Assembly (NCBI GenBank): GCA_029851415.1
Contig: CM056742.1
Location: 76,994,748-77,058,747, forward strand
Length of the DNA stretch: 64,000 nt
Reading direction: 5' to 3'
Origin: Eretmocerus hayati
Taxonomy: Eukaryota; Arthropoda; Insecta; Hymenoptera; Aphelinidae
Positions 1 through 64,000 of the stretch are shown piece after piece. The notes under the pieces were generated by a model. The model was not told the origin of the DNA and ran no database searches. It was given only the letters and a program-made list of their open reading frames with translations. A program made the translations under genes and the position numbers. Positions within the stretch are counted from its first letter, which is position 1, and the number at the start of each line of letters is the position of its first letter.

Positions 1-1780
1 GAATTTTGGATCGGTTTTGGCCATATTGAATGCAGAATCGCGCGATTGAGAACATGATATTTTTTTTCGAACCCGATGCCAATGCACAGATCTCTTTGAC
101 AGTCCGAATGATGTAGATGAGCCATTATTCCACTCATCATTGAGCATTAATATTTTCCAGCGATGTCAGGAACTAGACTAAATCACGAATCGAAGAATAC
201 TTGTTATCGTTATATGTGCATAGTCTGAATGAAAATGTATTATGGGACCCTGGGCCCTGGTGGCAATGCACGGATCTCTCCAAGGGCTCAGAAGCTGAGT
301 AATCTACATGATAATTGATTGCTATGATCCGTATCATTGAGAACACGCGGAATCTCAATTCGAACTCTGCATCTCGGACCGGTTGTGACCGTATCGAATG
401 CAGAATTCCTGAATTGAAAACATGATATTCCTTTTCCTTGTTCGTGATGCCAATGCACCAATCTCTCTGACAGTTCTGATGATGAGAAAGAGCAATCATT
501 CAACTTATCACTGAGAATCATTGTTTCGCAGCTTTCTCAGAAACAAGACTACAGTATGATTCCAAGAATACTCGTCATCGTTATATGTGCATAGTCTGAA
601 TGAAAATGTATCATGGACCCCTGGGCCTTGGCGGCAATGCACAGATCTCTCCAAGGGCTCGAAAGATGAGTAATTTACATGATGATTGATTGCTAGGATC
701 CGTATCATTGCAGAACTCGCGTAACCTCGATTCAAACTGTGAATTTCGGATCGGTTGTGACCGTATCGATTGCAGAATTCCCGAATTGGATGCATGATAT
801 TTCCTTCCTTGATCTCGATGCGAATGCACGGAGCTCTCTAACAGTTTGACAGGTGTATAATTGCAACTATTCAATTCATTACTGAGCATTGTTGTTTTGC
901 AGCGATATCAGAAACAAGACTGGAATACGAATTCAAGAATACTCGTAGTCGTCATAGGTGCATAGGATTGTCAATAAGAATGTAATATGGAACCCCGGGC
1001 GCTAGCGGCAATGCACAAACCTCTCCGTGGGCTCAAATGATGAGTAATCCACTTGACGATGATTGCTATGATCCTCATGTTTGGAGAACTCGTGAAACCT
1101 CGATTCGAACTTTGAATTTTGCATCGGTTGTGATCGTGTTGAATGCAGGATAGCGTGATTCAAGGACCCATGATTCATTTTTTCAATATTGAAACAATGC
1201 ACAGAGCTCCCTAACAGTTCGAATGATGTGAGAGAGCAACCATCAAACTCCTTGCCCAGTACTGATATTTCCCAATGACGTCAGAAACTAGACTACAGTA
1301 CGATTCCAAGAATACTCGAAATCGGCATAGGTGCATAGTCTGAATGAAAATGTATTATGGACCCCTGGTCCTTGACGGCAATGCACATATCTCTCCACGG
1401 GGTCAAATGATGATTAATTTACCTGATAATGAATTGCTATGATTTGTGTTATTGCAGAACTCGTGGATTCTTGATCTAAACCCTGAATCTCGGATCAGTT
1501 GTGACCGTATCCAATACAGGATCTCTGAATTGAATGCATAATATTTCCTTTCTTGATCTCGATGCCAATGCACAAAGCTCTCTGACAGTTCGAATGATGG
1601 AGAAGAGCCATCATTCCACTCATCACTGAGCATCATTATTTTCCAGCGATGTCAGGAACTAGACTACAGTACGATTCCAAGAATACTCGTAATCGTCATA
1701 GGGACATAGTCTGAATGAGAATGTATTATGGACCCCTGGGCTTTGGCGGCAATGCACGGATCTCTCCAAGGGCTGAAATG
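1..1780. repeat. Satellite array, ~371-bp monomer (about 4.8 copies)
   Basis: The landmark GATCGGTT...GACCG...GAATGCAG recurs at about 9, 378, 749, 1122 and 1494, giving spacings of 369-373 bp. Each monomer is an old dimer of roughly 180-190 bp halves: both halves carry a block of the form GGCAATGCACNGATCTCTC, followed by a CTC or CAG variant (for example near 270 and 448). Copies are moderately diverged. The array enters from before base 1 and ends at about 1770 within this block. Many short reading frames here are repeats of the monomer, not genes. Confidence 0.92.
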
Positions 1781-2110
1781 GCTCAACTTCAAAATTTGGG
1801 AAAGTCAGAATCCCGAAAAGAAAATTTCGGGAACGTCGTTATTTGGAACGAGCAAGATTCGTAAATGGACGATTTCAGAGCAATCATTCTCTGGAATATA
1901 AAAGTTCGTAATCATCACAATTCGGAAAACCATGATTCATAACGATCAGAATTCGGATGATGATGATTCCGAAATGTCTGTACTCGGCGTTGGCAAATTT
2001 CGGAATTCCGGATTTCGGTTTAGGCAAATTTCGGAAAACAGAATTTCGGAACAGGCAGAATTCGGAAAATATCGTGACCCATCCTTTGAGTCCTCGGCGT
2101 TCAGATAGGT
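1781..2110. repeat. Degenerate minisatellite based on AATTTCGGA
   Basis: The words ATTTCGGA, AATTCGGA and TTCGGGA recur irregularly every 12-25 bases, densest between 1930 and 2070 where TTCGGAA/TTCCGAA occur in both orientations. It adjoins the end of the satellite array. No coding potential is evident. Confidence 0.6.
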
Positions 2111-2494
2111 ATTGGAAATTGGGTTCGAAGATGTTCAATATGAGATTTGATCAATCGCCTGCCATGCCGTGCAAGTGAAGCTGGATATAATCAGTTTCTT
2201 CTGTGACTTCCAGAATTCCAAGGCTAGTCTCAAATGAGGTCAATCTCAAGTTCATCGAGAACATCTATAGTCTCTGTTTCCTTCCACTCAACATCTCAAT
2301 ATTTCATTGAGAGAAAGAGGGATTGACTGATTGATTGATGTCTTTCATTCGTCATGAGACAAAAGATATACCTACATGTTTACAGATATGCTACATATTT
2401 CTAAAGATGAATTCGATAGAAAATAAAGATGTAAAATACACATAACACAAGTCTTTTTGTCCAGGACAGGTATGTATCACAAATTGTGACTAGT
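2111..2494. other. No gene seen
   Basis: AT-rich sequence between the minisatellite and a TIR element. A short GATT-rich run (2325-2340) is the only pattern. Confidence 0.5.
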
Positions 2495-4332
2495 AATTGA
2501 GGGGTTGGGTGGAAGAAGGGCCTAATTACAAAACGGTAATTTCGAGAAAAACGATAAAAACCAATTGTATCTTGCCCGTGGCATGATTCGATGCCCATAC
2601 CTGGCTTATTTCAAAGGTAGTGGCATCCCCAAAACAACCGCACAGGAGTTGGAAGGTAGCTGTCGATTTTGAGAGGTATGCATCCATTCAAAAAAATGTA
2701 ATTAGGCCCTTTTTCCCAACACTGGGTCAATTTTTGGGATAGTTGGTCCACTAAAAGTTGGATAACGATGCGAAATCGAGTTCAATGGCCTCCAAATTTC
2801 ATCAGCATATCAATGTGTATGTTACACAAGATATGCAATTGCAATTTAACGCCTCAATGCATTTTCATCGAATCTGCACGTGAAAGATGGTTCCATTGAG
2901 TGTGTGAAACTGGAGTCACTCAATATTCACTTAGCATGTATGAGGATACTTATTTTGAATGCCAAAGAACATGATTTGATAGCCAGAATTGGTAGAAAAG
3001 AGATATGGAGGTCATAAGAATTCTTTTAAAACTTCTTCGTAAAAAATTAGGCCCTTTTTACCAATACCCCACCACTTAGGCCCTTTATCACGATATCGAT
3101 AGTGGAGTTAGGCCCTTTTGAATGAGTTTTTCCGGTGACTTAGGCCCTTTCTACCGAAACTGTTTTACTTAGGCCCTTTTTACCAATAATGTTGCACTTA
3201 GGCACTTTTCACTAATACTGTTGCACTTAGGCACTTTTTACCAATACTGTTGCACTTAGGCCCTTTTTACCAGTGCTTCTGCGTTGAGGCTATTTTCATC
3301 AATACTCTCGCACTTGGGCCCTTTTTTCGAACAAAATTCTCATGTTGCTTGGGCTCTTTAAGAAAATCTTCGAGGTCTTGGTGACTTTGTGGGTACCTCT
3401 CCCTTGAAGTGAGTTACACCGGCTATCAATTGACATCACTTTTAGAGACATCAGACGACGCGCATACACAAGAGATGCAAATACTGAATTGGAATTCGTT
3501 TTGGAGATAACTTTTTGCATTTTTGACCACTTCCACCGCAAAAACTGATAATTTTCGAAATGATTTCACTGTAACATGACCCGGCAAACACGATGAAGTG
3601 GTTAACTAACGTCTTGATTACAGGTAACATGGTTAGAAATCAATTCTTATCTTTTATGAATTTTCTTAGAGGCCTCAATCACAGGTTATCGATATAAGAA
3701 TACTGCTCTCCTATTTGTCGAAGTTCCGAAGATATGTCGAAAAAAATCAGGTTGTTTCATTGAAATCCATCGGAACACGATTTTACTAATGGAACGCTGG
3801 TTTTCAACTTTTTTGAGGATTACTTAGAATACCGTACGACACAGAGATGACCTTGGGACGTTAGAAAGCTCTTTCTCCACTCAAATCTAATAAAATAGTG
3901 AGGTCATGCTTTTCTCTTCAAAATAATTGGCGAACCATTCGTGTCCAATGGTGCAGCATCGTAGTTAGACGATTCGACGATTCATTCTTACCCGTCAAAA
4001 CTATACAACTAGCTGGCCAAGGAGTCTGGCCGGGTCTAACTGCCTTCAGATAATAGACAGAGGATCTAACTCTCATCATACAATCGATAAAAGGGCCTAA
4101 CTCCCATCATATTATCGACAAAAGGGCCTAAGTGCACTTAGGCCGTTTTATCGAATATGTAAAAGGGCTTAAGTGCACTTAGGCTCTTTTTCTGATCTAT
4201 GGGGTTTTTCGAAATTTATGGAAAAACAACTTTCATGGGGTGATACATCATGGTTCAAGGGTTCAAAAAAGCGGTAAGCCGGAAGAAGGGCCTAAGTGCA
4301 CTTAGGCCTTTTTTCCACCCACCCCCTCAATT
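2495..4332. mobile_element. TIR element, copy 1 (AATTGAGGGG... termini)
   Basis: Begins AATTGAGGGGTTGGGTGG and ends with the matching inverted repeat CCACCCACCCCCTCAATT. Next to both ends lies GGGCCTAA/TTAGGCCC sequence. Two further copies sit in the palindrome arms (29066-31764 and 49951-52649). This copy lacks the ~900-bp insertion those copies carry: here GTGGGTACCTCTC runs directly into GAAGTGAGTTACACC near 3400. No transposase is recognisable. Clear target duplications are not seen for this copy. Superfamily unassigned. Confidence 0.8.
3045..3330. repeat. ~29-bp minisatellite inside TIR element
   Basis: Units of the form CTTAGGCCCTTTTTACCAAT plus TACTGTTGCA repeat about eight times with substitutions. 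The same array exists in the arm copies (about 30955-31215 and 50500-50760). Confidence 0.85.
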
Positions 4333-5036
4333 TGAGTTTCGAACACGTATGAATGAGATGAAGGGCATGCGCTCACGGTAAATATGAGTCATAGTCGTCT
4401 TCAGTCAGGTGACGGAAGGTCACGTATCACTAATAGAGGATGAGCCTGAACCTGTCATAAATTGAAGCAGTACTTCGTTTCTCTGTCAATCTTCTGGGGA
4501 GAATGTGTCAACAAGAAATCTCTTGAGGCCTCTGTAAACAACAATATCTTCTCCAGCTTCCGAAAGCCCGGAGAAAGAAAGTTCCACAAATGAGCACTGA
4601 AAGATAATGTAAAATCCGTGAAGCGGATTATTATTTGAATTGAATTAAAATTTGAAATCTTCGATGATTATATCATCTGAATAAACATAAATATTTTTGG
4701 GATACGACGTCTGTAAGAAAAGGTGAGGTTTTTTAATCATAATTACTCAATAAAATAAACTAAATAAATCCATTTATTCATGAAAATGACTCTAACATTA
4801 TAAAAAAATAATTGAATCACCACATGTGATATTTCGTTTAAACATTTAAATTTCCAAACAGTCACTCCATGCTTGTACATAAAAAATTATCTTATTGTTG
4901 CATGACTTACTTTGTGCAGCGACGAACAATTGCCTATCTAACAAGAATTTACTTTGAAAAAATAATACTGACTCTACAATTTTGATCTGAAATATAAGAT
5001 GAAAAGAATTAATAAAACAATACCTAGCTAAACCCG
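4333..5036. other. No gene seen
   Basis: AT-rich, with poly-A/T runs at 4740-4990. No exon-like segment or repeat family recognised. Confidence 0.5.
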
Positions 5037-5127
5037 AAGCACATGGTTTCTGCTAAAAGCAGTGGCCGGTGTGCTTGTTAAGACCATCAGACGTGGTTTC
5101 TACTAAAAGTAGTGGCCGGTGTCTGAT
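5037..5127. ncRNA. Two tandem structured hairpin units with covarying stems
   Basis: Unit A is 5037-5076 and unit B 5086-5127. Each has an outer 7-bp stem (A: AAGCACA/TGTGCTT; B: ATCAGAC/GTCTGAT), a shared internal loop (TGGTTT on the 5' side, TGGCCGG on the 3' side) and an inner 5-bp stem with AAA loop (A: CTGCT/AGCAG; B: CTACT/AGTAG). Outer stems differ almost completely in sequence yet both pair perfectly, and the inner stem has a compensated G-C to A-T change. That pattern suggests a conserved fold, in RNA or single-stranded DNA. Strand and function are unknown; it could also be the subterminal structure of an unrecognised mobile element. Confidence 0.6.
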
Positions 5128-6719
5128 GACTTTCGACAAGATAGAAAATCCATTACCTGCTTATGGCAGGAAGGATTAGCGAAAACAATTACTGACTGGA
5201 AGTCCGAACTGAGATGCCAAATGCCGTCAAAATCGACGGTAATGGTTAATATGGATATATAATTCATATGTGAGTAATCTCGTAAGCCACCTATCGGCGA
5301 GATATCGAACATCAATTTTACGAGATCCGAAGTTAGCGGGTGATTTGAATTGGTAATTAAAAATTTCAATGATAACTTGAATTTCCATAATTGAATATTG
5401 ATGAAATTGATATCGTAGTTTCTTCTTCTAGGTTGCAGCGTGTCTGGATTAGTTACTCGATGATCCAATAGTATTTCCATAGAAAATCATCATAAGAAAG
5501 TCCCATGGATTTTGAACCTGGCGCCATTGCTCATGCGCAGTAGGGTCAATCAGATTGGCCAATCAAGAGATAGCGATGCGATAGCAGACGACATCAATTC
5601 ATCCAGTGCATCAACATATGGTTTGTGGTTATGACAGGTGATTGTTTACATCAAGTCAACAAGCAGCTGGGTATTGTAAGTGTGGCAAAATAATTATAAA
5701 TAAACTGCAACATTGGGTAAGTCCACCTGTAACATATCTATAAAAGCATGTGTGAGCATATCATGGGTGTTAGTACTCATGATATGATGTGATATTGAAT
5801 ATTAGTGTTTTGGTGATAGATGTTGATGAGTGATTTTGCAACTAATGAACTAACTATTGTTTTTGCATGATGATAACATTATATGGGTTGGGTACTAATA
5901 ATTTATGTAGTGCTGATGTCAGGGAATTGATTCCTCATGTGATTTTACAGTGGAACTTGGTGCGTCAACTGGGAAGGATGGCCCATGTTATGGGCCAGAG
6001 GCATCAGTTGAGCTGCGTTGGACCATCACCATCATCAGATGGGAGCCAAGGTACAGAATCTACATCATTTCCTCAGGATAGATGGGATTCTAGGATTCAG
6101 AAGGAAAAATAGGTATGGATTTTTTACTATTTTTGATCTACCAATGTAAAGTTTTGTTTTACTATTTATATATGGACTTGCTCAATCATAAATGTTGAGT
6201 GAGTATAAAATATGATCAGCTGATGGCTGTCACATTATATGTGCAAGTATATGCACTGACAACTATTATGAATATGGTCAGAGTGAATGAGACTGAATGA
6301 AATGGCTTTCGCATGAATTCTTTTCTATTACTAATGTTTCTTTTCCTACTAATAAAAAATGAAATATATTATCAAATACTAATTTATGTTTTTGTTTCAT
6401 GTTGCTGATAACACCTGATGTCAGAAATCCAAGTTTGGCTTCCTGATTACCTGAAGTTGTTCCAGACTCCTGCTTTTTGCCTAAATCCATCATTCGACTA
6501 CCACCGCTGGACCAATATATGATAGGCAAGTACTTCAGGGATAGGTAACTTGTATCAGACATGCTTCTATTGTTAATTAAGGTTAATCTACTTGAATAGG
6601 GACTGTTAATAACTAATATATTTGTTTTAGGTGCTGACCACTAAATATCTAATCAAGCCTTAAACCAAACTATAAATATCAATATCTCCATTCGCGTAAA
6701 CTAAATAATTTAAACATAT
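5128..6719. other. No supported gene
   Basis: Open frames here (for example 5103-5480 on - and 5867-6112 on +) have no recognisable domain. A short exon-like piece on the - strand near 6422-6492 (acceptor GGTCCAG, donor TTCAG|GTAAT) reads SRMMDLGKKQESGTTS, but it has no phase-compatible neighbours. I leave it unannotated. Confidence 0.4.
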
Positions 6720-7431
6720 TCAAAATTGCCCAAACGTGAGCGTTGCAGCACATTGAATTTGGCGAGATCTTCGTCCATATGCAAGTCTCATTTTGGGAAC
6801 TTTGAGTACCCGTTCTTATGCATCACCGCGTGCGGGGCGTTCGGATTGGTGCTTGGTGAACATCGCAGCTAGGTAGCCAGGTTTTCCCGAGTGCATAGAT
6901 CATATGCATCAACAGAGCTGCGATAAGTACATTATCCGCGAATTAGTACCAACCCAAACGCTCCGTGAACGGGGTGATGTGCTCGTCTCTCCTAAAATCG
7001 AGAATATATCTCACACATGAGTTGCTTAGTCTCTGTATCCGTTGCCGCATTTCGTCCGTGGCGTCGAGGTACACGACCGCGCAATAATCTAGGTGCGGTT
7101 GAACCAATGACTCGACTAGGCGAATTCGGAGAGGTCTGGTGATACACGCCCTGAAAACCCGCAAACCGTATGGGGCTTCGTTGACTTTCTTGGTTACTTG
7201 ATCAACGTGCGGTTTCCGCGTCGGTTCACTGTCAAGTGTAACACCAAGACTCACGACCGTGTCACTGAATGGAATGGACCCCCCAGGACCCCCATCCTGT
7301 GTTTCAACCCCTGCCGAGTTCATTCTCTTCAGATCTTTGATATTTCTAGAGAGAGATATAGAGAAATCGATCTTTGCCCTCGATGTCAATTGCGCGAGGT
7401 TTTGATCAGGATCCTTTGAAACGACTTGCAT
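6720..7431 (-). pseudogene. Non-LTR (LINE) retrotransposon reverse transcriptase, 3' fragment
   Basis: The frame 7431-6943 contains the C-terminal part of a LINE reverse transcriptase: VVSLGVTLDSEPTRKPHV, then LVQPHLDYCAVVYLDA, QRIQRLSNSCVRYI and RRDEHITPFTERLGW. These blocks are typical of Jockey/CR1-type elements. After the stop at 6943 homology resumes in another frame (6875-6720: YLAAMFTKHQSERPARGDA, a stop, then VPKMRLAYGRRS). So the relic carries a frameshift and an internal stop. The YxDD catalytic region and upstream endonuclease are absent. It is a dead 5'-truncated copy, with no target duplication identified. Confidence 0.85.
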
Positions 7432-10400
7432 GCGCAGAAAACTGTCGCATTCTGATTGGGCGAAAAATCAAATTGTGAAAAATCGCTCGAAACTCATCTT
7501 GGAGTACAAGACTAAGGATGAAACATTTTTTTCGAAAGGAACGTCAAATCTTACATGGAAAATTGTGTTTTCAGAATTGTTTCAAGACTGGGTTTTTGAG
7601 AAAATAATCAGAAGGTGATTTTTACCGAATCTCCCATGTATAGGATAGTTCACATGAAAAATAATTTTTCAAGTCATATTTTTTGATAGATTTTTTTCTC
7701 AGCTGCTAAATGCGTTCAACCGCGTGTCGGTATCTTGTGCCGTTTCAGAGCTATAGCAGTTTTTGTGTGAAAAAGTCAGAATTCTTTTCATAGAAAAAAA
7801 TGCAAACGTTATATCAACTTGCTCATCAACTAAGCTAAGAAATTTTTTGGGATCATAGTGACCGTTTGTTCCTCATATTTTGAGGTGAATGGTCGGTGAA
7901 AAATCACGAAGAAAAGATTTGGAACACCATGTTCATTCGACCATTCTTTTCACGTGGATCTAACTACTCTGAAGTCGTTTTCAGTTCCGGCTTGAGATCT
8001 ACAAAATGAGCTATCATATCTATATACGTACTGCAGTCGACTGGTTGCTGATACATCAAATGATGTTTTTTGGCGAGCAAGAGTGGCTTAGATTCACCTG
8101 TCTCCCCCCTCTCTAAAACACCGTTAGGAATGTACAAGCTGCTACCTCCAGGGATCGCAATGTATTAGAATACTCAAAGAGCAATCTTGTTCGTAATTAG
8201 AATGCAGAGAGATCAGGAGTAGATCTTGATACTCACTGTCGATCTACGCTTTGACCATAAAAATGATGTTGATGTAATTTTGATGCACTTATTCTACTCA
8301 CAAATGAGGTTGAGTATCTCTTTGTGCTGCTATCAGTGAGGCAAATTGTTGGGTCAACCTATGACGGAAGGAGAATTGATATAAGAGCTTCTGAAAAATA
8401 AACGAAATCAAGTCTAGGATAATCCAGTTCCCCAACCTTCGACAAATCGGAATACATATAAAGCGATTCCTGTATGAGGAAGATCAGTACTTCGATCACC
8501 AAGCCACTTAGGCTAGGTGTCGTTGGGATCTCTTCAAACTTCCTGAAGACCCGGATCTGCGAAGGAAAGGCAACACGCACCAACATCAAGCCAAGAATCC
8601 AATTTTTTCTTAGAGTCTCATCTAATTACCTCTCACCATCCCCATAAAAAATCCTTCCGTATGCGACTTCGAGATTTCGAGGAACTTTGAAGGTACAATA
8701 GTTGAATTGAATTTCTCCAAGATCAATTTAGGTCACCAAAAAACAGCAGTTTTGCTGTTTCAATTTAGAGTACCAGTGACCAAGAGGTAACACCACAAAC
8801 ATCATTATGACAACCATGGAAAGTCAAATACTACGGGGAAGATTGCGAGCATATTCGAGATACCCTAATGGTTGAACTCATTGACCCTAAACAAAACAGA
8901 ATAACGTGGCACGCTGTTGATCACACACGTGATGAGATGAAGCACGAATTTTCATCAGTAGTATATTCTTCCGTTCTCCCATTCACCCAGCAACGTCTCT
9001 CGATCGACGATAAGCACCGTGAGCTCGGGGTACAGTGTCGATGATGATGTAAATATATGAATACTTTCATTTCGATTTTCTGATACAAAATTCGAAAGCA
9101 GGGCATAATTAAGACAACGCACAGTGTAAATGCGCACATATTGAACTGAGAGTCACAAAAAAATCGCAGCGCTATTATTGTCATATATATATATATATAT
9201 ATTGTCAGCAGCCTGCATTTTTTATTGCATCAAGTGTTTTTCTGGAGGTGTCTCCTCAACAAGGTTGCAAGCTACACCGTCTAACATGAGCTCAGCAGTA
9301 TACTCAGGCTTTTCGAAAAATAGTTTAGCTAGCAATTTACCCTAAAATGTTAAAGTACAAGTTGCCAACTTCCACACCTGGTACAGTTACTCAATTTATC
9401 CTCAAAATATTTGCGTATTATGAAAATTATGTAAACACATTTGATTTTCGAAGTTTTCTAACAAATATGATCGTATGAGATTTTAATAATTTTGTTATCT
9501 GTATTAAGATGTATCATATCAATCCAGAGGTGCTGCGTGGATTTCTTCAACGAAAAGAATGAGAGGTGATTCGAATATTGATGAGATTCTTGTTGCCGTC
9601 GTCGTCATAGTCTCGTATTCAGGAAATTTTCTCAGCAAACATATTTTCAATTCGAAAGGACCATTCGTTAATTTCTATTCCCAAAAAATGATGAAACATC
9701 ATCTTGTAATGTAATATGTATTCATTACGTGGTCAACATTGCGAGAAATTGGATTTGAAATTTCGTCATTTCTTTTTCGACGAAGCAAAACGTTATCTAA
9801 AAATCTCGTGAATCAATCTAGTAGGAATGTACATGTCCCATATTTCCATAGAGATGTAAAAAGTTGTCAAGAAGTGAATGAGAAGCATCGGTTTCAAATT
9901 CTTTTGAATATATAATGCTCATTTTGAAACGAATGCTCAAATGACAAATTAGGATATCCCTTCAGTTCCATTCGTTGAGACAACATCGATTCTACCTCCA
10001 ATATTCGATGGCCTGCAATGTATAGAAGATGAACGCAAACCTCGTATTTGCTTCAAACCATCCATGAATTCATTCGCTATTTCAATGAATCAACCAAGAG
10101 AATTAGAGCAGCCTTGTGGACGATTTTTATTGAACTTTTTTCTGGTATTTGATAAGCGGAGACAGAGGACGAACATAATCCTAACACTTGTTATCACACA
10201 TAGGCATTTTTGTCGATGGTCCACCAGTGAAGTTCACTATCTGCGTGTGTAAGATCTCTCTTCCTATCACTACGCTGGGCAGGGCATTGTTCTCTGAAAA
10301 TGGAGGTTGACGTGTAATGTATCACAAATCAATCAATTAATAATGTGAGTGATGAATGAGAGATTCGTATTCGTCTGAGTTCAGAACCAACTGCGTTCAA

Positions 10401-10826
10401 AGATTGGATTCAATTACATTTCCGAAAATGTTGATGTGAGAGAATTAAAAATTCATATCATGAGCGGTTGAGCATTTAGTTAATGATATATGAATCGATC
10501 GATCCGCATCGTTATTTTTGACGAACCCGTACACTCGTAGATATTAAACTATATATTCTAATCCAATAGCTTTGCAAGAGCTCAATTTAAAGAGTAACAA
10601 ACACCAACTCAAGCTCGACTGACCTAGCCTTCAAGTAAGAATTGACTTAGCAAGTCGCTCAAAATGATAGAACATCAAGGATTTAGCGATACTTTCCTCG
10701 ATGATAACTCATCATTGTTACATGAAGGTTCACTGTGAATGGATAATGAATATGTACTCTGACAAATTTTCTAGCTACATCACTTAGCTTCCTTCTTATT
10801 TTCTTACTTATGTCAATAATACGCAC
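7432..10826. other. No gene seen
   Basis: Long AT-rich stretch with only short, unrecognisable open frames and a dinucleotide run at 9183-9202. No splice-consistent exon chain was found on either strand. Confidence 0.45.
9183..9202. repeat. (AT)n microsatellite
   Basis: About ten AT dinucleotides without interruption. Confidence 0.95.
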
Positions 10827-11315
10827 AGGCTCTACAACTTCCACGGAGGAAGACTATCTTCCTGTATGGAGCTTTTTGCAGGAAGTATTTTTTTGCCGGA
10901 CCGTTTTGTTGCAGTGAGGATAGTACCACGGCTGAGGGGCGATTTTGGTGGTCTGGAACGTTGCATGCTCCTAATTTCGATCAAACTTCGTTCCTTAAGG
11001 ACCATCCGTGCACTGATATTATGTTCAACACTTTTTTGCACAAGTTGTGTCACAAAGATGTAGCAATAGGAGCAATCGTAACACCCCTTGAAAATTACTC
11101 ATGGTAAGCGCAGTTTCTTGTATTCCTAGTGCGTCCATCATCATGTGACGATTGAATCCCCAACTCACAGTGATTATTGTAGAAGAATCAAGTTTTAATC
11201 AGATGCAAAGTTATCCTTCATTTCAGTTGACTCTGTTTCTGATCAGTGTTTCCGAATACTCATTAATAATAGTCTCCTCATCAGAACTACATAGAGCGTG
11301 GAAGTTGGAGAACCT
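10827..11315. mobile_element. Putative short TIR element, copy 1
   Basis: Left end AGGCTCTACAACTTCCACGG; right end, read in reverse complement, AGGTTCTCCAACTTCCACGC. A related element follows at 11455-11957 at ~640-bp spacing, and similarity continues past the right ends (GTCTCCTC.TCAGAACTAC before, CTATGCAT after). This could equally be a diverged tandem duplication that includes a TIR pair. No transposase. Confidence 0.45.
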
Positions 11316-11430
11316 ATGCATAATCTTGAGTAACCATCTTGGTGATTCGAACTTGCTTGACACCTGACTACGAACCTCTATTTTTTAGTTGCTTCTGCTA
11401 TTTACTGACTAACTCCCGACATTCCCGATC

Positions 11431-11453
11431 ACACACACACACACACACACACA
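11431..11453. repeat. (AC)n microsatellite
   Basis: Eleven AC dinucleotides directly abutting the left end of the second putative TIR element. Confidence 0.95.
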
Positions 11454-11454
11454 G

Positions 11455-11957
11455 AGGTTCTATAACTCCCACGGAGGAAGGCCAATTATCTGGACTCTCT
11501 TCATCACTAGTTCCATTTGGTTGTCTCTCTTGTCGATGAAAAGAATTTTAGAGCAGTGTCTATCGTAGTGAGAATGGTTCATGATCAGATGGGCAGTGAT
11601 GGTTGATCTTTGAAATTGATTTGAATCAAACTACTCTCTTCAAGTACCTTGCTTGTATTAGTATGCTTTACAAATCTTTGACCCCAATCGAGATGAAGTC
11701 ACTGTGGAGATCTCGTAACTTCACCCGAGAGGTTCGTTATAGCATGTATTTCTCTGTCCATCAATTCTTCATCATTTCAATTCTAAAACATTCATTTCAG
11801 TGACACAAAAAAACTGTCATTACAAAACAAAGAGTCATCTCAACTGTCAGATGGCTATGTTTGATTTGTCAAATTTTTCTGCGCATCTATAATCATGCCA
11901 AGATGAAAGTATAGTCTCCTCGTCAGAACTACAATGAGCATGGGAGTTGAAGAACCT
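11455..11957. mobile_element. Putative short TIR element, copy 2
   Basis: Left end AGGTTCTATAACTCCCACGG; right end in reverse complement AGGTTCTTCAACTCCCATGC. Similar in length and termini to the 10827-11315 element. The interior is only weakly alignable. Confidence 0.45.
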
Positions 11958-13299
11958 ATGCATGCAACTGAGTGATGATGTCGATCACTGAGACTTGTCT
12001 AGTGTCTATAAGAACTACCTTATTCCGTGGCTTGATGATTCACTATTGACTGATTGTTAGTTCTCTCGAGAACCTTGCTCATCTGATGAATTTGTTGGTA
12101 TAGCACGTAGGCTCACAAATAAATTGAGGATGAAAACTGCTTACTCAAATTCTTAGTGCCGGATCTAACTTCATCTCAAAAACTCTCGTGATTACACTAT
12201 CGAATCGCGAAAATGTTTTCGTAATCTTGTTCAGCATCTCGACGATTCTTTACCTCATAATTGAGCACTTATCTTAAAATCGAGAATAAAAATCCAAGTT
12301 CATTTGATTTTTGAAAGAGAAGGTCGTGTGATCCCTCATCAGCAAAAGTTGTGTATTGTCCTAAGAAACGAACTCAGAGTTACGTTAGATGGAATTCAAT
12401 TCAGTCCTCCCCGAATATCGCCCAAGCTCGGGATGCCGTGAATGTTAGATACACGATAGAAAATTTAGAGGAACTTTCATAGTGGGTTTTAGAAAAACAA
12501 TAGGAGATAGCTACAGAAGAAGCGCGTCATTTCTGAATGAATAGCACATATCAAATTTGCTCATGATTCATATTCGTATAACATTCATCCATTCAAAGCA
12601 ATCGCAACTACTAAAGCTAATATACTTATGATAGTGAGCATATCCTTATAGTTGTATCATTCAATTGATAACTCAATCTAGAGGCTCTGAGATGACGTCT
12701 TACCAATGACCAGGACTTCATCCCTGACTCTAGTCTGTGGAATGAAGTCCAGTAATCGAATGTTGTAGATTCATCGGACCAGCGGCTCATCTGGACAATA
12801 CAATCCTTGTCGATTAAGTAATCAAAGATCTGACAGATTCAACATGTCTCAGGGATCAAAGGAAAGAGCGATTCTAGTTGATCAATCTACTTCTTGCGAT
12901 CGTATTGGACAGCGTTGGTGATTCTCACGAGTAGCATCTTATGAGTATCCATACGTGTTCACAGTCATACACTTATGATATAGTCCTTCTACTCTCACTG
13001 TCAAGTTAGATCTGTTATGCTGTATGCCTTCAATGAACGATATTCAATCTGCGACCACGAACCATGAACGTCCACTCCTCAGCAAGACTGTAATCACACC
13101 AAATGATGGTCAAACTAGCTCTACGCGCGCATAAAGCCAAAGTTAGCCCAATCAAGAGATGAACCACAACACTTACTGTGGGAATGTTCAGTTACACTAA
13201 CAGGACCCCTGGATGAAAAATTTTCATACCCCTAAAGGTAGACGACGTGAGGCAAAACAGCAGTTTTAGATCTCGCATTTATTCCTAACCGAATTGCTT
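11958..13299. other. No gene seen
   Basis: AT-rich. Nothing beyond short open frames. Confidence 0.45.
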
Positions 13300-13570
13300 A
13301 GGTAACGACAAAACAAAGCTCAAAAGCTAGTGAAGAACGCGCTGGTGTACTAAACAAAACTCGAAAGCCAGTAAAGTGCACACGGGCGGAAACAAGACTC
13401 ATGAACCAGTAATGAAGTGCACCAGTCAACTCAAATCTACGAGCAGGGAGCAAAACAAAACTCTAGGGCGAGTAAAAAACGCACTGACATACTCAACCAA
13501 GCTGTAGAGCTGGACAAGTACACACAGACGTGAAAAACAACGCTCATGAGCCAGTAATGCACGCACTTTC
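13300..13570. repeat. Degenerate ~45-bp minisatellite
   Basis: Around six imperfect units built on ACAAAACTC..AAGCCAGTAA..GTGCAC (for example at 13306, 13350, 13390, 13455, 13505 and 13540). Spacing varies by several bases. Confidence 0.7.
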
Positions 13571-14729
13571 GTTAAGAATCTGGATGAATTAGTGAGAGGC
13601 CAAGCTTTGAGCTCAAAATATAGGCCATCTGCCCACATTTGCAGATATCGTCTCAAATCAAGCTGAGAGTTCAATTGGTGAAACTTGGAGATCGTCTGCA
13701 GATTTGCAAGATGATCTCCGGATGAATCTTGAGCAAATTCGATTTGTTAGCATTCTAGATCGTGATTTTCATTAGCCATGCATGAAATATGATGTCTTAC
13801 GTGAGGGGAAGGAAAACGTTCCACAAGACTGTTACAGCTAAAGGTCACGGTAGATTCCCATTCCATAGTTGTGCCAGATTCATTAAACAGCCGGATAGAA
13901 ATATTCACAACGTATTGTCTTGCCTGGAAAATGATTCTAACGAATGCAAAAACTCTTGATTAATCGTTTTCACGAGTTATTTTGAATTCTATCATGTAAA
14001 AATGGTGCTCGGCTTTACGAAAATTCCTGGCCATTGAGTGTGCACGAAGTGTAGTGAAGACAAGACGACTCTCCAGCATCTTGATTCGAATTACTAGTTC
14101 AGTCCAGTCTCTAAGATTTCCTATGAGTACTTTCGTGGTTATTGCCATTGATTGAATGCGTTATTAGTGATGGAATAGTCAATTGACTGAGTGTGGAGCC
14201 ATTAGAATCAATTTGAATTGATGAAGAGACTGGTGTGATGATTAGCTAGTAAAACCTATCATTCACAAGTTCTATGAGTAATATAAGCACATTAGTCAGA
14301 ATGCCAAAGATAGCAAATGAAAATTTGCTGAAACTCTAAAACATTGAGACGGTGATCGGAACTTCAATATCAATAGAGAAAGATGATTAATTGATCTAGT
14401 ATACAGAGAGTGGATTTAATGAAATTCCTATCAATGAACTTGAGCAGGCTATGGACGAAAACTCTAAGCACAAAAATCTATGAAGCTAAGATTAATAATT
14501 ATTCAATACAGCCTCCCGAAAGGAGCACATTCGACTAATGAGTTGAGGCTCATTTGAATATCCACAGGTATCTTACTGAACAAAATATGTGCTAAGTATC
14601 ACAGATTGAAGAATAAGTAGATATGAATCATCATAACATCGATAAGATATCAATTGTAGAATTCAACATGACCTCAAATAATCTTCTGCTCTTGGACTCC
14701 TCTGCGTACTGGAGGTACGAAGTTCTCAC
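13571..14729. other. No gene seen
   Basis: AT-rich sequence downstream (for the - strand gene) of the last candidate MULE exon. A 3' untranslated region could lie here, but I see no decisive polyadenylation context. Confidence 0.4.
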
Positions 14730-14893
14730 CCAGTTCTGTAGAGATGTTGGGAAGCGTATCAATAATAGACAAGCAACTATAGTTTCTAAACTCTCGAATG
14801 CATGTACTGATGTCCAACCTCTCTTTTTCCTTCTCAGGCGCTGCTTCCTGTTCTCGCGTTTTTTCTTGGTCGGTCCTGTAGCTACGATCGAAT
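14730..14893 (-). CDS. Possible MULE gene exon 13
   Basis: Acceptor TTCTTATAG and donor CTGG|GTGAGA bracket 164 nt. In the frame that continues exon 12 it reads DSIVATGPTKKKREN..., a strongly basic run similar to the start of exon 12 (GPAKKPRKR). A second open frame in the same segment reads more acidic (RTDQEKTREQEAAPEKEK). The exon would leave in phase 0, unlike exons 6-12. No clear terminal exon or polyadenylation site was found downstream, so this is a candidate only. Confidence 0.35.
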
Positions 14894-15352
14894 CTATAAG
14901 AAAATTAATTAAGATGAAACTCAGAGCTTTCAACGCCACAGGAATTCTTTGGATGTAATAATGTTCACAATGAGAAGTATATCAGGAAAAGACCGTGTGA
15001 TTATAAATTGTACCTATTTCCATGTGATTGGCGTCGTCTGCGCACTTCGCTTCATCATTTATCGTGCTCATCATGCTATCAAGATCATCAGCTTCTTCAT
15101 GTTCGTCGATATCTGCATTGAACAAGTGATTTTTGATTCTTTAATTTAGCAAAAGTGAATCAAGATAACCAAATCAGGCAGAATATGTATCCTCTGTTCA
15201 AAGCGTTGTCAAAACTGAATCATAAGCTAACAGAAATGCCCTCTCCTCCGGAAAAGTTCACGATTTACGGAGCAATACGTGAATTAATTAACTCCTCTAA
15301 TTCGGATAATTGGCCACAGATGTTAACTAAATATGTACTCTTCAGTACTGAC

Positions 15353-15532
15353 CTTTTGGAGAGATAAATGCTGATAACCTATTTTCGTCTGTCATCTTGT
15401 TTGGTTCGGCCTCTTTCGGTGGACGTTGAACTTCTACACCTTGTTTTAGAAGCGTAACAAAATCCAAATTCACATCTTCAATCCTCGTGATGAGCGGAAC
15501 AAGTCTTTTCCGAGGCTTCTTTGCGGGTCCAG
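15353..15532 (-). CDS. MULE gene exon 12 (left copy tail)
   Basis: Acceptor CCACAG and donor AAAAG|GTCAGT give 180 nt, phase 1 in and out. The peptide begins AGPAKKPRKRLVPLITRIED, has a basic cluster that could be a nuclear localisation signal, then a more structured-looking segment (VNLDFVTLLKQGVEVQ). An earlier donor inside the exon is possible, so the 3' boundary is less certain than the 5' one. Confidence 0.62.
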
Positions 15533-18500
15533 CTGTGGTTGAGTAATGGATTGATTCATCTATGAGTGTGAATCGATTAATTGAGGAGGGAATATGTATA
15601 TGGAACGAATAGAGAAGGGATCGGTTGGTCCCCGATCAATGTATTCAAGGAAAGAAGATAGAGGGAGAGGAAAGGATATTTATATATTTTTGGAAATTTA
15701 CCTTCTCGTTCCTCCTCATTCTCATGATCACAAGAAAACGTTGCCAAGGGTTCCGTAATTCTCGATTCTTCATGGCTTGGACTCGTCGGGACAAGAAAAG
15801 GAGTATCGATCAGTGGAGAATCTTCTCCGTCTGTGGATGAAAAAATTAATGAATGAATAAACTAGAGTTTGAGTAGAAGAATTGACCTCTCGATTTCCGT
15901 ACGTCGAAACTATAAACGCTTCTGGATACGGGGCTTTTTGAGTCTTTGGCTTCTAAAGAGTCGTTTAGAAACCATGGAATCGTTTTCTTGTGTGTGCACT
16001 AGCCCGCGTTTCATCTGTATGCTGTCGGGGTTATGAATGAGCGGAAACGTGTGTGTGCGCACGTACTTGCGTTTTCGCGCATTTTTCTGGCAATGACAAA
16101 TTATCAAACTATGGTGCACTTTCAAAAAGTGGAACATAGGTCAAAATCGAGGAAGCGAGCCCAAAATTGACGGGCCAAAGGCTCTCTGGAGTGCTTTTTC
16201 TCACATGTGTGAGGTGAAGTTGAGAAATGCAAATATGATTGGGTGAGACACGTATCTGTTCTCGTGGATGCACACGATGTCAAATTTGTATCAAACTCTA
16301 TCATAGAGGGTGTCCCAAAAGTCAGTTCCCCCTCCCAAAAACTCAAAATTTGCTCCAGGGAAACAAAAAACCCCGAGACACGTGTCTCTTAATATAGAGG
16401 GGGAAGCTTGAAAATGGTCTCAGATTTGACCTTGAATGTGACCTTGATGGTTTTTTTATAGAGGTTAGATCGGTTTTCCTGAATGGAAACTCCTACTTTT
16501 GACTCTGGATTCTGAAAGTATACAAAATTTCACGTCCAAATAGTACTATTTGACGATTTTTAGTTGACCTCTAGGGGTCATATTGAGGTCAAAAGTATCT
16601 GGAGGGTGGATTAACGTAATAGACGTAGTGCGATGGTCTTGTTCTGAGAGGTTTCTCTCAGAAAAATTCATCAGCCTTATTCTTACCCTTGACCTGTGGA
16701 CTTGAACTGACTTGAACTTGACTCTCAACTGAACCTTGACTCTCAAAACTCAAAAATCGCTAAGGGGTATCAGAAAACCCTGAAATATGTGTCTTTCAAA
16801 GTCGAGGAGGGAGGTCGAAAATGCTCTCAGATTTGACCTTGAATGTGACCTTGATGGTTTCTTAGGGGTTAGATCGGTTTTTGTAATGGAAATCCCTATT
16901 TTCGACTCTGGGCCCTGGGGATGGAACAAATTTTGAGCCAGATATGACTCTTTACCAATTGCGTATATGACCTTCAAAGGTCATCTTGGAGTCACAAATC
17001 TCAGAACCCAGGGTCAAGATATGACTCTCTGGGCTAATCGCGAATGAGATCATTTTCAGGGCCCAGGGTCAAAAAGAGGGGTTTCCATTACAAAAACCGA
17101 TCTCAATTCCAACAAACCATCAGGGTCACATTCAATGTCGAATCTGAGAGCATTTTCGAGTTTTCTCCTCGACTTTGAGAGACCCGTATGTCAAATTTTT
17201 CTGATACCCTGAGCCATTTTTGAGTTTTGAGAGTCAAGGTCATGTTCAAGGTCACAGGTCAAGGGTATGAATAAGGCTGAGGAATTTTTCTGAGAAGAAC
17301 CCTCTTAGAACAAGACCATCGCACTAGGTCTGGTACCCTAATCCACCCTCCAGATACTTTTGACCCCAGAATGACTCCTAGAGGTCATCTAAATAATCAG
17401 CAAAATGTAGTATTTGGACGTGAAATTTTGTGCTCTTCCAGAATCCAGCGTCAAAAATAGGGTTTTCTATTTGAAGAAACCGATCTAACCTCCAAAAAAC
17501 CATCGAGGTCGCAGTCAAGGTCAAATCTGAGACCATTTTCGAGCTTCCCCCTGGATTTTAGGTGACACGTGTCTCTGGGTTTTTCGATCCCTGGAGCCAA
17601 TTCCGAGTTTTTAGAGGGAGGTGAACTGACGTCTGGAACACCCTGTATATTCCTATCCACAGAGAAAGTAAGGGGATCTGATACTCAAGATTGATGATAT
17701 CTGAGTAAACGTACTTGATAGTTCTGAAACGTATTCATCATGCTGTGAAGTGTCCTTTCCAGTATGTACAGTTTTAACACCATTTCCATGCCGTTGCCTA
17801 GCTTGCATTCGGGGTCGCACACTCTCATCTGACAGAGCAGCAGTGCCTACATGTTTTCGTTTGTTCCCTCGTTTTGATGGTGCTTGGTGAGATATTCGTG
17901 CATGGTCTTCTTCAGATTCATCGCTTGGAGGAACTTCACGATTCTTCTCTTTTGCAGTTGATGTGGCACGTGCACTTTGACGAGCTTGTGTGCGAGTCGT
18001 TGCTCTTGCCACTTTAGTTGAAACTAATTGCGCACCTCTTTTGGTTCCCTGGTTTGTATTCTGAATCAAGTCAGTATCAGCATTTATGGAATCTGCAAGT
18101 AAAAGATAGTAACAATTTAGTCCGAATCAATTTCGCTGAGAAGATACTAAATGATACAATTTCATCAAAACAGACGTAAGGTAAGTGTACTCAACATGCC
18201 CCCGCTTGAGCAGTTTTGCCAATAGTTTTGATCCCTTCCAATTCAAGATTTTTCAATGTACTCTATCACACTTCGGAGCTTGTCCCAAGTCCTTCAAAAT
18301 GAATTGAGATGAGTTCAAATCTGTTCAACCAGAGCCAACCTCCCACAATTTCTCCAAAAAGTGATTTTTCGTGAGTTCGCGGAATGGTGTACCCAACACG
18401 CCCACATTTAGCAGTTCTCTCGACGACTTTGGTCAACTCCAAAATTTCTCAATGTACATTTAATGAATGAATTTATCGTTCTTTTGAGCCACTTATAATC

Positions 18501-21500
18501 GCCGCGCACAGTCGGCAATCACAGTTCGACAAATGTCAAACTGCGACCTTCGGGGCCCACTTCTATAGTGGCTGGATCACGAAAGGGTTTTTTATTTTTT
18601 TTTTTTTTTTGATTTAAGAATTTTTTATTGAAAGATTGATCGAGAGATGGAAAGATTTTTCCTCGGGCAGGACTTGAACCTCGCAATCTCCGGTATTCCG
18701 GACCGATGCCTTTACCATTTAGACCACCGAGGCGATTGCGTTTTCACTCGCTCGGGGAAGCCTTTTCTCATCTCTGTGTCAACCATTCGATGAGTTCAAT
18801 CAAGGAACCATGACCAATGAAATATTCATATTATACCGATAAGGTAGATCTTGTCGATATTTTGGCTCTATCGCTCGATTTGATAAAATAGATTTGATGA
18901 ATGAATTCATCGTTCTTTCGAGCCACTTATAACCTCAATGTACTTGAGCCTCTGAAGTGAGTTGAAGGACGTCTCATCTCAATCATGGAAGGTCGAGCTA
19001 TCTTAATTACCCCACAAGTGAAACAATGTCGATTGTGGGTAAATTAGATTGAAATATTTTTTCCGTTCCTATCACCGTGCTACCACATTTGCCGATCCAA
19101 AATACTATCCCGGCCTATTTCGACGTGATCAATACGTTCAGAGTAATGAAAAAAGTCATACTGCACGCTCTTTCGAGATAACTATATGGGTGGTAGGTTG
19201 GGTGTACACCAATTTTATGGCTTTCAGTTTTGCGAGTGATCTCCGTATTTTGCTTCTGAGATCGGTAAAAATCCAAGTTTAACAACTCAATCAAATGGAT
19301 ATCGAATATCTAGAAGAAAGGAATCAAATCCACCAAAGTAAAATGAGATTCTTCGAAGCGAAAAATTTTGGCACCGTTTTTACTATCCGCAATTTTGTTT
19401 GCGATTTCTGAAGTGTGCAAACTCGTCAAATGCAAAAACTCACTTCATAGCCTCTAATAGTCGCACAGATCATTCGGGGCCGATCGAAATCATTCATTGT
19501 TTCAAGTTTCAACACAACGAACGTGAAAAAATTTCGCGGAGGACAACCAGCGCCCAGTTCTGAAATCGGCTCATGAGGGTATGTTGGGTACTCTTACGAA
19601 TAGACTACATCAAATTCTCGTATAACCTAGCCATCATTGATAGAATTATGCAAAGACAGTTGGAAATCTGAAATTCAGCAATTTAAAATGAGCATCCAAA
19701 ATCATGAGATCTAATCAGTCGGTGAAATGTGATGTAACAAAGTATATATCTGGCGTCAATGTTTACAAATTTTACACTTTCTAACAATCAGTGGCCTTAC
19801 TCGGGACATTCATGAGTAATCACGCCTAGATCTCGACCATTTGGTCATCGATGATTCTATGCATTTTGAAAATCACTTCTAAAGCAAAAGACCAATTCTA
19901 TGACGGTCCTCACAATATATTTGAACAAAAATTGAATCGATTGAAAACAAAAAACGATGGGATCAACGGGATCGGTTCTCGTCAAGACTGGCTTCTTCTG
20001 ATCTCGTACAGTCTATAGCCCAGAATGCTACTCTGCATCTAGTTAGTATGAAAAAAGGAACGGCTTCGTCTATTTTCAGATAAAACTCCCAACTAAGTTC
20101 TTCGATCATGTTTTCGAAATTTCTCAAGAATATTCATAAGCTCACCGACGCTGTCATCGCTGTTCCTTTCCTCATCTGATGTCTCGGTAGATCCTTCAGA
20201 ATCCGATGCTGAGTCAATCTTAGGAGCTTTCTCACGTTGGTTGTTAGAAGTCTGACTGCTTCCTGGTTTCATAACAAGGGGATGAAAAGCTTGATCGATT
20301 TCATATGATTACATCTTATAAGCTGGTGACATATGCTTATCACTCAGACGGAGTGAGATTCGTCAGTTGAACTTGTAGTTATGGAATCATTTTGGATCGA
20401 GGATGAGGAAATGAATGCTTCTCTGACTATTCAAGGGAAGCCATGTTATGGGTGAACTAATGTGAGTATGTATATTGGTCTTGAAATTCTAATAAAAATC
20501 AGTTACAAAAGTGAAAAACTAGATGCAACCGTCATTTTTATCAAACAAATGGCGTAGTTTGCATTTGCGTTATAGAAAAAATCTATGAGGTGATTGGCTA
20601 GCCAGGTGTTTTGAGAATGAATATTATTCCAACGTTGTTATTGTGATGTATACAAATTCAAATAATCGTCGAGCCCAGATATTCGGATACCCGTAATTGA
20701 CTTTCAAGCACTCAGATCCTTCGTGAAATGCGATAAATCTACACATCTTTTGCCACTATGGGAAAGTCGAAGCAAATCCCTCTCCGACAGGCAGAATTCT
20801 CTGTTTTTGAGTAGGATAACAATTAGCACTGTTCATATTCACCTTGTTCAGCATCTCTGTACGTGATTCTCCGATACGCTCTCCTTTGTATCTCTACAAT
20901 TAATAATCATTGCGCCGTATTATTAAAAGATTCGTTCAGGGAATAGCTATGGTTAGAGAAATATTTTTAAAATCACTCATTTATGTGTGTTCGAAATCAA
21001 TTGAGACAGCGGTGGGGAAATTACAAAAATGAGTAGTACGATAAAACTCGTAGCATGAATTGATTTCAATATCTCACTATATATTGGCAACTCACGGACA
21101 GGCTCGGGTGGAGTGTCATCATCTGATGCTTCGGCCTCAGCTTCAGCTGCTGCTTCAGCTGCAGCAAGTTGTCTCTGACGTTTCGCCAGTGCTCTCTTAA
21201 GCTGATCACGTTCTCGAATTTGTCTCAGAGTCAGCAACAGATCCTTGTTGAATTCGGGATCTTTAGCTAACGAAGTTCACGAGTCATAATTTATCATCAA
21301 ATTTCCAATAGGATTGATGAATTTTGACGTCCCAATGAAGAACGGTGGATGCATAATGGCTTTGATGCATATAGCAGAGGAATAGTTCAATAGCAAACGC
21401 ATGCCTGGTATTTATCTTGTGGGGGTATCGGAGTTGTTGAGGAACAAATTTACAGATAACAACTCCAATGGCCTGTCATCTTTGTGTTCATCTCGTGCAA

Positions 21501-24500
21501 TCTTTTGCTTCATCATTGTGGAACTGTTAAAGTGTCGACTCGAGAATTTGACGCAGTCTCTCACTATTTGATAGCCAAACTGAAGAATCTTTGATTTTTT
21601 TATCCACCGATTTTGGAAGCAGATGCCAAAATATGTTAGCTTATGCAGACGCGTTGGGAGCTCAGTCCAAAGAGTGACGTTCCAAGCTCGAAAGATCTTC
21701 AGACAGCTTACGTCGAGTCGCAAGCTAACTTTATGAAGTTTTTCTAAATACTGATTGAGAGAGCTAGTGATGAATGAAACCTTGCCAAAAACCAGTTGAT
21801 TGACAAATACATTTGAATTGAGTTGTTGAATGTTAAATCTTGAAATCCGTATAATCAATCTAATAGTCAAAATGATAGCTAGGAAGTGATTATCTTGAAC
21901 GATTTGGCACGAGCGAAGAGAGGGGTCTGTGCAACGCTTAGATTGATGGAAAAAATGGCTCCGTGTTTGGAATAGTCACATTTTAGATGTATTGGTTCCA
22001 ACTCACTTGGGTGCATGAGATTTGACGGTGTCTCGGTCAATCGTTCTTCAACAGAATCCAATAAATCTTCAGCAACTGTTGAGATTTTCAATCCCCGGCT
22101 TTTTTTCAGACGTGCTATCGCCTCAATAAATTCAGAGACAGGATAGTTAGCCTCAGGATCTTTGAACATCCTCCAAGCTAGGGAACAAATTATTCAGATG
22201 AGCAGCGAAATACATTGTCAATGTACAACTATTCGTGAAAGCATTAGTTCAATATAGATATGAATGAGGCCTTATGATGAGTAGACAGTCTACATATTTG
22301 ATAATGAGATTTGATTTTATTGTGGGGTGTTCCCGTATCAATTCGTACATCTCCCAAGTTTTTCGCAAAGCTCTTAGAGTATTTGAAATACAAAGAGGCA
22401 ATGCAATCAGGAAGAAATAAACGAAGATAATGATTTTGTGCTGTACCTTCGAAAATTTGATCATTCTTCACTGAGGCTTGATAGCTTGGCCAGGCACAGG
22501 TTTTGACCAGGTTCCTTGTTTGCTCTATGATGCGACGATTGCCCATGAACTTTTCAGTTATCTTCACTGGAATGATGATTAAAATCCAAAATACGATATC
22601 GTTAATTTTTATTGCAGAGAAAATTTTAGAAGCACATAGACGCGAAGTACGTAATTTATTGCTCCCTACAGTTGAATCAGTTCTCCAGATATCAAAATGT
22701 TGGATGAAATTGCTTATAAGAGATGAGATTATGTCAAAGGAATGACGATGTAGGGCCTGAGTGTCCACCGATTCGAGTTGAATGTCCTAAGAAAGGCAAG
22801 TAGAGTGTACCGAAACAATTTGACATGACTCAACTCACCCATGAAGATGGCAGCTGGTGGTTGTTTACCGAGATCAGTCTTCAGGACATTGTTATTGCAC
22901 TCACTACCATTATTGGTCCTCGTGCGCAGACCATAAACGGTGAAACCTAGAGGAGTAACGACCTTCAGCCAGTAGTCTTCGAAGTAGTCTGTGACAGGGG
23001 CGAAGAATTCTTTGAAATCTCCGTCCATCTCGGCCAACTGACGGTCGAACTCATCCTCCGCCCACTCAGGGGGTAAGTAAGCAATTGCCAGCAAATTCCT
23101 GACTGCATCATCAAACTCTCTGGTGTTATCGGCTTTCTTCCTGTACGGGAGGAATTTCCTCAGAATAGCCTGAAATGGGAGGACGGTCGAGTATGAATAT
23201 ACCGGAACACATTCTTGAGAACAATCGTGCACAACAGGTGTGAAGCGATAAACAATAAGTAGACTCGTTTGCTTAGTATAGTATCATGCTGAGTTCATGG
23301 TTGCAAGTACCATGCTAGTGTCTCTGAATTCCAATATTTTTAGGAATTGGGAATTATTCTTAGTATCATAATTTTTTCATGCGATCGAATTTAATGGGTG
23401 CCTTGGATTCAGCGAACGATTCCAATCAGGTTTTACCACTTTGCTTCTCACGGTGATATAACTCCTGTCCCAAAGTGTGTGCACAAAACCTTGAATATTT
23501 CTATAGAAACTTACACCTACCCTGTCAAAATGCTCATTGCAGCCTACTATCCTTACATTCGGGAAAGTCATTGCAAATCCATTGCGGAGGGCTGGCTCAA
23601 AGTCACCGATGAAGAGCTCAAGCTCAGAAAATGGGCATATGCTCTTCAGATGTTTGAAAGCACACTTATATGCCGCCGTAGTTTTCGATGACATGCAGCA
23701 GTAGTAAATGCAGACAACCTATGAAGAGAGATTGGATTATGGATTGTTCTGAGGTAACTCAAGATACTCTGTCTTATAACCACATCAACTTCTACATTGA
23801 TCCATTAGACTCACCTTGTTCTTGTATACAATCAAAATGGTGAACAGTTGATACGAGTTCGTGAGTTTCACGCGCACAAAATAGGTTGCATCAGCCATCA
23901 TTTTTTTCACCCCGGAAAAATGTTTCTTGATCATATTCTTCTCACAAAAAGCGATGTGTGTATCCTTTCCTTTTACTTTAGATCCATCGACAAGGATGTC
24001 TGCTGAGACCTCATATTTTCCATTGTATTTCAAAATCTTGTCATACTCCCCAGCTTTAAGTTGTTGTGCAAGTGTCTCCATGTCGTTCGGGCACTTAGGA
24101 AAATTTTGCAAGCGACTTCTGACAAACGTCGAATATTCACGGTGTTCGGATGTTAAAGTAGCACCAACGGGAAACCTGGAACCAATAACGTAAGGTATCA
24201 GCCGTATTATATAGAAACTGACTCTCGCTTATGGACGCCGAGGAATTTGAGACTCTGTCAAATATCCAAGCAAAACAATGCATCCATGAAAGAGTTTGAT
24301 GCTATGTGATTTGTGAAAAGATCGAGCTATCATGCGCGACAGTGTAAAGAGATGTGGGTATCATGTAGACAGTCGTCAGGTCACTCAGGCAGATTCAGAC
24401 TCACTTTTTGGCAGCTTCGTCGAACAGGGGACCCATTTTCCAGTAATTCTCCTGGTTTGCTTGGTGCATGTACTCTTTCAATTCGTAAAGCTCGTCTTTG

Positions 24501-24975
24501 CCGTCAGGTTCACACCACGAGCTGTAATCTTTGTTGGGCCACAGCTCGTCCTGGCCATCCAACAGAGTCGCACTGCCTCTGCATCCATTTTTTTTATTGT
24601 TCTGACAGATGAAATACCTAAAAAATTGAACGACCTATAATGGAAAAAATCTCAATGCCGGTTTCTCCGGAATTGATTGAACAGGTTCACCACAGTTCCG
24701 CAGATAGTTCACGGCTTAGTTCCCGGACGAGTGAGATGAGCTTAAGGCACAGCAAAATTCAGAATTCGGTCAAATTTCGAACTAGGCACTCTTCAACTAT
24801 GACGATTTGAGAGCTATACAAAAAAACCGCGAGGTATTGTGCGACAGATTTGATGACTCAACAAAACTTACGTAATTTTTCCTTTTTTTCCATTGTTGAC
24901 GAGAGTCCTCCCGTCAAGCCTCCTATAGATTGTCCTGAGTGTGTTGTAATGCTTCTTTGCACCGACCTGTGCCAT
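15353..24975 (-). CDS. MULE (Mutator-superfamily) transposase, left copy
   Basis: Mirror copy of the right-arm gene. Exons on the - strand: 24872-24975, 24405-24617, 23815-24175, 23521-23718, 22839-23169, 22447-22566, 22007-22177, 21096-21266, 20146-20262, 17715-18092, then two further phase-matched exons 15702-15830 and 15353-15532 outside the visible palindrome (824 codons so far, no stop). D201, D265 and E382 are intact. Compared with the right copy it differs at V195 (A), K226 (E), R316 (K), F348 (S) and L522 (V). It reads leftward, away from the axis. Exons 6 to 12 all begin and end in phase 1. The intron between exons 10 and 11 carries the 16306-17645 foldback element. The 3' end is uncertain; a further candidate exon lies at 14730-14893. 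Confidence 0.82.
15702..15830 (-). CDS. MULE gene exon 11 (left copy tail)
   Basis: Acceptor ...CCACAG and donor G|GTAAAT frame a 129-nt exon. It enters in phase 1 exactly as exon 10 leaves. The peptide starts NGEDSPLIDTPFLVPTSPS and ends in an acidic run (ENEEERE). It matches the composition of the preceding tail exons and is the first part of the gene with no visible partner in the right arm. Its function is unknown; it looks like disordered tail. Confidence 0.7.
16306..17645. mobile_element. 1.34-kb foldback element with TA flanks
   Basis: Ends GAGGGTGTCCCAAAAGTCAG and, in reverse complement, CAGGGTGTTCCAGACGTCAG, each flanked by TA (16304-16305 and 17646-17647). Almost the whole length is a diverged inverted repeat with ~650-bp arms: the block GTCTCAGATTTGACCTTGA appears near 16417 and its complement near 17520, and a second pair lies at 16827 and 17140. 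TA flanks fit the Tc1/mariner superfamily, but there is no transposase, so assignment is by target site only. It sits in the intron between MULE exons 10 and 11, just outside the visible palindrome. Confidence 0.8.
18458..18933 (-). mobile_element. SINE-containing element in MULE intron 9, left arm
   Basis: Mirror of 62782-63257, flanked by the 10-bp duplication CTCAATGTAC at 18448-18457 and 18934-18943. It carries ~40-bp terminal direct repeats, a tRNA-like block and a T-run (poly-A on the other strand). Confidence 0.75.
18660..18733 (-). ncRNA. tRNA-like sequence (SINE head), left arm
   Basis: Mirror of 62982-63055 with the same defects (C33, bulged T stem). Confidence 0.7.
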
Positions 24976-26347
24976 TTAGCATCGCTCCGAGGTGATGACA
25001 GATAGATAAACAAATCACATCCTAGTTGAGAAGAGAAAACGCTTTGAGGTTGAGTTCGTCTTTGATCTCGTGTTCTCCTTCCTTGGTGCTCAGAAAGAGT
25101 GTTGTTATCGCTAAATATTTCACTGGCAAGGGTATGAGACCCCAAAAATAGAATATTTCCACGATTTTAGATCCTTGATGAATAATGGAATCGCGTGAAT
25201 ATTCCATGGAGAATGACGGACGATTGTATTATGATATGTACTTTGTTGCAAAGGAACACTAACAGCCGTACCAATGCATTGACGGAAGCATCGATCTCTG
25301 TATAATATTTGACAGAGAAACCGATGAGATATCATCAAATCCGTTCTGCCGAATGACATGTCGGTTCGCTTTTGTGAAACAATTCATTTAAAGTGCGAGA
25401 AAAGACCTATTTCTACATGGTTTCTCTCGAGATTTAGAGACTTTCGCTAACTGTACTTTGTTCCCACAGCGGAGGCATGCTGATTCACCAATACCAATCA
25501 AGTTGAGAGGAAAATAAGTTTCTCCTAACAGCGGTCAATACCTTCACAAGAATAACAAAGTTCTGTTGCTCTATTCCGGGAAAGATTCACATTACTACTC
25601 GATGAAGGTGGAATTCTACAAACCATTTCTCAACAGCAATAAGAACATTCTTAATATTGCCTCGAGTATTCCCTCGTTGATACGGATTTTTGGTGGTTTT
25701 CAAGTGACACGCACGAATTCCCTGACGCGGATTTAGTTAATTACGTAGAATTCGGTCCGTAAAAAAATGAGGCCATCCGAAATAGTTCTTCACTTTGCAG
25801 GATTGAAATTTGGTAGCATGCTCAACAACCATATCTCTCTGATTGACAGAAAAAGTTGAATTTCCTGTTAGCTTGGGGTTCTGACATAAGTAAACAAGGG
25901 TTTGAGCACTATAGAATTTGAAGTCATGTAACTAGGTTTTCACAGTTCCATATATTTGAATCATACTCTCAAACGTTTCAATCGCGTGGAATGGATTAGA
26001 CATCCTTCCATTTCGAGATTCCTCCATCATAACTACCAATCTCCAACAAATTTGCTAGACAGCAAAGAATTGCTACTGCATTTTCAATGTTCAGTAGAAG
26101 TTTGAAAGCATAGAAAGAAATTTTGATGAATAATAATTCGATGTCAAACTTCTCATTAAGACGTGTAAGAAAGAAACCGAAATCTGTCGAGCTTCGACTG
26201 CCGCATAATAAAGAAATACTTGATAAAAAGATATCTATAAGGTGCCGAACGTCTAGAGTGAATCTGAAATATCTGATATTCGACTAGCTTATATGAAAGA
26301 GAATGCAACAAAAATCGATTTTCTCAAACGAAATTAGCCATGAAGTA
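24976..26347. other. Upstream region of left MULE gene
   Basis: Mirror of 55368-56739. No upstream exon could be joined in phase to the ATG exon. Not a recognisable repeat. Confidence 0.45.
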
Positions 26348-27152
26348 CAGTACCTTCCATAAATAATGGGACAAGTAAGGTCTCGCTAAAATAATGATAT
26401 TTCCAATATACTTTGTTGTGCAGGGATTTTGTACTGAGCATCTTGAAGGTGACAAAATAATCTATAGATTCATGTGTTTGATATATTTCTTGCGTCCTTT
26501 TTGAGTGTCCGTAGTCAACGATGAAAATCTAAAAAATTTCTCCTCCAATCAATCACCTACAACTTTAGCAGGAGTGATCCGATCACAAAAGTTCTTACGG
26601 GGTCTTGTAAATCTTTTCAAAACCTACAAATTTGTTTCTTCAAAGTTCTCTCTGCGACCTTTCCTGTCCGAGTAACGATCTTGAAGAGAAAATTTCGTAT
26701 CACATGGACTGCTCATAGAGATACCGTGGCTGGCGTCTGTTTCATCTCGCCTTGCTAGCGCAAAAATTTAGCAAAAAGAAATCATAGCACATGATTTTGA
26801 CGTAAAATAATCTCATCTTTCAGAATATTTCATCAGATTTTGCCTTGACTGTGATCTATAGGGACGAAACATGGAATTAATACATTTTTTCAATAAAACT
26901 TGAGAAATTGGCGTTACCTCCGATCCTAGACAAAATCTGATATGCTATTCTGAAAGATGAGATCATTCTACGTCAAAGTTATATGCCATGATATTTCTTT
27001 GTATGAATTTTTGCGCTAGAATAGAGCAAGGCGAGACGAAACAGGCGCCAGCCACGGTATCTCCATAAGCAGTCCATGTAATACAAAACTTTTTCCCAAG
27101 CTCGTTACTTGGACAGGAAAGGTCGGAGACAGAACTTCAAAAGCTCTCTTAA

Positions 27153-28019
27153 CTTTTCCGAGTGGGATCTCACTCGGAAAGAGTGCGTTCTGACTCGGAG
27201 TTCGGAGTGAAATCGTGGCAACTCGGTACCGAGTGAGTTTCACTCAGGAAAAAGAGTGAGATTTTTCACTCCGGGAATCCGAGTGAGTCCAAATGTTATT
27301 TTGCTGAAACTGAATATTTCCATTGAATCAATACGTGGCGGGATAGCCGGGTTATAGAATTAATGAATCATTATTATAATCGTCCAAAGGTTGGAAAAAA
27401 AGGAAAAAGTCTACTCCGCCTCTAGTAGCATAATAACTCCGAAATTGTTGTAATTTGGGAAGTGCGGGAAATCGAACTGAGGTCGTCTTGCTTGTGAATC
27501 AGGCTGCTTCTCCACTGGGCTACGGCTGCTGTTGACTTGGGACCTTCTCATGGGAGTGATGCACCGTGTCACTTTATACGTGTCGTATGTGGAAATGAAA
27601 ATTCGGAAACTGACTATTGTTTCGAGTGAAGAAATTTCAAAAAAACCACATTTTCCCAGTATGACAGTGCGATGAATAATAGGGTTGATTAATTTTTTGA
27701 CTATACGTGATATGATATAATATTGGGGTGTACATTTTTTAAACTTGTGGAAGAGGATATTGACATTTCGTCGCTCAGTTTTTCGAAAAATATTGCAGGA
27801 AACCTACCATCTTCTTCTTTGGAAGCTATGCGCTGATCCATCAGTAACAAACGAAAGGCAAAAAATAACCTGAAATTTGATTTGAGCTCTCACTCTTGCA
27901 CCCGAGTGGAATTTCACGCGAACTTTCGAGTAAAATTTTTGATTTTTTGATATCTGTCTCTTTACCGAGTGAGATGGACTTTTACTCGGAATCCGAATGA
28001 AAAATCTCACTCGGAGAAA
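27153..28019. mobile_element. Nested TTAA-flanked element, left arm
   Basis: Mirror of 53696-54562, with TTAA at both edges. Confidence 0.78.
27458..27529 (-). ncRNA. Degenerate tRNA-like segment, left arm
   Basis: Mirror of 54186-54257. Confidence 0.4.
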
Positions 28020-28312
28020 TTAAGAGAAAGAAAATTGTAGGTTTTGGGAAGATCTACAAGATCTCGTGAGAATTTTTGTGATCCGATCACTCCCGCCAAA
28101 GTTGTATGTGATTGATCGAAGGAGACATTTTTGAGATTTTCATCGTCGACTACGGACACTCAAGAAGGACGCAAGAAATATAATAAACACACGAATCGAT
28201 AGTTTTTGTAATCTTCAAGATGCTTATTTCAAAATTTTTGTACAATAAATATATTGTATATATCACTGTTTTAGTGATACCCTACTTGTTTCATTATTTA
28301 TGAAAGGTACTG

Positions 28313-29065
28313 TAGTATGTGCCCATCGACATTGCTGGAGGCTCGTTCATGACTGAGGCAGTTTTATGCAGATTCACGTTGGTACTCGCACGAGTTTTGT
28401 GAGGTAGGAAAGCTTCGTCCCTCATTTCGAGCTCATTTCACTCAAGCTTAACATTTTGAGTACAGGAAAATAGGTCTCGCACAAAACCATAAGCTCCTAC
28501 ACATACCATGCTCGGATAATGGAAGTGGATGCAGAATACTTGTTTCTGATATGCCATAGTAACTTCAACTCTATGTATCGTAAGAAATTATTCAAACTCA
28601 ATGGTTATTCTCAAAAGTCAGCGTCACTTGATCTAGTAAAGATACAACGCCATCAATATCACGATAAAACAATCAATAGATACGATGTATGTGAATAACT
28701 TCATCATAGATTGAGATGGAACAAAAGACATGTACGATGAAAAAAGGGCTGCTGTGGATCATTCTGCGGATTTGCTACATAACTACGTGTAGAGGGGAGG
28801 AATGGACAACTTGAATAGACTGGCGTGGCTTGCCGCAGCTTACGACTGTGGTATCTCATATAGATTGAACCTGTGTATAAGATAATTTCAATGTAGTTTG
28901 TCTCGAGACAAATTTTATTTCAAGAATTCATCGGAGGAAATAAATCTAGATTTTCGATTTATATTACATAAAACTCCCATAAATACAAATGTACCCGAAT
29001 TTCTCATTGCAACATTTTGAGAAAATAGCGCAAGCGTGAATCAAGGCCAAGTTCAACTGCACAAT
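28313..29065. other. No gene seen (left arm)
   Basis: Mirror of 52650-53402. AT-rich, unassigned. Confidence 0.45.
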
Positions 29066-31764
29066 AATTGAGGGGGTGGGTGGAAAAAGGGCCTAAGTGC
29101 ACTTAGGCCCTTTTTCCGGCCTACCGCTTTTTTGAACCCTTGAACCATGATCTATCACCCCATGAAAGTTGTTTTTCCACAAACTTCGAAAACCCCATGG
29201 ATCAGAAAAAGGGCCTAAGTGCACTTAGGCCCTTTTACATATTCGATAAAAGGGCCTAAGTGCACTTAGGCCCTTTTGTCGATTATATGATGGGAGTTAC
29301 GCCCTTTTATCGATTGTATGATGAGAGTTAGATCCTCTGTCTATTATCTGAAGGCAGTTAGACCCGGCTAGACTCCTTGGACAGCTAGTTGTACAGTTTT
29401 GATGGGTAAGAACGAATCGCCTAACTACGATGCTGCACCATATTGGACTCGAATGGTTCGCCAATCATTTTGAAGAGAAAAGCATGACCTCACTATTTCG
29501 TAAGCTTTGAGTGGGGAAAGAGCTTTCTAACGTCCCAAGGTCATCTCTGTGTCGTACGGTGTTTTAAGTAATCCTCCAAAAAAGTTGAAAATCGGCGTTC
29601 CATTAGTAAAATCGTGTTTCGATGGATTTCAATGAAACGACCTGATTTTTTATTCAACATATCTTCGGAACTCGGACAAATAGGAGAGCAGTATTCTTAT
29701 ATCGACAACCTGTGATTGAGGCCTCTAAGAAAATTGATAAAACATAAGAATTGATTTCTAACCATGTTACCTGTAATCAAGACGTTAGTTAACTACTTCA
29801 TCGTGTTTGCCGGGTCATGTTACAGCGAAAACGGTTTCGAAAACTATCTGTCTTGGCGGTGGAAAGTGATCAAAAATGATCTTTGAAACAAATTTCAATC
29901 CAGTATTTGCATCTCTTGTGCATGCGCGTCTTCTGATGTCTCTAAAAGTAATTTCAATTGATAGCCGCCTGGTGTAACTCACTTCAGAATGGTCACTCGA
30001 GGAAGTCGGTTTGACGCGTCAGATCACGAGATCTAGCTGGTCCAAAAAATGAAAAACTCCAAGGTATCGAGTCCGTGAACCCGCGGCTCCTCCAATGGAC
30101 GCCAAGAATGCGAATTTTGAGTCGGATCGTTCCCAAGACGTGAACATGTGTTTTTCGTATATTTTCTGATGTAGAAACCGAATCCGTGGTCAGTTTCGTC
30201 CCCAACCTTCAGGATTATCTGGTAGGCTCGAATGGAGTAAGATAGGCTAAAGTAGGTTCAAGAAACGAGATCAAGTAAGAAATTGATTGGGCCCCATTCA
30301 CTGTGGCGCCCGAAAATCGGACTCGCAACGGGAGTTCGGAGGGTCCGGGTCATCATACCTCACTAAACTTTTTTCACAGTCTCGTACCACCTAGAAAATG
30401 GAGAATCCAGAGTGACTCCCTCAAATGGGCCTTCTGTCCAGAGCTACAAGCAAAAACGTAAGAATTGCCCATATAGGCCCATGTCAAAAAGTGATATATA
30501 TATGGGTATACTGGCAATGCTAGCGCTTTTGCTTGTAGCTCTGAAATGAAAGCCCATTTGATGGAGTTACTCTGGATTCTCTATGTTCTAGGTGGTACGA
30601 GCCTGTGGAAAAAGTTTGGTGAGATTTGGTGACTCGGACCCTCCGGACTCCCCTTGTCAGCGTGAGTGTATTTCACGAGCACGATTTCTCCATACATAGC
30701 TATTTTCTGGAAAATCATAACTCCGACAGATTGGATTTCTCATCTCATCGTTGTTTGACTGGGGAAACTAGACACCTCCGAATCCCCCTCAAGAGATTAT
30801 AACAATGAGACTCCGGAAGAGAGTTTTGTTTAGGAATCGAATCTCAGCACGAATGTGACTATGTAAAAGGGTCTTATCACTGCAGAGAGAGGTACCCACA
30901 AAGTCACCAAGACCTCGAAGATTTTCTAAAAGAGCCCAAACAACAGGAAAATTTTGTTCAAAAAAAGGGCCCAAGTGCAAGGGTATTGTTAAAAAGAGCC
31001 TCAACGTAGAAGTACTGGTAAAAAGGGCCTGAGTGCAACAGTATTGGTGAAATGGGCCTAAGTGCAACATTATTGGTAAAAAGGGCCTAAGTGCAACAAT
31101 ATTGGTAAGAAGGGCCTAAGTCACCGGAAAAACTCGTTCAAAAGGGCCTAACTCCACTATCGATATCGGGATAAAGGGCCTAAGTGGTGGAGTATTGGTA
31201 AAAAGGGCCTAATTTTTTACGAAAAAAATTCAAAAAAATTCTTATGACCTCCATATCTCTTTTCTACCAATTCTGGCTATCAAATCATGTTTTTTGGCCT
31301 TCAAAAAATGTATCTTCATACTTGCTAAGTGAATATTGAGTGACCTCAGTTTCACACACTCAATGGAACCATCTTCCACGTGCAGAATCGATGAAAATGC
31401 ATTAAGACGTTGAATTGCAATTGTATATCTTGTGTGACATACCCATAGATATGCTGATGAAATTTGGAGGCCATTGAACTCGATTTCGCAACGTTATCCA
31501 ACTTTTAGTGGACCAACTATCCCAAAAATTGACCCAGTATTGGGAAAAAGGGCCTAATTACATTTTTTCGAATGGCTGTATACCTCTCAAAATCGACAGC
31601 TATTTTCCAATTCCTGTGCGGTTGTTTTGGGGATGCCAAAACCTTTGAAATAAGCCAGGTATGCGCATCGAATCATGCCACGGGCATGATATAGTTAGTT
31701 TTTATCGTTTTTCTCAAAATGGCCGTTTTGTAATTAGGCCCTTTTTCCACCCACCCCCTCAATT
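29066..31764. mobile_element. TIR element, copy 2 (left arm)
   Basis: Mirror of 49951-52649. TIRs AATTGAGGGGGTGGGTGG, with AAT on both outer sides (29063-29065, 31765-31767) as a possible 3-bp target duplication. Confidence 0.85.
29984..30888. mobile_element. Insertion nested in TIR element, left arm
   Basis: Mirror of 50827-51731, with the foldback at 30327-30654. Confidence 0.65.
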
Positions 31765-34189
31765 AATAGTCGTTGCAATGGGTTTTGAAGAAAAGCGTGT
31801 ATTAATCCAAGCTTAGCCTCTTCAAATTGATCTTTAGTATATCGAAGCCACCTGAGTTTACAGTTACGAGAATTAATTTGGGGTTCGGGGGAAGAATTTC
31901 AGCTCAAGACGAAACAGCATCACATTTTCAGAGAATATTTCAAAATCGATACGACCATATCCGTCACCGAGCTTTGAAAAAATCGCGTTGCTGTTCAAAT
32001 AAGAATTTCGATATTGGTATGACTTGTAGTTTTGGTGGGAGTATTTGACTTTTGAGAAAGAAATTTTAGCTCAGGGCATCAAATGCTGCTGACTAAAGGA
32101 TTAATTCAATCTCAAGGTCCTGAAGTACTGTGGTTATATGAATATTTCAATTTTATGAATTGTTCCCTCTCCAATTTGCATGTTTAAGTAGCATTTGATT
32201 ACACATAACAAATATTTCTTCACCAAATTCTTCAATGCGATTCAGTTCGAGCCTACACACTCTTGAGAAGTACTTTTTAAATTAGTCTTCATTCCCTCTC
32301 AAAGTTTATGACAAATTTCGTTAAACTGTGATTTCGTAACATCATGAGGATTACAAGAATAGCCTCTCTCCATCGAATTTGTATTGAGGTGAAGTGTGAA
32401 GTTGAAACTCGAGTATATGTGATTGACTTGCTACCAATTTTCAATCATCAATAAAATAACAAATGGAAGTCCAACCTCTGAGATTGTATACAGTGCTCAG
32501 GGCAGAAAGTTGAAGTATTTCACAAAATTGATCCTTGGGATAGATACTCACATTGGATACCGTAAACCGGGGTGACTATGGCCACTTTGGAGCTTCTAAT
32601 TAAATTCTCATTGCGATTATTCAACCATACTTCTATTCTTCAAAATGTCGTGCTCAGAATTCAATTTCAGTCATTTGCATTCTTAAGAGCTGTAAAAAAT
32701 AGGGCGGCATCCAGGGTGACTATGACCACGTTCGTTGAGTAGTTCAGCAACTCAAGCCAAAAAAAGCATAGTTATATTGAGCACGGATTTCAAATGTTGA
32801 ATTTATAAATAAGGATGTATAGTTTTACAATATTTGGATGAAAAAAAATTGCAAAAAATTTGCACCCAATTTCAATCTTTTTGGAAGTTCTAAATTAAGT
32901 AACCTGATCATGTATCGAACAGTGTGTAAAAAATCCTAAAATATAAAATTCAATCACTTCAGCCTCTGCCCCAGTTTTACAACTTTTTTGATGAAAAAAA
33001 ATTGCTAAAATTTTGAAAACGGAGTTTTCCCCGCGTCCTGCAATACCGACTGATCGCTCCGACTGATCCGTCCGCGCATACGATGCACGCGGACAAATCA
33101 GCGCGTCGACGCGCGTACAAGTCCAATGTAGACGACCCCCCTGGGGGGTTATCTTAAATTCGCGCTACACGCTGAGCGCGTACCAAGCTGTACGCTGGGT
33201 TCCGCGCTCAAAACGCGCCAGCGCGTACCTATTCATTTACGATAACCCCCCAATGACGCAACTGCGGACGCAACATTGCAGTCATCAACAGTCATAACCT
33301 AATTCATGTTGACAACAATTGCATCAAATTGTATTTATAGTCCTACATGTGTCAAATTGAAGCCCAAATTGTCTTTGCAGAGATTTCGTGAGTCCGCAGT
33401 GGAATGATTGGGTTAAAGTAAAATTACGTATTGTGTATTTATAGCTATTGACCCAGATGCAGGCTGAACAACTGCCTCAGAGTAACAGTTTTGATATCTA
33501 TAATGCAGAAAAGAAGAACATAACGGTTGCAACAATGTAGAAATTTTGTAGAGCTACTTCAGTGGCATTTCTTTCTATTGAGCGTATGAGATATTTGTTA
33601 TCAACAAACACTCGAAAATGCAGGGATATCCGTCGAAGCAGGAAAGATAGGTTCACCATGAGATTTTGAATTACTCACTGGATTGATATGACGGGAGTTG
33701 GCAAGGGAGGAACAGGATCAAAAGGATGCTGCTGCTGGGTCGAAGAGAATGTTCTCGTATCCACGCTCGGCTGGATAACTCTACCACCTCGCGATCGTTG
33801 GACTAGTCAAAAATATGGCACAACGACGATGATGCCTTCTTTCTCATTCTCGTGCTGCGTTTCCCAAGCGCCACTAATTTGATTCAGATGCTCTTGATTT
33901 TGAACGGAAATCTTGCCACTGCTCCGCAAAAATTTCACCGGTAGTTACAGTCTAGAGGTTAAGCTGAATAAATGGTGAGAGGGTTTGTAACAACTTGGAA
34001 TGTTACCATAGCAACCGAATTGCATTGTTCCAAACCATCAGATTGCGATTTTTATTAGGACGTTAAATCATCATTCCTGGAAGGCGGTGGTCATGGTTGA
34101 GATTTCAGAAAAGACTCATTTGATAAACAAATTTCATGTAAAATTGATAGAGAAATAAATGCCGCTGCGGAGTTTTAAAATGATTGTTC
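31765..34189. other. No gene seen (left arm)
   Basis: Mirror of 47526-49950. Holds the short CpG-rich TIR element at 33142-33252 and otherwise unassigned AT-rich sequence. Confidence 0.45.
33142..33252. mobile_element. 111-bp CpG-rich TIR element (MITE-like), left arm
   Basis: Mirror of 48463-48573. Confidence 0.7.
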
Positions 34190-36000
34190 ATTTAGATATT
34201 GAACCCATTAACGCTCAAAATGACACATTATGACATCTTCTTGGTGCTCGTTTTTAAGTATGACGTAGCCCCCAAGAAAGAACAGGAGTGCACGTATTCA
34301 AAGTGAAATTGTCTCAACTTCCGAAATATGTGATGGAAAGTCCCGTTTGAGGCGATCCTGAAAAGCTTTATTCAATTTTTTCAATCCAAAATCGTGTTTT
34401 GACGGTATTTTGACCTCTATAGTTGTTAGATTTGGTTCTGGGAGGTAAAAAAACGTGTCATTGGTCCTAAACTACAAAATTTATGTCAGAAGAGTTTGAG
34501 AATACGAATCTGGGCCCAAGATATCGACCGAAACAAAAAAAGTTGATGGAAGGTCTCTTTATCGTTACTATAAACATCTCAACCCTTTTGATCTCAAGTC
34601 TGAGCATCAAATAGCTTCTAAAAATATCATACGACGTATTATCATCGTGAAATTGTCTGCTCTTTTTTATTCCTCAATCATAATTGGGCTAGGAACACGT
34701 TTGAAGTGAGAAAATGCATATCTTCTTCAGAATTCACCTTTGTAAAATAAAAACTTCTCAATTGAATCTCAAATTCAATTCTCATCGTGGAAACCGCTAC
34801 ACTGTTAGTCGAGACATTGCAATATCAAATATGAAGACTCTCTAATTCAAATTCATTGGATTAGTATGCTGCATTGACATCCGGAAAAGCATCGCACCGG
34901 ACAAGATTTCGATCGCGCTGGTAAGCGCATTGTAGATACATCATGAAACCTTTGTGCTTCCCGAGTCTTTGTCCTTCAGATACCTTGAAAAATGATAATA
35001 ACACGGATTTCCAACGTGGAATCGTCTCAGGATTGAGCTGCGTCGCAATTTGAATCGTACTCAAGCTGCATGACGCAAAAAAGGAAAATTTTGAAAAAAT
35101 ATCAATTTTTTGCTTTAAATGGCATCATAATTTAGTCCTGACCAGATGTCCTCGAGGAACAGACAAGTTTACGTTGGAAGCTTGCCTTATGATAATTTTT
35201 AGAGGTTCGAGTAAAACAAAGGTTTGATGACGAGTCTATATTGCACATACTAGCGCGATCGAGATCTTGTCCGGTGCGATGCTTTTTCTCATGTCAATGC
35301 TGCATTCAAATCCTACGATTCTGAGTTCTAAAGTCTGCAGATTTGATATTGCAATGTCTCGAGTGACAATGCACCGATTTTTACGATGAAAATCGAATTT
35401 GAGATAGAGTTTTTCTTCAGAAAAAGTAGATTCTGATAAAAATACGCATTTTCTTGCTTTCAACGTCATTCTAGCTCAATTATGATAGCGGCACATGGAG
35501 GAACAGTCAATTTTAAGACAACTATGTGTTGTGTGATATTTTTAGAAACTATTTGATACTCGGAATTGAGATCGAAAGTGAGGTTTCAATAACGATAAAA
35601 AGTCGTTCCAACAACTTTATTTGTTCTGTTCGATATCTTGGGCCCGAATTCCTTATTAAAATCTTCCTGACACAAAAATTTTATAGTTGAGAACCCACTG
35701 ACACATTTTTCGGCCTCCTAGAGCCATAGCTATCGAATTTGAGGGTCATGATGCAGTCCAAACACGATTTCGAATGAAAAAGTCGCATTGGTTGACAAAA
35801 ATTGGAAGTAGTTCTCCAGAACCGCCTACAAGGGGATTTCACATCACATCTTTCAAAAGTTCAGACAATTGTCCATCGATTAAATATACTCATATTCCTT
35901 TCTCGGAGCTTTTTCGTGCTCAAAAATGAGCATCTATTAGAAGTCACAAATGTGTAATTCCGGGCGTTAGTGGGTCAAGATATTCAGAAGTGGTGTTCAT
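34190..36000. repeat. ~1.8-kb imperfect palindrome, left arm
   Basis: Mirror of 45715-47525. Confidence 0.75.
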
Positions 36001-36945
36001 CAATTCTGTTTAATTGGATATTAGAAATGCGAATCTATTCCAACTATTACGAGACTGCATGTACAATTAACACTTCATGTTGCACACATGTGAGTTAAGA
36101 AAAGTCGAAACGCTTGTGAAAAACTAAAAGCCGGAATGTGGAAAGTGCAAATGAAAATATAGCGTTCATTTCATATGACACCTATCCGATGCGTGTGGAA
36201 AAATGCTGTGAGTATCTAGATATGAGCACATCATCGTGGTAGTTGCACAGTAAGTTAAGCGTTGCTACTAAATATATCCATGATGTCCCAAATCTCCTCC
36301 GAAAAATTCCCTGAGTACTCAAGGTTTTCCAGTGCTCTCGAGGTGAAATTTCCAGATGCAAAATTCAAATGAATCAGACACAAATCAGTATTTTTAAACG
36401 TCTATTTTGTACTCAATGAGCTGATCAAGTGTACAAATTCTCTTTCGGCATTCTCAATGCCTCAGAAGATGATATCAACGTCGTGTCAATGAAAATGCTC
36501 AGAGCCAGGGATAAACGTTGCTGAGCAACGTTTTTGGTCACGAGCAATACAAAAATCGAAACAGCTAATAGCAGCGACCAAGGGGTGCAGAAACGTATCA
36601 TGATGCACACTCGTTCGAGAGTATAATTCCACGTCAATTTTGCAAGGTTTTCTCTGAGCACTTTTCCATCCACCGATGTGTCTTTTTCCGCTTTGTAATG
36701 TTGAAAGAAGATGGTTCTAACAATTTGGAGTGCCTAAAGATTATTTTTGCTTTACCCAGATCTATCTGAGTAATCCTGCTATAAATTCAAAATTTGGGAA
36801 ATTGACTTAGCGATTCGCGCATAGCTTTGGACTGCTTTCATCCATCGCGATGATTCTGCTCACGGAATTCAAAAAACTGTTCGAAAACCTATTAATTTAC
36901 AAGTCAACTGACACATTTGTAAAAATATCCAGGTTCCCTCGTGAG

Positions 36946-37010
36946 GATTCCCTGAGTTTTCCCTGATTTCCAGGTGCAAAACAAATTCCCTGAGTTTTCC
37001 CTGATTTCCA
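36946..37010. repeat. Direct repeat of CTCAGGGAAT type, left arm
   Basis: Mirror of 44705-44769. Confidence 0.6.
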
Positions 37011-38813
37011 TGTTCGGTGGACACCATGATATCACTGCACAAAAAAATTTTGAGGCCGGAATGTCGTATTGACCAAACCATGATTTCCTTACGTATTACT
37101 ATCCGGCGCTAAACCCGTATTCGAGTCCAGAACTGCGCCAGAACGTCGGGATTTTTTCCAAATCACGAAAAATCGTTTCTTTCGCGGTTTTGTGACGTAT
37201 ACGAAAATCGTCCCGTGGTAGTTCAATACGTAGCACGGAATCGTGTTCGGGTGGTCATCTGCGTCGGGAAAGCATATCTAGATACCCTGCAACAGCGAGA
37301 ATTTTTTCCTCGTGATTTTGAAAGACTGAGGGTCATCGCATAAGCAGGTGTTTTTGGTCCCCAAAACACGTGAAAGCATCTGTTTTAGCGATAACCCTTA
37401 CTGTTTCAAAATTACTGGGACTATCCACAAATCATCCGGATACTTCTCGTATATCCGGATGTCCGGATGGCGAAAAAATGTATATAAAGATCACATGTCT
37501 CGAAACAAGCATAACTCAAAATATACGCGGGTATCTGGATATGCAAGAGTTTTGGATTGCAGAGGAAAAAATGAAACGTCTAATGAAAGTTGGAAGTCAC
37601 GTTGAGGGCCTTTCTTATTGAGTGACTCGAAGCACTGATCGAGGCAACTCAAATTCAAAACCGCATTCAATAAGTCTTGAACCACATTGAATAAAAAGGT
37701 GGATTCCAAGAACCGCGTATAAGCAGAACCGCGATGACGAATACCGCGTTGAAAGTAGAACGCCCCTGTATTGTGTTTTAGCGATATAAGGCTCGATCGA
37801 GATGATTCTCTTATTCGCAGTCTTCACCTATATCATTTTACCTTCCACAGTTGTTATTCTGACATGCCAAAAGTTGAATGAGTGGATTATTCCAGGCTTC
37901 ACTTAGTTTTTTTTTTTGGAGCTCTTACATGAATTTTCTTCCGTATATCTCGCTAATTACGAACCTCTTCGAGTGTGACGCGGTAGAAAAAGGAAAAGTG
38001 CAGATTCTGAGGCTGGAGTTGTACTGCAGCGCTGCGTGCGACTCGGCCGCCCTTGCCACCGCGCGCCAGCAGTTTTGCTGCAGGAATAGCATTTTGCCAA
38101 AAAGTATTTGTATGGTCTCTTTCTCTCGCTCCACAGCCAAAGGAGTTGATTTTGGCGGAATTGGACAGTGACCATTTTTAGGGAAATTCCGTTCTCTTCA
38201 AGGTGTACTTGGTCTCCTAGCCATAAATTGACAAATGGCAAGGTGGTAAAGACTTAAATAGCGCTGCGTCGGCCACCCCATATAAGCCTATGTTGAACAC
38301 GCGAACAGATTTTCGCGCATTTCTCGCTTAGGGGTTGGGTTTTCCAGTAAACTTGTGTGGAATTTTTTGTAAGGAATTTTGTGCTTTACAACTTTGATTC
38401 CGTAAAACTCTTCGTTAAAATGCATACATATCTTCCGAGTTTTCTGCAGAAAACCATAATTTTGCACTAAAAATTGTTAATAACAAAAGAACGCCGGGGT
38501 TTTCGGGCTGGCGACCTCGTGCATTCGATTCAGGGCCTCAAAATACACGAGTCGCCCATATACTCAGACCCCACCCCCCGCCCCTGCCGACACTATATTA
38601 GGAAGTGCCCCATATATACTCGTGACAGGACGCTCCGATGCCACAAACACCAGCGTCGGGCACCGCTTGATAGACTTTGGCACTGAAGAGTCTGCATGGC
38701 TACTATAGTCTAGGAGAATTCGGGTTGGCTTGGGAAAAAATTAAAGTTTCAGGCCTAAAAATATGATTGTGTTGAGGAGGCTCTCAATATCGAATAGTCC
38801 GAAATGGACCACC
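37011..38813. other. Inner part of left arm, no gene seen
   Basis: Mirror of 42902-44704. I noticed no base differences between the arms in the open frames of this innermost 1.8 kb. Confidence 0.45.
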
Positions 38814-39099
38814 TGAATTGTGTTGAAAGTAAGTAAAAAAAATGTGCGAAGTCCCGAAAAGCGCTTAAATGGCTCGTGAAAATTCCGGTATTGACCCAAA
38901 CAAAGTATTCAAACGGGAAAGTGTGGTCGTTGGATAGGTGCAAATTATAAGCCAAAGTAGGATCTTCTAGGGCTAATGGTTTAGCTGTTAGCTAATAAAC
39001 AATGCCAAAAACCAGCACTCTTCCGATAATTTTTCTCTTAAAAAATTTAGCCTGTCACCATCACTTTCCCATGGAATCGATAGAACTCGATCTTAGACA

Positions 39100-39614
39100 T
39101 ACGCGTGATTTTTCCCACATTGGGGGCTTGGATCGTTTTTGCGTTATTCTAAATGTTTATTAAAACGCATCAATATTTGACACTCAAAAACTCCATTTCT
39201 ACCTGTCGGACAGCGCTAAGCTTGAGAATACAGGAGCACACAAGCTTCAACTATCAAATCATGATTGAAGCATCGTAATTGTTCATGTCTAAATTGTTCA
39301 AATTGAGCGATTTTGGCAACGCCTCATTGGATACTATACAAAAATGGAATTACTCCACCATTTATTGTTGCATTGTAGAACCGATGACTATTCAGGATAG
39401 ATAGAATTTTTCTACGAATTTTAAGAGAAAAAAAAATCCACCCACGACCATTTCGGGGTGAGTTACTTTTTTTTCTCGAAAAATGGTAGGATCTTCATTT
39501 ATTGCATCTAAGAAATAAGCTTAGAGGACATACCTCAAGGATGAAGAAACAATGCTTTAGAGAATAGAGCTACGCGCTACGAATAAAACAATACCAATGC
39601 TGTGGAAAAGTGAT
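39100..39614. repeat. Older inner palindrome, left side
   Basis: Aligns in reverse complement with 42210-42700 around coordinate sum ~81794-81797, against 81715 for the outer arms. Anchors: CAGCGCTAAGCT at 39211, CCGATGACTATTC at 39381, TTAGAGGACATACCT at 39521. Many substitutions and small indels; a further piece continues after the foldback insertion at 40336-40386. Confidence 0.85.
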
Positions 39615-39623
39615 TCGAGGCAG

Positions 39624-40326
39624 TTTCGTCAAGTTGGCCCGCCACTTAGAGATAAATATACTAAAAATCGAGCAAAAAATTTCGAATTCAATGGTGCAAC
39701 TCTTTCAATTTGAACAATTTCTCTATTTGAGCAATGAATTTTCAAAGTGCTGAATTATTACCCCCCACCAAAACACAATAAACGCTCATTACCCCGCGAA
39801 TATATGCAGTAGGAAAACCCACATGGGCTCAATTTGGAGCTCTTAATTTGACCACATCGATTGAAGCATCAGAACTTATCATTATTGACGCAAAATTGTT
39901 TAAACAAAGCAGAAAGGTGCCCCATGTATGAGGTATGGGCAGGTGCCGACTGGTGGGGACTATGCGCACCATGCGTGCTCCCCTTTCGCTGCCTCACTCC
40001 AGCCGGCCTATACCTTATACATGGGGACTTCTCCCAGTCTGTTTAAACAATATTGCGTCAACAATGATAAGTTCTGATGCTTCAATCGATATGGTCGAAT
40101 TGAGAGCTTCAAATTGAGCCCGCGTAGGTTTTTCTACTGCATATATTCGCGGGGTAATCAGCGTTTATCGTGTTTTGGTGGGGGTAATATTTCAGCTCTT
40201 GGAAAATTCATTACTGAGATGGTCAAATTGTTCAAATTAAAAGAGCTGCACCATTGTATTCATAATTCTTTGCTCGATTTTTTGGTATATTCATTTCAAA
40301 GTGGCGGGCCAACTCCACGTAACTAA
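39624..40326. mobile_element. 703-bp foldback element with 9-bp target duplication
   Basis: The two ends are inverted copies (AGTTGGCCCGCCAC near 39632 and GTGGCGGGCCAACT near 40302). The pairing runs almost to the centre, leaving a GC-rich loop of roughly 60 bases near 39950-40000. Flanked by TCGAGGCAG (39615-39623) and TCGAGGCTG (40327-40335). The equivalent place in the right inner arm (about 42100-42108) has a single TCGAGGCCG-like copy. A 9-bp duplication plus foldback shape fits non-autonomous Mutator-superfamily elements. Confidence 0.85.
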
Positions 40327-40812
40327 TCGAGGCTGCGAGAAACATCCGACTCGCACACTTCAAATTCAGCTTCGCGGGAAGAATTGTTGGAATCATTGGA
40401 ACCAATGAACCGATTTTGATCATTCTCTTCTTAATTCGGTATAGTTTCTTGTAATACTAACAATGTTATCTTCAGTCTTGACAAAATAGACATAATATAG
40501 GCAGCACGTCGTTTTTACTGTTTGGGTAAGGGGGATGTTGTACAGTTCGTTTATTTTGCCACCAGCATGAGAATGGTCTACTGCAGGAAGTAATTGCAAG
40601 TGTGAGACATGTGTCTATACATCAATATCAGCGCCATTCACCTGGAAAATAAGACGAATAGTTGGACTTCATCGTTGCACTTGAACTTTCTTGTATAGGT
40701 ATGAAATCATTCTAACGTATGGCTATTCCTTTGTCAATATTTCACAAAGCAATACCGATTCAAAGAATGAATAATAAAATCGGTTCATTGCTTCCAAAGT
40801 TTTCCACATGGG

Positions 40813-42038
40813 GGCTGTCCATAAACCATATGGTCCGCCGAGGGTGGGTGGGTGGCTGTGAAAAGTACCACATTGAGCCATATGAGGTAGGTGAGTGGTG
40901 AAGCCTCAAGCCATATGACCCGAGCACATCGCGAGAACTGAAAAGTTCGAGACGATATTTTATCAAATCTTTATTCGAAATTCTTCCCGTACATAACCGG
41001 TGCGTTGCTATAGTAAGTTAGCTAGGCAGAATTTTGCCTGTCGAAATCTGATCATGTACAGTGTACATACAACAACAGCAGTGCTGATATATTACTCTCA
41101 TGTTCTCATTCTGCGTTTCTGGCCATATTTTGTCACCAGATATTAATAAGAGGCTCATGATCAAAGCATTCATTGTGTTCGCTGGTCATCAGATATGCCG
41201 CGCAAACTCACGATTTGATAGAACACTAATCGAGATTATACATCGGGTCGAGAATAAGCTCATTTATATCTTTCAGAGGACATCCTGGTAAACAGATCCC
41301 TCCGATGGCAACATTGATTTTCCACTTTGTTGTTGCTTTTACTTAATGACAAAGATTGCAAATTTCGCGTTTTTCTATTTTCAAAATGTTCGTTACTCGA
41401 AAACTATCAAGTTTAGCGAAAAATGACAAGAGTTCTCTTCTGTTCTAAATTGGATCAAATTATCTAATAGGAGTAGTTTGAATTGACATTAAACAATTTT
41501 ATTAAATTGTTTAAGCAAACACGATTTGAACAAATTGTGACCATTTTTCGGTCTGGCATAATGGATTTCCATAATAAGGAGGGTCTTTTGAAGAGGATCC
41601 TGCAGAGATACCTCGTCGGAATAGTTTTCCCGAAGATGGCGCCCACTCGTCCTGGACTATTATGTCTCTAAAAAAAGTCACGCTGTGACAAAATTTTCGA
41701 TGCATTCGAGAGTGGACCTTGATGTCGGTATTAACTCTATACTAATTCCTCAAACAGAAGAGACGGATTTGTTCCCTATCATTGATGACTTGCATGGATG
41801 GCTCGCTTCACCTTTTACTACGTCTGGTGATATTGCCGAAAGAAAATTCTCCAAAAAATTGTGATTTCAATAAATTCGGTTCGAATATTACTCAATGTTC
41901 CAAACGAAAATTTTTTCGAACCATATGACTTCTAAAGGGGTGGGTGGGTGGTTGGTCCAGAGACCATATTAAACCATATGAGGTGGGTGGGTGGCCAAAA
42001 ATGACAAAAAATGAGGTCATATGGTTTATGGACAATCC
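40813..42038. mobile_element. TIR-bounded segment across the palindrome axis
   Basis: Left end GGCTGTCCATAAACCATATG (40813) and right end, in complement, GGATTGTCCATAAACCATAT (ending about 42038). Both ends are followed inward by CCATATGAGGT and GGGTGGGTGGGTGG motifs. No target duplication and no coding region recognised. The symmetry point of the outer arms (40857) falls inside its left terminus. Confidence 0.6.
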
Positions 42039-42041
42039 CAT

Positions 42042-42700
42042 ATCTTCCCGCGAAGCTGAATTTGAAGCGCGCGAGTTGGATATTTCTAATTGCGGCCTCG
42101 AGTCGCTTCTCCACAACTCCCCCCCCCCCACTCCTCGGCGCCCAATCGAGAAGGAGCGGCATCCCTCCACCAAGTCACCAATACTTTATACGCTCCCCGT
42201 TGGTTTTGTTTTATTTGTAGCGCGTAGCTCTATTCTTTAAAGCATTATCCCCCCATTCTTAAGGTATGTCCTCTAAGCTTATTTATTAGATGCAATAAAT
42301 GAGGGTCCTACGACTTTTCGAACAAAAAACGTAACTCACCCTCAAATGGTCGGGGTGGGTGTTTTTTCCTCGAAATTCGTAGAAAGATCCTATCTATCCT
42401 GAATAGTCATCGGTTCTACAATGCAACAATAAGTGACGGAGTAATTTCATCTGTTTATAGAATCAAATGAAGCGTTGCGGAAATCGCTCTATTTGAACAA
42501 TTTAGACATGGACAATTACGATGCTTTGATCATAATTTGATACTTGAAGCTTGTTATCTTCCGAATCCCCGAGCTTAGCGCTGTCTGACTGGTAGAAATG
42601 GAGTTGCTGAGTATTAAATATTGATGCGTTTCAATAAACGCATGAAATAACGCAAAACTATCCAAGCTACCGATCTGGGGAAGAGCACGCATATACAGTC
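42042..42700. repeat. Older inner palindrome, right side
   Basis: Partner of 39100-39614 and 40336-40386 (for example CTTCCCGCGAAGCTGAATTT at 42044). It contains a G/C-rich patch (about 42115-42165) that the left side lacks, and it preserves the uninterrupted version of the foldback insertion site. Confidence 0.85.
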
Positions 42701-42901
42701 TGATTCATTAAGTGTGTACATGCCATAACCGGGATGTGGGAGAAAATTTGTATTTTCAAACGAGTTAGTTGTGAAAATTCGTAATAGCTGTCGGAATTTG
42801 TAACTTTTGATAGAAATATGATTCTTAATCATTACATTTGAAATGTTTGGAAGCGGGTGCCAACTTCACACGCGTAATGGTGGTCCATTGGTGGTGGTAA
42901 C

Positions 42902-44704
42902 GGTGGTCCATTTCGGACTATTCGATATTGAGAGCCTCCTCAACACAATCATATTTTTAGGCCTGAAACTTTAATTTTTTCCCAAGCCAACCCGAATTCT
43001 CCTAGACTATAGTAGCCATGCAGACTCTTCAGTGCCAAAGTCTATCAAGCGGTGCCCGACGCTGGTGTTTGTGGCATCGGAGCGTCCTGTCACGAGTATA
43101 TATGGGGCACTTCCTAATATAGTGTCGGCAGGGGCGGGGGGTGGGGTCTGAGTATATGGGCGACTCGTGTATTTTGAGGCCCTGAATCGAATGCACGAGG
43201 TCGCCAGCCCGAAAACCCCGGCGTTCTTTTGTTATTAACAATTTTTAGTGCAAAATTATGGTTTTCTGCAGAAAACTCGGAAGATATGTATGCATTTTAA
43301 CGAAGAGTTTTACGGAATCAAAGTTGTAAAGCACAAAATTCCTTACAAAAAATTCCACACAAGTTTACTGGAAAACCCAACCCCTAAGCGAGAAATGCGC
43401 GAAAATCTGTTCGCGTGTTCAACATAGGCTTATATGGGGTGGCCGACGCAGCGCTATTTAAGTCTTTACCACCTTGCCATTTGTCAATTTATGGCTAGGA
43501 GACCAAGTACACCTTGAAGAGAACGGAATTTCCCTAAAAATGGTCACTGTCCAATTCCGCCAAAATCAACTCCTTTGGCTGTGGAGCGAGAGAAAGAGAC
43601 CATACAAATACTTTTTGGCAAAATGCTATTCCTGCAGCAAAACTGCTGGCGCGCGGTGGCAAGGGCGGCCGAGTCGCACGCAGCGCTGCAGTACAACTCC
43701 AGCCTCAGAATCTGCACTTTTCCTTTTTCTACCGCGTCACACTCGAAGAGGTTCGTAATTAGCGAGATATACGGAAGAAAATTCATGTAAGAGCTCCAAA
43801 AAAAAAAACTAAGTGAAGCCTGGAATAATCCACTCATTCAACTTTTGGCATGTCAGAATAACAACTGTGGAAGGTAAAATGATATAGGTGAAGACTGCGA
43901 ATAAGAGAATCATCTCGATCGAGCCTTATATCGCTAAAACACAATACAGGGGCGTTCTACTTTCAACGCGGTATTCGTCATCGCGGTTCTGCTTATACGC
44001 GGTTCTTGGAATCCACCTTTTTATTCAATGTGGTTCAAGACTTATTGAATGCGGTTTTGAATTTGAGTTGCCTCGATCAGTGCTTCGAGTCACTCAATAA
44101 GAAAGGCCCTCAACGTGACTTCCAACTTTCATTAGACGTTTCATTTTTTCCTCTGCAATCCAAAACTCTTGCATATCCAGATACCCGCGTATATTTTGAG
44201 TTATGCTTGTTTCGAGACATGTGATCTTTATATACATTTTTTCGCCATCCGGACATCCGGATATACGAGAAGTATCCGGATGATTTGTGGATAGTCCCAG
44301 TAATTTTGAAACAGTAAGGGTTATCGCTAAAACAGATGCTTTCACGTGTTTTGGGGACCAAAAACACCTGCTTATGCGATGACCCTCAGTCTTTCAAAAT
44401 CACGAGGAAAAAATTCTCGCTGTTGCAGGGTATCTAGATATGCTTTCCCGACGCAGATGACCACCCGAACACGATTCCGTGCTACGTATTGAACTACCAC
44501 GGGACGATTTTCGTATACGTCACAAAACCGCGAAAGAAACGATTTTTCGTGATTTGGAAAAAATCCCGACGTTCTGGCGCAGTTCTGGACTCGAATACGG
44601 GTTTAGCGCCGGATAGTAATACGTAAGGAAATCATGGTTTGGTCAATACGACATTCCGGCCTCAAAATTTTTTTGTGCAGTGATATCATGGTGTCCACCG
44701 AACA
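42902..44704. other. Inner part of right arm, no gene seen
   Basis: Contains a locally GC-rich patch (about 43640-43700) and ATCCGGA-rich sequence near 44250. Open frames here are short and have no recognisable domain. The mirror is 37011-38813. Confidence 0.45.
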
Positions 44705-44769
44705 TGGAAATCAGGGAAAACTCAGGGAATTTGTTTTGCATCTGGAAATCAGGGAAAACTCAGGGAATC
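44705..44769. repeat. Direct repeat GGAAATCAGGGAAAACTCAG, right arm
   Basis: Two copies of the same 20-base word about 39 bp apart, with a weaker related sequence near 45400 (CTCAGGGAATTTTTC). Probably the edge of a decayed element. Confidence 0.6.
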
Positions 44770-45714
44770 CTCACGAGGGAACCTGGATATTTTTACAAAT
44801 GTGTCAGTTGACTTGTAAATTAATAGGTTTTCGAACAGTTTTTTGAATTCCGTGAGCAGAATCATCGCGATGGATGAAAGCAGTCCAAAGCTATGCGCGA
44901 ATCGCTAAGTCAATTTCCCAAATTTTGAATTTATAGCAGGATTACTCAGATAGATCTGGGTAAAGCAAAAATAATCTTTAGGCACTCCAAATTGTTAGAA
45001 CCATCTTCTTTCAACATTACAAAGCGGAAAAAGACACATCGGTGGATGGAAAAGTGCTCAGAGAAAACCTTGCAAAATTGACGTGGAATTATACTCTCGA
45101 ACGAGTGTGCATCATGATACGTTTCTGCACCCCTTGGTCGCTGCTATTAGCTGTTTCGATTTTTGTATTGCTCGTGACCAAAAACGTTGCTCAGCAACGT
45201 TTATCCCTGGCTCTGAGCATTTTCATTGACACGACGTTGATATCATCTTCTGAGGCATTGAGAATGCCGAAAGAGAATTTGTACACTTGATCAGCTCATT
45301 GAGTACAAAATAGACGTTTAAAAATACTGATTTGTGTCTGATTCATTTGAATTTTGCATCTGGAAATTTCACCTCGAGAGCACTGGAAAACCTTGAGTAC
45401 TCAGGGAATTTTTCGGAGGAGATTTGGGACATCATGGATATATTTAGTAGCAACGCTTAACTTACTGTGCAACTACCACGATGATGTGCTCATATCTAGA
45501 TACTCACAGCATTTTTCCACACGCATCGGATAGGTGTCATATGAAATGAACGCTATATTTTCATTTGCACTTTCCACATTCCGGCTTTTAGTTTTTCACA
45601 AGCGTTTCGACTTTTCTTAACTCACATGTGTGCAACATGAAGTGTTAATTGTACATGCAGTCTCGTAATAGTTGGAATAGATTCGCATTTCTAATATCCA
45701 ATTAAACAGAATTG
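44770..45714. other. No gene seen (right arm; mirror 36001-36945)
   Basis: Unassigned sequence between the direct repeat and the 1.8-kb imperfect palindrome. A 249-base open frame at 45042-45290 has a hydrophobic stretch but no recognisable domain. Confidence 0.4.
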
Positions 45715-47525
45715 ATGAACACCACTTCTGAATATCTTGACCCACTAACGCCCGGAATTACACATTTGTGACTTCTAATAGATGCTCATTTTTGAGCACG
45801 AAAAAGCTCCGAGAAAGGAATATGAGTATATTTAATCGATGGACAATTGTCTGAACTTTTGAAAGATGTGATGTGAAATCCCCTTGTAGGCGGTTCTGGA
45901 GAACTACTTCCAATTTTTGTCAACCAATGCGACTTTTTCATTCGAAATCGTGTTTGGACTGCATCATGACCCTCAAATTCGATAGCTATGGCTCTAGGAG
46001 GCCGAAAAATGTGTCAGTGGGTTCTCAACTATAAAATTTTTGTGTCAGGAAGATTTTAATAAGGAATTCGGGCCCAAGATATCGAACAGAACAAATAAAG
46101 TTGTTGGAACGACTTTTTATCGTTATTGAAACCTCACTTTCGATCTCAATTCCGAGTATCAAATAGTTTCTAAAAATATCACACAACACATAGTTGTCTT
46201 AAAATTGACTGTTCCTCCATGTGCCGCTATCATAATTGAGCTAGAATGACGTTGAAAGCAAGAAAATGCGTATTTTTATCAGAATCTACTTTTTCTGAAG
46301 AAAAACTCTATCTCAAATTCGATTTTCATCGTAAAAATCGGTGCATTGTCACTCGAGACATTGCAATATCAAATCTGCAGACTTTAGAACTCAGAATCGT
46401 AGGATTTGAATGCAGCATTGACATGAGAAAAAGCATCGCACCGGACAAGATCTCGATCGCGCTAGTATGTGCAATATAGACTCGTCATCAAACCTTTGTT
46501 TTACTCGAACCTCTAAAAATTATCATAAGGCAAGCTTCCAACGTAAACTTGTCTGTTCCTCGAGGACATCTGGTCAGGACTAAATTATGATGCCATTTAA
46601 AGCAAAAAATTGATATTTTTTCAAAATTTTCCTTTTTTGCGTCATGCAGCTTGAGTACGATTCAAATTGCGACGCAGCTCAATCCTGAGACGATTCCACG
46701 TTGGAAATCCGTGTTATTATCATTTTTCAAGGTATCTGAAGGACAAAGACTCGGGAAGCACAAAGGTTTCATGATGTATCTACAATGCGCTTACCAGCGC
46801 GATCGAAATCTTGTCCGGTGCGATGCTTTTCCGGATGTCAATGCAGCATACTAATCCAATGAATTTGAATTAGAGAGTCTTCATATTTGATATTGCAATG
46901 TCTCGACTAACAGTGTAGCGGTTTCCACGATGAGAATTGAATTTGAGATTCAATTGAGAAGTTTTTATTTTATAAAGGTGAATTCTGAAGAAGATATGCA
47001 TTTTCTCACTTCAAACGTGTTCCTAGCCCAATTATGATTGAGGAATAAAAAAGAGCAGACAATTTCACGATGATAATACGTCGTATGATATTTTTAGAAG
47101 CTATTTGATGCTCAGACTTGAGATCAAAAGGGTTGAGATGTTTATAGTAACGATAAAGAGACCTTCCATCAACTTTTTTTGTTTCGGTCGATATCTTGGG
47201 CCCAGATTCGTATTCTCAAACTCTTCTGACATAAATTTTGTAGTTTAGGACCAATGACACGTTTTTTTACCTCCCAGAACCAAATCTAACAACTATAGAG
47301 GTCAAAATACCGTCAAAACACGATTTTGGATTGAAAAAATTGAATAAAGCTTTTCAGGATCGCCTCAAACGGGACTTTCCATCACATATTTCGGAAGTTG
47401 AGACAATTTCACTTTGAATACGTGCACTCCTGTTCTTTCTTGGGGGCTACGTCATACTTAAAAACGAGCACCAAGAAGATGTCATAATGTGTCATTTTGA
47501 GCGTTAATGGGTTCAATATCTAAAT
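45715..47525. repeat. ~1.8-kb imperfect palindrome, right arm
   Basis: Two ~900-bp halves are inverted copies with many substitutions: GCATCGCACCGGACAAGATC near 46433 pairs with ATCTTGTCCGGTGCGATGC near 46808, and the outer ends (TGACCCACTAACGCCCGGAA and TTGAGCGTTAATGGGTTCAA) also pair. The axis is near 46618. Likely another decayed foldback transposon. Boundaries approximate. Confidence 0.75.
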
Positions 47526-49950
47526 GAACAATCATTTTAAAACTCCGCAGCGGCATTTATTTCTCTATCAATTTTACATGAAATTTGTTTATCAAATGAG
47601 TCTTTTCTGAAATCTCAACCATGACCACCGCCTTCCAGGAATGATGATTTAACGTCCTAATAAAAATCGCAATCTGATGGTTTGGAACAATGCAATTCGG
47701 TTGCTATGGTAACATTCCAAGTTGTTACAAACCCTCTCACCATTTATTCAGCTTAACCTCTAGACTGTAACTACCGGTGAAATTTTTGCGGAGCAGTGGC
47801 AAGATTTCCGTTCAAAATCAAGAGCATCTGAATCAAATTAGTGGCGCTTGGGGAACGCAGCACGAGAATGAGAAAGAAGGCATCATCGTCGTTGTGCCAT
47901 ATTTTTGACTAGTCCAACGATCGCGAGGTGGTAGAGTTATCCAGCCGAGCGTGGATACGAGAACATTCTCTTCGACCCAGCAGCAGCATCCTTTTGATCC
48001 TGTTCCTCCCTTGCCAACTCCCGTCATATCAATCCAGTGAGTAATTCAAAATCTCATGGTGAACCTATCTTTCCTGCTTCGACGGATATCCCTGCATTTT
48101 CGAGTGTTTGTTGATAACAAATATCTCATACGCTCAATAGAAAGAAATGCCACTGAAGTAGCTCTACAAAATTTCTACATTGTTGCAACCGTTATGTTCT
48201 TCTTTTCTGCATTATAGATATCAAAACTGTTACTCTGAGGCAGTTGTTCAGCCTGCATCTGGGTCAATAGCTATAAATACACAATACGTAATTTTACTTT
48301 AACCCAATCATTCCACTGCGGACTCACGAAATCTCTGCAAAGACAATTTGGGCTTCAATTTGACACATGTAGGACTATAAATACAATTTGATGCAATTGT
48401 TGTCAACATGAATTAGGTTATGACTGTTGATGACTGCAATGTTGCGTCCGCAGTTGCGTCATTGGGGGGTTATCGTAAATGAATAGGTACGCGCTGGCGC
48501 GTTTTGAGCGCGGAACCCAGCGTACAGCTTGGTACGCGCTCAGCGTGTAGCGCGAATTTAAGATAACCCCCCAGGGGGGTCGTCTACATTGGACTTGTAC
48601 GCGCGTCGACGCGCTGATTTGTCCGCGTGCATCGTATGCGCGGACGGATCAGTCGGAGCGATCAGTCGGTATTGCAGGACGCGGGGAAAACTCCGTTTTC
48701 AAAATTTTAGCAATTTTTTTCCATCAAAAAAGTTGTAAAACTGGGGCAGAGGCTGAAGTGATTGAATTTTATATTTTAGGATTTTTTACACACTGTTCGA
48801 TACATGATCAGGTTACTTAATTTAGAACTTCCAAAAAGATTGAAATTGGGTGCAAATTTTTTGCAATTTTTTTTCATCCAAATATTGTAAAACTATACAT
48901 CCTTATTTATAAATTCAACATTTGAAATCCGTGCTCAATATAACTATGCTTTTTTTGGCTTGAGTTGCTGAACTACTCAACGAACGTGGTCATAGTCACC
49001 CTGGATGCCGCCCTATTTTTTACAGCTCTTAAGAATGCAAATGACTGAAATTGAATTCTGAGCACGACATTTTGAAGAATAGAAGTATGGTTGAATAATC
49101 GCAATGAGAATTTAATTAGAAGCTCCAAAGTGGCCATAGTCACCCCGGTTTACGGTATCCAATGTGAGTATCTATCCCAAGGATCAATTTTGTGAAATAC
49201 TTCAACTTTCTGCCCTGAGCACTGTATACAATCTCAGAGGTTGGACTTCCATTTGTTATTTTATTGATGATTGAAAATTGGTAGCAAGTCAATCACATAT
49301 ACTCGAGTTTCAACTTCACACTTCACCTCAATACAAATTCGATGGAGAGAGGCTATTCTTGTAATCCTCATGATGTTACGAAATCACAGTTTAACGAAAT
49401 TTGTCATAAACTTTGAGAGGGAATGAAGACTAATTTAAAAAGTACTTCTCAAGAGTGTGTAGGCTCGAACTGAATCGCATTGAAGAATTTGGTGAAGAAA
49501 TATTTGTTATGTGTAATCAAATGCTACTTAAACATGCAAATTGGAGAGGGAACAATTCATAAAATTGAAATATTCATATAACCACAGTACTTCAGGACCT
49601 TGAGATTGAATTAATCCTTTAGTCAGCAGCATTTGATGCCCTGAGCTAAAATTTCTTTCTCAAAAGTCAAATACTCCCACCAAAACTACAAGTCATACCA
49701 ATATCGAAATTCTTATTTGAACAGCAACGCGATTTTTTCAAAGCTCGGTGACGGATATGGTCGTATCGATTTTGAAATATTCTCTGAAAATGTGATGCTG
49801 TTTCGTCTTGAGCTGAAATTCTTCCCCCGAACCCCAAATTAATTCTCGTAACTGTAAACTCAGGTGGCTTCGATATACTAAAGATCAATTTGAAGAGGCT
49901 AAGCTTGGATTAATACACGCTTTTCTTCAAAACCCATTGCAACGACTATT
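47526..49950. other. No gene seen (right arm)
   Basis: AT-rich and unassigned apart from the element at 48463-48573 and the CpG-rich run just after it (48595-48680). Confidence 0.45.
48463..48573. mobile_element. 111-bp CpG-rich TIR element (MITE-like), right arm
   Basis: Starts TGGGGGGTTATCGTAAAT and ends with the near-perfect complement ATTTAAGATAACCCCCCA. The interior is dense in GCGC/CGCG (for example GTACGCGCTGGCGCG) within an AT-rich neighbourhood. No clear target duplication. Confidence 0.7.
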
Positions 49951-52649
49951 AATTGAGGGGGTGGGTGGAAAAAGGGCCTAATTACAAAACGGCCATTTTG
50001 AGAAAAACGATAAAAACTAACTATATCATGCCCGTGGCATGATTCGATGCGCATACCTGGCTTATTTCAAAGGTTTTGGCATCCCCAAAACAACCGCACA
50101 GGAATTGGAAAATAGCTGTCGATTTTGAGAGGTATACAGCCATTCGAAAAAATGTAATTAGGCCCTTTTTCCCAATACTGGGTCAATTTTTGGGATAGTT
50201 GGTCCACTAAAAGTTGGATAACGTTGCGAAATCGAGTTCAATGGCCTCCAAATTTCATCAGCATATCTATGGGTATGTCACACAAGATATACAATTGCAA
50301 TTCAACGTCTTAATGCATTTTCATCGATTCTGCACGTGGAAGATGGTTCCATTGAGTGTGTGAAACTGAGGTCACTCAATATTCACTTAGCAAGTATGAA
50401 GATACATTTTTTGAAGGCCAAAAAACATGATTTGATAGCCAGAATTGGTAGAAAAGAGATATGGAGGTCATAAGAATTTTTTTGAATTTTTTTCGTAAAA
50501 AATTAGGCCCTTTTTACCAATACTCCACCACTTAGGCCCTTTATCCCGATATCGATAGTGGAGTTAGGCCCTTTTGAACGAGTTTTTCCGGTGACTTAGG
50601 CCCTTCTTACCAATATTGTTGCACTTAGGCCCTTTTTACCAATAATGTTGCACTTAGGCCCATTTCACCAATACTGTTGCACTCAGGCCCTTTTTACCAG
50701 TACTTCTACGTTGAGGCTCTTTTTAACAATACCCTTGCACTTGGGCCCTTTTTTTGAACAAAATTTTCCTGTTGTTTGGGCTCTTTTAGAAAATCTTCGA
50801 GGTCTTGGTGACTTTGTGGGTACCTCTCTCTGCAGTGATAAGACCCTTTTACATAGTCACATTCGTGCTGAGATTCGATTCCTAAACAAAACTCTCTTCC
50901 GGAGTCTCATTGTTATAATCTCTTGAGGGGGATTCGGAGGTGTCTAGTTTCCCCAGTCAAACAACGATGAGATGAGAAATCCAATCTGTCGGAGTTATGA
51001 TTTTCCAGAAAATAGCTATGTATGGAGAAATCGTGCTCGTGAAATACACTCACGCTGACAAGGGGAGTCCGGAGGGTCCGAGTCACCAAATCTCACCAAA
51101 CTTTTTCCACAGGCTCGTACCACCTAGAACATAGAGAATCCAGAGTAACTCCATCAAATGGGCTTTCATTTCAGAGCTACAAGCAAAAGCGCTAGCATTG
51201 CCAGTATACCCATATATATATCACTTTTTGACATGGGCCTATATGGGCAATTCTTACGTTTTTGCTTGTAGCTCTGGACAGAAGGCCCATTTGAGGGAGT
51301 CACTCTGGATTCTCCATTTTCTAGGTGGTACGAGACTGTGAAAAAAGTTTAGTGAGGTATGATGACCCGGACCCTCCGAACTCCCGTTGCGAGTCCGATT
51401 TTCGGGCGCCACAGTGAATGGGGCCCAATCAATTTCTTACTTGATCTCGTTTCTTGAACCTACTTTAGCCTATCTTACTCCATTCGAGCCTACCAGATAA
51501 TCCTGAAGGTTGGGGACGAAACTGACCACGGATTCGGTTTCTACATCAGAAAATATACGAAAAACACATGTTCACGTCTTGGGAACGATCCGACTCAAAA
51601 TTCGCATTCTTGGCGTCCATTGGAGGAGCCGCGGGTTCACGGACTCGATACCTTGGAGTTTTTCATTTTTTGGACCAGCTAGATCTCGTGATCTGACGCG
51701 TCAAACCGACTTCCTCGAGTGACCATTCTGAAGTGAGTTACACCAGGCGGCTATCAATTGAAATTACTTTTAGAGACATCAGAAGACGCGCATGCACAAG
51801 AGATGCAAATACTGGATTGAAATTTGTTTCAAAGATCATTTTTGATCACTTTCCACCGCCAAGACAGATAGTTTTCGAAACCGTTTTCGCTGTAACATGA
51901 CCCGGCAAACACGATGAAGTAGTTAACTAACGTCTTGATTACAGGTAACATGGTTAGAAATCAATTCTTATGTTTTATCAATTTTCTTAGAGGCCTCAAT
52001 CACAGGTTGTCGATATAAGAATACTGCTCTCCTATTTGTCCGAGTTCCGAAGATATGTTGAATAAAAAATCAGGTCGTTTCATTGAAATCCATCGAAACA
52101 CGATTTTACTAATGGAACGCCGATTTTCAACTTTTTTGGAGGATTACTTAAAACACCGTACGACACAGAGATGACCTTGGGACGTTAGAAAGCTCTTTCC
52201 CCACTCAAAGCTTATGAAATAGTGAGGTCATGCTTTTCTCTTCAAAATGATTGGCGAACCATTCGAGTCCAATATGGTGCAGCATCGTAGTTAGGCGATT
52301 CGTTCTTACCCATCAAAACTGTACAACTAGCTGTCCAAGGAGTCTAGCCGGGTCTAACTGCCTTCAGATAATAGACAGAGGATCTAACTCTCATCATACA
52401 ATCGATAAAAGGGCGTAACTCCCATCATATAATCGACAAAAGGGCCTAAGTGCACTTAGGCCCTTTTATCGAATATGTAAAAGGGCCTAAGTGCACTTAG
52501 GCCCTTTTTCTGATCCATGGGGTTTTCGAAGTTTGTGGAAAAACAACTTTCATGGGGTGATAGATCATGGTTCAAGGGTTCAAAAAAGCGGTAGGCCGGA
52601 AAAAGGGCCTAAGTGCACTTAGGCCCTTTTTCCACCCACCCCCTCAATT
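49951..52649. mobile_element. TIR element, copy 3 (right arm)
   Basis: Same family as 2495-4332, 2,699 bp long because of a ~900-bp insertion at 50827-51731. It contains at least four copies of a perfect 28-bp palindrome whose half is AAAGGGCCTAAGTG (for example 52437-52464 and 52481-52508), placed mainly toward the right end, and the 29-bp minisatellite toward the left. No coding region. Superfamily unassigned. Confidence 0.85.
50827..51731. mobile_element. Insertion nested in TIR element, right arm
   Basis: Absent from the 2495-4332 copy, where flanking sequences are contiguous near 3400. It includes a ~330-bp hairpin-like inverted repeat (51061-51388): GGAGTCCGGAGGGTCCGAGT near its start pairs with ACCCGGACCCTCCGAACTCC near its end. 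Precise insertion boundaries and target duplications are not clear. Confidence 0.65.
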
Positions 52650-53402
52650 ATTGTGCAGTTGAACTTGGCCTTGATTCACGCTTGCGCTATTTTCTCAAAA
52701 TGTTGCAATGAGAAATTCGGGTACATTTGTATTTATGGGAGTTTTATGTAATATAAATCGAAAATCTAGATTTATTTCCTCCGATGAATTCTTGAAATAA
52801 AATTTGTCTCGAGACAAACTACATTGAAATTATCTTATACACAGGTTCAATCTATATGAGATACCACAGTCGTAAGCTGCGGCAAGCCACGCCAGTCTAT
52901 TCAAGTTGTTCATTCCTCCCCTCTACACGTAGTTATGTAGCAAATCCGCAGAATGATCCACAGCAGCCCTTTTTTCATCGTACATGTCTTTTGTTCCATC
53001 TCAATCTATGATGAAGTTATTCACATACATCGTATCTATTGATTGTTTTATCGTGATATTGATGGCGTTGTATCTTTACTAGATCAAGTGACGCTGACTT
53101 TTGAGAATAACCATTGAGTTTGAATAATTTCTTACGATACATAGAGTTGAAGTTACTATGGCATATCAGAAACAAGTATTCTGCATCCACTTCCATTATC
53201 CGAGCATGGTATGTGTAGGAGCTCATGGTTTTGTGCGAGACCTATTTTCCTGTACTCAAAATGTTAAGCTTGAGTGAAATGAGCTCGAAATGAGGGACGA
53301 AGCTTTCCTACCTCACAAAACTCGTGCGAGTACCAACGTGAATCTGCATAAAACTGCCTCAGTCATGAACGAGCCTCCAGCAATGTCGATGGGCACATAC
53401 TA
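52650..53402. other. No gene seen (right arm)
   Basis: AT-rich segment between two TIR elements. A 227-base open frame on the - strand (53017-53226 region) has no recognisable domain, and its left-arm equivalent is altered by the 28491/53224 substitution. Confidence 0.45.
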
Positions 53403-53695
53403 CAGTACCTTTCATAAATAATGAAACAAGTAGGGTATCACTAAAACAGTGATATATACAATATATTTATTGTACAAAAATTTTGAAATAAGCATCTTGA
53501 AGATTACAAAAACTATCGATTCGTGTGTTTATTATATTTCTTGCGTCCTTCTTGAGTGTCCGTAGTCGACGATGAAAATCTCAAAAATGTCTCCTTCGAT
53601 CAATCACATACAACTTTGGCGGGAGTGATCGGATCACAAAAATTCTCACGAGATCTTGTAGATCTTCCCAAAACCTACAATTTTCTTTCTCTTAA

Positions 53696-54562
53696 TTTCT
53701 CCGAGTGAGATTTTTCATTCGGATTCCGAGTAAAAGTCCATCTCACTCGGTAAAGAGACAGATATCAAAAAATCAAAAATTTTACTCGAAAGTTCGCGTG
53801 AAATTCCACTCGGGTGCAAGAGTGAGAGCTCAAATCAAATTTCAGGTTATTTTTTGCCTTTCGTTTGTTACTGATGGATCAGCGCATAGCTTCCAAAGAA
53901 GAAGATGGTAGGTTTCCTGCAATATTTTTCGAAAAACTGAGCGACGAAATGTCAATATCCTCTTCCACAAGTTTAAAAAATGTACACCCCAATATTATAT
54001 CATATCACGTATAGTCAAAAAATTAATCAACCCTATTATTCATCGCACTGTCATACTGGGAAAATGTGGTTTTTTTGAAATTTCTTCACTCGAAACAATA
54101 GTCAGTTTCCGAATTTTCATTTCCACATACGACACGTATAAAGTGACACGGTGCATCACTCCCATGAGAAGGTCCCAAGTCAACAGCAGCCGTAGCCCAG
54201 TGGAGAAGCAGCCTGATTCACAAGCAAGACGACCTCAGTTCGATTTCCCGCACTTCCCAAATTACAACAATTTCGGAGTTATTATGCTACTAGAGGCGGA
54301 GTAGACTTTTTCCTTTTTTTCCAACCTTTGGACGATTATAATAATGATTCATTAATTCTATAACCCGGCTATCCCGCCACGTATTGATTCAATGGAAATA
54401 TTCAGTTTCAGCAAAATAACATTTGGACTCACTCGGATTCCCGGAGTGAAAAATCTCACTCTTTTTCCTGAGTGAAACTCACTCGGTACCGAGTTGCCAC
54501 GATTTCACTCCGAACTCCGAGTCAGAACGCACTCTTTCCGAGTGAGATCCCACTCGGAAAAG
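53696..54562. mobile_element. Nested TTAA-flanked element, right arm
   Basis: Flanked by TTAA at 53692-53695 and 54563-54566, with termini TTTCTCCGAGTGAGAT and, in complement, CTTTTCCGAGTGGGAT. Removing it restores collinearity of the host foldback element's two arms, which proves insertion. TTAA duplication is characteristic of piggyBac-type elements. Internal GAGTGAG/CTCACTC motifs recur near both ends. A tRNA-like segment lies inside. No transposase. Confidence 0.8.
54186..54257 (+). ncRNA. Degenerate tRNA-like segment, right arm
   Basis: Good A-box TAGCCCAGTGG and weaker B-box AGTTCGATTTC at tRNA-like spacing, but the anticodon stem does not pair well. Probably a tRNA pseudogene or old SINE inside the TTAA element. 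Confidence 0.4.
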
Positions 54563-55367
54563 TTAAGAGAGCTTTTGAAGTTCTGTCTCCGACCTTTCCT
54601 GTCCAAGTAACGAGCTTGGGAAAAAGTTTTGTATTACATGGACTGCTTATGGAGATACCGTGGCTGGCGCCTGTTTCGTCTCGCCTTGCTCTATTCTAGC
54701 GCAAAAATTCATACAAAGAAATATCATGGCATATAACTTTGACGTAGAATGATCTCATCTTTCAGAATAGCATATCAGATTTTGTCTAGGATCGGAGGTA
54801 ACGCCAATTTCTCAAGTTTTATTGAAAAAATGTATTAATTCCATGTTTCGTCCCTATAGATCACAGTCAAGGCAAAATCTGATGAAATATTCTGAAAGAT
54901 GAGATTATTTTACGTCAAAATCATGTGCTATGATTTCTTTTTGCTAAATTTTTGCGCTAGCAAGGCGAGATGAAACAGACGCCAGCCACGGTATCTCTAT
55001 GAGCAGTCCATGTGATACGAAATTTTCTCTTCAAGATCGTTACTCGGACAGGAAAGGTCGCAGAGAGAACTTTGAAGAAACAAATTTGTAGGTTTTGAAA
55101 AGATTTACAAGACCCCGTAAGAACTTTTGTGATCGGATCACTCCTGCTAAAGTTGTAGGTGATTGATTGGAGGAGAAATTTTTTAGATTTTCATCGTTGA
55201 CTACGGACACTCAAAAAGGACGCAAGAAATATATCAAACACATGAATCTATAGATTATTTTGTCACCTTCAAGATGCTCAGTACAAAATCCCTGCACAAC
55301 AAAGTATATTGGAAATATCATTATTTTAGCGAGACCTTACTTGTCCCATTATTTATGGAAGGTACTG

Positions 55368-56739
55368 TACTTCATGGCTAATTTCGTTTGAGAAAATCGA
55401 TTTTTGTTGCATTCTCTTTCATATAAGCTAGTCGAATATCAGATATTTCAGATTCACTCTAGACGTTCGGCACCTTATAGATATCTTTTTATCAAGTATT
55501 TCTTTATTATGCGGCAGTCGAAGCTCGACAGATTTCGGTTTCTTTCTTACACGTCTTAATGAGAAGTTTGACATCGAATTATTATTCATCAAAATTTCTT
55601 TCTATGCTTTCAAACTTCTACTGAACATTGAAAATGCAGTAGCAATTCTTTGCTGTCTAGCAAATTTGTTGGAGATTGGTAGTTATGATGGAGGAATCTC
55701 GAAATGGAAGGATGTCTAATCCATTCCACGCGATTGAAACGTTTGAGAGTATGATTCAAATATATGGAACTGTGAAAACCTAGTTACATGACTTCAAATT
55801 CTATAGTGCTCAAACCCTTGTTTACTTATGTCAGAACCCCAAGCTAACAGGAAATTCAACTTTTTCTGTCAATCAGAGAGATATGGTTGTTGAGCATGCT
55901 ACCAAATTTCAATCCTGCAAAGTGAAGAACTATTTCGGATGGCCTCATTTTTTTACGGACCGAATTCTACGTAATTAACTAAATCCGCGTCAGGGAATTC
56001 GTGCGTGTCACTTGAAAACCACCAAAAATCCGTATCAACGAGGGAATACTCGAGGCAATATTAAGAATGTTCTTATTGCTGTTGAGAAATGGTTTGTAGA
56101 ATTCCACCTTCATCGAGTAGTAATGTGAATCTTTCCCGGAATAGAGCAACAGAACTTTGTTATTCTTGTGAAGGTATTGACCGCTGTTAGGAGAAACTTA
56201 TTTTCCTCTCAACTTGATTGGTATTGGTGAATCAGCATGCCTCCGCTGTGGGAACAAAGTACAGTTAGCGAAAGTCTCTAAATCTCGAGAGAAACCATGT
56301 AGAAATAGGTCTTTTCTCGCACTTTAAATGAATTGTTTCACAAAAGCGAACCGACATGTCATTCGGCAGAACGGATTTGATGATATCTCATCGGTTTCTC
56401 TGTCAAATATTATACAGAGATCGATGCTTCCGTCAATGCATTGGTACGGCTGTTAGTGTTCCTTTGCAACAAAGTACATATCATAATACAATCGTCCGTC
56501 ATTCTCCATGGAATATTCACGCGATTCCATTATTCATCAAGGATCTAAAATCGTGGAAATATTCTATTTTTGGGGTCTCATACCCTTGCCAGTGAAATAT
56601 TTAGCGATAACAACACTCTTTCTGAGCACCAAGGAAGGAGAACACGAGATCAAAGACGAACTCAACCTCAAAGCGTTTTCTCTTCTCAACTAGGATGTGA
56701 TTTGTTTATCTATCTGTCATCACCTCGGAGCGATGCTAA
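55368..56739. other. Upstream region of right MULE gene
   Basis: About 1.4 kb between the TA-flanked foldback element and the start ATG. It should hold the promoter and any 5' untranslated exon, but I see no diagnostic TATA or initiator arrangement and no MULE terminal inverted repeat. Confidence 0.45.
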
Positions 56740-59700
56740 ATGGCACAGGTCGGTGCAAAGAAGCATTACAACACACTCAGGACAATCTATAGGAGGCTTG
56801 ACGGGAGGACTCTCGTCAACAATGGAAAAAAAGGAAAAATTACGTAAGTTTTGTTGAGTCATCAAATCTGTCGCACAATACCTCGCGGTTTTTTTGTATA
56901 GCTCTCAAATCGTCATAGTTGAAGAGTGCCTAGTTCGAAATTTGACCGAATTCTGAATTTTGCTGTGCCTTAAGCTCATCTCACTCGTCCGGGAACTAAG
57001 CCGTGAACTATCTGCGGAACTGTGGTGAACCTGTTCAATCAATTCCGGAGAAACCGGCATTGAGATTTTTTCCATTATAGGTCGTTCAATTTTTTAGGTA
57101 TTTCATCTGTCAGAACAATAAAAAAAATGGATGCAGAGGCAGTGCGACTCTGTTGGATGGCCAGGACGAGCTGTGGCCCAACAAAGATTACAGCTCGTGG
57201 TGTGAACCTGACGGCAAAGACGAGCTTTACGAATTGAAAGAGTACATGCACCAAGCAAACCAGGAGAATTACTGGAAAATGGGTCCCCTGTTCGACGAAG
57301 CTGCCAAAAAGTGAGTCTGAATCTGCCTGAGTGACCTGACGACTGTCCACATGATACCCACATCTCTTTACACTGTCGCGCATGATAGCTCGATCTTTTC
57401 ACAAATCACATAGCATCAAACTCTTTCATGGATGCATTGTTTTGCTTGGATATTTGACAGAGTCTCAAATTCCTCGGCGTCCATAAGCGAGAGTCAGTTT
57501 CTATATAATACGGCTGATACCTTACGTTATTGGTTCCAGGTTTCCCGTTGGTGCTACTTTAACATCCGAACACCGTGAATATTCGACGTTTGTCAGAAGT
57601 CGCTTGCAAAATTTTCCTAAGTGCCCGAACGACATGGAGACACTTGCACAACAACTTAAAGCTGGGGAGTATGACAAGATTTTGAAATACAATGGAAAAT
57701 ATGAGGTCTCAGCAGACATCCTTGTCGATGGATCTAAAGTAAAAGGAAAGGATACACACATCGCTTTTTGTGAGAAGAATATGATCAAGAAACATTTTTC
57801 CGGGGCGAAAAAAATGATGGCTGATGCAACCTATTTTGTGCGCGTGAAACTCACGAACTCGTATCAACTGTTCACCATTTTGATTGTATACAAGAACGAG
57901 GTGAGTCTAATGGATCAATGTAGAAGTTGATGTGGTTATAAGACAGAGTATCTTGAGTTACCTCAGAACAATCCATAATCCAATCTCTCTTCATAGGTTG
58001 TCTGCATTTACTACTGCTGCATGTCATCGAAAACTACGGCGGCATATAAGTGTGCTTTCAAACATCTGAAGAGCATATGCCCATTTTCTGAGCTTGAGCT
58101 CTTCATCGGTGACTTTGAGCCAGCCCTCCGCAATGGATTTGCAATGACTTTCCCGAATGTAAGGATAGTAGGCTGCAATGAGCATTTTGACAGGGTAGGT
58201 GTAAGTTTCTATAGAAATATTCAAGGTTTTGTGCACACACTTTGGGACAGGAGTTATATCACCGTGAGAAGCAAAGTGGTAAAACCTGATTGGAATCGTT
58301 CGCTGAATCCAAGGCACCCATTAAATTCGATCGCATGAAAAAATTATGATACTAAGAATAATTCCCAATTCCTAAAAATATTGGAATTCAGAGACACTAG
58401 CATGGTACTTGCAACCATGAACTCAGCATGATACTATACTAAGCAAACGAGTCTACTTATTGTTTATCGCTTCACACCTGTTGTGCACGATTGTTCTCAA
58501 GAATGTGTTCCGGTATATTCATACTCGACCGTCCTCCCATTTCAGGCTATTCTGAGGAAATTCCTCCCGTACAGGAAGAAAGCCGATAACACCAGAGAGT
58601 TTGATGATGCAGTCAAGAATTTGCTGGCAATTGCTTACTTACCCCCTGAGTGGGCGGAGGATGAGTTCGACCGTCAGTTGGCCGAGATGGACGGAGATTT
58701 CAAAGAATTCTCCGCCCCTGTCACAGACTACTTCGAAGACTACTGGCTGAAGGTCGTTACTCCTCTAGGTTTCACCGTTTATGGTCTGCGCACGAGGACC
58801 AATAATGGTAGTGAGTGCAATAACAATGTCCTGAAGACTGATCTCGGTAAACAACCACCAGCTGCCATCTTCATGGGTGAGTTGAGTCATGTCAAATTGT
58901 TTCGGTACACTCCACTTGCCTTTCTTAGGACATTCAACTCGAATCGGTGGACACTCAGGCCCTACATCGTCATTCCTTTGACATAATCTCATCTCTTATA
59001 AGCAATTTCATCCAACATTTTGATATCTGGAGAACTGATTCAACTGTAGGGAGCAATAAATTACGTACTTCGCGTCTATGTGCTTCTAAAATTTTCTCTG
59101 CAATAAAAATTAACGATATCGTATTTTGGATTTTAATCATCATTCCAGTGAAGATAACTGAAAAGTTCATGGGCAATCGTCGCATCATAGAGCAAACAAG
59201 GAACCTGGTCAAAACCTGTGCGTGGCCAAGCTATCAAGCCTCAGTGAAGAATGATCAAATTTTCGAAGGTACAGCACAAAATCATTATCTTCGTTTATTT
59301 CTTCCTGATTGCATTGCCTCTTTGTATTTCAAATACTCTAAGAGCTTTGCGAAAAACTTGGGAGATGTACGAATTGATACGGGAACACCCCACAATAAAA
59401 TCAAATCTCATTATCAAATATGTAGACTGTCTACTCATCATAAGGCCTCATTCATATCTATATTGAACTAATGCTTTCACGAATAGTTGTACATTGACAA
59501 TGTATTTCGCTGCTCATCTGAATAATTTGTTCCCTAGCTTGGAGGATGTTCAAAGATCCTGAGGCTAACTATCCTGTCTCTGAATTTATTGAGGCGATAG
59601 CACGTCTGAAAAAAAGCCGGGGATTGAAAATCTCAACAGTTGCTGAAGATTTATTGGATTCTGTTGAAGAACGATTGACCGAGACACCGTCAAATCTCAT

Positions 59701-62700
59701 GCACCCAAGTGAGTTGGAACCAATACATCTAAAATGTGACTATTCCAAACACGGAGCCATTTTTTCCATCAATCTAAGCGTTGCACAGACCCCTCTCTTC
59801 GCTCGTGCCAAATCGTTCAAGATAATCACTTCCTAGCTATCATTTTGACTATTAGATTGATTATACGGATTTCAAGATTTAACATTCAACAACTCAATTC
59901 AAATGTATTTGTCAATCAACTGGTTTTTGGCAAGGTTTCATTCATCACTAGCTCTCTCAATCAGTATTTAGAAAAACTTCATAAAGTTAGCTTGCGACTC
60001 GACGTAAGCTGTCTGAAGATCTTTCGAGCTTGGAACGTCACTCTTTGGACTGAGCTCCCAACGCGTCTGCATAAGCTAACATATTTTGGCATCTGCTTCC
60101 AAAATCGGTGGATAAAAAAATCAAAGATTCTTCAGTTTGGCTATCAAATAGTGAGAGACTGCGTCAAATTCTCGAGTCGACACTTTAACAGTTCCACAAT
60201 GATGAAGCAAAAGATTGCACGAGATGAACACAAAGATGACAGGCCATTGGAGTTGTTATCTGTAAATTTGTTCCTCAACAACTCCGATACCCCCACAAGA
60301 TAAATACCAGGCATGCGTTTGCTATTGAACTATTCCTCTGCTATATGCATCAAAGCCATCATGCATCCACCGTTCTTCATTGGGACGTCAAAATTCATCA
60401 ATCCTATTGGAAATTTGATGATAAATTATGACTCGTGAACTTCGTTAGCTAAAGATCCCGAATTCAACAAGGATCTGTTGCTGACTCTGAGACAAATTCG
60501 AGAACGTGATCAGGTTAAGAGAGCACTGGCGAAACGTCAGAGACAACTTGCTGCAGCTGAAGCAGCAGCTGAAGCTGAGGCCGAAGCATCAGATGATGAC
60601 ACTCCACCCGAGCCTGTCCGTGAGTTGCCAATATATAGTGAGATATTGAAATCAATTCATGCTACGAGTTTTATCGTACTACTCATTTTTGTAATTTCCC
60701 CACCGCTGTCTCAATTGATTTCGAACACACATCAATGAGTGATTTTAAAAATATTTCTCTAACCATAGCTATTCCCTGAACGAATCTTTTAATAATACGG
60801 CGCAATGATTATTAATTGTAGAGATACAAAGGAGAGCGTATCGGAGAATCACGTACAGAGATGCTGAACAAGGTGAATATGAACAGTGCTAATTGTTATC
60901 CTACTCAAAAACAGAGAATTCTGCCTGTCGGAGAGGGATTTGCTTCGACTTTCCCATAGTGGCAAAAGATGTGTAGATTTATCGCATTTCACGAAGGATC
61001 TGAGTGCTTGAAAGTCAATTACGGGTATCCGAATATCTGGGCTCGACGATTATTTGAATTTGTATACATCACAATAACAACGTTGGAATAATATTCATTC
61101 TCAAAACACCTGGCTAGCCAATCACCTCATAGATTTTTTCTATAACGCAAATGCAAACTACGCCATTTGTTTGATAAAAATGACGGTTGCATCTAGTTTT
61201 TCACTTTTGTAACTGATTTTTATTAGAATTTCAAGACCAATATACATACTCACATTAGTTCACCCATAACATGGCTTCCCTTGAATAGTCAGAGAAGCAT
61301 TCATTTCCTCATCCTCGATCCAAAATGATTCCATAACTACAAGTTCAACTGACGAATCTCGCTCCGTCTGAGTGATAAGCATATGTCACCAGCTTATAAG
61401 ATGTAATCATATGAAATCGATCAAGCTTTTCATCCCCTTGTTATGAAACCAGGAAGCAGTCAGACTTCTAACAACCAACGTGAGAAAGCTCCTAAGATTG
61501 ACTCAGCATCGGATTCTGAAGGATCTACCGAGACATCAGATGAGGAAAGGAACAGCGATGACAGCGTCGGTGAGCTTATGAATATTCTTGAGAAATTTCG
61601 AAAACATGATCGAAGAACTTAGTTGGGAGTTTTATCTGAAAATAGACGAAGCCGTTCCTTTTTTCATACTAACTAGATGCAGAGTAGCATTCTGGGCTAT
61701 AGACTGTACGAGATCAGAAGAAGCCAGTCTTGACGAGAACCGATCCCGTTGATCCCATCGTTTTTTGTTTTCAATCGATTCAATTTTTGTTCAAATATAT
61801 TGTGAGGACCGTCAAAGAATTGGTCTTTTGCTTTAGAAGTGATTTTCAAAATGCATAGAATCATCGATGACCAAATGGTCGAGATCTAGGCGTGATTACT
61901 CATGAATGTCCCGAGTAAGGCCACTGATTGTTAGAAAGTGTAAAATTTGTAAACATTGACGCCAGATATATACTTTGTTACATCACATTTCACCGACTGA
62001 TTAGATCTCATGATTTTGGATGCTCATTTTAAATTGCTGAATTTCAGATTTCCAACTGTCTTTGCATAATTCTATCAATGATGGCTAGGTTATACGAGAA
62101 TTTGATGTAGTCTATTCGTAAGAGTACCCAACATACCCTCATGAGCCGATTTCAGAACTGGGCGCTGGTTGTCCTCCGCGAAATTTTTTCACGTTCGTTG
62201 TGTTGAAACTTGAAACAATGAATGATTTCGATCGGCCCCGAATGATCTGTGCGACTATTAGAGGCTATGAAGTGAGTTTTTGCATTTGACGAGTTTGCAC
62301 ACTTCAGAAATCGCAAACAAAATTGCGGATAGTAAAAACGGTGCCAAAATTTTTCGCTTCGAAGAATCTCATTTTACTTTGGTGGATTTGATTCCTTTCT
62401 TCTAGATATTCGATATCCATTTGATTGAGTTGTTAAACTTGGATTTTTACCGATCTCAGAAGCAAAATACGGAGATCACTCGCAAAACTGAAAGCCATAA
62501 AATTGGTGTACACCCAACCTACCACCCATATAGTTATCTCGAAAGAGCGTGCAGTATGACTTTTTTCATTACTCTGAACGTATTGATCACGTCGAAATAG
62601 GCCGGGATAGTATTTTGGATCGGCAAATGTGGTAGCACGGTGATAGGAACGGAAAAAATATTTCAATCTAATTTACCCACAATCGACATTGTTTCACTTG

Positions 62701-64000
62701 TGGGGTAATTAAGATAGCTCGACCTTCCATGATTGAGATGAGACGTCCTTCAACTCACTTCAGAGGCTCAAGTACATTGAGGTTATAAGTGGCTCGAAAG
62801 AACGATGAATTCATTCATCAAATCTATTTTATCAAATCGAGCGATAGAGCCAAAATATCGACAAGATCTACCTTATCGGTATAATATGAATATTTCATTG
62901 GTCATGGTTCCTTGATTGAACTCATCGAATGGTTGACACAGAGATGAGAGAAGGCTTCCCCGAGCGAGTGAAAACGCAATCGCCTCGGTGGTCTAAATGG
63001 TAAAGGCATCGGTCCGGAATACCGGAGATTGCGAGGTTCAAGTCCTGCCCGAGGAAAAATCTTTCCATCTCTCGATCAATCTTTCAATAAAAAATTCTTA
63101 AATCAAAAAAAAAAAAAAAATAAAAAACCCTTTCGTGATCCAGCCACTAAAGAAGTGGGCCCCGAAGGTCGCAGTTTGACATTTGTCGAACTGTGATTGC
63201 CGACTGTGCGCGGCGATTATAAGTGGCTCAAAAGAACGATAAATTCATTCATTAAATGTACATTGAGAAATTTTGGAGTTGACCAAAGTCGTCGAGAGAA
63301 CTGCTAAATGTGGGCGTGTTGGGTACACCATTCCGCGAACTCACGAAAAATCACTTTTTGGAGAAATTGTGGGAGGTTGGCTCTGGTTGAACAGATTTGA
63401 GCTCATCTCAATTCATTTTGAAGGACTTGGGACAAGCTCCGAAGTGTGATAGAGTACATTGAAAAATCTTGAATTGGAAGGGATCAAAACTATTGGCAAA
63501 ACTGCTCAAGCGGGGGCATGTTGAGTACACTTACCTTACGTCTGTTTTGATGAAATTGTATCATTTAGTATCTTCTCAGCGAAATTGATTCGGACTAAAT
63601 TGTTACTATCTTTTACTTGCAGATTCCATAAATGCTGATACTGACTTGATTCAGAATACAAACCAGGGAACCAAAAGAGGTGCGCAATTAGTTTCAACTA
63701 AAGTGGCAAGAGCAACGACTCGCACACAAGCTCGTCAAAGTGCACGTGCCACATCAACTGCAAAAGAGAAGAATCGTGAAGTTCCTCCAAGCGATGAATC
63801 TGAAGAAGACCATGCACGAATATCTCACCAAGCACCATCAAAACGAGGGAACAAACGAAAACATGTAGGCACTGCTGCTCTGTCAGATGAGAGTGTGCGA
63901 CCCCGAATGCAAGCTAGGCAACGGCATGGAAATGGTGTTAAAACTGTACATACTGGAAAGGACACTTCACAGCATGATGAATACGTTTCAGAACTATCAA
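56740..64000 (+). CDS. MULE (Mutator-superfamily) transposase, right copy, 3' end beyond window
   Basis: Ten exons fit by GT-AG sites and phase: 56740-56843, 57098-57310, 57540-57900, 57997-58194, 58546-58876, 59149-59268, 59538-59708, 60449-60619, 61453-61569, 63623-64000 (721 codons, no stop). The start ATG has context AAATGG and follows an in-frame TAA. Residues ~20-75 resemble a FLYWCH finger (YFIC..., GCRGSATL), but only the Cys pair (C39, C47) is clear; the usual HxH is not visible. The MULE core has D201 (MADATYF), D265 (FIGDFEPAL), C286/H289 (GCNEHFDR then AILRKF) and E382 (TRTNNGSECNN), so the DDE triad is present. Residues ~500-550 form a coiled coil with an Ala/Glu-rich run, followed by acidic then basic Ser/Arg-rich tail exons. 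For exon 4 a second donor at 58201 is possible, adding two codons. The enzyme would act in the nucleus on transposon ends. Whether it is an element gene or a domesticated one is unresolved. Confidence 0.85.
62782..63257 (+). mobile_element. SINE-containing element in MULE intron 9, right arm
   Basis: Flanked by the direct repeat GTACATTGAG (62772-62781 and 63258-63267). Its two ends are direct, not inverted, copies of a ~40-bp sequence beginning TTATAAGTGGCTC and ending CATTCAT.AAAT, about five substitutions apart. The interior has a tRNA-like head (62982-63055), then a 16-A tract ending near 63120, then an unrelated ~95-bp segment. A 10-bp target duplication is within the range of Mutator-type insertion as well as SINE retroposition, so the mode of insertion is unclear. 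Confidence 0.75.
62982..63055 (+). ncRNA. tRNA-like sequence (SINE head), right arm
   Basis: Cloverleaf-like: acceptor GCCTCGG/CCGAGGA with 6 of 7 pairs, D stem GTCT/AGGC, anticodon stem TCGGT/ACCGG, and B-box AGGTTCAAGTCC. C replaces the universal U33, the T stem has a bulged G, and a poly-A tract follows. This favours a tRNA-derived SINE over a functional tRNA. Confidence 0.7.

Follow-up and report, generated by a model that had tools for sequence, protein, structure and literature searches.

Large genomic palindromes and inverted segmental duplications are a known kind of structure. The palindromes of mammalian X and Y chromosomes have arms of tens of kilobases with about 99.9% identity, a spacer of a few kilobases, and gene copies in the arms. 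In primates, X palindromes under GC-biased conversion are described as having a significantly higher GC content in the arms (PMC8981503). Among invertebrates, gene-order palindromes are listed for Adineta vaga, Folsomia candida, and in small numbers for other parthenogens, with two for the ant Ooceraea biroi (PMC7953838, Table 1); the Ks values of those in F. candida range widely (PMC5490193). In yeast, single-stranded DNA is reported to fold back at inverted repeats even when these are separated by up to 30 kb and differ by up to about 25% (PMC10164571), and inverted duplications that began at short inverted repeats, 5 and 11 bp long, have also been described (PMC10622511). These yeast cases come from mutants or from breaks that were induced (cdc13-707fs; mostly Sae2- or Mre11-deficient). 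Among the matches listed from the open-licence literature on parasitoid wasps, Hymenoptera, and insects, none was recognised as a near-identical, kilobase-scale palindrome in a wasp.

The assembled sequence analysed here, a stretch of 64,000 nucleotides (the window), contains such a palindrome, and on balance we take it to be a real inverted segmental duplication of young evolutionary age, located in a nuclear chromosome of an insect that is probably a chalcid wasp. Its arms stand head to head about a spacer, exceed 10 kb, and are well above 99% identical (99.9%; Table 1). A chance model seems to us superfluous for 21 kb of inverted identity. The preliminary description, which had placed a giant palindrome with arms of at least 21.1 kb at 17715–64000, proved correct in its geometry, including the constant coordinate sum of 81715 from 17715/64000 to 38813/42902; because this sum never shifts, there are no indels between the arms. 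Its count of 13 differences (under 0.1%) was too low: the 21,099 bp visible of each arm differ by 22 substitutions (17 transitions and 5 transversions; 0.104%). This length is a lower bound (at least 21,099 bp), as the window stops inside the right arm and neither outer end is visible.

Table 1. Coordinates of the palindrome and of the features in its arms and spacer (positions in the window).
Feature	Position	Strand	Remarks
Left arm, visible part	17715..38813	+	matches right arm; may continue further left
Spacer, 4,088 bp	38814..42901	.	non-palindromic in arm register
Right arm	42902..64000	-	reverse complement of left arm; runs off window end
Spacer inverted repeat, left copy, 499 bp	39099..39597	+	84.4% identical to reverse complement of 42200-42694
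Spacer inverted repeat, right copy	42200..42694	-	axis 39-41 bp from palindrome axis
Self-palindromic MITE-like insert, 82%	39622..40324	.	adjoins left spacer inverted repeat
Arm-end 11-mer AATGGACCACC, left junction	38803..38813	+	end of left arm
Extra copy of arm-end 11-mer AATGGACCACC	42879..42889	-	in spacer, 12 bp from right junction; arm copy 42902-42912
MULE-like transposase gene, left copy	14634..24975	-	10 exons spliced at 24975-17653; further exons recognised with P0001 down to 14634
MULE-like transposase gene, right copy	56740..64000	+	cut by window end
tRNA-like sequence	18659..18733	-	A-rich stretch next; mirrored at 62982-63056 (+)

The inner boundary of the arms is sharp. The last mismatch (36974/44741) is followed by 1,839 identical bases up to 38813/42902, beyond which, with the register unchanged, mismatches make up 73% of the positions (1,499 of 2,044). 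Runs of 16 and 11 T are equally long in both arms. The differences are unevenly distributed: 15 of the 22 fall into the outer 7,261 bp (17715–24975) and 7 into the inner 13,838 bp (binomial p = 0.0014, with the cut chosen after the data had been seen; Kolmogorov–Smirnov p = 0.0037), whereas a division into halves, again with 15 of 22 on one side, yields a one-sided p of 0.067. A fold-back origin leaves this clustering in the gene region without explanation.

The spacer contains an inverted repeat, apparently the terminal repeat of a decayed element, whose copies lie 2.6 kb apart. It sits at the centre of the duplication, and its axis nearly coincides with that of the palindrome. If the copies were identical at insertion, this repeat is far older than the arms. 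Roughly estimated, such a near co-axial placement has a probability of about 2% for one repeat, which rises once the spacer's other inverted repeats are taken into account. The 11-mer at the end of the left arm, AATGGACCACC, recurs in the spacer beside the right junction; the 11 bases observed compare with a longest match of 9 in 3000 shuffles. This extra copy is restricted to the right side, with a best match of 5 bases on the left. A small self-palindromic insert is present also in the arm (30326–30656). It and the MITE-like insert in the spacer are the only parts of the locus comparable to the MITE-like palindromic Tc1-Mariner elements described for a seed beetle, which at 0.7–2.2 kb are too small to account for arms of 21 kb (PMC10849321).

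Each arm carries a copy of a transposase-type gene, which is named MULE-like because its match to PF10551 (MULE transposase, Pfam; 24.7 bits, E = 3.1e-05) scores below the curated cut-off of 27.6. In the left copy, the join of exon 17653–18092 to the further exons is approximate and lies outside the spliced model. A third copy (P0001) is located on a contig of 122.6 Mb that presumably belongs to the same genome; this copy scores 24.6 bits against PF10551 by direct scan, and the precomputed database annotation does list this family. The sole named relative found is a protein of Eretmocerus hayati (43%). The left and right copies differ at 5 of 744 amino acids, and five of the six exonic differences in the modelled part change an amino acid, numbers too small for a selection test. 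By contrast, the two arms have 11 amino acid differences from P0001 in common, which supports a recent duplication.

Searches for other coding content recovered little. Six-frame Pfam scans of 17001–42912, and of two of the six frames of 1–14401, gave nothing at E = 0.01; these scans are insensitive and no evidence of absence, because they missed the MULE stretch found by scanning a single exon. Twenty single open reading frames yielded only sub-cut-off Pfam matches, among them the weak MULE match, and a protein search with one exon returned no match. A profile built from P0001 and P0002 retrieved P0001 alone at E = 0.001 and missed P0002 itself. The AlphaFold model of P0001 has a mean pLDDT of 29.9. 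The tRNA-like sequence, in which ARAGORN called no tRNA, probably represents the head of a tRNA-derived SINE. Bacteria, phages, and plasmids are ruled out as the origin of the window by the intron-bearing gene, its insect homologue, and the length of the longest open reading frame in the 64 kb (174 amino acids; ATG, GTG, or TTG start). A mammalian sex-chromosome palindrome is likewise ruled out, both by the undepleted CpG content (observed/expected 0.95) and by the wasp homologue.

A recent inverted duplication, which the preliminary description had offered as one option, fits best because the inner boundary is sharp, the arms have diverged by only 0.1%, and the spacer element is far more diverged. 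As far as sequence can tell, the near co-axial inverted repeat and the recurrence of AATGGACCACC are in keeping with single-stranded DNA that folded back and was primed at a microhomology. If a chromosome broke or stalled, single-stranded DNA would have been exposed, in which the inverted repeats of the spacer (84% identical, 2.6 kb apart) could pair so that the strand folds back; the free 3' end would then anneal at the short homology at the arm end and prime reverse copying of the adjoining DNA of at least 21 kb. A second event would be needed to restore a stable chromosome, and the 22 substitutions would have arisen after the duplication. The microhomology has to be assumed as a separate step, because 285 and 207 bp separate the arms from the inverted repeat, whereas in a model based on the long repeat alone copying would be expected to start at the repeat itself. 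Homologous recombination between the two repeats as the sole cause can be dismissed on logical grounds: the arms would in that case continue through the repeats, but the repeats show only 84% identity and are part of the spacer.

The proposed fold-back resembles duplications described in yeast and cancer in that the divergent inverted repeat falls into the range reported as permissive (PMC10164571) and in that short homology is present at the junction (compare PMC10622511). The short repeats of the yeast cases, however, are only 6 and 35 bp apart (PMC10622511), as opposed to 4 kb here. The locus differs also in that it is germline and interstitial, that its 4.1-kb spacer reaches past the inverted repeat, and that neither loss of a chromosome end nor a dicentric is seen within the window. 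In a more far-reaching version of the fold-back reading, which we regard as unlikely, the locus would be actively amplifying in the wasp: repeated fold-back at inverted repeats borne by transposable elements would multiply the transposase-derived gene (at least three copies), as a germline counterpart of the fold-back inversions of cancer, with conversion beginning in the inner arms.

The most serious competitor, to which we give an appreciable but clearly smaller probability, is an assembly artefact, in which two haplotypes or two separate copies of the locus were joined head to head via the spacer and the second arm does not exist at this place. The arm difference of 0.1% resembles allelic differences, and the multi-copy gene implies repeats that could confuse an assembler; Jaron et al. 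admit false positives from misassembly in their list of palindromes (PMC7953838), and Nowell et al. consider scaffolding errors possible behind some collinearity breaks (PMC5916493). However, the window is free of N, so that the join shows no sign of a scaffold gap, and the k-mer heterozygosity given for E. hayati, treated here as a related but different species, is about 0.01% and thus below the arm difference (PMC10482854). The absence of indels in 21 kb and the equal T runs would, in our judgement, be unusual for two haplotypes, and a haplotype join would not be expected to produce junction microhomology and a co-axial inverted repeat. The substitutions argue against a mirrored read, as had been proposed in the preliminary description, but are compatible with a head-to-head join of two haplotypes; a 4.1-kb spacer of different sequence is also unlike the product of a mirrored read or a missed adapter. 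The inverted chimeric copies that arise during whole-genome amplification (Pacasus; PMC6218980) are similar in kind, but they are chimeric fragments in reads, whereas the palindrome is an assembled consensus with 22 substitutions and its own spacer. We consider it quite improbable that the palindrome is old and that ongoing gene conversion between the arms keeps them alike, as it does on the sex chromosomes of mammals. Such a history would account for very high arm identity next to a spacer element with 16% divergence; conversion could also produce inner arms that are more alike than the outer ones, and if the element had inserted into an already existing spacer of about 490 bp, its co-axial position would follow trivially. 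Arm identity is nevertheless undiminished right up to the sharp inner edge. The GC content of the arm (0.3998) is only slightly above that of the flank (0.3943 in 1–17714; 0.3904 in 1–14633), an excess that is small compared to the scatter of 2-kb rows (0.370–0.434), so that long-lasting conversion gains little support; a young palindrome would show little rise anyway.

The locus is similar to the palindromes of mammalian X and Y chromosomes in arm size, identity, spacer, and arm-borne gene copies (PMC3723533, PMC8981503) but differs in the small GC elevation, the transposase-type gene, and a probably haplodiploid host without such sex chromosomes; arm-to-arm conversion is only a candidate process here. 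The sex-chromosome-type palindrome maintained by conversion, one of the options in the preliminary description, has little positive support, and the analogy fails if the host is a haplodiploid wasp, as the protein evidence suggests. With the palindromes of A. vaga, F. candida, and other parthenogens, the locus shares inverted collinear blocks on one invertebrate scaffold; those are blocks of gene order, whereas this one is nearly identical DNA with one recognised gene. Transposition of the MULE-like element itself, with the arms as two inverted copies of one element, would agree with a transposase-type gene in each arm and with the existence of a third copy. It is highly improbable: the inner arm end (38813/42902) lies 13.8 kb upstream of the gene start, that entire 13.8 kb is duplicated as well, and a self-comparison of the sequence listed no repeat touching 38813.

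No dedicated function is evident for the palindrome; what it adds would be an extra copy of a transposase-type gene and a place where inversions and gene conversion readily occur. Should it be a product of assembly, it would serve as a useful caution on palindromes in assembled insect genomes. If it is real, it represents a very young germline palindrome outside the well-studied mammalian sex chromosomes, with the probable priming site still readable. It would then make it possible to test in an insect whether, as in yeast, large inverted duplications are seeded by divergent inverted repeats that belong to transposable elements, and to gauge how fast arm-to-arm conversion sets in.

The palindrome is as regular as the preliminary description had claimed: its coordinate sum is constant at 81715 without net indel, and the 21,099 bases that pair in unshifted register bear out arms of at least 21.1 kb. 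The 13 arm differences originally reported were an undercount; the arms differ at 22 positions (17 transitions and 5 transversions), five of which touch a CpG in one arm. Because the arms lack indels, even the length-prone runs of 16 T (at 18595) and 11 T (at 37907) are equally long in both. The inner arm edge is sharp, with 1,839 identical bases giving way to 73% mismatch from 38814 on. The length of 21,099 bp refers to the visible arm only, as the window edge at 64000 falls inside the right arm, and the left arm may therefore extend to the left of 17715.

Features of the palindrome and its surroundings (window coordinates)
Feature	Position	Partner	Properties
Tandem array	74-1778		371-bp unit, 4.6 copies, about 75% alike; at left window edge
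Dispersed element	2488-4332 (left flank)	29066-31771 (arm)	inverted orientation, about 91%; arm copy longer by about 0.9 kb, including self-palindromic insert at 30326-30656
Stop-to-stop ORF	6943-7467 (minus)		174 aa
Element with long inverted repeats	16303-17648		repeats about 82% alike; adjoins visible arm on left
Palindrome arms	17715-38813	42902-64000	21,099 bp visible
Transposase-type gene, ten exons	24975 to 17653 (minus)		left arm
Spacer inverted repeat	39099-39597	42694-42200	499 columns, 84.4% identity, 2,602 bp apart
Short direct repeats in spacer element	40842-40898	41938-41994	81%; GGGTGGGTGGGTGG-like and CATATG-like

The window has a GC content of 39.8% and a CpG o/e of 0.95, and its longest ORF with a common start codon measures 174 aa. 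The stop-to-stop ORF in the left flank, which had no match in a Pfam scan, presumably resembles the C-terminal part of a LINE reverse transcriptase. The gene in the left arm has nine introns, all GT-AG and in phase, and encodes 764 residues; the frame is free of stops up to its end in the left copy and over the visible part of the right copy. Its product matches Pfam MULE below the cut-off (24.7 bits, E 3.1e-05; cut-off 27.6). Both gene copies contain the motifs DAT, DFE, and NNGSE, which we take to be the putative catalytic acidic residues. A search of 5.8 billion proteins (7,994 candidates scored) yielded two matches at E <= 0.001, P0001 and P0002, whose FLYWCH matches are likewise under the cut-off. 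P0002, from the wasp Eretmocerus hayati (Aphelinidae), shares 43% identity across 66% of the query; P0001 (875 aa) is located on a contig of 122,604,546 bp, and its cluster (four members, one contig) probably stems from the same genome as the window. With P0001 as query, further exons are recognised down to 14634, so the gene probably straddles 17715; the element adjoining the arm sits between exons mapped in this way. The stop at 17653, with which the tenth exon closes, probably results from an alternative reading that passes a splice site used in P0001's model, and the right-hand copy, if complete, probably runs past 64000.

Over 640 residues aligned with P0001, the left copy shows 12 differences and the right copy 14, with 11 common to both, whereas the two copies differ from each other at only 5 of 744; P0001 is thus a third, more distant copy encoded outside the window. 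It polarises four of these five differences (the left arm carries the derived state at one of them, the right arm at three); the fifth sits in an exon absent from its model. The split of the arms, or their last equalisation, came well after the split from P0001. At a hymenopteran rate of about 3.5e-9 per base and generation, the 0.10% divergence would correspond to a rough arm age on the order of 150,000 generations.

The differences are unevenly spread along the arm (KS p = 0.0037). The gene region (17715-24975 versus 56740-64000; 7,261 bp) holds 15 of the 22, against 7 in the inner 13,838 bp, but the binomial p of 0.0014 is flattering because the split was set at the gene start after the data had been seen; by halves, 15/22 fall in the outer half (one-sided p = 0.067), and the longest difference-free gap is by itself not unusual (0.19). 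Eleven of the 15 gene-region differences oppose A/T to G/C, with the A/T in the left arm in 10/11; the direction count in the inner arm is 3/7. The gene-region differences may stem from conversion by a further member of the gene family.

The inverted repeats within the 4,088-bp spacer are apparently terminal repeats belonging to a decayed element. A 0.7-kb, MITE-like self-palindromic insert lies beside the left copy; palindromic MITE-like elements of similar kind are known from a beetle (PMC10849321). If the terminal repeats were identical at the start, their divergence exceeds that of the arms more than a hundredfold, and the element would predate the duplication, unless the arms have been rejuvenated by conversion. 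The repeat axis lies 39-41 bp off the palindrome axis. The eleven bases at the arm end, AATGGACCACC, recur within the spacer, 12 bp from its right edge (longest match in 3000 first-order shuffles, 9); the left spacer edge has no copy (best match, 5 bases).

Together, the inverted repeat and the microhomology suit a fold-back: the divergent repeats would pair inside a long single strand, and a 3' end would anneal at the short homology and then copy the arm backwards. The anatomy is observed directly; pairing, priming, and resolution are reconstructed from it. In single-stranded DNA of yeast cdc13-707fs mutants, rearrangement levels were similarly high whether the repeats were separated by 12 bp or by 30 kb, and only heterology above 25% suppressed them (PMC10164571). 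Inverted duplications at induced breaks, described mostly for Sae2- or Mre11-deficient cells, were seeded by repeats of 5 and 11 bp (PMC10622511), but these lay 35 and 6 bp apart. A fold-back does not account for the start of copying 207-285 bp outside the long repeat or for the resolution of a dicentric or hairpin intermediate.

The low divergence would also fit an assembly artefact, and false palindromes are on record in animal assemblies (PMC7953838, PMC5916493). Such an origin is unlikely, if far from negligible, given a window free of N, 4.1 kb of distinct spacer sequence, arms without indels, the junction features, and the very low heterozygosity of E. hayati (about 0.01%; PMC10482854). 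Alternatively, GC-biased conversion may have long kept the arms alike, as in primate X palindromes, whose arms are GC-richer than their flanks (PMC8981503). The GC content of the arm (0.3998; spacer, 0.3963) exceeds that of the flank (0.3943 for 1-17714 or 0.3904 for 1-14633, part of which may itself belong to the arm) in the expected direction, but the difference is small beside the scatter of 2-kb rows (0.370 to 0.434).

Fold-back inversions are a known kind of rearrangement, as are inverted segmental duplications and large palindromes. Table 1 of PMC7953838 lists palindromes for A. vaga and F. candida, and one to four each for eight further parthenogenetic animals, including an ant. The palindrome described here stands out for its young age and for carrying an inverted repeat and a microhomology in its central part.
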